From Parelaphostrongylus tenuis (Eukaryota > Nematoda > Chromadorea > Rhabditida > Metastrongylidae), in the NCBI GenBank assembly GCA_019055375.1, contig JAHQIW010004628.1, positions 94,807 to 158,806 on the forward strand: 64,000 bases of DNA, given 5' to 3'. Position 1 is the stretch's first letter; each line of letters opens with the position of its first letter. The notes beneath the pieces are model-generated. The model was given only the letters and a program-made list of their open reading frames with translations. It was not told the origin of the DNA and searched no databases. Shown here piece by piece: positions 1 to 64,000 of the stretch. Made by a program: the position numbers and the translations under genes.

Positions 1-73
1 TGTGAAAATCGCATATAAAACCTGCGAACATGTTAAAGTTATGGGCAAATTCCGGAAACTTTCTCCTCAACCT

Positions 74-246
74 ATTAGATGCGCTGTAGCGTAGAAAGAT
101 TGATGTGCAAAATGGGCGTCAGTAGTGTAACGGATAGAGCATGCGCTCCCGGAAAGAGTGAGGTGCGGGTTCCAGTCCCGCCTGACTCGAAATTTCTAAC
201 ATCACTCTACATTAATGGGTATATTTGAAAACATCATACCACCGCT
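74..246 (+). repeat. tRNA-like inverted-terminal-repeat element, copy a
   Basis: A tRNA-like cloverleaf starts near 115: a 7-bp acceptor-type stem (GCGTCAG against CTGACTC, which is CTGACGC in other copies), a box A-like TAGTGTAACGG and a box B-like GGTTCCAGTCC. It is followed by the family end that reads towards ATCACTCTACATTAATGGGT and a CATACCACCG border. The segment before it (GCGCTGTAGCGTAGAAAG) is the inner hairpin arm seen in longer copies near 32.3 and 46.3 kb. This copy seems to be the right half of a longer palindromic element. It is a repeat, not a free-standing tRNA gene. Confidence 0.7.
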
Positions 247-439
247 AGAGCGGTTGAACAGAAAAAGTTTCAAAATTAGATATATATCCACATCATATCG
301 CTGCTAAAGAAAGCGGTTAAGTGGAAAGATTGTGATTCAAATATGATTTTTCGTCTGACATTGTTCATTGACATGCAAAATATACGGCCTACGGCAAGAA
401 CTGAATCGCGTGTCACTCATGCCGACGGAGAAGCGGATT

Positions 440-535
440 ACTAGCAGAGGTCGCTTCTGTGGTGTAGTGGTTACGTGCTAGGTGTAGGAAAAGCGAGGGT
501 TCAATTCCCGCACAAGTTCAAATGTTTTGTACAGC
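440..535 (+). repeat. tRNA-like (SINE-type) sequence
   Basis: TGGTGTAGTGGTTACGTGCT resembles a box A/D-arm and GGGTTCAATTCCCGC is a good box B with a T-arm stem. The anticodon arm is not well formed and the acceptor stem pairs only partly. It reads as a tRNA-derived retroposon head or a tRNA pseudogene. A functional tRNA is unlikely. Confidence 0.45.
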
Positions 536-879
536 ACTAAATACTCATGGGTGTGCATTAATAATATTATAACATTACCAAAAGCAGCAAAACCAAAGAT
601 CCTTTGCATATTTTGTGCCATTTTATAATTGAATTTTCGTTACCTCAACTACCTCATTGATTCCTGGCGATCAACTTTTGAACCGTACTATGCGAGATCT
701 CAGTCGTTGATAACTTTGCAACTTTGAAAATTTTTCGTTCGATTCTCACTGTCAATGATGTTCAGAATGTCATCGTTCGAGAGAATGATGTATGAATCCT
801 GGCCACTAATGAAATATGTCGACCTTCGTGGTGGAACCCCGTGTACAATTGTAAGTTTGCTTTTTTTATTCCCATGCAT

Positions 880-1140
880 TCAACTAGGGTTTGTGGGTAG
901 TGGGTAGTGAAGTTCGACGTGGACGGTCTCTCAGCTTCTCCTTATAGTCTCCCGCAATCAATAACGAACGTCCTCCGGAATGCCCCAAGTTGTCTATCTT
1001 CGAGATATCAAGCAGATCAGCTTATCCAGTAGCCCATGACCTTCTTGAAGAAAGCAGATCGCCAAGCAAGTGATGATCGCGAGAAGACCAGTTGACTGCT
1101 AGGAGTATTCGTGCCCGCACAGTGATTAGAATCACAACTC
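880..1140 (+). repeat. dispersed repeat shared with 62600-62850
   Basis: A stretch containing CGCAATCAATAACGAACGTC and the following 100 bases matches 62.68-62.83 kb in order with scattered differences. A shorter match lies near 45.0 kb. The 62.6-kb copy starts with a tRNA-like head, so the family is probably a SINE. No open reading frame of note. Confidence 0.45.
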
Positions 1141-1167
1141 AGTCATGAGAGGACAAGTGAAAAACGG

Positions 1168-1932
1168 ATATTATTCGCTGGAGAGCGAGTTTTCATGGGA
1201 GTGTTGATAATCATTCGGAAGCTGAGGCTGGAGAATAGTGCTCTAAGTCGCCGGTTTTCGAAAAAGACCATTTTTGACGTTGCTACAGAAGGAGAGTTCT
1301 TGCGTAACAGACGCGCATATTTCTCGCCGGACATAGCTATTTCTTCGGACCATCAGCAATTATCAGATAGTGTAGTCGAATCTAATTCTAACGTACGTTG
1401 CGCTTATATCCTGAAAAGATTGTTTCCCAGAAACGAAGCAGATAAAACAATTTGAATTTCCATCTGTTGTCAAAAGCCTCTTTGGCCAGCTCACGTGCGG
1501 CTGAGGTTGCCGTGTTCGATGATGCGATGACCATCGATTTTTCGAGTATATGAATTTGTAGAGGAGTATCGCGTAAGCAGTTCACATGGTTGCCTTACGC
1601 ATAGGTACGTAAATTGGCCAAAGACGCCCTGCTCACGCTTGCGAATTCAATTCATTTTACCTGCTGCGTTGTAGGCAAACGGTCTTTTCAGGATATAAGC
1701 GCACGGTTTTAATCAAAGACGTTTGCGCTATCAAATGATTACTAGATGTCTAAAAAAGTGCTCTCTCCCGTGAGAAAGATGTCCATCTAAGACATAGCCT
1801 TGTGTGAAGTTTGCAGCGTTATAAAGGTGCTTTGATACAACGACGTGGGGCTGTAGCCTCAAGTCTCAACTTTCGAATGGTTACTAACACTCCTACAAAA
1901 AGTTCGTCTCCAGCGAATGAGATCGGTTTTTT
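1168..1932. repeat. foldback (long inverted repeat)
   Basis: The left end (TTCGCTGGAGAGCGAGTTTT and the next 50 bases) is the reverse complement of 1862-1928. An inner pair, GCGCTTATATCCTGAAAAGA at 1399 and its complement near 1690-1715, belongs to the same palindrome. The arms are diverged in between. Small ORFs on both strands here are by-products of the palindrome. The outer motif (GAGTGTTAGTAATCATTCGA-like) recurs near 2690, 2730, 14095 and 34165, so it is a dispersed family. Confidence 0.5.
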
Positions 1933-2017
1933 CAATTGTCGAGAAGAATCCTAAAAACTGTGATACGGATCAAATAAAGTGAAATAGTAGTTCTTTCAAT
2001 TTCTTTTGTTTTTCTTC

Positions 2018-5000
2018 ATGTTCTATCTGTACTCAATCACATTTCATGTCGATGATCGTCTCGCTGCGCAGTTGAACAGAACGCAGCGGATCCTCCGTAT
2101 TCTGAATGGACAAACTGTACTCGAACACGTTCACCTTGTACGCCCATCGGCAAGGGTTGTGTGAGTTTATCACCTAATTTTTGTACTTATTTCGGCTATT
2201 CTTTTTGGCCGCTTTCTCAATGAAATTACCAGTCAAATCTTGATTATTTATACATAAGGACTGACTAAGTTCCCGTTTCATTCATTACTTTGATTTCTAG
2301 ATATCGTGACACGGCCGTAGTATTCGTGGTGACGGAACAATCCCAGATGAAAAAATTCCGAATCCGCTTTTCAACTACAGCGGATCGACATAATTTTTGC
2401 TTGGTTCTTAGCGAACTTATAGAAGTGAAAGAAAGCAAGGAGGTATATACATATATCGTGCTTTAGTAGCAATGCGAAGTTTTGTATCTAATTATATTTA
2501 TCTTCATGACACCAACTCACAGCCATCTGCCGAGAACGTTCGTTCTCACAAACCCTGGATATGAGCCGCAGTCAGTCAAGCCTACCGGTATGTCAGTCTC
2601 AATTCCTGAAATATAGCTGTTGCTAGTTTTTTTCTGTTTGGCTACAGTCGCAAATTCGATTCTCTCACTGGACAGGACCTTTTCACAGGAGTGTTACTAA
2701 TCATTTGAGGGCCAAATCTCTGGCGGAGTGTTACTAATTATTTGAAGGCATGAATCTCTGGCTATTGCGCTACGTAGTCGTTCTCTGAAAAGTATTTCTG
2801 TGATGCTGTATCGAAAAGAAAACATGTTTTACACACGCACATTCATAGCAGGACAAAGCTTTCTTTGACTTTCAAGTAAAGATTCAGTAGCTTCAATCTC
2901 GGTGATTCTAGCGCTGTGCTTATTTCTTCGAATTATTATTTCATTACAATGTGGCACGGAAAATAAAGTTGAGTTTCACATAAGCGGCACTGTTTTGGGG
3001 CTAAAGTGTGGCTGGGAATAGGCAGGGGAAGGAGAGACGAAAGAAAGTGAGGGGATGCTGGTCGTCGAATTCGTACGGCAATCGATTGACCGCGTTGAAG
3101 CGTTACACATGTGTAGAGCAATTTTTTTTTGTTTTGCTTTTTTCTCCACTTTGAAAGAAACTCTAATGGAAACGTATGACTCTCATACTTCAAGATTTTC
3201 TCTACATGATTATAATTTTCTATGTTACAATGAATTCGTGCCGCTTGTGTAAAACACAATTTTATTTTCAGTGCTACAGCGCTAAATAAGGGTCTTTTAA
3301 AAAAGAGCACGCGGCGCAGTAGCAGAAGATTTGATCTTCCGGATGATACTGTAAACTTATAAAGAACCAAAGAACTGATGTCCAGCGAAAAGGATCGCTT
3401 CTTTATTTGTCGCCAGGTATCAGAAAATAACCTTCTCGCTTTCTAAGAACAATCTTTGTGTGTTCGCCATGATGTTCTTTTGTTCATATTTTTTGCTCAC
3501 TAGCTTTATGATGAGGAAAAAAATTTTTTTCATGAATAAGTTGTTCACAAATGACCAAAGAAAAAATAAAGGGAAACATCCTAATGAAACTTGTACGAAT
3601 TGTGCGAATTTCCCATTAGTTTTTGCCGGTTGAATGTATGACTTTTCTCGCCGCAGTGTGCGTTGTATTCCTGACTTTCGCTTCTATTATTATTTTTTTG
3701 ATTTTTATTATTTTGTTCAGAATATCTTAGCATAATGTAATTACAGTGGGCTCAGGAAATGGACGTTGATGTGAAATTTGTCACTGGGAGTTCACCATAT
3801 GGCACATACACACGTTACCAACCATTTGGGCAATCAAACCAGGCCGGTGTGGCCAAAATGTGAGATAATTTGATCCTTTCTTTCACCTAAGTGGATCTTT
3901 ACTTGATCGATTGAAGTTATATGTTACCACATGTCCATCCGCACGTAGGAACATAGAATATACCATGGTAGGCCTTTGAAACACGTTAAATCAGAAGAAG
4001 AGTTCATGTTATATCTATGCCGCTGATGTAATGGGAATCAAGTGATACAGTGACTTTCAAAGTTTCAGCTGTAAGCACCTTTCACCTCAACCAAGCACTT
4101 TTTGTCCCGTTGATTGCCAATTTGACTCGAGAGCACAAGCAAAACTTCTATTTCATCTCGACACGTGCAAGGTAGCCCAATAAGTGCTCCTCTTTGAACG
4201 AATGCGTATAGTGGTAGCAGGCGCCGCCGGCGCGGGTGATGCGCGTGTTCAACACTTGACTAGTATCGAAAGTTCCGCGTTCCATTTCTGTTTTTTTCCC
4301 ACACATTTTTGCTATTTCCTATTTTTGTGTAGAAGATACAGCACATTTGAGCGTTACGTATATTAGAAGGAAAGTTCAGAATCTCTTTTATTGTTCAGAG
4401 TTATGCCCTAAAGTACCAACCAAGCTTTATTTGGAAGCCAAAGAAGTTGGCAGAGTTGCTCTGTTCCTTGAGTGATTCACTATTCATTGCTCCTCAGTTT
4501 TTGGATTTCGAAGTCATTGAATGCATATTTGGCCTTCACATTCCCTCGCCTTGGCCTCTAATATATCAAGCCAATGCCGCTATCCTCCTACGCAGGTCTA
4601 GTATCCATTTACCAACCGCGGAAGGATAGAACTATTAGCGAAGCATGAGCGCCAGATCGGATTATCGGCCGACCACGTGCGCGACGCACAGCACCTTTAA
4701 CCACTGTGCCATATGTGCGTAGATGTTTTATCGTATTTCTGAAATGGATACTTTATAGAACTTGATTTGTTCCCTCTTAATTCAGTAGTAAATTTGGCAG
4801 CTCTGAGCGATCACTGTGCTGTTAACCATGCAGTCTACTTCTCTAACCCTTCAAGGATTCGCGCTGATGTAGGGAGGCGATGTCACGTCGTCGCTTGCGC
4901 GGTGATCACAGGAGGCGGCATCTGCCTGTTGTGTATGCATGTCTGGCAGTCTGCGCCTGGTTTTCCAAAGATCGAGTACAGGGATATCCCGTTGTCAAAC

Positions 5001-6297
5001 TATCATTATTACTATTAGTTTGGTGGAGAAGCTCTATTGGTGAAAAGGCAAGGAAGCACCACAACGATAACGATAACCAGACGGGATAAGAACAGATAGG
5101 TTTTCTTTCTACTAAAATTATCTCTGTAGGAGTCTCTTCACTGAAATTCCATCATTCCATGATGACAAGGTTCCCTCAGAACCTGGGGTTGTTTCCTCGC
5201 ATTCATCGTCCCAAAAAGTCCATCAACGGCCGCATCATTTAGGGACTCGGCAGCGTGTGATGAGGATCATTTTTGACGATATAAAGCCTATTTCACATAA
5301 TCTATCTTTTTTTTTGTTTATATCAAGGAAACCACAGCTTCAATAAGCGTTAAGAACAACGGTGTGTTTCAGGCTCTAGACCCTGATCGTTTCTGTTTTG
5401 CGTTAGTTTTGGTAATCTTTGTCATTTGCTTGTTGATGCACTGCACCTCCAAATGCATCTTGTGTGTTCATAATGTTGACTGCTCAAGGGTTACGCTTGG
5501 CTTAGTGGAAGAGGTGTCATGAGACACAGACGTGGTAGTTTGCTTCCGTGCCTATATCCTCCCAAATCTTCCAGCTCTCCGAGCTCGACAAATTAATGCC
5601 AGGCATGCTCGAGAGGATAGCAGCAATAACTCGATGCATCAGTGGGGCATCGCGAGTCACTTTAAAGAGCCAAATATGCATTCAGTCACCTCAAGCGTTT
5701 GATATAGTCGAATGCATGCATGTGTCGCACGAAATCTCCTTCTGTTGATATTCAGCTGAGCAGTAAACGTCTTTTTAATAGATGCAGAAGTACTACCCCT
5801 TTGGTAATATTGTTGCTACTGTTTTCACTGTGCTCAAGAAAAAAATATAGCGTTATCGCCGGGCTGTACCGTTGCAGATGTTTGAGCATTTCTGAGTTTT
5901 CTCATAAAAATTGTAAAACTCTTTGTCAGTCGTTGTGACCTTGTTGTGACATCGAGCCACACGGTGTGCATAAAAATTTGGCATTCAATGAGACCTACCA
6001 ACCAAAATGTCGTTGTAGCCTATTACGTGTCTTTCACAATACACTATTAATACGTTTTTGATTAATTGGGATATTGACTCTTGATGCATTCTTTCTCAGC
6101 AGCGCCAAATGAGAGATGGCGAAACGCAGACCGAACATCCTAACATATGGGCGGAATCTGACGAGCAAATTGAGCGTCGACTCTCTCGTTTACTAAGACA
6201 GCCAGCTTTTCAACAGTTGGTGGAAAGAATGCGGAATCATGCCTCCCAAGTTAGATCTAACGGAGCACAAAGTCGCTATAATAGCCATGGCAGGTAG
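2018..6297 (+). CDS. candidate REC114/DSB-family meiotic recombination protein
   Basis: Eight exons are proposed: 2018-2160, 2301-2442, 2523-2587, 3747-3859, 4069-4171, 4399-4595, 5130-5256 and 6100-6297 (TAG). All have GT/AG borders. Every junction keeps phase except exon 2 to exon 3, which is off by one base, so a mini-exon or sequence error is possible. The product is about 362 residues. The first two exons give a compact region with strand-like segments (LRILNGQTVLEHVHLV, AVVFVVTEQSQMKKFRIRF) resembling a PH-like fold. The third is rich in SQ/TQ (FSQTLDMSRSQSSL). The last exon is a polar linker ending in an amphipathic helix (LSRLLRQPAFQQLVERMRNH). REC114-family proteins, including nematode DSB-1 and DSB-2, have this layout: an N-terminal PH-like domain, a phosphorylated SQ-rich linker and a C-terminal helix that binds a MEI4-type partner to promote meiotic breaks. 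The family call is inference from architecture. Exon 6 is the least certain; an alternative acceptor 2 bases later gives a different short end. The start ATG is the first in frame and upstream exons cannot be excluded. Confidence 0.45.
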
Positions 6298-7270
6298 TTC
6301 TTTTATGGCAAATCTTATTGTGAGCAGCCAGGCCGATGTTAGTAGTAAAAATTACAATATCTTTCAGTCTGCGTGAAACTCAATGCAAGCAGTGATGTGG
6401 TGTGACTCTATGTCGCTCTTTGTGTTTTCATTTTCATTTTATTCGTTACTACCTCTAAAATGCAGAAATCTGAAATTAATGGCACATCAGTCCAACGTTC
6501 ACTATCTGATTATATAAGAAAAATCATTCCTTGTTATTCACTTTTCGTGTCATATTTATGCACATCGAACATTGTTTTGTTTGCACCGATTAATCAGTGC
6601 AGTTCGTTGTGGTGAACACTTTGGTTGATTTGTTAGTTCAAGTCTTTTTTTCCTTCATACGTGTGCGACTTTCATGTTCTATCAACTGATCATACTTTGA
6701 AGAAGTTGTGAATAAAGTGAACTTGAGTCCTTCGTCTTACTCTTATATTGCTTTCGTTATAAGCATTCACTTTGTCAGATGACGGGTTTTCACGAGTCCT
6801 GTGGTATGCCAAAGCTTATGGAACGGCCTAATATGTGAGCAAACATCGCGATCGAATACAATATGACAGAAACAGTAGAGCGGAAACCCCAATGGGCAGT
6901 GGGGAACTTAATAAGCCCGAAGAAATGATAATTGAGGGTTCGAAGCCACATCAGATTTGAAGTTTTACTTGCATCTCATCACTGTTGAGATTACTGTGAG
7001 GCCTTCAAAAATATCATTGTCTCAATTCAAGATGGGGTTTTCACATGAAAAAGTCCACATCTGACAATTCTAAACTGTTATCCACCAACAATTCGCTTGA
7101 GAGCAGATATTTAGCTGATCTTAGCTCTTTATACGAAGAATTCCTAAACGTCGTATTTGAGTCATATTTTCCGCGTTCTTCATCAATCCATAATGGTCTT
7201 GCCATCCTCATCCACTTAGAACTCATGTGGCAACGTTTATAGACATCTCTATAGTTCACGGTTTCTTTCA
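6298..7270. other. intergenic, no gene seen
   Basis: 3' flank of the upstream gene and AT-rich unique-looking sequence. Small ORFs at 7041-7271 occur on both strands with no recognisable product or splice context. Confidence 0.5.
6711..6716 (+). promoter_or_regulatory. possible polyadenylation signal
   Basis: AATAAA lies 414 bases after the stop of the gene ending at 6297, with no other gene between. Position and motif fit a 3' UTR end, but the link to that gene is inferred. Confidence 0.35.
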
Positions 7271-7271
7271 T

Positions 7272-7500
7272 ATTCCAGTGTAGCCCTCCCGAAGAAATTT
7301 GCCGGGAAGGCTATACAAAACTGTGAGAAAAAGCGAATGACTACGGTCAACGCATGCCCACGCGGACGAATCGCCCGCTCTGTCTGCGCCCACAAAGACG
7401 GCTTCTCCTCGTCGCTTGCACTGGCGCTGTCGCGTCGTATTACATGCGAGTTTGTCATTCCGCATTATCACAATATTTCAAAGCTAATGGAAACGCGAAA
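7272..7500. repeat. GC-rich dispersed repeat
   Basis: A locally GC-rich stretch (CGGACGAATCGCCCGCTCTG and neighbours) ends in a GTCGCGTCGTATTACATGCG segment that recurs near 25300 and 57170. Those copies share the same tail (CGTATCACACGCRAGTTYGTTATTC). The overlapping ORFs on both strands reflect base composition. Confidence 0.5.
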
Positions 7501-7599
7501 GTGCATGTTTACACTTTTACTACAGACACTTTATTGTTGCGCCTTCACAGCAGAAATATATATTTATTTGTAATTTTATTCATATAGTCATATTTTTTG

Positions 7600-7633
7600 C
7601 ATATATATGCATATATGTATATATATATATAAA

Positions 7634-7667
<34 letters not shown>
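7600..7667. repeat. AT dinucleotide microsatellite
   Basis: An (AT)n run with short interruptions. Confidence 0.9.
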
Positions 7668-7669
<2 letters not shown>

Positions 7670-8601
7670 AAATTGCGTTCTCCGTAGCGATACACTATTC
7701 CGTGTTACATTATAGTCTACTTGGATTTTATACGACTCTTCTCTATTATCCGACAGGGGCTTTCGAAAGAGATTGTTCGCTGAACAAGACTCTCCAAAAT
7801 ACTCTTAGTCATCATTTAGGAGCGAATCTCCTAAAATTAACTGACGTATTTGTTGTCTAGAAAAGTCCTGTTACAGCGCTGTGGCACGATAAATGAAACT
7901 GTGTTTCATACACGTTGGTTATGAAAGTGATTGAATGCGTAGATTGCGTGTTAGTGCAATCTTTCCAGAGGCGATAAAGGCAAGATTGCCGACACGGAGT
8001 CATTAGTTTACTGCGTTGGGTTATTGTAAATGCAATGCACTGTCGAAGTTTGTCGTTTGATATTGGAATAAATTCCTAGGTAAATGCGGTCATGTTATAT
8101 TATATATTATTATTGCTAATAGCGTTCTATTTGCTCTTAATTTTGTATCCATTTTGGACTATGCAAAGAATGTTAATTGGTGCAAAAGCAATGGCGGTTT
8201 CATACTTTGAGTTCAAAATGGGCGTAAAGCAGCAGAGACAATGGCGACTTCAGCAACACATATGAGCAAAAAATTGGCAATTATCATACAGGGAAGCAAT
8301 GTCAAAAGTTTTATTAAGTAGACGAGAGCTTTGGAAAGGAGGAGTTAGGTGATCGGGTATGGAAATCTGACAACGACACGTTTAAAGCATTCATCAACGC
8401 TGACCCTTCTACGACAACGCGAGACGCTAAGGAAAAACTTAACGTCGACTATTTTACGGCCATTGGCTATCCAAAGCAAGTTGAGCGAGTGGAAAAGTTC
8501 AAAAATTCGACTTTTCTATAAATCTCGGCATAATCAGTATTTTTATGAAAATCGAGAAAACTTATCTTGTTAGCTGACGCGAGGTTGGTAAATTAGTCGT
8601 A

Positions 8602-8655
8602 GAAGTTCGGCTGACGTTTCGGCGACTCGCCTTCTTCAGAGCTTGAGCGTATGTA
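8602..8655 (-). ncRNA. hammerhead ribozyme (intact core)
   Basis: On the minus strand: CTGAAGA (8639-8633), stem II GGCG/CGCC, GAAA, a two-base-pair stem III (AC/GT with no loop) and a GTC cleavage site at 8615-8613. Stem I closes with GCT against AGC. All conserved core residues (CUGANGA, GAAA, U16.1 H17) are present. Stem I is short, so activity may be weak. Confidence 0.7.
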
Positions 8656-8694
8656 GTACTATCTTGTTAGCATAGTTAGACTAATCTACATACG

Positions 8695-8737
8695 CTCGGG
8701 CTTTGAAGAAGGCGAGTCGCCGAGACGTCAGCCGAAC
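8695..8737 (+). ncRNA. hammerhead ribozyme, decayed core
   Basis: Plus-strand arm of the same palindrome. The first core base is T instead of C (TTGAAGA at 8703-8709) and GAAA has become GAGA (8722-8725). Stem II GGCG/CGCC and the GTC site remain. Predicted inactive. Confidence 0.6.
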
Positions 8738-9110
8738 TTCACGACTAATTTACCAACCTCGCGTCAGCTAATCAAGATGAGTGGAAAAGGTTGGTGCAAA
8801 GTAGTGACGGTTTATTTACTGCCAACTGAGAGTCACACGTAGCACAACGAACACTCCAAAAGTTGGACGATTTGAGCTACAAAGTCTTATCACATCTTTC
8901 ACTTCGCCGAACCTCGTGCCTACCGGCTATCCCTTTTCCAAGTATCTTGACAACTTCTTGCGAAGAAAACTTTTCGACAACGAACAGAATGCAGAAGATG
9001 CCTTCCATAATGTACTAATTCCAGAGCATCATTTTTGTCTCACATAAGTAAGCACATCACATTCCCTCGGCAAAAATGCGTTAATTGTAGTGAATCCTAC
9101 TTTGATTGAC

Positions 9111-9780
9111 AAAGATGTCATTGAGTCTGATTGCAAACATTCATGATTCTCAACCAGAAACTGCAGTTACTTTCGCGAAGTTCTATACTACCTGTGCTCA
9201 GTAAGATCGCTGAAACCATCGCATCCGCTGTTAAAAAAAGCACTGTATTGATCCAATAACTTGTGATATTATCCTAAACTCATCATCAATCAGTGCAGTC
9301 TTTTGATAACCTCAGACAATTTTGCACTAATGTAATGAATATGTAGTGATCGTTGAATTAATCAGCCAAGGTAGCTTGATTGAGCCAGCGAACATAAATG
9401 AATTTCATTGCAGTTTATAATCATAGCATTACATATATATTCCGCTGTCAATGGTTTCCGGACATAGTGTAAAGCAACTGGAAAAGCCGAAGATATGGTG
9501 TTCCAAAAGCAGTCTTTTTGTATCGTCATAATGATGAAGAAGAAATTTGCAAGCAGCTTATAAAATATCGACCGTAAATCAATGTTATCAATCAGCCACG
9601 AAAGTGATTCGAACTCTAGGAGCTGTTGACATGAAATGTGAGAAATACCTTTTTCTTTTATCCTTCAGGTTTCGTACAGTCGCAAACATACCATCCAGTC
9701 ACAAGGCTGGAGATAAGTGTCAAAGAAGTTAAAACACTATGCATCCTGCATCATTATTGCGATTCTCGTCAAAATAAGAG
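9111..9780. other. intergenic, no gene seen
   Basis: AT-rich sequence with only a short ORF (9547-9732) lacking recognisable features. Confidence 0.45.
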
Positions 9781-10310
9781 ACCTAAATATGGAAACATGC
9801 ATTCGGTTGATTAACTTTTATATAGTAATCCACAAATCTGCCGAATTTGTAAACAACGGTTGAACTCTTTATGACGTCATGTATCAAATGGATGATATAA
9901 CGAGACGAAAGAATGACGCCTTCTGTATTGGCTTTACCAGCAAGAAAAATTTATTAAGCACAATGTCACCTGAAACTTGCAAAAGTTCCTTTCTAGCTTA
10001 GAAGGATTTCTGTTAATAATCCTATCGCTCTCAATGCATGTTCATTTGAGGAACCACTCTGTTGAATATCAGCACACTTGATAATCGATGAAACAGCTCC
10101 CCTAACTCTGATGATCTCCAAGCTACGTCAAAGTGACCTTTATCAGCTTCATGACAGAGATCGAACCCGAGCCCCCATGGCAACAAACCCAATTTTAGGT
10201 AACATTTGAGAATTTTTACGTAACTACCGCACTTGAGAGCCACAAATTTCTTAAGACCAGCACACAAAATTCTGCGCCAGCCTTTCAAAGATGCATATAT
10301 TATTGAACAG

Positions 10311-10617
10311 TCAAAATAATTCCAAAAAAGAATGTTTCAAGCCTAAACGAGGTTGGTACGGCAGGGCCATACACCGGTGTTTCGGAGGTTTCCGCCTCCT
10401 GGTCAGTGACCTCCGCCCACATTGAGCCCTTCAATGTAGCAAGGAGGGAGGCGTGATGATGCATAGTGTACAATGACACTGGTCCATCACCACTATTCAG
10501 TAGATGGATTTCGGCTAGTAGACCAACATTAATCCATAAGATCGACTGCTTTTAAAACCTCGTGATAAACATTCAAAATGATTCCAAAAAAAGAATGTTT
10601 CAAGCCTAAACGAGATC
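10311..10617. mobile_element. hammerhead-bearing repeat, partly tandem copy
   Basis: A unit begins with a 42-43 base leader (TCAAAATAATTCCAAAAAAG to CCTAAACGAG), continues with GTTGGTACGG, and then the same leader recurs at 10577-10617. This gives a head-to-tail unit of about 266 bp. The unit matches 43066-43345, which has only the first leader. One hammerhead lies on the minus strand near the left end. It is not a palindrome, unlike the other ribozyme elements here. Confidence 0.7.
10363..10412 (-). ncRNA. hammerhead ribozyme, one core change
   Basis: Minus strand: CTGACCA (10406-10400) where the consensus has G at the sixth position, a perfect five-pair stem II GGAGG/CCTCC with loop CGGAAA, GAAA, a self-complementary stem III ACACCGGTGT and a GTA site. 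The G8-to-C change is at the general-acid position, so this copy should be inactive. Confidence 0.65.
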
Positions 10618-11844
10618 GTGAGCACGAGCAACAATCTACAAGCACAGACAATACATTGAAGGATAAAGTAGCTTTTTTTTCTGAACGAAAAGCCTTCCTG
10701 TTTGATTGCCTTTGTGTTTAGAAAATAAGGTTCAACGGAATGAAACGGGGAACGGTGTACTTTGTCAGCTCCACGAAGAAGATTCCATCCTTATCGATTG
10801 GCTTATGACAACGAAGTTTTTGTCGGTGTTACAAGATTATATTTGGTTTTTAATCTAGGTAAACTGAATTCGCGGAATAGTTAAGCCTAGCAGCCTAATG
10901 TCTTTGCGACTCAAGCGTAGATGTTAATGCGTGCTGTTACGGATGTGGTGAAATATTAACGTTAACTGCGAATCTGTTGTCAATGAGCAAATCGCAAATA
11001 ATTTTGATTTGAGCAGTGCAAAAGTGGAAAAATTGAAATTTTTTTCCAGTTAATTAATCAAACTAAAATATACTTTCTTGAATTAGTGACCAATTAGATG
11101 TGATGGCGAATGGCCAAAAATAACATCTTCCTGGAACTTTCATATAGTCTAATGAACGTACAGAAGTTTTATTCTTATGACCGGTTCTCTCAATCCGAAC
11201 AGAGTACAAGCTGCTCACCAAGCATAACAGAAATAATTTCTGCAACAAAGCACTCATCTGGTATAGCTTTTTAATGTCGGATTTCAGTGTGGAATAGACA
11301 GGTGTTCAACCAATACACGATCCAGCCTTACCTATTGTTCTAATTTACAAAAGTAGAGCGAGAATGTTCTCGATCGACTTATCAAATGTGAGGAAATCTG
11401 TTCCTTACCTAAATGTGAGCGTCGTAGGAAATTTCCGAGTAAAGCTAAGCACAAAAGCATCGATCGGCGTAATGATTCACGGCAGAGAAGATAGATGAAT
11501 ATTTGATGGCAGACATATGAAATAGCATAGTCTTTTTATCTGATTAAGGATCAATGTAATTACAGCCGGAACCTATGAATTCTTGTAGCTATTAGCATTT
11601 ATAACGTTAGTTTCTTAGATTGAAAGGATTCATTACAAAAAAGACTACTTCGACCGGTATTGTGAATTACGTAAACGAGGTGCCTTGTCAAAGGACAGAG
11701 CTGTAATCAATGCAGTGAACCAATTTTTTCCTCAACAACCTGAATAGCGTAATAAATCAGGAAGCTGACTTTCACAAAACCTTTGCATAAATAATGGAAA
11801 CTATCTCATAAAGTGTCCTTCCAATGCTTACGCGAGATTGGAAT

Positions 11845-11900
11845 AGTTTCTTCAGGATCGACGGCTGACGTTACGGCGGCCTTGGCTTCCTCAGAGTTTA
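11845..11900 (-). repeat. degenerate hammerhead-element fragment
   Basis: The minus strand reads CTCTGAGGAAGCC then GTAACGTCAGCCG. This is the outline of the ribozyme family at 8.6 and 15.4 kb with GAAA changed to GTAA. A paralogous fragment is at 34015-34072, which places the insertion before the block B duplication. Confidence 0.45.
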
Positions 11901-14573
11901 GACGTCCTATCTATATCTAATGGTTGAAGTTTATATTACTCCTTCTCTGCGGTACCGAAATTTCAAAAAAACAATCGTGCGCAACTAAACCGCACGTATG
12001 TGATGGAGTCATTCAGTGATACGGCGCTATACACAAACGTTTCGATTCAGATTCATTTCAATCCGTTCGGAGCCATATCGGTTTCTCATAGAGCAGGCGG
12101 CGCGCTTCAATTACAGTGTGATATTTTCCAATGAAACTTAGATTTCTATCGCCACTAAAGGAGGACAATCGTCACCAAACTGTGGACTATGATAGAAAAA
12201 CTTCATCAGCTATGTGTACTAGAAACATCGACAATGCTTCTCCAAAATCCCACGCTCTCAAGACAAAAAGCAGATACCTATCGAAGCGTCGTATTCCGAA
12301 CTATTACTGAACATTCCTATGCATTGTACATTTTTTATCCACATTTGAATCATGTTCCTCCCACTTTTCATGTCAGTGACTATTTGCCTTAGTACATCAC
12401 CGCAAACAAAGAATGTTTAAATAATTAATGCGTTGTGAGCCTGAGTATTTGAAATAAAATATTGCTACATAAATGCTTCAATTTTGATATATTTCGATTC
12501 CATACAATACCCAAAAGTCATCAGAGTGCTCTAAAATCAGCAAGCTATAACCAGTCTGCCAAAATTTATGCCTTACACCGCATACGATGCCAATTTTTCG
12601 ATAATCTTTGAAATTCCCGGTCACTAGTGCACTTCAGGAGTTTCGGCTTGCATAGAACTATAATAGAGATGTTTTGCTATCGCTTCATGAGTAATCGTTT
12701 GATACTCTCCCGTTATCCGTACCTTGTTCCGACCCTTTGGAAAAAGTAATTTTTCTATAGTGTTTGCTGTTCAAGTAAGCATTTGATAGCTTAAATCAAG
12801 GGAATTTGAATGAACTAACTCATTCCTGAAAAGGCCTTATTATTACGCTAAAAGGGCAAAAATAAGATTTTCCTCTTCTTTCAAAAATTTCTCCCTGATC
12901 AAAACTTTTCTCTTAGAGTTTTAATATCCAACCAGTGGATCAAATCTCAGAGATTCCAGTAATGTTCTTGGTTTTTGCAACAGACTTCTAGATGCGCTAT
13001 AACAGCCAAAAAAAGATTGGGTTGTGTGAAACTGGATCATTCCTATTATTCACACCTTTCTTTGGAATTTTGAGAAAAACGCGACTTTCAGTTTTTCTTT
13101 CCGTGTTTTAAAGTCATCTCATAAATCGCATTTCAGAGACTTAAACGGTGTACTTTGTTTTCTTAATGGCTGCACTATTGCACTACAGCGGCCAAAATGA
13201 AATTTTTATTTTTTGAAATGCTTCTCGCTGAACACATCTTTTAGACTCTTAGCAACGATCTGATAGCTTAAATCTTGCCGATCTTACAAGTGTTCTTAGT
13301 TTGTGAAAAAGACTTTTTGTTGCGCTGTAGCTATCAAAAGAATGTCAAGTTTCGCGCAACGCGACGTCGACTTCGATCCATCACGCTTTGAAGATATGTG
13401 TATGAGATTTCACCATATTGGCGCCAAGTAACACGCTTTTACCTCTATGCGAACAAGATTTCGCAACAAATGATACCAGTGCACTGCATATCGTTTTCCT
13501 CCGATTGCTTTCTACTGGTTTGCATCGAGTTCCCTCAATCATGAGCCTTTATGCTACATTAAGTACTGAAAAAGACACAGCCATGTTCCCACGAAAACAT
13601 GGCGTGTTACAAACCGAACACCAGTGCGAGAAAGGTCGTCGAATGAAACTTGAGTTTGGTCGCAGACATTTTGGTGATGTGCCAAGCATGTTCTGGAAAA
13701 GTCTCATTGATCACGACACATCCTGCGCGCCGAATGCGAAATCCAATCTTCTTTTGGTCGTTAAAGCACAATGAGACGTCTGTTTCAAAAGCCAACGGTA
13801 TCACTTGAATTGTGGAGATTTGATCTGTCGCTTTGTTGAGAATCATCCAACGAGCTAGCTTTATACAACGATAAATGTTCGATTGAAGAACAAAATTTTA
13901 TTTCTGCCCATTCATCTCAATTGTAGCGCCTTTTCAAAAAGCAAATAAATCACTCGGATATCGTTGATTTAAGCTATTGAATGATTATTTAAAGATCAAA
14001 AATGCCAAAAAAATACGTTTCTTCGTACTTTTGATGAGGAGGAAACGAATGAAAAATGGAACTTTTTCCTTGGAAAGCAACTTTTCACAGAAGTATCAGT
14101 AACCATTTGAAAGCTGAGATAAGAAGCACAATGAACATTAATCGTCTCTGTAAGCAATGCCACTAAAAACACCCTTTAATTTTGTGTGTTCTACTTTTGT
14201 AAGTTGATGTTTTTAGTACAAATGCCTGTATCTATCGCGGTTCTGAAAACTCGCAATTAATTTCTATACAATTACTTTCAGGCGGTTCGAAAGGCTATTA
14301 GCACACTGAGATCATCCTGGAATTTTATCTGCTTGCGATGACTATCCTATCCCATATACAAAAGTGCGTTGTAAACAAGAAAAGTCAGATCTTTGTATTG
14401 TATTAATGTAGTATTTAATCGTAAAAGCTGTGAAGTGAAGTTGCTTGGATCATATTTTCAATGAAAGGTTTTGTTATCTGTAAAAAAATGCTGAAAAATC
14501 ATGTAAACTGGGAACCTTACAATCTACGATGTTATTGTATGTTATTTAGGATAGTAGGCATATAGAAGTTGCT

Positions 14574-14574
14574 G

Positions 14575-14605
<31 letters not shown>

Positions 14606-14612
14606 ATATATC
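14574..14612. repeat. AT microsatellite
   Basis: (AT)n with a central TAT phase shift, forming a perfect short palindrome. Confidence 0.9.
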
Positions 14613-14811
14613 AACGCTGGTCCGATTTCTTCAGAAAGCGATAGAAGGAAGATATGATGCTCAGCGAATCCCTATAGCGAGGAGGACCCACTGGGCTACT
14701 CTTGCACGCGATAGTGAAAAATGGAAGAGTAGCTGGTACCCGCTCGAGTCACTCGACGTTCAACGGGACGACAGGTGATAAAGTGATATATATAATGTCG
14801 AGAGAGAGTAT

Positions 14812-14822
14812 GGGGGGGGGGG
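14812..14822 (+). repeat. poly-G tract
   Basis: A run of ten G after T, preceded by a GAGAGAGAG stretch. The true length could be affected by sequencing. Confidence 0.85.
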
Positions 14823-15341
14823 AGGGAGATTTGCTACCAAAGAGTCTCTGTTGAGTCATACTATATTAACACATCATGTCGATTACAAATTATTCGGTGC
14901 AACTCTGTTATCGAAAGGTTTTTTCGGCGAGATCTTTTTTGTCTGAGTTTTTGAGGAAAGAATCTCGGGACTGTTATTAATCAATCGTAAGCGCATATCA
15001 TTGTAAATTCAAAACGTACTCGACTTTGGAAAAGATTACTCATAATTCTGTAGCATTCAAAATAAAATTAGGTTTCACACCCGTCGCGCACTTCCACATT
15101 TATAGCGCCTATAATTCGCGGGAAGCACGAAAAGCATATGAGCGTGTAGAGGAAATGTTTTGAGCATCACAGCCATACGTCTTGTTCGAAATTTTTCCGA
15201 GAACGGAGAAAAATTCCAAATTTGATAATTCAAAAGTTCGACTTTCCATAAACCCCGGCATAATTAATTGTTATATGAAAATCGGAAACACTTAGTTTGA
15301 TTAGCTGACGCGAGGTTGGTAAATTAGTCATAGAAGTTCGG

Positions 15342-15385
15342 CTGACGTTTCGGCGACCCGCCTTCTCCAGAGCCTGGGCGTATGT
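15342..15385 (-). ncRNA. hammerhead ribozyme, one core change
   Basis: The minus strand reads CTGGAGA (consensus CTGANGA, so A6 is G), stem II GGCG/CGCC, then GAAACGTC. Otherwise complete. Confidence 0.55.
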
Positions 15386-15425
15386 AGTATTATCTCTTAG
15401 TATAGTTACACTAATACTACATACG

Positions 15426-15470
15426 CCCAGGCTCTGAAGAAGGCGGGTTGCCGAAACGTCAGCCGAACTT
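15426..15470 (+). ncRNA. hammerhead ribozyme (intact core)
   Basis: CTGAAGA at 15434-15440, stem II GGC/GCC, GAAA at 15453-15456, a two-pair stem III (AC/GT, no loop) and a GTC site ending at 15460. Stem I is GGCT (15430-15433) with AGCC (15461-15464). Every conserved position is present. With so short a stem III the family is expected to work best as a dimer or in tandem transcripts. Confidence 0.75.
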
Positions 15471-15840
15471 CTGCGACTAATTCACCAACCTCGCGTCAGC
15501 TAATCAAGATAAGTTTTCTCAGATTTGATAGTAAGAATCGCACTCCACATGTGAATCGCGCTATCAATACATATCAACCATACACCCTAGGCTACCAGCA
15601 ATGCACCAGTGTTTGAAACTCAATTTTATCTTCCATGCTGCAGTTCATTAAAGCGATGTTTTTAGAAAACACGCGCACTTTCGGAATCGGCGAAAGTTAC
15701 ACTATCGAAAGATTACTGATTGTTTGCCGAGTAAGCATTGTACTGTGAGAAATAAGCGTGTGTGAAATACAATTCCAGTTTTTCCAGAACAGCACTGTAC
15801 GGAGACTTTTCAAGAAAACGAATGCACTTGTGGAATTTTT

Positions 15841-15990
15841 CAATATACCCTTTGATGTATAGTAATGTGTAAAACTTTCGCGTCAGACAGGACTCAAATT
15901 CCCATCTCACTCTATCCGATAGCGCGTGCTCTATTCCGTTGCACTACTGACACCCATTTTGCGCACCACTCTTTCTACGCTACAACGCAT
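15841..15990 (-). repeat. tRNA-like inverted-terminal-repeat element, copy b
   Basis: The end motif CAATATACCC...GATGTATAGTAATGTG is followed by the minus-strand tRNA-like core (complement of CTATCCGATAGCGCGTGCTC and TTGCACTACTGACACCC) and the inner arm CACTCTTTCTACGCT. Same family as copy a. Confidence 0.7.
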
Positions 15991-16949
15991 CAAAGGGTAT
16001 GAAAAGCTCATGCGACGCTAGAAGTGTTTGAATAAAAAATTTCATACTTTTGAAATTGTCGAGATTTACATTATTCAGTGACCAGTGAATGTTTAGGAAA
16101 GGGCTATAGCCAACGAGATATAACAACGATAGCGCGTTCGCTTAGAGCAAAATATCGTTCATATTCCAAAGCGCTGTGGGATGGCCTTCTTGAAAAACAA
16201 ATATATTTTTAGACTGACAATAATTTGAGATTTTGAGTGATTGCCAGCACTCCAATGAAAATCTTCGTTCAAAAGAGAAGGTTCTTTTGAAGACCTATAC
16301 CGATTTCGGAGTTGTAACCATTATTCCATAATCCATCATCCGCGTAAGGCATATGTCTTTGTTGAACATCCAACTAAAGCAATCATCACTAAACAATGGA
16401 GAGCTATGGTACCTAAGGGTGTACCGGCGGCGAACGATAGGCGACTTGTCAGTCAGAACCAGCGACTCAGCGACTTGCGCTGTGCACTACTAAACGATTT
16501 CCGATTCGGTTATCTTTTACTCATTCAATCAACTTCTGTTCTTGGTGTTCACGTCGTAGTTCCTTTCAGCATTATACCAACTTTATTCCATACAACAGCG
16601 AATGAAAGGGCAAAATGTACACGATACGCTCACCGCTATAAGTTGTCAATAAGGACTGTACTACTGTGTATAGACCGCGAAAAAGTCTTTACATCGACAT
16701 GTTGCAATAACGTCAGGAGGCTGTCATCGCCTTCGCTCCGAAAATGAAATAGGATTGGAGAAGTACAATCAGGGCTTTCATAATGTGTATAGACTAAAGA
16801 ACTGCTTTAGGCTCCAATTCTGTTTGATTTCATTGTCATGTAACAATTAATCTCTTCTTGATCTGAATTTTGATTTGTTCATTAGTACTCTTTGTCAGGA
16901 AAATTGTTATAGAATGATGTTGAAGTGTTGTTTTGTTGAATTTACGAAG
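15991..16949. other. intergenic, no gene seen
   Basis: Contains only an unsupported ORF (16406-16747, +). No splice or domain evidence. Confidence 0.4.
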
Positions 16950-17481
16950 AAAAAATACCTTGAGTAAAAGAAGTGTGGGTAAGAGTTAAGAATATGCGTC
17001 TATTTTAGAAAGACACTCTACAAATTGATGATTACGAACTCCTTGAAGGCTTGCCCCCGTACCCCAGTAGAATTACCTTCATATAAGTTTCTTTCTGAAG
17101 TCGTAATTGAGATTATATATTCGAAAAGTATGCAAGAAGTATATAAATGCATTGTTAGCCCATGGATGTACGTATTTGAGAAGAAATTCTTTCATATCAT
17201 AATATCCATCTTTCGTAGCGAGAAAACTTACTAAGAAAGAAAATCTTACTATACAATATGATCAAGTCCGCTATAATCTAAAACAATGCACGCCGGAAGT
17301 AAGAACTTAAATTTATCTCGTTAGCAAAACGAGCCGTGAAGGTCATTTCACAAATCATACCACGTTTTAAAATCGAGAACTGTTAGATTATTCAATGACC
17401 GCAACAACATAGACTCAGATGAAATAAGCCAATATTATGTAGCAGAATTCCTTTTCATTCATGCACTTCGATGTTGTTAAT

Positions 17482-17608
17482 ATACACACTGACGTAGACT
17501 GATGTGCAGAATCTGATGTGAACTGATGTGCAGGCTGATGTGCAATCATCGGGCGCAGAAGTTTTGCACTTACACTTTACATCAATGGGTATATTATATA
17601 AGAACTAA
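17482..17608. repeat. tRNA-element family, reduced copy h
   Basis: Has the family ends (AATATACACACTGACGTAGA and ACTTTACATCAATGGGTATATT) with a short interior containing three CTGATGTG repeats and no full cloverleaf. The paralogous position in copy 2 (near 46900) lacks it, so it inserted after the duplication. Confidence 0.55.
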
Positions 17609-18591
17609 ATAAATGTTCCTTCTTATAGAGATGTAGTTTTCTCGATGAATGTAGGAAATTTGTCTACATATGATCTTTCTTTTTTACAAAAAAAACCTTA
17701 TGGAAGTTTATTTGCAAAACTCCATCATTAATGCTGATGATGTCCTCTTGAGACTTTAGTTCATCGATTAAATTCCCATGTTGCATTGCAACGAGGTGAG
17801 CGCTGCGCGTAGATCACCCGAGCGTTCCCGATCGGGTCAGTTCAAAAATTTTCAATAATAGGCGCTCTTCGTGGTTTCTACATTTCTGCTTTTCTTAGCG
17901 CTACCGTTAAGATATTAGACGAACAGACGGTGTTCGTGATTCATGTCCTTCACAATGCTTTCTTCCAAAAAATGGGGAAGTAACAAAAGCTCCCACCCTT
18001 AATGTCTTGAGACATTGCTTCCTAAATTAAACGGTTATCTTTTTTTGTCTGTAAATAGAAAAATCTTGCGCAAGGAAGGCAATTATCTAGTTCCATTTGG
18101 ATTTCTCACGCAGGGTCATTGATTGATCTAGGTTTGGGTAACTTCATCAGGATGCTTCTTCGTGAGAAACTGTAAATTCTAATTGCGATAACTTCTTGAA
18201 ATCAAAATACCAACAATCTTTGAGCATCGACATTGAAAACAGCATTAATGGCCATTAAATTACATTGGCAAAAGATGCCACCATTGTTTTAGATTAGTAA
18301 TTCTTAAGTTGCCCATATAGCAATAGGAAGGTTCTGGAATTGTGAAAGCAATTATATCATTTTGCACGACACGTCTTCAGATTTTTTGTGCGGCTTTCAG
18401 ACTTCTAGCATCCGGTTTATCACCTGACAATCACCGCTCGCTTGAGAATTTCGTCTTTTTCGCGAACATCGTAGAATCGATGAGACAGATCTCGTAATAA
18501 CGACGATACGTCTGGGCAAAGATTACCAAAGATCATCAGTGACTGCTGATTGATATCGCTTCATGTAAGGAACTTTTTGATCAGGGGCTTA

Positions 18592-18680
18592 GGGGCGCAT
18601 ATAGTCCAGTGGTTAGAAGCCCTATGCACTGCTGTTACGACTGGATCTGTCACTACTTCAAGCTCGCATCCCTGGTGTTT
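18592..18680 (+). repeat. tRNA-like SINE head
   Basis: GGCGCATATAGTCCAGTGGTTA resembles box A and the region near 18660 a weak box B. The paralogue at 48276-48360 has the better box B (CTGGTTCGAGCTCGC). Shared by both copies of block A, so older than that duplication. Confidence 0.5.
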
Positions 18681-18860
18681 GAATTGACTCTGAACTCTCT
18701 TAAGGTGATTGCAGTTAGCACTGACCTAATACTTTAGGTGTAGAACACGGTAAGATTAACAAGTTTACTGCGGATAAACTGTCAGTAGAAGAATCGGATA
18801 AGTGGATTGAGTATGGTGGGATTACAGTAACCTAACGATCCAACTACTAACTGCTAGCTG

Positions 18861-18928
18861 ATGACAACGAATGACAAGCAATTACAACGGATGACAAGCA
18901 ATGACAGCGGATGACAAGCATGACAACC
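18861..18928 (+). repeat. 20-bp tandem repeat, about 3.4 units
   Basis: Units of the form ATGACAACGAATGACAAGCA follow each other with one or two differences. The next unit is ATTACAACGGATGACAAGCA. Confidence 0.85.
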
Positions 18929-20343
18929 AACTTTCTGCTTTGACGAAAGCTTATATATGGACCACAGACAAAGAGTTTGCCGATGAAGCGCTACACTAAG
19001 CCTACGAGTACATAAAAAATCTACGCACACAAAGAGTTATATTCGAAAACAAAAGGTTAACATGCGTACGAAAGCGGACAAGCAAGATGATGGTTTAAGA
19101 TAAAATTAACAGAAAGAATTTCCCGCTCATACCACATGGGAGAAAAATTCGTAACACAAAAGTGACAAGTTCATCTGCGATGGGAACGTAAACATAAAGG
19201 ACGTTGGGCAGCTGCACATTCGTTCCCCGACACCGACAACTTACAAGAATACAGTATACCAAATCAAATAATTCCAAACACCTGGCTCACCAAACCTCCC
19301 ACTTCTCCAACGTAGGAAGGTAGCATGTTTAGCAGATCTTATATATGGAGATACACCATTGCAAGTGATCAAATGGAACAAATATGCGTTCAGTCACTTT
19401 ATAATGCTTTGAAATGGGTTCGACTTTTGAGGGTTGGCTAATGCTTAAAGCTTTCTGTCTTACGTACTGGTAAGAATTACAGAGCTGTAGCTTACACTTG
19501 TCTAAACGAGTTGATATTTCTGACAAAACTAGTATTCACAAGGATATCATCCCACAAAACTCCGCTTTCATGTCCCGTCCACACTTCCAACGGCAAACTG
19601 GAAAGAGACCAATGTTTCCTCTTATCGCTTACTCGACAGTTAGTGGCGTGTTAGTTGATTTTTCTGACCTGTACTTTCACGACAAAGTGTTGTCTAAATT
19701 TATCCGAAATGGCTTTTATTATCAATGAAAGGGTCTAATAGTTTCTTGTTACTTCGAAATCACGCAATTCAGATTCATTGTTACGAAATAAAAAAGCTCG
19801 TCTTTTTATAAGTTGCGAACAGATATTTTGCTTGGAACTGTGTGCACAATATTATTTATACTAAATTTACGTAAGACAAAATTATCTACGAATATGAAGA
19901 GACATCACATTATAATAGTTCATTAACGAATACAATAGAATTTCCTTTAGCACCTTTGCTATACATGATATCGGTGTGAGTCGAACTCAGAGAATCTATT
20001 GGATATGTGCGGGCAATTACGGACCAAAATTCGGAGTGCAAAAGAGTCTTGAAATATGCGAGAATGCTGCAAGCCAATCAGATGTTATCAAATTCATCAA
20101 CATCACAAATTTATTCTGAAGATAAGACAGGGCGAAGCTTATTCTCGTATACGAGAAGCCTACGTGTTATTCCGATTCTACTAAGCTGAGGAAAAAGTTT
20201 CTTAGTATCAGCGAAAAATTCAAATTTCTCGTTTGTTTCACACGAATATGTTATTGTAAATTCATGGGGTACAAGAAACTCCCACGGCAACGCTAATTAT
20301 AACGTTGAAGGATTAGTATCCGCGCTGATTCGCTGAAGGCGCG

Positions 20344-20660
20344 CTGTTTCAGCAAGACAATGCCAAACCTCATACAGCAACGAAGACTACACAAAAGTTT
20401 GATGAATTGAAGGGAGTCGAGATCTTGCTGGATCCAGCCAACAGTTCGAGTTGCGCCGTTCGATTGATTCAATTCCGCTAGTACAAGTTTCTATTGACGC
20501 CGATCGAGACAATGATCAGCTGAAAGGCATGGGAGTTCTTAGATTCAAAGCCAAGGAATGGCAATTTTGAGCAGATCCGAATGCTTGTAGATCGTGACAG
20601 AAGATCGCAAATAATGATGGTCTTTATCTTGAAGAAAATTATCATGTTTTTAATTGAATC
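20344..20660 (+). mobile_element. mariner transposase remnant (in pseudogene intron)
   Basis: LFQQDNAKPHTATKTTQKF starting at 20344 is the second catalytic-Asp motif of mariner transposases, followed by a helix (DELKGVEILL). A carboxy-terminal piece near 20572-20645 reads IRMLVDR...NNDGLYFEE-like with one frameshift. The YSPDLAP block is scrambled. The paralogue at 49505-49880 lies at the same place, so the insertion predates block A duplication. Confidence 0.65.
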
Positions 20661-21894
20661 CAGGTATGAACTTTGAATTCTCAGCGGTGCTGATGAACTT
20701 TTTTCTCAACTAATAATATAACAAAACTTCACGCGATAAAATTTCGTTGTTATTAAATGGACAACGGACAGTGTCGTCAAATAGATACGGAATTATTTAC
20801 CAAAAACAGAGGCTTCCTTCACCATCACTCTCGAATTTATAGTCACTTTACCACAGCTTTCCAACAATAGCCACCTAACCTTTAGGAGCCAAAAGTTTTA
20901 AAATCCTTGGCTAAATCCGTGTCAGCAGACATGTCCACTATCAAATCGAAGCCTAAATGTGATATTTAATCAAATTAAACCATTCTGTGGATTTACAGGA
21001 GCACAAACATTTCGTGACTACTGAGTCAATTTCACTCGCCATCAAAATATTTTCTCTTGAGCTCATCAATATATCCACTACTCCTGTGATTGACAACCTC
21101 GTTGGTACCGTTATGGCGAACAATTTCAAGTTTCTTGGGTGCTTGCCGTTCCAACAATCGTAACTCCTTCTTCGGCCGCAATCTGTACAGCCGCAAGACC
21201 TACTCCACCAGATGCGCCATGCACGAGAACACGTCGACCCTCTATGAATTATACAAACCTTCATCAACATTTTCAAGAATAATGTCAATATGAGCAAAAA
21301 AATTAAAGTTAAATGAGGAAGGTAATCCTGCCTCATGTACTTCTGAAAATTTAAATGGGGATTGAAAAGCTTATTATCAATAAAATTTTTCTACTCTATA
21401 GTAAGAAGACCGTGCACAGTGTCTTTTAATCATACGAAGATTTGCACTGTGAAGTAAAAGGTATAAAGCAAGATCAAGGTTCCATCATCTCCATTGAAGT
21501 CTGCTTCCATAGTTTGTTAGTAGGACTATAAATCATGTTAGTTTGAGGCAAAACGAGACCCTGAAAACTATCTGTGCAAACAATGTCCCACCATACTATG
21601 CTGAATGATTTACATATGACATGTAAGCTGGACTGTCTCAATTATTAGAGCTGTAATGAATCAAAACTCATCTGAATTTTTCCGAGCAAAAATACTGCTC
21701 TAAGAGCCGTCATATAAAGGCATCCAAGACAAGCGTCCTCTTGGAAGGATAGTCCCTAATCCAGCACACTAGTTTAAAAAAAACAGCATAATTCTGCAGT
21801 GCCACAACATTTATGTGAGATACTCATTCTAGAAGAGAAAAACAACTCAAACTTTGGAAAGACCTCAAATACCGGTGAGAAGAGTCATTCAATA

Positions 21895-22440
21895 TTACGT
21901 CGTTCCATAGGTTCCAGCATAAGAGCTATAAACAACAAATTTTATGAATAAAAGTGATCTAAATTGCATGACTTCATTACCGTTCTATTGAGCATTTTCT
22001 TGCAAACATTTCAGCATACATCCCGCTTATATTTCCTTCACGATGGAGCTGTCTTGGCAACAAATTCGCTTGTTAGTCATACACGAAGGATGCGTAAGGG
22101 AAATGCTAGTTAAGCAACGCAGAAGATTAATAGAGCTCCGTGTGAACCGTCCGCAAATCGGTCAGTCGATCCTCCAGTCCTAGACGTTCTTTCGGCAACC
22201 GTATCATCGCCCTAAGCTCCATAAATCTTGCGCGCCACTACTAGCATTTTCCACTACGCACTATCCGTGCATGAGTATTAAACAAGTTTCTTCCCAAGAC
22301 AGCTCCATCTCAAAACAAGTATAGACAAGTTGTATGCCAAAATACTCGCAAGAAAATGCGCAATAGAAATATAAAAATCATGCAGTTTTATTTACTTCTG
22401 GTTAATAAATTTGGTGTCAGAACTTATGGAATGAAATGAT
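21895..22440. repeat. long foldback element, copy 1
   Basis: Inverted arms of about 250 bp. Outer pairs are CGTTCCATAGG against CTTATGGAATG, then TTGCATGACTTC against AAATCATGCAG; the inner pair is GGAGCTGTCTTGG (22045) against CCAAGACAGCTCC (22306). The same element sits at 51085-51665 in the paralogous intron. A related half-copy is at 35640-35700. The ORFs inside it are palindrome by-products. Confidence 0.7.
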
Positions 22441-23317
22441 AACTTAAAACATCAATAGGAACTCACCAGATGCGAGAAGAAACACATTTTCTGCTAAGCA
22501 GTACTCAGCAGCGCTTCCAGCTATGGAAGCTGCAAAATAAACACGGTCACCCAATTTCACGTGGCTTACGTCTTCTCCAGGGAAGTACACGCTCTATGTT
22601 AGAGGACTTCCCAGTTTTCTTATCACTGCTCTGAAGAAAATAATTGTATATGTACACATGGGCGTATAGGTGTGTGTAACGCAGCGATGATGTTGCCGTT
22701 CATCACGAACACGATGATATAGCGACAGTGCTTCAGATTCACTGAGCTTCCCATAACTCGCGGATCGCAAAAACTATTTCAGACTTTTTGACAACAGTTC
22801 ACTTCGCGACACTCAAGTGGGAACAATGTAGCCCGATTATGTGAAAACTTCTGAGAATCGACTCGAGTACGTTTCGAAGATATTCATGAAGAAGGCGACA
22901 ATCCTCAAACAAGTCTAACTCACAGGCATAAATAATGGATAGGGGATGCGATGAAACAAATCAAATGCATGTACTAAGATCCGAACACTCGATGTGAATG
23001 CGAGTTGTGTTGAAGAAATGTTGTGAAGAATCTTGAAGAAGTGAAGAAAGAACCGAACACCTCTCTACATGGCGACTGTGAATAGTCAAAAAATTTTCAG
23101 TTCAAACGCAGTTGCTGTGCTGAGATACCTGGACGCAGAATTTCAACCTTTCTGTTTTGTCAAAAATTGTTATAAGTCCACAACAGTAACGAGAGGCTAC
23201 ATCTCGGACAAGGGCACGTTTTCACATTTCAAAAAGCTCCGTTCAAGATTCTTTGCTTATTTGTCAATAATCCAATATTTCTTCTTCAGAAGAAAAAAGA
23301 CATATTAAAGAAATTTC

Positions 23318-23458
23318 ATAGATATACCCAGTGATGCAGAGCTAAGTGCAAAACGTTCGCGACGGGCGGGTTTCCAACCCGTATCTCTTTCAATCTGGGA
23401 GCGCGCGCTCTAAGCTGTCGCACTACTGACACCCTCCATTACTCTCTCTACGCTAATT
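23318..23458 (-). repeat. tRNA-like inverted-terminal-repeat element, copy c
   Basis: End motif AGATATACCCAGTGATGCAG, minus-strand tRNA-like core (GGGTTTCCAACCCG as the T-arm, CGCACTACTGACACCC as the acceptor/D side) and inner arm ACTCTCTCTACGCT. No counterpart at the paralogous site near 53.4-53.9 kb, so it inserted after duplication A. Confidence 0.65.
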
Positions 23459-25009
23459 TGAAGAAAATCTGAGAAAACTTATAAAGTCAACTTCGTCTTC
23501 CATGTGTCGCTCATACCGCTTACGAACATTGCCAAAAAGCATGTACGGCTAAGGCGTTACTGCGCTGTACATGCATATCAGATCAGTGACTTTAGCCCCT
23601 GCAGGATCGCAATTGAAATTGCCGCGGCAGTAGAATTCGCAGTGCGGGCACGATTTTGTTCACTGAATTTAGATTTCTCTCCGTTTTGTAGAAAGCCATA
23701 GGGTTTCTTAGATTCTTCGCGATTTTCTCTCCACGCCCGTATGTTTTTGATGCAAATATAACTGTTATGATAAACTTTCCTTCGCTATGGGATCATAGTG
23801 TTATCTGCATTCTGTCAATTGTGATAAGTTGTACAAAAAAATACATTACAAATTAACTGAAATCATAACACAATGAATAGATTGTTTAAAATGCTGTGTT
23901 TCTCAGTACATGTGATGCCAGGTCATCGATAACGAAACTTAGAGACCCTTATGGGTCAAGGCCTTTTCAGTGAAAATGATCTTTCTTGGCACCCGGCATT
24001 TCTGTTTGCTCGGTTAGGGTCGGAAGATAGCTTTTCATTCAGAGTTCAATAGCCATTCAGTAATAGCATGATAATTCTAACACTAAAACTTCTTTCACAA
24101 AAATTTTTATAGAATTTTATAATAGTAAGGAGAAGATGTCGTTTTGTCCACAGAATTTTTGCTGACGTAAGAGATATATGTGAGTTAAAAATGTATGAAC
24201 GTGTAGAGGTCATTATATTAAATTGTACCAGATCATCAAAATAAGCCTGAAAACTTGTTTTGAAACAAAGAGAAAATTTCTAATTGAGTAACTAAAATCA
24301 CGCCCTTTGAATAGCTCTGCAAACAACGATCTCGACTGCCGTTCCATAGGGGCGCGAAATCCAAAAGCAAATTATGCTTTCTTTTGTTGCTACAATGCAT
24401 CAAAAAGGCTTTTTGAAAGAAAAAGGATAGGTATTTGAGTCGTTATTTTTTAGCTATCGAGTGACTACTAAATTCGCAATGAAAACGTGTACCGTATGAG
24501 AAAATTACGAAAAACTAGTGTAGCATTTTTGGCACACTTGCTCCCTAAAAGATAGCGCAGATCTTCTTTTCTTCGTCGTTACTACAATATTTGAAGTGTT
24601 TATTCTTGAAATATAAGTTTTTAGAATCGTCGATTTTCAAGCTATTGCTGTGTACAAAAACTTAGATGAGTAAGCCAGCAAACAAGACTGCAGTATACTA
24701 TAAACGCCAATGAAATTAGCAATTTCCTCTTCGTTGCTAACAGCTCACTAGAAAGCGTCTCCAAAACACCGTAGAAACTTATCATTGTTTGATGAAAAAA
24801 AAGGCCTTTAACACAAAAAGCGGGTGTCTGACAACATCAGATTATAATGTGTGAATTAATTTAATCAAGCGCAAATGATCATATGAGTAAAATCTTCCTA
24901 CAAGTGATATCTAGACGTAATTATGCGTCATAAATTTATATATTGCATTGCAAATTTTGGCCAACTTTGATAGATTGATGTCTTCTACCCATCTCAAACA
25001 CAGGTTGAG

Positions 25010-25360
25010 ACGACTTCAGAACACCTCCGAAGCGTCGCTGCCTTAATGTCCGAATTTTGAAAAAGGCAAGAACGCGCTCCCCACGGCAAAATTGGGCCCG
25101 CCCGCGTAGCGCTCATGGGCTGGCCTCGTGTGTGCAATGCTGCCTTTCCGGCACACTTACCGGAAAGACGGTACAAACACATGGTAAGAAAGTGAGTGCA
25201 CAGCCTCCCGAGCGTCGCACCCCTGCGCCCGCGACCTTCCGCTCGGACACTGCCCCGTCGCTGACAGTTTGGAACCTTGCATTAGCTGCACAAGAACTGC
25301 CGCCTCGTATCACACGCAAGTTCGTTATTCTGCTCTACCACATGTGTGAGCGCATAGTTA
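25010..25360. repeat. GC-rich dispersed repeat
   Basis: Local GC content is far above the surroundings (GCCCGCCCGCGTAGCGCTCA). A small hairpin, GCCTTTCCGGCA...TTACCGGAAAG, lies at 25140-25170. Homologous to 56900-57230, with a related tail at 7440. The ORFs on both strands here follow from composition. Confidence 0.55.
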
Positions 25361-25531
25361 ATCTTTTCAAATCAGCAGCTGATCGATCGCACGCGCTCCA
25401 TTCTCGAATTTAAATATGTTATATTATACCTTTCCTTCGAGTGCTTTATTAAGACCACGCTCAAATTTCAATAGATCCTTTCATTATTATTTGAGCCAAC
25501 ATGTCATGTGGTCTGGTAAGGGCTCTTGTAC

Positions 25532-25582
25532 AGCCCGAGACACGTGTTTCGTCCTCACAGACTCATCAGCCGGGCAGAACCC
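25532..25582 (-). ncRNA. hammerhead ribozyme (intact core)
   Basis: Minus strand: stem I GCCCGG, CTGATGA (25569-25563), stem II GTC/GAC with loop TGTGAG, GAAA, self-complementary stem III ACACGTGT, GTC site at 25539, and stem I partner TCGGGC (six pairs including one G-U). All conserved residues are present; a very good match to a type I hammerhead with a loopless stem III. Confidence 0.85.
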
Positions 25583-25714
25583 ATCGTCTGTCGATCTTTT
25601 TATAGTCAGTTCTCTCGGGAGCGTTACACTTCTTATAGAGAGTTGTCGACGACGTACGTTTTACACTCTATGTCAGGCGTAAGACTATAAAAAGATCGAC
25701 AGACGACTTGTTCT

Positions 25715-25758
25715 GCGCGGCTGATGAGTCTGTAAGGACGAAACACGTGTCTCGGGCT
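25715..25758 (+). ncRNA. hammerhead ribozyme (intact core)
   Basis: Plus-strand arm: CTGATGA 25721-25727, stem II GTC/GAC with loop TGTAAG, GAAA 25740-25743, stem III ACACGTGT, GTC site ending at 25751. Stem I is GCGCGG with TCGGGC, containing one G-G mismatch. Confidence 0.8.
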
Positions 25759-26040
25759 GTACAAGAGCCCTTACCAGACCACATGACATGTTGGCTCAAA
25801 TAATAATGAAAGGATCTATTAAATATGTTACTCTGTTTTCCTGTACGTGGTCATATACTTTCATGCTTATGGTACTCTTGTGTGCAAAGAAAATCTCTTG
25901 TACGAAACTTTATCTTCTTTTCGCTCTTACACCGCCCTATAAAATCTTTCATGAAAAATAATCTGAGTTGGCGCAAAGTGCAAAGCGTACCGCAAAGCAG
26001 CAAAAACAACAAACTACCTTAAAAATGCATTTTGTTCAGG

Positions 26041-26590
26041 GTCTGCTAACGAAAGGACAGCTCAGCGGTGGTTAAACAAGTACCGTAAAAGAAAAAAGAA
26101 CCTTAAAGATGAGGAACATAGTGACAGGCTGTGGGAAGTTGACAGTGCCCAATTGAGAGCAATCATTTGAGCCGATTTTCTTAGGACGACACGAAGTAAT
26201 ACAGAGTATCTTGACGTTGACCATTCTACGATCGTTCGCTCCTTGAAGCAAATTCGAAAAGTGAATGAGGTCGGTGCAAAAGTGATGGCGGTTAAATTAC
26301 AGCCAGCCGATGCGTGGCACAACAAATGTTTCAAACTGAACGAACTATGCTGGGCTGAACTTTTGCCTCGCCCTACATCTTCTCGGACCTCGTGTGCAGG
26401 AAATGCTTCAGTGTTCGTCGGATTCCAAGGCACCGATTTTCGTGCTACAGGAGTAAACAAGCTGATTTCTCGCTGGCTAGAATATGTTACGGAAACGCTC
26501 CTACTTTGATCAGAACTCGTGTATGAGCCTAATTAGAATCATTTGAAACTTTGCGGTCTGAAACCGCCATTACTCTTGCATTCACGTAAT
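26041..26590 (+). mobile_element. internally deleted mariner remnant
   Basis: Pieces of transposase: HTH start (TAQRWLNKYRKRKKNLKDEE near 26055), second HTH (HSTIVRSLKQIRKVNE near 26222-26265) and the carboxy end (GVNKLISRWLEYVTETLL near 26447-26505). The stretch with the catalytic triad is deleted. It closes with a degenerate terminal repeat (AAACCGCCATTACTCTTGCA at 26562). An in-frame stop occurs after LRAII. Confidence 0.7.
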
Positions 26591-27095
26591 AATTTGGCCA
26601 GTAAGGGACGGCTATAGAAATCGATGCGCAGAGAGCGAATTTCGTTGCGGTGCGCGACTCTCCTTGATTGATTGAGGTTTATTTCTCCGTTTTGCAATAT
26701 TTTTGGAGTTTTTGCGCTCTTCGATACAACACGACTTTTTCTACATGGTCTGTATGATTGGTACATATATATATGACGTGGATAGAGATAAACTCTGGTG
26801 TACTACGCAATCATGCTAAATTTGGCAATAAATTTACTGAAAGGTACAAGGGATATCACAATAGAGATCCTTAGTTTTGGTATTCTCTAGTTTTGTACGA
26901 GATTCAAGAGTCAATATAGTGAGTAGAAATTAGAAAATAATGAGTAATTGATCAAAAATGATGTCCCATGCTGTATGCTAAATCAGTTCATCGATAACTC
27001 CCAAAATAAAGGATGAAAAGGATAAAGCTCTCGGCTTTGATTAATCCCTGAGGGAAGCGCCATGCATTCGTCTTCAATTTTTTTTTCGTTTGAAG

Positions 27096-27790
27096 TGACC
27101 GAGTAATGGCAGTTTCAGACCGCAAACTTTCAAATGATTATAATTAGCTCAGACACGTCTTTGCTGATCAAAATAGGAACGATTTCCGTTAACATATTGT
27201 TGCCAACGAGAAATCAGCTTGCTTATTCCTGTAGCATGATAATCGGTCCTTAGAATTCAGTGCAACACTAAGAAGCATTTCCTACATCCTGTTGACTGTG
27301 GAACCGTTTTCCGTTCAAGAACTTGCCGAGATGCTTGAAGAACTGGCAGTCGGTGTGCACGAGGTCCGCGAATATGTAGAGCGAAGCAAAAACTTCATAG
27401 CCCAGCATAGCTCGCTTAGTTTGAAACGTTCGTTGTGCCACATGCGGCTGGCTGTAACTCAACCGCCATCACGTTTGCACCAAGCTCATTCACTTTTCGA
27501 ATTTGCTTAGAAGAGCGAACGACCGTAGAATGGTCAATGTTGAAATCTTCTGCAACACATCGTTTAGTCCAAAGAGGATCGGCTCAAATGATTGCTCTCA
27601 GTTGGGCACTGTCAACTTCCCATAGCCTGTCACTATGTTCCTCATCTTCATGGTTCTTGTCTCTTATACGATACTTCTTCACCAGCGCTGAGCTGTACTT
27701 TCGTTAAAGACCCTGAACAAAATGCATTTCTAATGTAATTTATAGTTTCTGCTGCTTTGCGGTCCGCTTTGCACTTGGCACCAACCCAAT
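27096..27790 (-). mobile_element. mariner remnant, opposite orientation
   Basis: Minus strand, same subfamily as 26041-26590 but retaining other parts: HTH region (complement of CGACCGTAGAATGGTC), the third-Asp block (FFKHLGKFLNGKRFHSQQD near 27340-27290) and the carboxy end (GISKLISRWQQYVNGNRSYF near 27235-27175). The terminal repeat complement GAGTAATGGCAGTTTCA is at 27102. Stops and frameshifts make it inactive. Confidence 0.7.
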
Positions 27791-28359
27791 ATGAACGCAT
27801 CTGTGTGTCTGTTCGTGTTTAATCCTTTCGAACGGCATGTATCTTTGAAAAAACACGATTTTGTGCAGGTTTTTCTCGCTAATTAGGCTTTTTCCAGAAA
27901 CTTTCAGCAACTGCACGAAAGCAAACTCTGCGATTTCGATAAATTGTTTGGTTCCTCAAAAGCTTTCTTATTGCGTTGTGGCAGCGAAAATGTTATTACG
28001 TGCCACCGTTTTGCTTTGTTTACTTGGATGGGATTTGTGGATTCTTATCCGCTGGATTTTTGGCAGTCATTAGATAGCTCGAATCTCGACAATTTTGACA
28101 AAAAAGATTTTGCTGAACGCTGTGAGAGCGAAAAGAAGATTGCGTTTCCGTACTCGAAATGTTCTTTGCTCGTAAGAGTACTACATGCATGAATAGATAA
28201 CCATGTAGAGGAAATCAAAATAACATATTTGAATGTCGAAAATCGAGCGCGTGCGGTCGATCAGTTGCCGATTTGAAAGGGTCACTTGATGGTACGTGTA
28301 AATACTACGTCTACGTTACTTCTATGTAAGGAGGTTGGGCTCCTCAAGATGGATTGGTT

Positions 28360-28510
28360 AAGACGAAAGGCACTGCGTAACTGACGAGGCTGCAAGGTCA
28401 AATCACGTGTATTGCACTGTATGAGTGGCCATAGCAGACCACATGCATAGGTCAAAATATTTATTTGTCATTTTGAAATTTGAGCGTGGTTTCAAGAAAA
28501 CACCCGAAAC
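28360..28510 (+). repeat. degenerate hammerhead-element half
   Basis: CTGACGA at 28381-28387 is followed by GGCTGCAAGGTC, then AAATCACGTGTA where GAAACACGTGTA is expected, then the AGACCACATG and GAGCGTGGTTTC parts of the family. G12 is lost, so no activity is expected. Confidence 0.6.
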
Positions 28511-31221
28511 GAACGGTTCCAAGTTTCATTCATAACTCATCAGCATCCGAATTGTTCTATGCCACGTCATTCCTTGCCAAGAAAAAAACTAGAGCATTGT
28601 AATTTCCAGAGATTCTGAAAAAAAACGAAATTTTGGCCTTCAAAAAATACTGAAAAAAACATATTCGAATTGTAATTCTTCATATGTAGTGGCACACAAA
28701 ATAAATTCAGCACTGGTATTTAATATCACAGTGTTTAAAAACTACTTCCAGGACACTTACAAGAAAAAAATTAAAATACAAGCCGCACAATACTCTATGA
28801 CTGATTTGATAATAATTAATAAAAATCTCCAAATGATCTTGATTCACATGGACACTTCATCAGTCTGACCTAACGTAATGTACTGGAATTATGTCGTTGC
28901 TCCAAAAGCTGGCGTTAATTTGACTGTTCATCAAATTTACTAAATACAATTCTTCTTCTTGCAGCTATTATTTTAAAAAAATTCAGTAAGTTGCAATAAA
29001 TAGGTGGATTTCAAAGGTTACCATGAATTAGAGATAGCCACACTCATTCTAATTTGGTTCTTTTCCCCATCAAGAAATTTCCCATCGTGAAGGATAAAAT
29101 TTGAGATTTCCACCACACGCTACATCACTCTATTTTGGCTCGAATGTGTGCAAGACAGTGTTATTACCTAGTGTTCCACAAACTTCAATCGGATGAGTTT
29201 GTACGGATTCTCTTGCTGCCTAAATACTTTGTTTTTCATTGTAGTTGTTTCCACTAGTTTGACAAGGTAAAAGGTTTCCTTTCGTCGCTTGAACTATACA
29301 TTGATGCTGAAGAAGCTTCAGGTCAGTGGCAGTGATTGCATTTGTATACACACAGACTGTACCTGTTCACACCACCACAAATTAGATAGAAATCTAAGTA
29401 CTAACTGCATTATTCAACTCTCATGTCAACTTTTATAACTACAGTCATGAAGATTTCCCACTCTTAGCCATGCACCATATATTCCACACGAAACTATCAT
29501 AGAGACGATCAACTAAGCTTTTCTGATTAACTCAAGGTTATCTATTATTATAACCTAAAACTGACTGTCTACCAAACTCTGCAGTAATTGAACAATTTAG
29601 TGCTCTTCCTTATGAGCAGATGCGAAGTTGTTGATACAAGTTTCACTGAAAACAATTCAACGCAATAGAGCAGTGCTGAAGCTCTAGCAATAACTCACTT
29701 GGTAGCGTGGAAAGGTCTATTTGGTATGCAATACACACGGCCAAACATTTCCATAACCACCAGCAGAAAAAGGGTTCTATCAAAATGTGAGCAAATGTTG
29801 GCTCGTACAGTTAACAGCTTCCTTACTGAAACACTGACTGTTATGTTGTTCTTGATTTCCCAAATATTCATCCTGGGATAAGCCGCACAAAATCTTCCTC
29901 AGGGAAAAATGAGTTCGCGTCAGGTCAAAAAAGCAGGTTGAGGTATAATGCGAGATCATCGCGTGATCGTTAAACTCTCTTTCTTGCAGTTCATTTTTGA
30001 TTTTTTGCGTTTATCAAGAATATCTGAGAGTTTCCCGTGTAGATGAATTCTTTGCAAAGGATACCAACTTTCACAGGCAAATCTTCTCCGCTTTGTTTTT
30101 GTTTCCTATACGTACCTAGTAAAAAGCTACGTTTGGCTTTGAGTTCTTCTGCTGGTATGCACTTTCATATGGTCGCAGTGTGCTACACATTTCGCCAATG
30201 TACTCGTTCCCGAATGCCTTACAAGAGAACAGGTATATTGCACTCAAACTCATTCAATGACCGTCTCTGCCATGAAGGCATATTGAATAATTCTTCCCTT
30301 TGTGCATTTTGTGCATGCTTTTGTGGAGACGGTCATGCAATCGACTACGACACAGCTGGCTCCTCGCGGTGCTTAGACTCGTTTAAGTCACTGGCTGAAT
30401 ATGAGGTATAGGATGAGTGAGACTTAGTTTTTAGTAAATCTACCATTTCAAGCTGTCGTTCTTTTCTGATCTTGATCATAGTAGCACCCATCTGGCTATC
30501 TTTTGCGCCGAGTTCATGAATTCCTCCTAATGCTCTTTTCCTTTACACACACTGGGAGCTGTTCTGAGCGTGTTTTTCACATGTGCGTGTTTTGTGTGCG
30601 ATGGATGAGAGGAAGGGTAGTACAGTATGTCTTTAATACGCAGCTTTCGATATCACTGCATGCTTAAAGTGCTTTTCAATGGGTTTACCTAGACGTTCGG
30701 AAATGGAAGCCAATTTGCCTTCTGTTTCACCCGCTTATGTCTCCCACTGCTAACTCTCCTACACGTGCGAAATAATTTCCAGGCCACCTGAGATTGTAAG
30801 GCATTTCCTTAGGAGAGCTTCGACTAGCCAAATCATACGGTCACACATGCTTACGGCTAGTTCATTTTCCGTGAAGACCTCGCGAAGGGCTCGCATCGCA
30901 CAGTCATTCGACACGCTTGTTTGAAGGGCGATCACGTAAAGACTCCATCACGTGCGTCGCTCTTGAGAGATGCGCTACGTAGACAGTTTGAAAACATATG
31001 GGTGAATGTGATATAAACTGATATGTATCTTAGTAGCTAGATTAGTGCTAGATTTATAAATCAAGAAATTTATCCTTACGCTCGGCTACATAGCTGTTGA
31101 TGGATCTAGCCTTAAATCCGAGACGCCGATAACGATCATGTGAGACGGAATATGTTAGTGGACCAATTTTGAGTTATTCAAATAACTGACTCGTACTGAA
31201 TCATAATACATTTAATTGACC
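28511..31221. other. intergenic; one unassigned ORF
   Basis: No recognised gene. The longest ORF, 30043-30411 (+, 122 codons, Cys-rich), contains an inverted pair GACCGTCTC/GAGACGGTC at 30260 and 30331 and ends with GAG followed by GTATAG, a possible donor. Its last 35 residues look protein-like but no family is recognised. Treat as an open question. Confidence 0.35.
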
Positions 31222-31330
31222 GTTCCTTGCGGTGATATAATCTTGTAATATACCCAATAATGCGGAGTTTGCACCACCGTCGGTGCGCCAATGTTTCTGC
31301 AGAGCACCCCACATTATTGACTACTTTGGA
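31222..31330. repeat. tRNA-element family, reduced copy i
   Basis: Starts GGTGATATAATCTTGTAATA, then ATACCCAATAATG. The right end is the complement (CCCCACATTATTG). The centre is a small hairpin (CACCGTCGGTG) with no cloverleaf. Confidence 0.5.
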
Positions 31331-32261
31331 TCAGCTGCTTTTGTTACCTTGACCCTTTGCGTGCTCAATTTTTAGCGTTCACCTCCATTTAATTCTGCTA
31401 ATAATAGCCTCGCATCAGCTCACGAAAATCATTGAATTTGTCCATTGATTTGATATATTTTTTCTAAATTTATCATAAGTCCTTCCATTGTTTTCATACC
31501 TCGGAAAATTCTTTACAAATGGAATAAGTCTGCAAGGATCGTGGAATTGAATAGCTCCAAGAAGCATGATCAAACTAACAAACATGTATGAATTTCAATG
31601 CAGCTTTTGGAGTGATGATCGTTAACGCTTCTTAGACAGAACTTAGAAGTGGCTTGAACGCCGAGGGAATGATGCTTTGACAAAGGGCTTCTTTTGTACC
31701 GTTACTATGTGTCCTTGCAAGCAACTGATTGAATATGTGATTATACTGATTAACATCAAATGTAGATCGTAAAATAATGTTATGAGTTAGCCAATAATTT
31801 GAATAAACTTGAGAAGATGGTGACTTAACACGTTAGACATACCTCTAGCTTGCCTTCGACAAGCGCCGTACAGTTGTAATCTATCTCAGCGCCCACAGCG
31901 ATGGAGATAAGTGTTATAGAAGTCAGAACAATGAGCTTTTGATACCTTATTGTAATTCTTGTGAAAATAAGCTCTGTAGAAATGGAAACATACAACTAAT
32001 GGTATACTTGCCTGTCCAACTTTTATATGGTATTCTACGAATATGTGAAGTCTGTAAACCAGCAGCTGAACATTTGCTACTCATATCAAATGGATGACAT
32101 GACGAGAAAAAACGACATCTTTGTTTGCTCTACCATTACGAAGTTTGGATATGCCCGGTTCGTAAAGGTTTATTTTGAGTTAAGAGGGAAATTTTTGGGA
32201 AAGTATTTGATACATTCACTTTTCATAACTAACGAAAAGCATTTCGTATTGGTGCAAAAGT

Positions 32262-32535
32262 ATACAAAATTTTGCACATCGCTCTTTCTACGCTTCAGTA
32301 CACCTATCTGTCAGCGTGACTGGGTTCAATGTCGAGACGACTACCGGGCCAGGCCGTGACGGCTGGCGGCTGAGAGGTAGGTGCGCTGTAGCGTAAAAAG
32401 AGCGATGTGTAAAATGGGCGTCAGTAGTGTAACGGATAGAGCACGCATTTCCGGAATAGTGAGGTGCGGGTTCTAGTCCCGCTTGACGCGAAAGTTTTGC
32501 ACATCGCTCTACATCATTATGTATATGCTTATATA
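32262..32535 (+). repeat. tRNA-like inverted-terminal-repeat element, copy d
   Basis: Inner hairpin arms are TTTTGCACATCGCTCTTTCT at 32271 and its complement at 32394-32413. Then the tRNA-like core: GCGTCAG/TTGACGC acceptor, box A TAGTGTAACGG, box B GGTTCTAGTCC. It ends TTTTGCACATCGCTCTACAT and then GTATA. The best preserved single-arm member. Confidence 0.75.
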
Positions 32536-32859
32536 CAAAGTTTGTATATTGTAGTTTCCATTGTATTCAATGTAGTGCTCATTTAAGCAGCCGTTCTGAT
32601 CGCCCAATCGGAAAAATCGACAGATCAGCCTTCGCAATATGGAAGCTCCATCGAGGAGACCGTAATCAGCTTCACGATTTAGCTGGATTTTCTATGACAT
32701 TTGACGATAAGATGCATTTCATGCAATTCGACTATTTTATCATAACTCTCGCACTTCAGAGGCAGAAATCTTGACGGACCAACAGAAAAATTTTTTGCCA
32801 TCACTTCAGAGGTGCATATAAGAAATTGCTTTGACCCAAAAAAATCAAAAATTGGAAGA

Positions 32860-33020
32860 GAAAGTTGTTTTTTTTCTGATCGCCGCCTACTCTTAGTGTG
32901 TGGACTGTAGCACCCAGAGAGGATGGCTGAAAAACAAAGGGTTTTGCCCGACTCACGAAGCTGTAAGGTTAAAACACGTGTATCGGGCTGGCCATTTATC
33001 AGACCACATGAACAACTTGA
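32860..33020 (+). repeat. degenerate hammerhead-element half
   Basis: TTTTGCCCGACTCACGAAGC, then AAAACACGTGTATCGGGC and CAGACCACATG match the arm at 54.90-55.05 kb. CTGACGA has become CTCACGA and GAAA has become AAAA, so the ribozyme is dead. Confidence 0.6.
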
Positions 33021-34014
33021 CTCAGATAGCATTTATGAGAGAACAATGAGTTTTCAAGCTTTCTGAAGCATGAGCAGCAGTCCACAAGCTGACATGCATT
33101 GAAGAACTCATTTTTTTTTTCCTGGGCGGAAATCATTTCAGTTTAAATGCTTTTTGTTCAAGGACATGAGGTCTCAGCGGAAGTGACAAGAAAGAGCTGC
33201 ATTGTGTCCGCCTCACAAAAGAATGTTTCTATCGTGAAAGATCGGTATTTGGGAAAGAAGTCCTTGCAGGTGTTTCATAGGCTTCATTTGGTTCTTGAAC
33301 TTCTATAGGAAATCGATATGCCGACAAGAGAGTGATATTGACCTTCTCGAAATTTTCAAAGTCAATCAAACGACTAAAAGTTTCATTCAAAGACAGTTTT
33401 CTCAATCCGGACAGACTATAAGGTCACTCAGCAAGCATGACTAAGATAACTTTCGCTACAAAGTAATCAGCTGGTACTATTTTTTACTGATGCGATTACC
33501 GTGTACAATGGAATCAGGTGTTTAACTAATTTATAATTCGCCTTGCTTGTATTATACTCTACAAAAACGGACAGGCACATTCTCGATCGACTAATGATTA
33601 TGATGAAATATTCATCCTTTGCTTGAATGCTCTCGTCTACTAAATTTTCCAGCAAAGCTTAAGAACAATAGCATCCAACGAAGAAACGATTCATGGCATA
33701 AAAGTCATAATGATGGTTTGACGTAGGCAGATAGATTCAAGTCGATGATTACGTGATCCGGGACGAATGTGATTACAGACGTTATTAGTCAGAAGTTGAC
33801 AAAATCTGCAATTTCAGTAACCGACATTGAAAATTGAGAAAGTGAGAAGCCCCATTGAAAATAGTACTGTAGCCAATACAATCCTAACTTTTACTTGACT
33901 ATCTATTTTCCTCAACTACCTAAATAGTTTAATAAATCGGAAGGCCGACTTTCACTAAACTTAGGCATAAGTTATGGAAAGTATCTTATGAAGTGCCCTT
34001 TCAAGTACGCATTC

Positions 34015-34072
34015 TTTAAATTCGACGGCGGACAATTCGGCTGCCTTACCTTCCTCAGAGCTTAGACGTTCT
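34015..34072 (-). repeat. degenerate hammerhead-element fragment
   Basis: Minus strand: CTCTGAGGAAGG, stem, GCCGAATTGTCCGCC. Paralogue of the fragment at 11845-11900; GAAA is changed to GAAT. Confidence 0.4.
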
Positions 34073-34767
34073 ATCCATATTCAGTGGTTAAAGGATACTT
34101 ATTTATTAACGGCGACAAATTTTGAACCGATCTCATTTGCTGGACAGAAACTTTTCATAGGAGTGTTAGTAAATATTCCAAAACTCAAATCACTGCTCAT
34201 AACTCCACATCCCCGGTTTTTCAAAAAACCTTCTATAACGCTGTAAAAATTTCAGAGTAAAATAATGCTCCACACTCGAATTTTGCCTTCATTTTTATCA
34301 CACGTCAAATCGCTGGAAGCACAAAGCATATCACCACATAGAAAATTTCTTGTAATATTAGATTACAAGTTTTTATCTAATGTTTCTGTCGATGAAGTAG
34401 AAAAATCTTCAATAAAATAACAGTAGCTGCCATCGTTTTAACGCATATTGCGGTGGATCACTATCGAGCTACGCGGTAGACCAGGCGATTACCTTAGTGA
34501 ATGTCGTCGCTGTCGTTTCTCTTAATCATATTAATTAGATTCTGATTAGGAATAAATGAGTAAATGGGAAGTAATCTTGTGAAACGAGGATCGCTTCTCA
34601 TTCCGCAATACTCGGAGACAACTCCAATCCTTGTGATATGGTCGACCGCACTGAGGAGGAGGAGCGAAGGAAAAATGTGATAAGAGAAATGTCTTTGAGC
34701 AATGAGAGAGATAATTGCTGAAATCACTCCATTATCACTATCATTCACTTTTTATGTCTCTCTTCAC

Positions 34768-34775
34768 TATAAAAG
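34768..34775 (+). promoter_or_regulatory. TATA-box-like motif of the kinase gene
   Basis: TATAAAAG, 51 bases upstream of the kinase ATG, in a stretch (34100-34767) that otherwise shows no gene. Short 5' UTR spacing is typical, but no transcription start is known. Confidence 0.5.
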
Positions 34776-34825
34776 CATCTTCGAAGTGAGAACGAGCATT
34801 GTTAGTCGAATTACACAATTGAGCA

Positions 34826-37800
34826 ATGAGCGAGGAGGAGGAAGAAGATCTTGGCATCAAACCGGTTGGTTTCTTCTATGATAACTCATAGGAGTCGTTG
34901 CATAACCCAATCGTCCAATCCGTTTAGGGGACAGTGATCGAGTCTAGCAAAGCGAACTACGTCGTCGTCAATCTACTCGGTGAAGGAGGATTTGGCGCCG
35001 TGTACAAGTAATCAGTATATATTTGTGAAATTTTAGAAAAGTGATTCAACTTAATTTATTCAGAGTACATGATCAAAAAGATGCGAGAAAAGAGTACGCA
35101 ATGAAAGTCGAGAAAAAGATCGAACAACGCCGGCATTCTAAATTGAAAATGGAGGTGAGTCGCTACAATAAGTCGCATTGAGCAGTTTTTTTCACCACGG
35201 AAGTTTTCATTTTAGTTTTCATGAAAGAAAACACAAATTGATTCGTCGAATAACATCCAAATTGTTGGAAATAGCTAGCGAGCGGAATTAATTCTTAACA
35301 TATACAGAAAACTGCGATAATCCATGATGAGTCAAGATTTTCAACACTCTTCCGACAACACCTATTTTCGTATTTTCTGCGCACTGGACGGCTTCCGCTC
35401 TTTCGCTCCGCTTAGCGTGAAGCCTATAGATGCCAGAGGGGTCACTCCGCAAGATTTTGTGTAGCTCCGTCCTTTTTCTTGAGTGATTCAGTTTTCCCTG
35501 CGTTTTGGATAGATTCCTGCTTTCCTTATCTTGTGCGCTTTCAAAGATCTTCTATACACCTTACCGTCTTCTGATTCATAGGAAAGTCTTGTTGTGAGAA
35601 AAGATACGCCCCTTTTACAATCTTGTGCCTTCAAGACTTCTAGGTGTTCTCATAAATTATGGCCCTAGAGCAATAAACACAAAATTTATTAATTAAAAGC
35701 GTGCCCAAGCCTGCTTCTTTATTATTCTGGTGATTGTGACATGATCATAGTCAAATCTTTGGCTAACATCTCGATAGTCCAATTCGATTTCTCTTCAACA
35801 GCTTCAGTGACGACCTCTCGGTCAATTTGGCGTGAGATGTTCCGAGCGCGGCTAGTCCTTCAAGTTGGCGCATCCAGCGCGAAATTCAACAAAAAATTCA
35901 AACGTTGTTTGCCTTAACACAAATCCTTGAGCCTTTGCACATTAATGTTCCCAAAAGCGGTCTGTGCATCACGTTCAAATTCGCGCTTGTAAAGCAGCAA
36001 TTGCTTCGTTGAGCGGCATGATGCGGTAAGTATAGAGGAATTTGGATACCAATAGGAAGCTTGGAAAATTCTGCACTAGGTCGCAGAAATGTTTTCAGGC
36101 CAATGGCTCATACATTGAATAGTGATATTGATTTGTATCCCCAAATATTCATATAGTGAAAACGAAGTTCGCTTGCAACACTCAAAGCACCACGTGAACT
36201 TTTCGAAGAGTTTTACGGAGGATAAATGTAAGGAAGCGAATCCAATGCAAGAACTGCTGTAATCTTCACGATAATTGTGATACCCTCTCTAGCACTTTAT
36301 TGATCCGTTTTACAATTTGTATTCCATTGCGAAGATCTCAGTGCTTCTAGCATTCAAATCGTCTTTGACCTTCCTTTTCAACGTGGTAGAATACTGATTA
36401 AGCGCGTCTCCTTGCAGTCTTGAGGATAGCCTGGCTGAGGCGTTTTGCATAGCAACTCTAATGACGGGTCGCGTCTATAAATAGGCTAAGTGGTCTTCCA
36501 CTAGTGACTGATAAGACGGAAATATCAAATTCTGCCCACTCTCTCAGTTTATAGTAAATTATGTTAACAAATTGTAGCTACTGTGGATAAAGCTTCTCAC
36601 ATATCGGCGACTTGCGGTGACGTCTTAGGAATTTCTAACGAGGACTTTTTTAGAGCTTACGTGAATTAGTCGTACCAAACAAATAAACCGTAGTGAAGAC
36701 GTACTAATCAAATACTCAACTGTAACACTATTGGTGATGTCTCCTATTCCAGATTGCAATACTTAAACTCGTAGCGGGTCAACGAAAACAATCACATTTC
36801 ACATCAATTATCGATCGAGGCAAAAAGGATACGTTCTTCTTTCTCGTCATGGAGTTGGTCGGTAAAAGTCTTGCCGATCTAAAAGCATTACGTCCGAACA
36901 AAGTACGTGAGCCTACACTTATCGCTGTCATTGTAGATTTTGCATAGATTTTTTTGTCTACAGGTGTTCACAGTGCCTACCAGTATGGGTGCAGGCATAC
37001 AGTGTCTGGAGGCATGTGAAGATTTACACAAGCACGGTTTTATACACCGTGATTTGAAGCCGGCCAACTACGCATGTGGTTTAGGAGACAAGAAAAGGGT
37101 GGTAAGAGTTTATATTCCACTACAGTAATGCAGTTATAACAGTACATAACGTATCTTGTCTGTTTGTCAAAAAGTCGATAAAATCATCACTTTGCTTTTT
37201 TGAGAATCAGTTTTCACTCAAGTGGTATCCTACTGTAAAGTAACGCTCGTGGTATTTGTCATCAGAAAAAAACACGAGAAAGTAGCCGATCCGAAAGCGT
37301 TACATATATTTATTAATCACTGGATACACGAAACTATCAGGAACATTTTCCAAGACAACTAAATTTGATCTCCTTGAAGATGGTTGGCATTGTGAATATC
37401 GGAATCAAGGGTTTCCTTGATACTCAATACACCGTAAAATCGCTGCAGGACCTCAAGCGAAATTATGAATTCTAAGAATTTCATTAGAAATTTCAGGTGT
37501 ATATACTTGATTTTGGAATTGCAAGAAAAATCACAAATGTGAAAGGCGAGCTAAAAGCACCACGACAAAGCGTTCGATTCAAGGTATCTGTTTGAGTTGA
37601 CCTTCAATCTCCGCTACTATAGAATCTGAACAATCACGTTGATACCCCTATACTCAATGTTTGCCTTTTATATGAGAGAAACAACGAAGTGTTGCTTCAT
37701 AAACGTAAAGGCAATTTGTAAAACATCTGTGTCATGTTTCGTGTTACTCTCCAAACCAGCCGCATGTTTATGAGGTTTCTAAAATCACATGAAGAGTAGT

Positions 37801-40800
37801 AATAGGGAACTTGCGTAATCTGAGAATGGCAAGCGACAAACTGTTTAGTTAAAAGTGATCAAAATCCCATTGAAATAAGTCTCGCTCTGAGCAATGAAAA
37901 AAAGGCAAAATCTATAGTTTGATAAAGAGGAGTAAAGCTAATAATATACATTTACGGTTTCAAAAAACTTCACGCTTTTGCTTCATAAGCTACCATATCT
38001 CACCAAATTAAGTGGATTTTGGCTCTTCAATTTAACGTTTTTCCTATGGCAATAGACTACTGAACATCCTTTTAATTAAGGGAACGATTCGATTCGCTTC
38101 CATGGCCTGTCACAGAAATGTTGAGATGGGCCCGAAAGACGACTGTGAATCGTGGTTTTACCTGTTACTGGATATAACTATCCCAGGAGGTTTATTCCTC
38201 GACAGAATTCTTTAACTTCATTATCTTCATCATACTTTATGAAAGAGATTGTAGGAAAAAAATATAAGTCAAAGTAATAACTAAGGAATAATCAGAAACA
38301 GTTGAATAGTAGCTAGGAAGCATTTGGGAAAATTATGGACATATATGGCAAAGCATTCACTGTGCATAAACTATCTGAACGAATTTTCTGTTTCACGGCT
38401 TTTCATCAAGGAATTGATGTCCTGACTCTTTGAGGACGAAGTGCTACAAAACGTGGCACGACGGCGGCGAAGTGTCTCACTCACTTACTGTAATTCATAG
38501 TTTCGCTCCTCTCCGCAGACTTTTATGAGAGTGCCCCACAATGGAACGAACGGAAATTACTAGATAATTTGAGACTTCAAAGGAACATTATCATCGAAGT
38601 AATGGAATATCACTGGAAGGCTTCCATAAGAATAAATTAAGTAAAAAGAACTTTTATATTCGAAAAATTCTAATGCATCACTGAGTGTAATTTGTTCAAA
38701 ACTTTGTTTTTACTTCTTATGAATAAAAAAATACAGGTATAGCAGGTATTTAACCGATGTTTAGGCGGTTTAGCACCCTGTTTAGCACCTTTTTTGCCAC
38801 CCTATAGTCAAATATGGGCGGCCACAGTCTCTCCAGTGGCTCAACAGGACCACTCTTAGACCAACATGAATCGAAGGTTTTCATACCGGGATTGCACTTC
38901 TGCAAGGATCAAAAGCGGCATTTTTGGCCTCCGAAGTCCAGTGATTTTGTGTTTTGTGTAACTTCGTCAGAAGATAATTGAGTAATACTTTTTGAAAACA
39001 CGGAACATGTACTATCTATGGTGAAACGATGAAATAAATATGACAAAAAGCGAAGAAAATGGAAAGTTAAGAAGAAATAAAGCAAACGGACAAAGAAGCG
39101 TTAACATTGCTAGTCATTACACCCCCCGAAGCTCTATATGAAAACCTGATTTTACAGGATTATTATGGAAATCCAAAAATGAGAAGAATGACGTACTAAA
39201 AGTAAAGGAGCAAATGCGCGCTGAAAAAAGGGTAAGTGCCGATATTATCATTTCCAGAGAACTGCGAAGCACAAATGCCAAAATTGCATCTGCTCAGAAA
39301 AGTTGTTGAAATAATTCCATCATAGGATCCATATACCTGTTATGTTTAGGCATTTATTGATTGACTTGGGGCCTGCGTTAGTATCATCAAAGGATCAGAA
39401 TAGTTGCATGGTGCTTTTTCGTTCAATCAGTTCCTCGGGGATTTACCCCTGTATAGAGAAAGCGACAACAAACTTTTTACATTCAGCGTACTGTAAAACA
39501 ATCATCGTGATGTTCTTTTAGAATGTTCAATCATCGTATGCATGGGTATGTCTGTTACCTGGACATATGTAATTTTTTGTCACTCGATTCAATCGACTAT
39601 TCTGAGATTTCTGTCAAGATCACAGTGCATATGAGCTTTTTATGTGATCTGTATAGGTACTTATACAGTGCAGAATACGCGTTTCGGCTTTCTGGCCTCG
39701 TCAGTTGCACGGTGCCTTTTCGTTCAGTCAGTACCTCGGGGATCTCTTTTCAGATTATATTGTTCTCGAGCGAGTTCTCAAAATAGTCGATGGCATCATT
39801 TATTGCATATGCCCACGTGACAATCATACACATGTATTCGACAATAAGAGGAAAAAAAACCTTACGGTAAATGTTTGCGTTGAGTGCTTGGTTGTCGCTT
39901 CCTCTAAACAATGGTAGATCCCCGAGGAATCGACTGAACGAAAAGGCACCGTGACACTGACGAGGCTGGAAGGCCGAAACACGTGTCTTTCACGGTTTAG
40001 GTGAAAACATCATAAAAGGCTCAAAACGCGTTGTCAAATTATAGTGTTTGAGAGCGAGGTCTTAAAATAGTCAACTGCATTGATTGATCACGGTTGTGCT
40101 TTTATAGGACGAAAACAAACGCTTTTTTTGTTTATTTTTCGGGTGTTACGCTTACTAGTGCTCACAATCACTATCTTCATCATCATAGCCAAGTTCGTTG
40201 TCTCAATCATTTCTGAAAATCGTATAATCAAACGCAATACTTTAGGATGCTGCTCTCGGTGGTGTTCCATGTAAAGAAGAACTTAGCAAAATGCTCGATT
40301 ACATTGACAGCTTGAAATATCACGATCACGTCGACTACGACTTTATCTACAAATTATCAGAACAGGTTCGAAAAATATCAGTTCGATAATATACCTTTAT
40401 TTCGAAAGCTTTATTAAGACCATGCTTGAATCTCAATAGATCCTTTCATTATTATTAGAGCCAACTTGTTATGTGGTCTAAAGTTCGATAATAGTTTTCA
40501 CTATTGATCTAGTATGGAGTCATCGACTATGATTTATCCCTATTTATTCCCTCAACAGGAGAAAGTATAGCGCAGTGACTAGAGGTGCTCGGTAATACAC
40601 ACATGATTAGGGTTTGGCACTGTACCTCAAGCATGCCAAATTTTCTATCTTCCACGGACCGGCGCCATTAAAACCAGATCCTTTTGGGAATAAATACACT
40701 GTTATGCCGTCAAACCTGGTCATTTGAAGATCTATGCTCACATCTAATAAAGCTGATATGACGCAATTGAAAAAGTGTGATACACGAAACAGATGGAGGA

Positions 40801-41593
40801 GAAGAACAGTGAAGCGGTATTTGAAAGAATGTAAGCGCCTTCTTGGAACACTGGAGGATGGCTGGACGTGCTTCTGGCTAACGTCAATCCATGCGCATCC
40901 GAAGATATCAATGACTTTGAAATCACGAAGTAGGTCTTGAGTACTTCTACATGTTCGTAGTAGATCACCACCACAGAGAACATATGCGGTATAGAGATGC
41001 GAATAGAAACTGTGGTGGGGATCTTACTATTAGTGAAGACTGGCCGGTCCAAGTTCAGAATAAGTAAGGTACATGAAACTGAATGAATGCACAAATTAAG
41101 CAAAGCGTTTTTTTCATGAAATTCTAGAATTACCATGTCGTAAAAGTAGAGTTTAATGAAATCAATCAACCACGTAGAACGGCAGCATACAAAGACTGAG
41201 ATAAGTCAAATTTAAAGGATTTTTTTTTCAAATTTTTTACCGACCCGCTTTCCAATCTACTGTGCAGATCTAAGCATTCCTGCATTCTATTTCTTCTTCC
41301 CACCCATAAAGCGAATAACCAATGAAGTAGAAGTTCTAATGAATCCAGAGCATGATTGAACTTAATGGTGTGCTTTTGAAGATGGCATCACTGCCACTGC
41401 TCCGCTCCACCGCACTTTTCATGAAATACTCACGAAACCGGAAACACGGTGTTTTTACATTTTGTGAGTGACTGTAGTTTTATAGGGAGCGAAATCAGCA
41501 GGAGGCGACATCAAGGACCCGTATGATTGGGAGAAAACCGTCGAGACGTACTGCTACCACTACTGTGAAGGCGCCGTAAATGCCGAGCCATAA
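34826..41593 (+). CDS. tau-tubulin-kinase-like (TTBKL, CK1 superfamily) protein kinase
   Basis: Ten exons: 34826-34864, 34928-35007, 35064-35154, 36753-36902, 36964-37101, 37497-37583, 38081-38189, 39158-39231, 40246-40365 and 41486-41593 (TAA). All are GT-AG, phases agree throughout, and the total is 996 bp for 331 residues, the usual size of nematode TTBKL kinases. Visible motifs in order: glycine loop LLGEGGFGAVYK (residues 29-40), ATP lysine in EYAMKVEKK, catalytic loop HGFIHRDLKPANYACG, metal-binding DFGIARK, activation segment end GTIRFASMACHRN, EMGPKDDCESWFYLLLD, and the family tail YIDSLKYHDHVDYDFIY and DPYDWEK. Nothing essential is missing, so it should be an active Ser/Thr kinase. 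In C. elegans this family is greatly expanded and many members are sperm-enriched; expression here is unknown. Introns 3, 8 and 9 are swollen by a mariner remnant, ribozyme-bearing repeats and other repeats. There is no obvious signal peptide or membrane segment. Confidence 0.93.
35690..36020 (-). mobile_element. mariner transposase remnant in kinase intron 3
   Basis: Minus strand pieces: FRAGCANLKD, PRSEHLTPN and LDYREMLAKDLTMIMSQS resemble the 'RW..FR.GD..L.DEPRSGRP...D...L...V......T...LA..L.V...T' HTH region of mariners, broken by stops. A different, older subfamily from the 8-, 20- and 26-kb elements. The stretch 35640-35700 before it belongs to the foldback family of 51085-51665. Confidence 0.45.
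39668..39713 (-). ncRNA. hammerhead ribozyme (intact core)
   Basis: Minus strand: stem I GTGCAA, CTGACGA (39704-39698), stem II GGC/GCC with loop CAGAAA, GAAA, stem III ACGCGT (self-complementary), GTA site, then TTCTGCAC closing stem I with a one-base bulge. Confidence 0.75.
39948..39996 (+). ncRNA. hammerhead ribozyme (intact core), sense in kinase intron 8
   Basis: Stem I ACCGTGACA (39948-39956), CTGACGA 39957-39963, stem II GGC/GCC with loop TGGAAG, GAAA 39976-39979, stem III ACACGTGT, GTC site ending at 39987, stem I partner TTTCACGGT (39988-39996), giving eight of nine pairs. This is the most complete hammerhead in the window and lies on the transcribed strand of the kinase gene, 249 bases before exon 9. 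Confidence 0.88.
40385..40490 (+). repeat. 5' leader of a hammerhead element (solo)
   Basis: ATATACCTTTATTTCGAAAG through GAGCCAACTTGTTATGTGGTCT matches the left leader and outer arm of the elements at 25422 and 54298. The ribozyme part is absent. It lies in kinase intron 9. Confidence 0.65.
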
Positions 41594-41988
41594 AAACAAT
41601 TTTGAATACTCTCAAGCGTTACTGAATCACCGAACTGTTTTTGGATGAGCCTTGTATTCATCTAGTTTTTTGTTACTCAATATTTTTCGCACAGCTATGT
41701 ACCCTAACTGCTATAATATACCCAATAATAGAGTGCGCTACCTTTAGATCCAGTTACGCTGACAACTACTAGATGCTTTAAGTCGAAATAAGATTTTTTA
41801 TTTAACTGCTTTATTAGCACTATTATGATGTTGTAATCACGTATGCGAGGATGCTGAGTGATATGCAAACTCTCGACATCAGAAGGAAGTTGAACCCTTG
41901 TTTCACCCTAAATGGCCTTATGTTACCACCACTCCACTGAAATTTTTGTTCTCCTCATGTTTAACATTTTTAATAAGACTCGTGACGG

Positions 41989-42061
41989 GCCTCGATAGCT
42001 CAGTTGGAAGAGCGTTAGACTTAAGTTTTGAAGGTCTCCAGTTCGATCCTGGTTCGGGGCA
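41989..42061 (+). tRNA. tRNA with tRNA-Phe body and UAA anticodon
   Basis: 73 nt. Acceptor GCCTCGA/TCGGGGC (one G-U), discriminator A, D-arm GCTC/GAGC with AGTTGGAA loop, anticodon arm TTAGA-CTTAAGT-TTTGA (two G-U pairs), variable loop AGGTC, T-arm with TTCGATC loop (its outer pair T-T is mismatched). The body is that of metazoan tRNA-Phe, whose loop is CTGAAGA (anticodon GAA); here it is CTTAAGT, anticodon UAA. UAA would read UUA (Leu), but real Leu tRNAs have a long variable arm. Either a tRNA-Phe pseudogene or a recoded paralogue. Confidence 0.85.
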
Positions 42062-42065
42062 GTCG

Positions 42066-42069
42066 TTTT
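42066..42069 (+). terminator. RNA polymerase III terminator of the tRNA
   Basis: TTTT begins five bases after the tRNA 3' end. Confidence 0.6.
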
Positions 42070-43060
42070 GATCACAGAGGATGCACCACTTTATGTTCTT
42101 TGTGCATGTTTTAGTACGAATTAGCCCAGGGAAGAAACACACCTCATAATTCAGGATACAGAATAGTTTTCCAATGGGAGATCCAAGGATGAGAGAAAAA
42201 ACAGAGGATGAAGCATTTGAGACTGATCAATTCGCGTAGGCTGTGCCATGCTGTGGACTTTATTGAACTCGTTATAAATGACTGAATGATCATCATGGCC
42301 TCACTACATATGGGCATTAGACTAGCACGTAGCGGATAAATAGTTCTATTCAGTCAGCGTTTCGCAACATCGTCTTTACTAAAATCGCGTTAATCGGAGC
42401 CGTTTATATACACACAGGTGGTCGTTTGCATCAAAGTTCTCAAATCGAATGGAATCTGAGGCGGCAGAGCACCATTTGAGCGAGTGTTTGCTGAATGTGG
42501 TTGAATAGTTCTGACGTTTTAATGCAGTGTGACAAAGTGATCAAGTGATGAGAGCCCCAATCAAAACAGCAGAATCCGGGAGTGGCTTCACTTATACCAC
42601 GAAATCTGATCACACATTTGGTAAGATGTCCTTAACTGATTCCAGAGAAAAAGCAGTCACCAATGGCCTCCAGTGTTTGTAGTAATACAGAATTTCAGCT
42701 TTCAAATGTGAAAATAGGACCTAATTATTTTGTCAATACTCATAACAACGAGTGAACGCTAAAATCTAGTTCATTCAGATATTATTAATTTGTATCCCAC
42801 GGGTAACACCTGCGCTGCAGATATCATTTTTATCCGTAAACCCAAAAAATCTTAACTTTAACGTTTTTATGCGGTGTTCAGCAAGCGCTGTAGATTTCCG
42901 AATAACAGATGTTCGATTTTCTTGTCACCTTTAATTTCTTCCGACCGAATCTCATGATAACTTGAATCAACTCTCGTCAAAGTCCAGCTTCTCATGTGGC
43001 TTGTCAGTGATAGACTTCGACTGGTACCCATTGAATCAAACACAATTACAATAACAAACA
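42070..43060. other. intergenic, no gene seen
   Basis: AT-rich sequence with fragments of dispersed repeats; no ORF with supporting features. Confidence 0.45.
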
Positions 43061-43065
43061 AGAAA

Positions 43066-43345
43066 CCAAAATAATTCCAAAAAAAGAATGTCTAAAGCCT
43101 AAACGAGGTTGGTACGCCATGGCCATACACCGGTGTTTCGGAGGTTTCGGCCTTCTCGTCAGTGACCCCCGCTCCTCATTAAGCCCTGCATTGTAGCAAG
43201 GAGGGAGGCGTAAGTGGTGATGGCATAGTGTACAATAACACTGGTCCATCATCACTGTTCAGTCGATGGATTTCGGCTGTTAGATCAAAATCGATCCATA
43301 AGATCGACTGTTTTTGCGAGGCTTCTAAAACAGTCGATCTTATCT
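43066..43345. mobile_element. hammerhead-bearing repeat, single-arm copy
   Basis: Matches 10311-10576 along its length: leader CCAAAATAATTCC...GCCTAAACGAG, ribozyme arm, GCAAGGAGGGAGGCG, and CATAGTGTACAATRACACTG. The right end has a hairpin (AAGATCGACTGTTTTTGCGA and complement to 43342). Confidence 0.7.
43118..43170 (-). ncRNA. hammerhead ribozyme (intact core)
   Basis: Minus strand: stem I GGTCA, CTGACGA (43162-43156), stem II GAAGG/CCTCC (one mismatch) with loop CCGAAA, GAAA, self-complementary stem III ACACCGGTGT, GTA site (A at 43126), stem I partner TGGCC, giving five pairs. It keeps the core that its paralogue at 10.4 kb has lost. Confidence 0.75.
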
Positions 43346-45189
43346 AACAAGAAACTTTTTTTTTTATATAAGCCTCTGCGGCCATGACGCTGAAGCGCCA
43401 ACAAATAAGCTTCTGTAACAAGCTCGTAGTACTTGAGGATCCGGCGAATTATATTTCGCTGTAAAGATCATTGTTAAACTGCGAGATATGCATAACACAT
43501 TTTTGGATCAAAGCACCTATTCAGAAATGCTAAGATTTGATAAGATAATATGTCCGTTCAGGATAAAATAAATAGTGCTTTGACACAAGCTTCACTGGTA
43601 TCAAAAACTTCATTCAAATATAGTTCAATCACTGAATCACTGAAAGTTGATAGTAAAACTTTGATTGCGCCCTGACCGCCGCCAGCCAAAATGGCGCCAT
43701 CCGCACAGGGATATAGTGACCATTAGTAGCATAGAACAAAACTGGAACGGCTTGACTATATAGTGTGCGTTGGCTGCACGTTCGACAATGGTCTTCGATT
43801 CTCATATTTCGAGCAGCACTGGAGACCTGCATCTACTACTTCTGAAGCAGAAATGATGAGCTCACATTTAGATTTATGTGAAGCCGATGGAAATAACCTC
43901 AAAAGCTGGCGTGATTCATAGTTTAACACAATTAACTATGTCTTCACGCAAAAGACGTCATCATTTGAAAAGAAAAGCAGTTAAAATGTTTAAGGGAACA
44001 CCTAAGAGCTCATGAAAATTACAAAGTAAAGAACTTTCCAGTTCTCCCCAGACAACTAGTTTCTTACTCGCATTTCTTCTGACCCATGACATCCTATGAC
44101 TTTTTATCCGAAGTGCTGTGTTGCAAAGCCACAGTGAGAATATCGCACAACGGGGGGCCAAATTCAGCTTCAGTAATATCCGTTTTCCACAGATCACAAC
44201 TTTCTTCAAAACCTTCTTCAAATGTATAACTTCACTGCTACGGCGTTCAACCAGCTAATTAAAACCATTGTAAATTCCAATGACTAGCTGTGACCTACAC
44301 AGACGATGATGGAGAGCGGAATAGTCATCCTAATTTTACCAACTGCCTACTAAGCGAAACCGACAAAATATATTCATTCCGGTTGATGAAATTCTTGAAT
44401 ATCCAATCTTTTCAAATGAAAATCACAAGCATTTCAGCAATCTCTGTTGGCATATGCTTCTTAAGTGATATTTTAGCAGAATTTCTTGTTTCTAAGAAAT
44501 GAGCGAAGTATAGAATAGAAAATACTAGAATTTTTTGCAGCTTTCTATCCCATTCAATGCCATAGTAACATTAGTCCTTACATTTCACTCTAGGTAATTT
44601 GGCATCACCACATATCTCAATGATGAGGCTCAAATTCTCAGAAACACTGACATCTCTAAGTATGAAAAATATGGAAAAAGTACAAAATGTCAAATGAAAT
44701 TTTTACATGTGAAATAAGCTCACTTAGTTATACGAAAAATATTGGGTGATATGCGAAAGTGTGATACTAATGTAGGAGATGAGCACGGGCTTTCACGTCT
44801 TCCAGGGTGTGGTGATACAACTCTGCCACTGAGGCCATTGATCAGTAATCACTCCTATTGCAATAAAAGGTTACAAAATGGGATGTAGTTGGTATCTTCT
44901 TCTAAACATTAGAGTGGTCAGTCCAAAAATGACTAATTAGCGGACAATTCTAACACGCGAGTGGAGAAGAGTCTCATCGTTTCTCTTACCATTGCTTTGT
45001 TCAACAGCGCCTTATGGAACGCCACAGCCAAGCTATCCTCGAGATTGCAAGGGGACTCGGGTCAACCAGTATTTTGCGACGTTCAAGAAGAAGACGAATA
45101 AACGAATAGAAATTAAAAGTACTGGGATTTGCACAGTGAAGAAAAAACTTTGAAACGGATTAAACAAAGTGCCTAAAAAGTAAATAAAT
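43346..45189. other. intergenic, no gene seen
   Basis: Short ORFs only. 45000-45120 contains a fragment of the repeat shared with 880-1140 and 62600-62850. Confidence 0.4.
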
Positions 45190-46289
45190 ATCTTGAGTTA
45201 AAGAGGAATGGGTCAGAGTTAGGAATATGCGTCTATTCTAAAGGAGCACTCCACAAATTGATGAGTACGAACTTTATGAAAGCTTACTAGTACCATACTA
45301 ATACACCTTCATATAAGCTGCTAGACAGCATCAGAACGTATTCTGACGCTGTCTACCTCTTTCTCAAACGTAAATTAGCAACTTGTAAGCTCGGATCACG
45401 TAGTTTCATCTCCCATATTTCGTAAGTCCTATGTTTATAATAAAGTGCCCAAATACTCTCGTGACTAGCGTATCGTGGATGACCTCTCTTTGTGTCAGTC
45501 GTGTGATCCAGCTTGTTTTGGTGTTTGGCCTTATCACGTGAAGTTGCTGTCAATGTATGCTTTCTTACTTCATTCTGGAATCTCCAGCTTTAGCTTTGAC
45601 TTTATTATACTATAGCCTAAAACCCGCTCTCTGAGAAAGTGCATATAAATGGACCGAAGGTTGATCCGAAGCTCCTCGATTACCTCTTCGGCTCGACTTC
45701 GACTTGCGCTCCACTTCGATTTACACTTCTTACGCTTATTGTGTCATGTAATTGTAACCACCCTATGTAACCCATGTTTATTTTTTGTTTGTAGTGTTAT
45801 TATAGAGATAAAACGATAATCCAAGACAAGGAGTACAGTACAAAAGTATCATATCAAAAGTTCCGCGTGGCTTAACAACTCTGGAAAATTCAACATAACC
45901 ATTGAGCAGCCTGTGCTAAAAAGTATCTTTTAGATGTCGTACATTGAGACAATATGTTTCAAAAAAACAAAATTGTACAACAAATTGTACAAAAATTGTA
46001 CCAAGAGCCTGCAAGGGCTGAATAGGAGCTTGTTTAGCACTGTGTATAAGTACCGTAACAGATCTCATAACAGGCTCAAACATATTATCATACACAAGAA
46101 CTATTGGAAATGCGTTGTTATCCCATGGTTGGATGTTTATATTACAGAGTAGAGATTCAGCACAACTGAGCGTTCTTTCTACCAAAAATTTGTAAAAAGA
46201 AGTTCTTTTATAGTAATCCATCTCTCGTAGCGAAGAGCTCCGCTTAGGAACAAATTATTACTATTGAATTCCTTTTTATTTAGCTGTTT

Positions 46290-46695
46290 TCTACCGGTGA
46301 TATAATTTTATAATATATCCATCTATGTAGAGTGATGTGCACAACTTTACGTGAGTTCGGGATTAGAGCCCATTTTTCACCCTATACGGGGCCGGTTACT
46401 CAAACTGTTGCACTGCCGACGCTGTTTTGACGCCACTCTTTCTACGCTACAGCGACATCTATCTGTCAGCAACCAACCGTCAACGGTATGGCACGGGTAG
46501 TCGCTATCGACATTGCACCAAGTCACGCTGACTAACGCGTTACAGCGTAGAAAGAGTGGTGTCATAACAGGCGTGGACCTGTGCACCGATTTGAGCACGC
46601 GCTTTCGGAAGGAGTGTAATGTGGGTTTGAGTCTCAGCTGACGCAAAAGTTTTTTTACATCACTCTCAGATCAATGAGTGTAATATAATATCTTG
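46290..46695. repeat. tRNA-like element, full palindrome (copy e)
   Basis: Both arms hold a tRNA-like core in opposite orientation: minus-strand core at 46340-46430 and plus-strand core at about 46560-46640 (box B-like GGGTTTGAGTCTC). They are joined by inner arms CACTCTTTCTACGCTACAGC and GTTACAGCGTAGAAAGAGTG around a 65-bp centre. Ends are GGTGATATAATTTTATAATA and the diverged complement. Absent from the paralogous site near 17.25 kb. Confidence 0.7.
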
Positions 46696-48275
46696 CTAAG
46701 CAATATCAATAAATCCGCTATAAATCTAAAACAAGGCACTCCGGAAGCAAGAAGTTATCTTTATCTCGTTAGTAAAGCGTACTACGAAGGTCTTTCACAA
46801 ATTGAACTTAGTTTCAGTATCGGTAACTCTCAAATTATTGTATGACTACAAAAACATAGACTAAGATGAAGGAAACAATTATAATGCAGCAGCTGAGAAG
46901 AATGTTCCTTCTTGTAGGGATATAGTTTTCTCGTTGAAAAACAGAAAAATTTGCGACACATGAGCGTTCATTCTTACTAAATAATTTTTATGGAAGTCTA
47001 TTTGCAAAGTTTTTTCGGCTTTTACGTCATCCGTAGGCGTCGGTTGAGTTTCTTTCCTACTTCTGCTTTTGATCTCGGCCTGACATCATATCCGATCAAC
47101 AAGAAAGCCCGCAGATCCAACCATTCCATTGTAAACGACATCTTGAAAACTTGTTAACGCCCTCACAAGGTTACGTTAGGAGACCAAGGAATATCATATG
47201 CACTAGCAGCAATATAGCATTTTGAATTTGTGCTGGGGTCCTCACAATTAGTGAAGACGGACCATCTAAGTATCTAGGTAAGTAGGTACTTGCGAAATTT
47301 CATCATTTCATGATGATAATGTCTCCTTGAAACTTCAGTCCCACCAAATACGATTCCCTATGGTTCATTGCAGCGAGGTGACTGTTGCGCATATATGTCC
47401 CCAGCGTTGTCGACCGGGTGAACTCGGAAATTTTTGAATGACAGGCGCTCTCCGTGATTTGTGAATTGTGGTTTTTTTTTAGGCACTACCCGTTTTCCAG
47501 AAAATGAGAAGTAATAGAAATTTCTCAACTCTGATTTTATGGTACATTGCTTCCTGATAACGATTATATTTTCTGTCTGCGAATGGAAAAATCTTACGCA
47601 AAGGAATGCAATAATTTAGTCCCATTTAGATCTCTTACGCAGGGCCACTACTTGATTATCGATGTGGTTAATCTCATCAGAATGCTTCTTCTTTGTAAGA
47701 AACTGTTAATTCTCAAGCGGTAACTTCATGAAATTAAAATGCCGACTTTCTTTGAGCATCGACATTGATAATGGCAGTAATGGCTATCGAATTACAACGA
47801 CAAGTGATACCACCCTTGTGTCAGATCAGCAATGTTCTTGAGTTCTCCATATAGCGATAGGAAGGATTCTAAAACTATAATTTCAAATCTATTAGTTTAC
47901 ACGAGCGGCTCCCAATACTTGTGACATTCTGGCTGTCTCCTGATAATCACAGCTTGTTTGAGTATTCAGTCTAAATCGCGAACGCCGTTGGATAGTGATT
48001 AGGCAGATTCGCAATATCGGTTTTTTAGTCTTCTGGAAAAGAATCCGTGACACTGTTCAATCTCTGGTTACCAATGTGAAATTCATCGCGACAGCTGTTT
48101 AATGTACAGATGATTGTCATGTGAAAAATATGGTTCTATCTAGAGTTTGGCAATTTTGAAATAAAACACCTTTATCTCTTTCATTAAAAAAAGTGTCCAG
48201 CTACAGGGTTCCGAAACTATCAATGCCACTATTAGATCAGTATCGTTCCATGTAATAATCTTTTTATCAGGGGCT

Positions 48276-48360
48276 AAGGGGTGCCTATAGTCCAGTGGTT
48301 ACAAGTGTTGTGCAATGCAATGATGATGAGATCGATCGCTGGTTCGAGCTCGCATTCCTG
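48276..48360 (+). repeat. tRNA-like SINE head
   Basis: GTGCCTATAGTCCAGTGGTTAC (box A-like) and CTGGTTCGAGCTCGC (box B). Paralogue of 18592-18680. Confidence 0.5.
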
Positions 48361-48891
48361 GCTCATCAGACCTTCCTTTTTCTCCAAGTTCGGCAAATTG
48401 GCATCAAACTTGTCTATAGGCATACTTATTTTATACATGGACATACGTCATCGCAAGTGGTTGAATGACACGGATACGCGTTCAGGCACTCTATGATGCT
48501 TTGAAGTGAAGTCGACCTTTGAGGGTTGGCTAACGTTGAACGCTTTTTGCCTAATGTACTAATTCAAATTGCAGAGATATAGCGAGTACTAGTACAAAGG
48601 AATTGTTATTTGTGACGAAACTAATATTGACAAGGATATTATCTCTCAAAACTCCTTTATGATGTACCCTCCACCTTTTTTGGGTAAACCAGAAAGCGAC
48701 CAATGTTTCGTCTTGTCGCCTAACCGACAGTTGGTGGCGTGCCCATTGACCTTTCTGACCTGTACCTCTGTGACGAGGTACATTTGAGATTGCTAAGTAG
48801 TCTAGATGGATCCCATATGACTTTCTTCATCAACGAAAGGGTCCAATGGCTTCTTATTACTTTGAACTCGAACATTTCAGACTCAGAGTTA

Positions 48892-51800
48892 CTAAATAGT
48901 AACGCGTGCCTTACTAAAAGTTGAAAATAGATTATAAGTAGATAACTCGTTTGAGATTGTGTGCACAACATTTTTACTCAAGAATTTATGTAGAACAAGA
49001 TTATCCACGAATATGAACAGATATAACATTATAGTAGAATCATTAACGGATACAATAAGTTTTCCTTTAGCACCTTTGCTATCCATGATATCGGTGTGAG
49101 CTGAACTCAGAGACTCTAGTGGATATGTGCGGGCAATCACGGGCCGAAATTTCGAAGTGCAAAAGAATCTTGAAATATGTGAGGATGCTGCAAGCCAATC
49201 AGATGTTATCGAATTCATCAACATCACACCTAAAACATATTCGAAGGTCAGTGGAGGATAAATTTATTTTTGCAAAAGAGACGACTAAGTGTTGATGCCG
49301 ATTTTACTAGCATAAGGATAAAGTTCCATATAACACCCGCGAAAAATTCGAATTTAATGCTTGTTTCAGTCCAAAATTGAATTTATTTGTTTCATTTTCA
49401 TGTATCGATTATTGCAAATCCATGGGGATACCCCTAGAAATCATTCCACAAGAAACTCCCACGGCAACGTTAGCTATAGCATTGAAGTAAATGCACCCGA
49501 CATTTTGTCGAAAGCGCGCGCTGCTTCAGCAAAACAAGCCATAACTCACATCGCAAAGAAGACTAGCGAAAAGTTTGATGAACTGAAGAAGTCAAGGTCT
49601 TGCTGCACTCAGCCTACAGTCCAAATGCTGCACCGTCCCATTATGGTCCAATTTCCGCTCGTTGGAACACTTCCTGCCTGGACGTCGATTCGAGACATTT
49701 GATCAAGTTTAGGAGGTTCGTTAGAAGTTTTTTGATTCAATGCCCAAGGTAAAGCAGTTTCGAGCATATCCGAAAGCTTGCAGATCATTGGCAGAAGATC
49801 GTGGATTATGATGGTCTTCATATGAAGAGTAATTATCGTTGTTCTTGATTGAATTTGTAGAAAATTTGAATTTTCAGCGGGTTTTGAAGAACTTTTTCCT
49901 AACCTAATAGTATAACAAAACTTCACGCAATAAGATTACGTTCTTACTGACAACGCACACTTCTGTCAAATAGATACGAAAATATATACCGAAAACAGAG
50001 GCTTCTTTCATCATCAACGCTCTCGGATTTATAGTCACTTCACCACGATTTCCAACGATAGCTACCTGGCCTTTAGGAGCCAAAAGTTCGAAATCGTTGG
50101 CTAAATTTGTGTGAGCAGACATTTCCACAATCAAATCGAAGCCTAAATGTATTATCTAATTAAAATAAACAGCATTCTCTGGATATACAGTCGTGACTCC
50201 CTAAATCAATTTCACTCACCATCAGGATATTTCCTCTTGAGCTCATCAATATATCCACTAGTTCTATGATTGAAAACCTCGTTAGCACCATTTTGGCGGA
50301 CGATTTCGAGACTTTCTTCGGTACCTGCTGTTCCAACAACAGTAACCCCTTCTTCGGCAGCCATCTGTACAGCCGCAAGGCCTACACCACCAGATGCGCC
50401 ATGCACAAGAAGACGTTGACCCTTCTATAAAGTATACAAACCTTCATCAACATTTCAAAGAATATTACCACTATAAACGAAAGTCACCAAAATTCAATAA
50501 GGAGAGTGTTCTTGCCTCATGTAGTTTTGATTATTTGAAAGGGGGATGAAAAACGTCTTATCAACGGATTTTTCTACTTATAATAGAAGACCGTGCACCA
50601 TGTCTATTAATCATACGAATATTTGCACTGTAAAGTGAAGGTATAAAGCAAGAGCAAGTGTACCATCACCTCCAGTGAAGTCTGCTTCCGAATTGTTGGT
50701 ACGAGTATAAAATCATATTAGTTTGAGGCAGAACGAAACTCGGAAAAGGATCTGTGCGAGCGATTTCTAACTATGCTACGCTAAAAAATTTACTTATACA
50801 TCATATAAGCTAAATTATCCTGATAATTAGAACTTCAAGAAATCAAAACTCAACCTGGATTTTCCCGAGCAAGAATACTGCCCTAAAGGCCGTCATATAA
50901 GGTATTCCAAGACAAGCTCCCTCTTGAAAGGATAATCCTAAGCCAACATACTAGTTAAAAAAGTGAAAATTTAGGATTCTGCAGTGCCAGTGCATTTATG
51001 TGAGTTATTCGTTTTAGAAGAAAAAACTCAAATATTGAAAAAACTCCAAATAACGGTGAGAAGAGTCATTTAAAAATAATACGCTGCTCCATAAGATTTG
51101 GCACTAGAGCAATAAACAACATTTTTATCAACTAGAAGTGGTCAAAATTGCATGATTTTGGTATTGTTCAATTGTGTATTTCTTACAAACATTTTGGCAT
51201 ACAATCTACGTATACTTGCTTTGAGATGAAGCAGTGTGGGGAAACAAATTCGCTTGTTACTCATGCACGAATGGCGCGAGGGGAAAATGCTAGTGAAGCG
51301 GTGCGCGAGATCAGTGGAGCTTCCTATGGACGACCGAGCACGACTGGTCCTCCAAAATGTTCTTCGCAGCTTCGAACTTCGAGAACCATTCCTGATCACC
51401 CTTTCTGCAGCCGTATCATCGCTCCAAGCTCCATTAATCTTGCGCGCTCGTTTAAAAGCACTTTCTTTAAGCGCTATTCGTGCATGAGTAGCAAACCAAT
51501 TTGTTCCCAAGACAGCTCCACCTCAAAGAGGGTAAAGGTAAGTTGTATACCAAAATGTTCGCAAGAAATACGCAATCGAACGATCCCAAGATCGGGAATT
51601 TTAATTCTTTCTCGCTGATTGATTTGGTGTTTAATGCTCTAGTGTCAAAACTTATGGAACGACCTAATAGCATGAAATATCAACAAGAACTCGCCAGATG
51701 GAAGAAGAAACACATTTTCTGCTAAGCAGAACTCAGCAGCGCTTCCAGTTACGGAAGCCGCAAAATAAACACGGTCACCCACTTTCACGTGACTTACGTC

Positions 51801-54800
51801 TTCTCCAGTCTGTAAGTACTTAGTTTTTACAGTGCTATGAATACGAATCATCACTGAATAATCTCCACTGAACATCTTCCACATTCCTTTGTCTTTTTAG
51901 AGTTACGTTGCAAAATTTCTTACAAAGAAAAAATACTGGAATATTTTTTAGAGTGTCGCTTCGATTGGGAACAATTTTCTAATACACAGTTTAACTGCAG
52001 TGCTTATCAAATTATAATATTTCAAACATAATAATTAATTTCAATACCGAACTCTATGTCCTAACGTCTCCTGATTTCTCACGATTATCAACAATAACAG
52101 ATAACAGAGCTTACTATTTCGTGATAAACCTAATGATGTGGAGTGGTGTGCAAAAACGGTTGCGTCAGCCGCAAAACATTTTTTGCACACCACTCTATAT
52201 CACTGAGTTTATTGAGAACATCATAACACCGCAATAGGCAATCAAATAGAATGATTTCCGATTGATTATTTCGTGATATCTTGCAAAGTGACAAAGTTGC
52301 ATATGTGATCCAACCATTCGGCCCTACCGATTACAGTGAAATCAGCATTAACTTAGTAATCACAAATCAGTTCTAACGCGGTAGACTGAATTATGAAAAC
52401 CGTTGAGCCAAATTTAAGCTCTCAAACTGGAAAAAGCGTGTGTAAAAAGACTTGTAAAGTTTTGAAGAACGGCTCCGAATGGGCACAATTACCGTACTCA
52501 AAAGCAACAACGCGAGTGGAGCGAAACGTGTCCAATTCCAACTCAAAAATTGTGATTGACTTTTCACCAAACTAATCGGGTCATCATCTTTGACACTTCC
52601 AGCTACCTTGACATTTTTCTTCGACTCAAAATTACCAAAGAACAACTAGCCGAAACAACAATTCCTGCACCATCTCGCCCAGGAGTATACGGTAGAGTGG
52701 GAAGTGCTGGATATTGACCATTACGAATGTAAGTATCAACAGGATTTACACCAGCAGCACCAACGCGAATCAAAACCTGGAAAAAAAATTTTGTAGCAAA
52801 ACACAAAACATATGTAAGAGGGAAAATACACGCTGTATATTCTAAAAAAATTTCCAACCTTTGTTATAACTGTCCTAAAAAAAATCATATATTCACGTAA
52901 CTACGCATACGGTGCGGGTAGCGCAGCAATCATTATGCCAACCATCATGAACACGATAATGTACGGACTAAATTTCAAGTTCACCAAGCTTCCCATATCT
53001 CTGGCATCTCAATAACCGCATCAGACTTTTCTGGTTACAGTTCACTTTCCAACACCCAAGTGGGAACGATGTAGCCCGATATGTGAAGACCCCACGAAAT
53101 GGACTTTATTACCATTCGAAGACTTTCGTGAAGAGAACGACAATTCTCAAGCAGCAGTCGAACCCACACGTACAAAAATGGATAAGGGATGCGATGAAAC
53201 AAATCGAATGCATGTGCTAAGATTTGAACAGTGGATGTGAATAAGAGTGGCATGAAATAAATGCCGTGAAGATTATCAATGCGTTTAACACATCCTCGCA
53301 TGGCCAATTTGAATGATCAGCATGTTTCTTACTAAACACAGTTGCTAACGTGGGCTTGGATACCCGCGTACAGATCAACGCTTCTCGTTTGTCACAAATT
53401 GTTATAAGTCCACAACAGTAACGAAAGGCTACATCGCGAACATGAGCACGTTTTCACGTTCAATTATGAAAGTTTCGTCCAAAAGTCGGGTCACAGAATT
53501 CCTCACATTGCAGAGACTGTACCTAGGGACTGAGCTACTGAAAGTCATCGAGGACGAAATGGGCGCATGTCTAGCACTTAGACCTCACAAACAGCTCAAA
53601 ACTTGCTATATCATTATCAGACTATTATTGTTCTCGAGCGAGTTTTATAATAACCTAATAAAAAAGCCGTCGAACGAAAAGAATTGATTCATTTTACAGA
53701 TACAAGCCCGACTTCTGGTCTTTGCAATCCAGGGGATTCAATCATTTGATTTGCGGTGATTTACTGCTCGGCGTCGATTTCTTCATAAAGAAGTATAGCC
53801 TGAAAGGATCGGCCGGATAAAAGGACTGTGCTATTAAAAAGCCCTAGAGGACGAAACAGGCGCCTCTCTAACACCTGTACCTCACAAATGGCTCGAAACA
53901 TGTCATATTATTATCAGATTTCCTCTCATGTGTCGCACATACCGCTTGCGAACGTTTTTATAGTGCATGTGCAGTTGAGCTGTTACTGCACTGTGTATGC
54001 ATATCAGATCAATGCCCTTAGCCCTTTCAGGACCATAGCTGATATCGCCGCGAGCAGTCGCATTCGCAGTGGGCGCTCTATTTTTCGTACTTAACTTGGA
54101 TCCCTGTCCGTTTTCATAAATATTTATAGGTCTCCTGCGATAACTCGACTTTTCACGATTTTCTCTACACGACCGTGTGCTTTTGATGCAGATATAGCTG
54201 TTATGGTGAACCTTTCTTCGCTACACGATCATAGTGTTGTCAGCATTCTGTCAATCGTGATAAGTTGTACGAAGAATATTGAAATACAAATTTATTATAC
54301 CTTTATTTCGAATGTTTTATCAAGAGCACACTCAAATTTCTATAGATCTCTTCATTATTATTTGAACCAACATATCATGTGGTCTGGTGAACGGACTCTT
54401 GTACAGCCCGAGACACGTGTTTCGTCCTAAAAGTCTCGTCACTCGGGCAGAACCCGTGGTCTTCAATCTTTTTTAGCCAATACTCTGTTGGTGCTCCAGT
54501 CCCTACACTATGAGGTACCGAAGACGAACTTTTACACTGTAAGTCAAGTGAAAATATCACCAAGCTCGCAGTTTCGTACACTCGATTGCTCACAGGCTGG
54601 CATCGTCATTAAATTATACCTTCATTTCAAGTGTTTTATTGAGACCACGCTCAAATTTCAATAGATCTCTTCATTTTTATCTGTGCCACCATGTCATGTG
54701 GTCTGGTAATGGGCTCTTGCGCAGCCCTATATACGTGGTCTTAAAAATTTATATATTAAGATATGGTCGTAATAAAACACTCGAAGTAAAAGTATAACAT

Positions 54801-57800
54801 GTCAAAAATACCAGCCAAAGAGCAATCGAGTGTACAACAATGTAAGTTCGGCGATATTTTCACTTGACTTACAGTGTAAAACGTTCGTTTTCGATATCTC
54901 TTATTGTGGGGACTGGAGCACCCACAGAGGATTGGCTAAAAAAGATTGAAAGACGACGGGTTCTGCCCGTTTGACGGGAGTGTAGGTCGAAACACGTGTA
55001 TCGGCTGTACAAGAGCCCATTTACAGACCACATGACATGTTGGCTCAAGTAATAATGAAGAGATCTATTACAAATTTATTAGTTCTGTCTATATTTTATT
55101 ACATACAACACTCAAAAATTTTCCATAGTTACTGAAAATCAGAAAACAATGAATGGATCGTCAAAGATGATGTTTCACTGTACATGCGATGCAGGTCATC
55201 GATAACGAAACGTGAAAATCCTTATGGGACTAAGGTCTTTTGGTGGAAAAACATTTTTCCTCAGGCTTTTAGTAATCATTCGATAGCTTAAATCTGTTGA
55301 TCACGATGCTTTATTTAGCATTTGAAAAACGTTTCTTAATGAGCTGTAACAGCTACAATAAAATTATGTTCGATACTCGGCTTTTTTGTTCGCTCGGTTA
55401 GGGTCTGTGGATAGCTTTTCATTCAGAGTTCAGTAGCCAATTGATAGCATATATGGATACATGATGATTCTAAAGAAAACTTTTCTTTCGCAAAGCTTGT
55501 TATAGAATGTTGTGACAGTAAGGAGAAAATGTCGTTTAGCCCTCAGATATTTTCTCACATACAGATGTATGTGCGTGAAAAGCGTATGGACGTGTCGAGG
55601 CCATTGTGTTGTATCAGATCATCAACAAATCTATAAACTTGTTCTGAAACAAAGGAAAAATTTCTGAATATATAACAAGAATCGTGCCCTTCGAATGAGG
55701 ACTGCGTACAACGATTTCGACTGCCGCCCCGTAGGAACGCGACTTTCGTTATTTATTTAGAAAATTTTTTCCTTTGCAGGAAAATTCTTGAGTTCGACGT
55801 AATCGTAAACAGACTTTGTTTTATCGTTCTATAGATATTGGCTTCTCATTTCCATTCTACATAGGAAATGAACACTCTCTGACTTTCAAGCTAGAGGCTA
55901 ACTATTTTGAGTGGAAAACATAACAGTTTTTCGCTCTTACAGCGCTCTGAAACGATCTTGCGAAATTTCAACTAAGACTCAAAATGTCGACATTTTTCTA
56001 TTAATGATCATTTGAATATCATTGGATACTATGAGAAGCCACGCAAAGACGCTGGCCTTGCAAATAATAAACGTAAATGTAATTTTTTTTCGCAGTTGCT
56101 ATATAGTATTAAAAAGATCTATGTAGAAGCCAACCTTGGTATTGACAGTTCCACTTCTTGATCTATCAAAAAATTATTGAAACCTACCAAAACACTTTGT
56201 ATGGCAAAAAGCCAAACAAACAAGAGTTCAAATCACACTATAGAATCCGGAGGCAGATCATAATTTTTCTTCGTTACTACAATGCACCAAAAGCCCTTTC
56301 AGAAGAAAAAGGAATTCAAGTCGTCATTTCTTAGCTATCGAATGACTACTAAAATTCGCAATGAAAACCTGTACCCTATGAGAAGACTACGAAAAGCCAG
56401 TGTACCACTTTTGGTACATTTGCTCCCAAAAAGATAGCACGAATCTTCTCTTCTTCGTCGTTACTACAATGCTTGAAACGTTTTTTTTTCCTTCAATTTA
56501 AGTATTTAAAATTCCTCAAGCTATTGCACGACTACATAAACTTTGATGAGTAAGCTAAGCAAACAAGACTGCAAAATACTATAAACTCCGAAAAAAAACC
56601 AATTTTCTCTTCGTTGCTACAGCTCACCTAAAAAGCGTCTCCAAAACACCGTAGAAACATATCATTGTTTGACAGAAAAAAAAGGTCTTTAACACAAAAA
56701 GCGGGCGTCTGACAACATCAAATCATAATGTATGAACTGATTCAGTTGAGCGCAAATGATTAGACGAGTAAAATCTTCCTACAAGTGATATTTAGACGTA
56801 ACTATGCGTCATAAATTCATAATTTTCATTGCAAATTTTGGCCAACTTTGATAGGATAACGAACGACTTCTACTCATCTCAAACCCAGGCTGAGATGACT
56901 TTAGAACACCTCCGAAGCGTCGCTGCTTAATGTCGGATTTTGCAAGGGACGAGAACGCGCTCTCCATGTCCCAACTGGGCCCGTTGGCTCTCTTAGGACC
57001 GCTTTTATGTACATCACTGCTGCCTTTCCGGCACATTTACCGGAAGGGTGATACAAACATACGAATGGAATTCTCCTGTGCTGTCGTTCGCTGCGTATGC
57101 GAACGCTGCTCGGACACTTTCTGCCCGTCCTCTCGGCTTGGAATGCTCGGCACTAACTGCATAGGAGTCGTCGCGTCGTATCACACGCGAGTTTGTTATT
57201 CTGCTCTATCATAGGTGTGAGCGCATAGTCAACCTTTTCAAATTGGCAGCTGATCGATCGCACGAACTTGATTTTCGACATTCAAATATGTTACTTTGAT
57301 TACTCTCATGGTCATGTGCTTCCATGCACATAGTACTCTTATGCGTAAAGAAAATCCGAGTACGAACTTGATCTTCTTTTCACTCTTACAGCGTTCTTCA
57401 AATTTTTTGGAAAACCAGTTCATTATCAGAATTTTCGAGATTCGAGCTATCGAAAGACTGCCAAAAATCCAGCGAAAAAGGATCCACAGATTCCAGCAAG
57501 TAAACAAAGCAAAACGGTTAACATGATAGTACTTTCGCTGTCATTACGCAGTAAGAAATTTCTGAGAACTCAAGTAATTTATTAAATTCGCTGAACTGCT
57601 TTTGAACAGTTGCTAAAAGCCTTGGAAAAAGCTTTTCCAGCGAAAAAGGCCTCTCCAAAGTTGCGCATTTTCTGGATTCATGCCGTCCTGAAAGGGTTAA
57701 ACACAAACATACACTTGGATGTGTATGCATTGGTTCAGTGCAAAGTAATGACGCTCTCACTCCACGAGTTTAAATCGGGCTTTTAAATAGAAGAGACGTC

Positions 57801-59127
57801 TTGCTACATTAAGAATACATTCCAAAGTAATGTTAAATGTTTGTCAAAATTTGTGCTATTGAGTACTTACAGAAATTTTGAGCAAAAGCTCAGCTCAGTG
57901 AGAAATGCCTGAGTGTGAAATAAAATTTCTTTTACTGCTACGGAGTAATTAATAGCCGTTCATAAAACAAGATACACCTTACAATCTCCCAGATTTATGC
58001 TATCCAAGGATTACTGAAAGTCTGGAAAGAGCAAAAACCTTTTTTGGATGATCAAACACAATTCTTTTTAATTCTTTTAGCGGTAGTATGATGTTATAAA
58101 TATACCCACTGATATAGTGTGTTATGCAAAACATTTGCGTCAAATGGGGCTTTAACCCGTATTTCACCATATCCGGGACGCGTGCTCTATCCCTTCCACC
58201 ACCGCTGCCTGTTTTGCCATCACTTTTTCTACTCTACTACATATCAGAGTTACCCCCACATAGACCTCTATTGGAGGTCTTTACTTGTAAAATATGTGCT
58301 TTGAAGCTACGTTCTCGCAAGACATGCGATATAAATGCATAATAAGGATTGAAAGTTTGTTTACTTTTTACAAGGGCGCTAAAAATTGGAAAATTTCAAG
58401 ACAGATATTCACTCTTTATATCAAAAAATCTTTATCAAAAGTCCATTAATGATATTCTTTTATGTAACAAAGAGATACCTATGACGCATAAACTTCAGCT
58501 CTTATTACCAATATGTCACCCATAGCGTCCATACAATGGGATGACATTTAGGCGTGAAATGCAATCGTCTTTTCTCTTTTACAACGTACTGTAGTGACCA
58601 TTCAAAAAAGTCAATTACATCATCAAAATCCTTGAGATTTGAGCTATCGAATGACTAGCAAAATTTTAATGAAAAGCCATTTTAAAGCCCCAATCGAGCA
58701 AGTGAATCAAGTTGACAGTGAAACATAATTTTATTTTCGCTGCTACAATGTAATAAAGAGTCTTCTTCAAAAAATCAAACGTATCGTTGCAATTGCAGAG
58801 AATTAAGATTTCGAATGATTACTGATTGTCTGGAAGAAAATTTTTACACAGCGAGAAAGGCCCTCAAATATTCGTGTATCGTAATTGATACACGTCGACC
58901 CTTAAGGGTTAGTAGCAGCAGAAATACAACTCCATTTGTTATAAATTCTCACACCGATGATATCGATTATAGTAAACTTGACATATGTAAAATCAATGAA
59001 ACGAAAGTAAATTCAAAAAATAAATGATGATACCTGTTTACTTGATTTCAGAAACAGGTATAGGAACGTTGGGTAATATTTTTATCACTTCAGGACCACC
59101 GAATTCTTTAACAACTGCAGCTAGCAT
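48892..59127 (-). CDS. quinone oxidoreductase, zeta-crystallin-like (MDR superfamily)
   Basis: Minus-strand exons: about 59127-59056, 52776-52636 (or to 52657), 51809-51695, 50937-50855, 50424-50220, 50142-49990 and 49229-48892 (TAG). The protein is about 361-368 residues. Motifs: [67 protein letters not shown], the NADPH-binding Rossmann motif [53 protein letters not shown] and [19 protein letters not shown]. The family reduces quinones with NADPH in the cytosol. Phases from exon 3 to exon 7 agree exactly. The exon 3 donor is GC (GCGAGT) where the pseudogene copy has GT. Oddities: the reading frame continues about 45 codons past the usual end (SVND); the end of exon 1 has no donor that both keeps phase and supplies the expected KxxQ residues; and two in-frame donors are possible for exon 2. 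Intron 1 is over 6 kb and full of repeats. Probably functional, but not certain. Confidence 0.8.
49505..49880 (+). mobile_element. mariner transposase remnant in intron/3' flank region
   Basis: Paralogue of 20344-20660. QQDNA has become QQNKP-like and frames shift after SEKFDEL, but the carboxy end [19 protein letters not shown] is clear near 49770-49830. It lies between the last two exons of the quinone oxidoreductase gene, on the opposite strand. Confidence 0.6.
51085..51665. repeat. long foldback element, copy 2
   Basis: Arms pair from TCCATAAGATTTGGCACTAG (51090) with CTAGTGTCAAAACTTATGGA (51639) inwards to about 51330/51430. Inner pairs include CATTTTGGCATAC/GTATACCAAAATG and TACTCATGCACGAAT/ATTCGTGCATGAGTA. 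It lies between exons 3 and 4 of the quinone oxidoreductase gene, and at the same place in the pseudogene. The ORFs of 122 and 156 codons on opposite strands here are palindrome artefacts. Confidence 0.75.
52115..52238. repeat. tRNA-element family, minimal palindrome (copy f)
   Basis: AATGATGTGGAGTGGTGTGC at 52132 pairs with GCACACCACTCTATATCACT. The centre is only CGGTTGCGTCAGCCG. It shows that the terminal repeats can exist without the tRNA-like part. Confidence 0.6.
54298..55069. mobile_element. hammerhead-bearing inverted-repeat element, copy 4 (long)
   Basis: 772 bp flanked by 13-bp direct repeats TACAAATTTATTA (54285-54297 and 55070-55082). Starts with the leader TACCTTTATTTCGAATG. The arms (about 54330-54600 and 54815-55069) pair over some 250 bp, and a second leader plus outer arm (54610-54740) lies in the middle. 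The paralogous site in block A copy 1 (23.86 kb, TTACAAATTAAC) is uninterrupted. Its ribozymes are decayed: minus-strand core GTGACGA at 54442-54436 (C3 changed to G) with intact GAAA and ACACGTGT, and plus-strand core TTGACGG at 54971-54977. It sits in intron 1 of the quinone oxidoreductase gene. Confidence 0.8.
56900..57230. repeat. GC-rich dispersed repeat
   Basis: Paralogue of 25010-25360, with the CTTTCCGGCACATTTACCGGAAG hairpin region near 57022-57044 and the CGTATCACACGCGAGTTTG tail. ORFs on both strands are not supported. Confidence 0.55.
58083..58262 (-). repeat. tRNA-like inverted-terminal-repeat element, copy g
   Basis: End AGTATGATGTTATAAATATA then CCCACTGATATAGTGTG. The minus-strand tRNA-like core includes GGGCTTTAACCCG as the T-arm and ATCCGGGACGCGTGCTCTAT. 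The inner arm is CACTTTTTCTACTC. More diverged than copies b and d. Confidence 0.6.
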
Positions 59128-60980
59128 TGCAATCTGTAAAACGTTACGCTACCAAATGAGTAAACAATCATACACATAAATCAAATGCTGAGAATAACGT
59201 TTACATCCATTAAATTAGCCATGTAATGGCTGTACGGCTTTCAAGAGAAAAGCATAGAGTTATAAGCAGAATTTTTGCTATATCTGATTGTGCCCCATGC
59301 GAAGTGACACATGAGGGACGCTTCTGTGATACTGATTAGTGGCAGCACTGTGATAAAAAAGCAGGAGTGGTTAACAGATTCTTATCAACCATCAAAATAA
59401 TAAATATCAAAATTTATTTTGAAACCAAAACAATGACTTTTTTAGTTTTGAAAGATTACTTCCAGTGTGACATTTTTTTCCCATTTTGTTCCACTAATGG
59501 AAAAAAGCTAAGAACAGCCTCTATGAATAAAGCGAAGTTGCAAAACGTGGTTTCTGGAAGAAATCGATCAGAAGAATATGCCTTTTTAATTGAGTTAGCA
59601 GCGTGCTATTGATTGTGAAATTACTTAGGCAACAATTCATTACGAGTCCATATTATCACTGCCTGGTGGTCTCCATTTTTACAACTCAGTGGAAGACTTA
59701 CAAAAAGCCGCTCTAAAGAAGACGAAACGCCTAAACGTTAGTTGCTTGAATATAATATTAAAAAAATGTGGCGTTAAGTTTAGCAACAAAAACAAGGAAT
59801 TGCTGAGGAATGCCGGGGTTAAAAGATGCTCAATTTTGGATACCCACTGGTATTGAACTTCCTCGAGCCTTGGAGATATGTTGGAGATTTTGTTCCAGCT
59901 GAATTGCTTTCGCATCAAAAGCAAAGCATGTGTGATTCACGCACAATATGAAACACATCTAGTCTACGGAGAAACCTTCAGGTTCCAAAAAAAGAGAGAG
60001 AAATGTCAAGTCATGAGCAATTAGTGAGAATTTTGTTCCTAAAGTTGATTGTTGGCCACATTACGAGACTGAAAATGCTCCACGCCCTTTCCCTTCTCAA
60101 GGTCTCGTCCACTAACTTGTTCTAGTTTTAGTTCCTTGTTTCTTCAACTCTAAACATGGTTGAAGGTCGACGTTTGCTGTAAAGTGTTAACACTGCACAT
60201 GCCAAACGAAAAACTGTTCGCGTGTAGTGTTATAATTTTCCTGCAGTTCATTCATTACTGACTGCTACAGAATGGACTGTCTGGAACAAACATATTGTTA
60301 TTAACGGACATCACTCAACAACGATTATGTCTAAATAGGTACTGTTTAGTGAGATTTCTTCATTCAAGTAGTGTTGCTCTGGATTCGACCGGTATATCAC
60401 GAAAATCCTTGTCGGAAGAATAAATGGGTGTGAACAATCGACTCGAAAGTCTGGCTCTAACAAAGGCAAGCTGCCAGAGTGTTAGCCGAATAGAAACTGT
60501 ATAACATCCTCGTGTCCCTTAACAATAAGAAAAAGTACATTACACCCAGTTCTTGAGATAAAGAATAAACATCTCCAAAGTTAGACCAACTGACTAATTG
60601 AAATAAGTCGTCACTTTGAATTTGAGTGAAGCACAAAGACATTAGGTCTCGAGCAACCACTTAGGAATGGATCGAACATTCGACTTCATTCAGGATCGTG
60701 AGATGGTTCTTGATCCAAGACAATAAATTGCGCGCATATACCGATGTACCAAGAAAGTCTTTTGCTCTCTGGACTGGTCTGGTGCCAATTAACCACGCAG
60801 GGTGAAATGAAGCTTAACCCATGAAGCCGCTCGAGTGAACAAACACTCGTACATTTAGATTCCCTAACCGCATGCTTATTCATTGTATGTGCCTAGATTT
60901 ATATTCAACTCTAACCAAACATATTACAGGTCGTAGTGAAATTTATTGGATTCAAAAACACTTCAGTGTAGAAATCAAAA
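59128..60980. other. 5' flank of the quinone oxidoreductase gene; nothing else recognised
   Basis: AT-rich sequence with only short unsupported ORFs (for example 59367-59612). A promoter for the minus-strand gene should lie near 59130-59400, but no convincing core motif was seen. Confidence 0.4.
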
Positions 60981-60984
60981 GTCT

Positions 60985-61060
60985 TGGTAGTGTAGTGGTT
61001 AGCGCGCTTTTCCAATGAAGGTGATAAGAAGACCCAGTTCCTTCCTGAGGTTCTGTTTTG
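60985..61060 (+). repeat. tRNA-like SINE head
   Basis: CTTGGTAGTGTAGTGGTTAG is a strong box A/D-arm; CCAGTTCCTTCCTGAGG is a weak box B. The anticodon arm is not formed. Probably a retroposon fragment. Confidence 0.4.
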
Positions 61061-61328
61061 AATCCTTTCATTGTTGCAAGACTAAATTTGTATCTCACAC
61101 AGATGGGCGATCAATTTCATAAATATGCTGCGCATTAATTAAAATTCGCAATTTGTTTCGAGATTTCAACAAATTTACATCAAGCTTTCAAAGTTTCTTC
61201 CACTAAAATGATCCTATGATAACCATGAGCCGAACTTTGACAAATTTTGAAATATTTCATGAGAATTATAGATGCAACTTCAGTGTACTAAAGCGAAATC
61301 TCTTCACTAAGCTACAAGATACTTAAGA

Positions 61329-61500
61329 ATGAGACACAACACTACTACAGTACTCAAAGGAACTGTCAGCACGGTCATCGATGGGGTTAAGAAAGTTGTC
61401 AAAGAAAACGGGGATGATGAGGAGAAAGTGGGCTATAAGACAGAAAAAGTGAATGGAAGAACTGATAGTCGACAGAAGTCACGAATGACGTACTCCGTAA
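61329..61500 (+). CDS. possible exon, charged hypothetical protein
   Basis: An ORF of 70 codons (to 61541) whose first 57 codons look protein-like: TVSTVIDGVKKVVKENGDDE and EKVGYKTEKVNGRTDSR. Codons are mostly C- or G-ending where the flanks are AT-rich. A CTTAAG just before the ATG could be an acceptor and CC|GTAAAA at 61496 a donor. No family is recognised and no partner exon was found. It could also be a chance ORF. Confidence 0.25.
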
Positions 61501-61544
61501 AATGGTCTCAAGTGATTTTGGACTTGTACACATTGATTTAGCGG

Positions 61545-62599
61545 GGAAAACGGTGAAGTCAATCAGAAAAAAAGTGATATATTTCGAATGGTCTCTGAAC
61601 TTGCAACACGTCGATTTAGCGAGAAAAACGGCGAACCTCAAGAGAAAAAAACCAGTTTGGAGCTACTTCAGCGAGTGGTGATTCCGCCTACGGTTTTACT
61701 GCAAGCAACAAATTATACCGTTTCATATTATTTGCCTTGTCGGAGAATAATCATGAAAAAATACATGGCAATCGAACATCCACCCGTTATTCTCTGTGAA
61801 CAGTAGAGACATCAAAAAATTATGAAGAGTAAAACTTGTGGCATACATATTTATTATCTCCTCACAATGGTCGCACAGAGCATAGCTGTGTAGGTTGAGG
61901 TGTCTTGAGATACCCGTGGTATCTACGACAAACTCACGGCTAAAGGCAGTGGGAAAAGGCACGCTTCCTCCTTAAGCAGAAGCACGTAAGCAATCGTAGA
62001 ATGTTGATTAGCACAAGCACGGTGTTTATCTACACAACTCTCCGCGTTCAGAAAGTCTCTTATGTTTGCGGGGGTTGAGAGATGCGACGATACGCTCTAG
62101 TCGGGCTATCACAGTACTCGAAGAAAAAATCGGCTAGATCAGGATTCAGTAGCATTTGTAGAGAAGAAGAAACAATCTTCAAGCAGCAGCGAAACTCATG
62201 CGCCAAAAGTTTGTCAAACTTCGCAGATGTCAGTTGATGCGAGGAAACTAATCGAATACAAGAAGAGCTGGGATCCACGTTGCAAAGGTTAACGTCGGTC
62301 GTGTAAAATGAAAAAAAAAAGGGAAATCTATCATCAGTACTAAATGTATCGTTAGTTATGCTTTCTCGCTACTGATACGTTAGCAGTAATCTTTTTATCA
62401 ATTCATTAACCATCTCACGACCGCACATGAAATCACTGCGAGAAGTGTGATTCAGAGGCGGCGCGCAATTCTTGTTATTTAATTAGGGTTTTTTCTCCGT
62501 CTCAGAAGAAAACATTGAGCTCCGCTTGCTCTTCATACTTTGATGCCCCATGATTTTCTACTAATTACTCCGTGTTTTGTATGCATGTAAAACTTTTAT
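61545..62599. other. intergenic, no gene seen
   Basis: Holds an imperfect direct repeat (ATTTAGCGGGGAAAACGGTG at 61536 and ATTTAGCGAGAAAAACGGCG at 61613). Otherwise nothing recognised. Confidence 0.4.
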
Positions 62600-62850
62600 G
62601 GAGGGCTTGTGGTCGAGTGACTAGTGATGTTCAGCGCGGCTCGACATCGGATCAATCCCCTACCTCCATGATCCTTCGGCAATCAATAACGAATGTTCTA
62701 TGAACTGCCTCAGCTTGACTATCCTCGAAACCGCAAGATATGCTCAACGAGTACTCTACGACGTTCGTGAAAAAGATATATCCAGCTGAAGCAATATGCG
62801 AGAGGAGAACAATTGATTGCTAAAGTACTTGAATCGACACAGTGAAAAAA
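62600..62850 (+). repeat. tRNA-headed SINE-like repeat
   Basis: GGGCTTGTGGTCGAGTGACT (box A-like) and GACATCGGATCAATCCCC (box B-like) are followed by about 170 bases shared with 950-1140 (CGGCAATCAATAACGAATGT onwards). Confidence 0.5.
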
Positions 62851-63109
62851 AATTGCGATTCATCACAAATGAAGTGATGAAACTCTTACGTGTGCAGAGA
62901 AAACACTATCTCTTTGAGAGTTGGGACTTCTTCGTAAATATGAAAGAGACTTTATTTTATCCTCCGTTACAGGTATTATCTTTTTATTTTCATTTTGGAT
63001 CCACAATAAACCAGCAATCACCTTGAAGTCACGAGCTAACTACTCAGAAGGCAAAACATGACCTCCTCCTCGCTGCTAGCCCGCACTATGAAAGTCTTAC
63101 AAAACAAGT

Positions 63110-63226
63110 TAGATCACCATTTTAGGCTATTGAAAGATCACTGAAAGTCTAACGAAAAGCCCACCATATTAGATCATCATTTTTAGAAAATTGAATGATC
63201 ACTGAAAGTCTAACGAAAAGCCAAAC
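63110..63226 (+). repeat. tandem duplication, two units of about 58 bp
   Basis: Both units contain GATCACTGAAAGTCTAACGA followed by AAAGCC and start with a TTAGATCAYCATTTT block. They belong to the dispersed monomer family seen at 13.0 and 56.3 kb. Confidence 0.75.
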
Positions 63227-64000
63227 ATTGCCGAGAGCCGAGCATACATTGCACGCCAAAGGTGAAATGTAATTGCCTCTTCACTGCGACGGCGCACTAA
63301 GCAGATTTTTCGAAAACCGAACAATATCTAACACACCATTCTTCAAGCTATCCAGTGACAACTAAAAACCTGGTAAGGGTTCGTTTGTCCGGCGAAAAAA
63401 CGATTAAAAGGCATGTGTGCCAAAGATCACGCACGCGCTCCCTAAAGAGTTAAGCACATTGCGATTAGAGTGGCTCATAGGTGCTTTCAGTGAATATAGC
63501 AACAATGCTGGTGAATTGAAAAAAAAAAATGATTTGTGTGCACGAATTTTATATCTCCGTGTGAATATTTGCATAATATTTTGATGTGACCTTGTGCAGC
63601 TTCAATGGAATAATGTAGAAAAAGTTTGCAAAGAGTGATTTTTAGAGTGTGATGAACTTTCATAGATGCATGGAAATTACCCCAAAACTCGGGTAGTTAA
63701 ACCTTTGGATAGATATACAATCGAGCAACAAGACAATATTAAAAAAACACACTAAGATTTTATGGCAAGTAAAAACGATAACACTATACTTTCGAAGAAA
63801 CTGATGGAATAGTATGAAGAACAAGCGATCTATGGACAAATGCGCGACAAGATGCTTAGGAAATGGGTTCAAGAATCAGCCATCGATTGCTACCTTATTT
63901 GGAGCGGATGGGTTTATTGCGCCGAAAAGAGGATTCCATAATGGACTGACCTGGTAAAACTTCTCATTCCATTTTGTTACAAACCTTGCCATAATTTTGT
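63227..64000. other. intergenic to window end, no gene seen
   Basis: AT-rich with more diverged monomers of the same dispersed repeat; no supported coding sequence. Confidence 0.4.

Follow-up and report, generated by a model that had tools for sequence, protein, structure and literature searches.

Hammerheads in the window

The window, a stretch of 64,000 nucleotides from the nematode Parelaphostrongylus tenuis (contig JAHQIW010004628.1), contains hammerhead motifs in several repeat families (A, B, C and, unproven, D) and a relic of a Penelope-like element (PLE) open reading frame (Table 1). An earlier note, made from the sequence, had listed seven full hammerhead cores. That the hammerheads are real is borne out by a strict descriptor whose matches lie far above those in shuffled sequence, by one copy above the Rfam cut-off and by covarying stems. 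The descriptor (exact CUGANGA and GAA, stem II, stem III, H and stem I; composed after the earlier list was known) finds five window sites, namely 25569(-), 25721(+), 39704(-), 39957(+) and the doubtful 43162(-), against six matches in total in 200 dinucleotide shuffles (mean 0.03, maximum 1 per shuffle), with overlapping scores for shuffle matches (18-25) and window sites (18-23). Rfam Hammerhead_1 matches the window at 25533-25575(-) with 34.8 bits (cut-off 34), at 25715-25762(+) with 26.8 and at 54406-54448(-) with 22.9.

Table 1. Repeat, ribozyme and PLE features of the window
Feature	Position	Strand	Evidence
Family B palindrome, PLE-type minimal hammerhead at 8602-8655(-)	8549-8783	.	36-nt match to PLE 3' region hammerhead
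Family B palindrome, PLE-type minimal hammerhead at 15426-15470(+)	15274-15530	.	
Insert 1 (A), left target-site duplication TTAAATATGTTA	25410-25421	+	Exact 12-mer repeated at 25819-25830
Insert 1 (A), left arm, long 3' end, unit 62-320	25421-25679	-	Alignment to 320-bp unit
Insert 1 (A), hammerhead, intact core	25531-25577	-	Rfam 34.8 bits; R1 70.4 bits
Insert 1 (A), right arm, short 3' end, unit 134-279	25683-25827	+	Alignment to unit
Insert 1 (A), hammerhead, intact core, one stem I mismatch	25713-25759	+	Rfam 26.8; R1 69.4 bits
Insert 1 (A), right target-site duplication	25819-25830	+	Repeat of left 12-mer
Diverged A/C-like hammerhead, GAAA changed	28373-28419	+	R1 62.3 bits; blastn matches within 28366-28508
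Penelope-like ORF relic, RT and endonuclease parts, with stops	30191-30944	-	tblastn with PLE ORF; translation
Diverged A-like hammerhead relic, core substitutions	32944-32990	+	R1 67.2 bits; blastn matches within 32890-33028
Family C left arm, portion pairing with right arm; intact-core hammerhead 39666-39712(-)	39659-39745	-	Inverted arms
Family C right arm, portion pairing with left arm; intact-core hammerhead 39949-39995(+)	39916-40002	+	
Insert 3 (A), without hammerhead, 12-bp duplications AGTTCGATAATA at 40380-40391 and 40482-40493	40380-40493	-	
Insert 3 (A), single arm, long 3' end	40386-40479	-	Alignment to unit
Hammerhead-like match, family D repeat, unproven	43118-43170	-	Descriptor fit; R1 12.9 bits, E 0.24
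Insert 2 (A), left target-site duplication TACAAATTTATTA	54285-54297	+	Exact 13-mer repeated at 55069-55081
Insert 2 (A), left arm, ~1.4 units in tandem, long 3' end	54293-54737	-	Alignment to unit
Insert 2 (A), hammerhead, first C of core substituted	54404-54450	-	Rfam 22.9; R1 67.1 bits
Insert 2 (A), right arm, ~1 unit across unit junction, short 3' end	54763-55077	+	Alignment to unit
Insert 2 (A), hammerhead, core substitutions	54963-55008	+	R1 52.9 bits
Insert 2 (A), right target-site duplication	55069-55081	+	Repeat of left 13-mer

A model termed R1, built from nine family A/C copies (seven of them in the window), detects eight A/C hammerheads within the window; 39666-39712(-), outside the training set, scores 33.7 bits (E 1e-7). 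Four of the eight had been absent from the earlier list: 28373-28419(+), 32944-32990(+), 54404-54450(-) and 54963-55008(+). CUGANGA and GAAA are both intact in 25531(-), 25713(+), 39949(+) and 39666(-); the copy at 28373(+) keeps CUGANGA and carries AAAU in place of GAAA, and in the remaining three, 32944(+), 54404(-) and 54963(+), CUGANGA is altered. Six of the seven cores first listed hold. The seventh, 43118-43170(-), is unproven, having a weak model score and no Rfam match up to E 10. Family D is at most a doubtful member: the descriptor fits, the model score is weak, and the core of the sister repeat near 10.4 kb is changed, reading CTGACCA.

Compensating stem changes, as the earlier note had reported, are present in the A/C copies. 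In nine sequences, 90.6% of the cells of 13 stem pairs are paired and seven pairs are changed on both sides, compared with at most 3 pairs and at most 44% in slid controls, the structure being drawn from the same sequences and family C amounting to one row. Judged from sequence, core and covarying stems make up a type I hammerhead fold of three stems with stem I open, for which self-cleavage is predicted.

The three sequence groups first distinguished are separate families, the repeats at 8.6 and 15.4 kb (family B) being of the PLE type and those at 25/54 kb (A) and 39 kb (C) being without a PLE ORF. In family B, the cores at 8602(-) and 15426(+) have an extra A after CUGAAGA and a loop-less stem III of 2 bp (ACGU), and core changes are present in the mirror arms. 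They match the hammerhead of the autonomous PLE at 85-92% over 34-37 nt and share little else with it; by this match, the ribozyme type of family B is that of the autonomous PLE. Both palindromes have the same layout inside a longer common repeat (blastn), and a reading as two independent insertions was rejected on this ground.

Units, arms and insertion scars

The family A unit is 320 bp long, ORF-less, with a G+C content of 0.447 and the order body, hammerhead, stem-loop, 3' end. Its 3' ends fall at two sites downstream of the ribozyme, a short one at about unit position 270 and a long one at about 318, and its 5' truncation points vary. Mostly, two opposite copies with outward 3' ends and meeting 5' ends lie inside one target duplication, which is exact and 12-13 bp long in the three window inserts. 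The earlier view of mobile elements with hammerheads holds, and a nematode host agrees with it: of the 12 best matches to one host exon, 11 bear names of strongylid nematodes and one is nameless. The inverted pair, then taken for the element, must be read differently: a single arm makes up the unit, and the pair is what insertion left behind as a scar, since the arms are truncated differently at their 5' ends, one 3' end is long and the other short, and a 12-13 bp target duplication encloses both.

Among the 30 best family A loci, not selected for pairing, 21 are head-to-head (17 of them long/short), and a flank string of at least 9 is found in 16/21 of these, against 1.7% of 420 controls. The other nine deviate from a clean head-to-head layout: seven are single arms and two carry additional diverged segments. 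Some single-arm inserts, too, are enclosed by flank repeats. The loci were ranked by a query containing the long end, and the frequency of long ends, which include 6/7 of the single arms, is thereby partly selected; the odds are unaffected because neither orientation nor the short partner end was selected. Some arms exceed one unit and reach up to 2.3, with more than two units at L057 and L060. Clustering of 5' ends at the ribozyme cut (unit 202), looked for as a sign of cleavage, is absent, although 14 of 54 fall at unit 222-257; both points count against the explanation favoured below. Median divergence is 4.19% within inserts and 4.32% between them, and rare variants are shared in 36/347 comparisons within and 345/17932 between inserts, which was judged a weak test of a same template.

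A tblastn search for the PLE ORF in L041-L070 returned one 22-aa stretch, in L066, and nothing else. As no reverse transcriptase or endonuclease ORF was found, families A and C are at most non-autonomous. Exact family A patterns gave 0 matches in viral and prokaryote contig collections. The inverted arms of family C are 82% alike and have no common string of at least 9 in the flanks tested; the head-to-head arrangement is the one part of the scar seen in it. Family E occurs elsewhere in the genome and has a tandem spacing of 284 bp at L078.

Penelope-like elements of the same genome

The 481-Mb assembly around the window also contains PLEs, encoded in a single 902-aa frame with RVT_1 at 439-607 and a C-terminal GIY-YIG domain at 795-881. 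A hammerhead lies about 210 nt 3' of the stop codon in 9/12 top loci (10/12 with a looser pattern). Genomic copies have the hammerhead in a pseudo-LTR, tandem or inverted copies and an optional tail. The layout is that described for Penelope-like elements with hammerheads in pseudo-LTRs, which combine reverse transcriptase and GIY-YIG endonuclease with a hammerhead near the 3' end, a head-to-head partner, an optional tail on one inverted end, target duplications and tandem copies (PMC3846280). The mirror-pair arrangement is thus not new in kind, head-to-head pairs being known from these elements (PMC3846280). With the PLE ORF as tblastn query, the window has matches only at 30191-30944 and 11979-12044.

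Twenty-two GIY-YIG neighbours at most 5 kb apart, among 150 matches listed, comprise 20 head-to-head, 2 same-strand and 0 tail-to-tail cases. The orientation count covers all 150 listed matches; counts of ends, duplications and templates are valid for PLE pairs only, the loci L021-L040 having been chosen mainly for close GIY-YIG pairs (L023 and L024 for long frames). The 18 pairs counted leave out L023 and L024 (single arms), L013 (a pair cut by the locus end) and L025 (an old pair with the ribozyme pattern unmatched on one side). Exactly one 3' end is long in 18/18, and the partner lies within the short cluster in 16/18. A flank string of at least 10 is common to both sides in 14/18, against 2/306 mismatched controls. 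Both arms come from one subfamily in 18/18 and, in a clearer same-template test than that of family A, are nearer each other than the median same-subfamily copy in 17/18; only in 6/18 do the two arms diverge less than the closest copy in any other insert, and in the young subfamily other copies are equally close to an arm. L031 is an exception. The repeats in the flanks and the close match between arms suggest that each pair was inserted in one event.

Probable mobilisation by PLE machinery and its alternatives

The best explanation, with a probability of roughly three in four, is that families A, C and E are non-autonomous PLE-type retroelements that contain a type I hammerhead and amount to retrozymes relying on PLE machinery for their movement. 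Family A bears the PLE scar in full: head-to-head arms, one long and one short end, and a target duplication. The PLE protein would cut the target on both strands. Reverse transcription of one RNA species would then start from each exposed 3' end, on one side at the long site and on the opposite side at the short site, after which the cDNAs would be joined end to end. Less firmly, multimeric transcripts may be trimmed by the hammerhead to single units, whose RNA would be closed into circles by ligation. On circular unit RNA, start sites 3' of the cleavage site would still be on the template and inserts might exceed one unit; in these sequences, circular templates and uniform linear multimers would look alike. 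In favour of priming on both strands, the Anolis PLE in vitro cleaves and extends both strands, with two adjacent internal start sites (PMC11167929). On the other side, its ribozyme is dispensable in vitro (PMC11167929), and a search of limited reach brought to light no PLE with the 3' region of family A, C or E. Nor do the window A or C copies match the genomic PLE's 3' region in blastn, so it is the scar alone that points to trans-mobilisation by that PLE.

Alternatively, mirror pairs might arise by self-priming: the first cDNA, or an antisense transcript, would fold back and serve as primer for the copying of its own sequence. For the head-to-head Penelope repeats of a rotifer, such priming with an antisense template has been proposed (PMC3846280), and arms within one insert are mostly alike. 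However, fold-back of a long-end cDNA cannot yield a second arm that reaches further 5', and the short-end arm extends further 5' than the long-end arm in 8/18 PLE pairs; nor would fold-back be expected to leave a constant long end on one outer side and a constant short end on the other, as with the one long end of 18/18 pairs. Self-priming is for these reasons unlikely, and its antisense-RNA version, less fully countered by these points, keeps some of the remaining probability.

A similarly low probability is assigned to inserts of the PLE type whose hammerheads in families A, C and E are passive relics without a catalytic role. Consistent with such relics, 4/8 window A/C cores are damaged, inserts do not begin at the cleavage site, a loop-less stem III predicts poor monomer cleavage and, in a transcript spanning both arms, the two ribozymes are predicted to be buried (fold z -29). 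Against them stand the covarying stem pairs of the A/C copies, the core retained across families that otherwise differ, and at least 31 Rfam matches in the genome at E <=0.001, 20 above cut-off (74 of 119811 candidates scored). Foldback or MITE-like DNA transposons with chance hammerhead-like motifs in their terminal inverted repeats would fit the long inverted arms, the target duplications and the family B palindromes, alike in layout inside a longer common repeat, but are very improbable: rather than fixed symmetrical termini without 5' truncation or multimers, family A has unequal arms, variable 5' ends, single-arm inserts with flank repeats and arms above one unit, and an element with reverse transcriptase and endonuclease bears the same scar.

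Families A, C and E differ from Penelope-like elements in being without the PLE ORF, in units of about 300 bp (A, E) and in a palindromic stem III of 6-10 nt. With metazoan non-LTR retrozymes, which range from 150 to 450 bp (PMC7229834), they share a type I hammerhead, a unit of 320 bp (A) or 284 bp (E, L078), a G+C content below 50% and tandem copies in part of the inserts, in A in arms of up to 2.3 units; in contrast, the present inserts, known from DNA alone, are usually head-to-head with one long and one short end, and the words 'inverted', 'head-to-head' and 'nematode' are absent from the main text of PMC7229834. Schistosome W-elements and Sm-alpha repeats, likened here by description, are likewise dispersed hammerhead repeats of a parasitic worm, a paired PLE scar not being among the features described in the relevant parts of PMC8490949 and PMC6155905.

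PLEs have been named a strong candidate for the enzyme that moves small animal hammerhead retrozymes, since the two occur together and have their ribozyme type and tandem arrangement in common (PMC7229834). The scar evidence added here supports this published hypothesis of retrozyme movement by PLEs: an ORF-less ribozyme element bears the insertion scar of a PLE that resides in its own genome. Models of PLE insertion are likewise restricted by the scar to those giving two arms in one target duplication, a long and a short end, and a like template. It is possible, though doubtful, that in this nematode lineage a single PLE-type enzyme mobilises small hammerhead retrozymes as well as itself, priming both strands of one break, with hammerhead-made circular RNA templating both cDNAs and with fixed strand roles for the long and the short site. 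If true, the hammerhead would acquire a common job in PLEs and retrozymes, and the mirror-pair scar would be explained. Both the PLE-type scar on an ORF-less element and the limits on PLE insertion are open to in vitro test.

Paired insertions of a Penelope-like element

Judged from its sequence, an element of the Parelaphostrongylus tenuis genome with a single 902-residue frame carrying RVT_1 and GIY-YIG endonuclease domains is a Penelope-like element (PLE). In a genome search for GIY-YIG, 150 of 1723 first-look candidates were scored and all 150 matched; neighbours at most 5 kb apart among these listed matches were head-to-head in 20 of 22 cases, on the same strand in 2 and never tail-to-tail, and two further +/- neighbour pairs lay more than 15 kb apart. 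At 9 of the 12 loci, the PLE stop codon is followed after about 210 nt by CTGAAGAAGGC...GCCGAAACGTC, the hammerhead type that the earlier note placed first; a looser hammerhead pattern raises the number to 10. The match of the palindromes at 8.6 and 15.4 kb in the window to the PLE 3' region is limited to 34-37 nt at the ribozyme (85-92% identity).

The 3' ends of the 18 PLE pairs analysed show a bimodal distribution: measured from the start of the ribozyme, they lie at 82-97 nt or at 130-150 nt, where 150 nt is the reference length. Exactly one end is long in every pair, which has a chance of about 4e-6 if ends were independently long with a probability of one half, and the partner end belongs to the short class in 16 pairs and is shorter still in two (44 and 65 nt). 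A string of at least 7 nt is shared by the two flanks in 18/18 pairs versus 13.7% of 306 mismatched controls, and one of at least 10 nt in 14/18 versus 2/306; the remaining four strings, 7-8 nt long, are weak. There are two subfamilies, and none of the 18 pairs mixes them. In 17 of 18 inserts, the arms diverge less from each other than the median for other inserts of their subfamily, L031 being the exception, and in 6 they diverge less than the minimum. The arms differ at 0/2141 sites in L021, 0/1820 in L033 and 1/1343 in L040. From the end, flank, subfamily and divergence data, a PLE pair thus looks like one event at one target from like templates. Since most of these loci had been chosen for being pairs, the claim on orientation rests on the 150-match neighbour count and on 30 loci of an ORF-less element, family A.

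These scars fit two-strand target-primed reverse transcription at a staggered cut, in which each target strand would prime reverse transcription and the 5'-truncated cDNA ends would then be joined; where the arms meet, they overlap slightly or leave a small gap. In vitro, a recombinant Anolis PLE cuts both target strands and extends each of them, with synthesis beginning at two neighbouring internal positions; that study saw no difference in start site between the strands (PMC11167929), whereas the two ends of one nematode insert differ. Antisense self-priming, put forward for rotifer Penelope (PMC3846280), retains some residual probability as a source of mirror pairs. Fold-back of a long-end cDNA would generate a mirror pair as well but does not explain the 8/18 pairs in which the short-end arm extends further 5'.

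A hammerhead-like motif, CTGAAGAAGGAGAAACCTCCGAAATGTC, occurs in L008 behind a second, diverged PLE ORF. Beyond it lies GGTCTTGGGAACTG, which resembles the long-end GGTCTTGGGAATTG of the first PLE family; different PLE families may thus share a conserved long start site.

Scars of ORF-less hammerhead elements

The 320-bp unit of family A, whose reference was taken from one genomic tandem, consists of a body, a hammerhead, a stem-loop and a 3' end, with the predicted cleavage site at position 202 of this unit, to which the copies were aligned. A genome search scored 40 of its 2844 first-look candidates, and the best 30 loci, including the window, were used; pairing was no criterion in this choice. 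The copies are head-to-head (minus copy first, plus copy last, 3' ends outward) at 21 of these 30 loci, seven are single arms, two (L046, L068) contain diverged extra segments, and simple tail-to-tail pairs are absent from the 30. Two classes of outer end occur, a short one near position 270 and a long one near 318: the 21 pairs comprise 17 long/short, two long/long, two long/other and no short/short, and 6/7 single arms end at the long site, a long-end frequency that is partly selected because the ranking query contained the long end, while orientation and short partner ends are unaffected. Flank strings of at least 9 nt are common to both sides in 16/21 pairs versus 1.7% of 420 controls, and all three inserts in the window have exact target duplications (TTAAATATGTTA, TACAAATTTATTA and AGTTCGATAATA).

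An Rfam search of the genome with at least 31 matches, at least 20 of them above the cut-off (74 of 119811 candidates scored), unveiled a relative, family E; the same search of control genomes gave 0/14. Hammerhead, AGACC...GCTCAAA box and 3' region follow in the same order. The sampled 16 loci (L001-L008, L071-L078) represent 15 distinct places, L005 and L006 being one insert. Opposite hammerheads, minus then plus, occur at three places (L002, L005/L006, L007), a tandem with 284-bp spacing at L078 and inverted self-matches at L003, L004, L074, L075 and L076. Family C, the 39-kb pair of the window, is head-to-head, and a flank string of at least 9 nt was absent from the flanks tested.

Two family A arms (L057, L060) are longer than two units, and their template was therefore multimeric or circular. 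The start sites are 3' of the ribozyme cut, and the template must thus have escaped cleavage there or been rejoined. Cleavage followed by ligation into a circle would retain the start sites and let synthesis run round more than once; two laps of one PLE arm in L034 differ at 4/1581 sites, and both closely resemble the opposite arm. A uniform linear multimer would have the same effect, however, and the 54 family A arm 5' ends show no clustering at the ribozyme cut (14 are at unit positions 222-257, just behind the ribozyme); nor did the Anolis element need cleavage in vitro (PMC11167929). For a transcript through both arms of a pair, structure prediction gives a long hairpin (z -29, -278.5 kcal/mol) that would bury both ribozymes, and paired copies are thus probably poor sources. 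The L034 PLE pair adjoins family A sequence, into which it was probably inserted.

Earlier papers describe minimal hammerheads in PLE pseudo-LTRs, together with head-to-head PLE copies that may or may not bear a tail (PMC7761336, PMC3846280), and retrozymes as tandem elements of 150-450 bp, with PLEs proposed as a strong candidate driver (PMC7229834). Among the titles and abstracts that literature searches listed, none on retrozymes with PLE scars or on hammerhead elements in a nematode genome was seen.

Hammerheads and surroundings in the window

A strict exact-core descriptor identified five hammerheads in the window, including a doubtful one at 43162(-), versus six in total (mean 0.03) in 200 dinucleotide-preserving shuffles, with scores that overlap those of the window. 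A covariance model trained on nine copies of families A and C detected eight A/C hammerheads. The compensating stem changes noted earlier were borne out in the nine sequences: 7/13 pairs vary on both sides and 90.6% of pair cells are standard, compared to at most 3 pairs and at most 44% paired in slid-structure controls, over which a structure derived from the same sequences is favoured. Six of the seven full cores listed earlier hold, and that at 43118-43170 is unproven.

Features of the window and of two other loci of the genome
Feature	Position	Strand	Remark
Hammerhead	25533-25575	-	only one above Rfam Hammerhead_1 cut-off, 34.8 bits
Hammerhead	25715-25762	+	Rfam match under cut-off
Hammerhead	54406-54448	-	Rfam match under cut-off
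Hammerhead	39666-39712	-	outside training set; E 1e-7, A/C model
Repeat family D	10312-10488, 43000-43184		~88% identical; hammerhead-like match in one copy
Degraded ORF, second Penelope-like family	30191-30944	-	stop codons; pieces 36-56% identical to 902-aa ORF
PLE ORF match	11979-12044	+	22 aa
PLE 3' region match	59638-59708		73 nt
Hammerhead-like motif and GGTCTTGGGAACTG	L008:300-1000	-	
PLE pair	L034:1198-7266		plus arm ~1.5 units
Old segmental duplication	18185-28282 / 47717-57495		spacing ~29-32 kb; pieces mostly 75-89% identical
Exon-like stretches, quinone oxidoreductase (zeta-crystallin-like) gene	47-57 kb duplication copy	-	
tRNA-Ser-like sequences	116-189, 32418-32490, 46532-46610		within longer repeat
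tRNA-Leu gene	41989-42061		ordinary in appearance
Large inverted repeat	26075-26309 / 27445-27679		235-nt arms, 86% complementary, 1.1 kb apart; open frames in arms

The assembly comprises 481.5 Mb in 5105 contigs. Strongylid nematode names are borne by 11/12 best matches of one quinone oxidoreductase exon, among them Ancylostoma (85% identity), Angiostrongylus (93%), Heligmosomoides (88%), Nippostrongylus (90%) and Cylicocyclus (85%), over about 41 residues. The repeat with the tRNA-Ser-like sequences is probably a tRNA-derived SINE.
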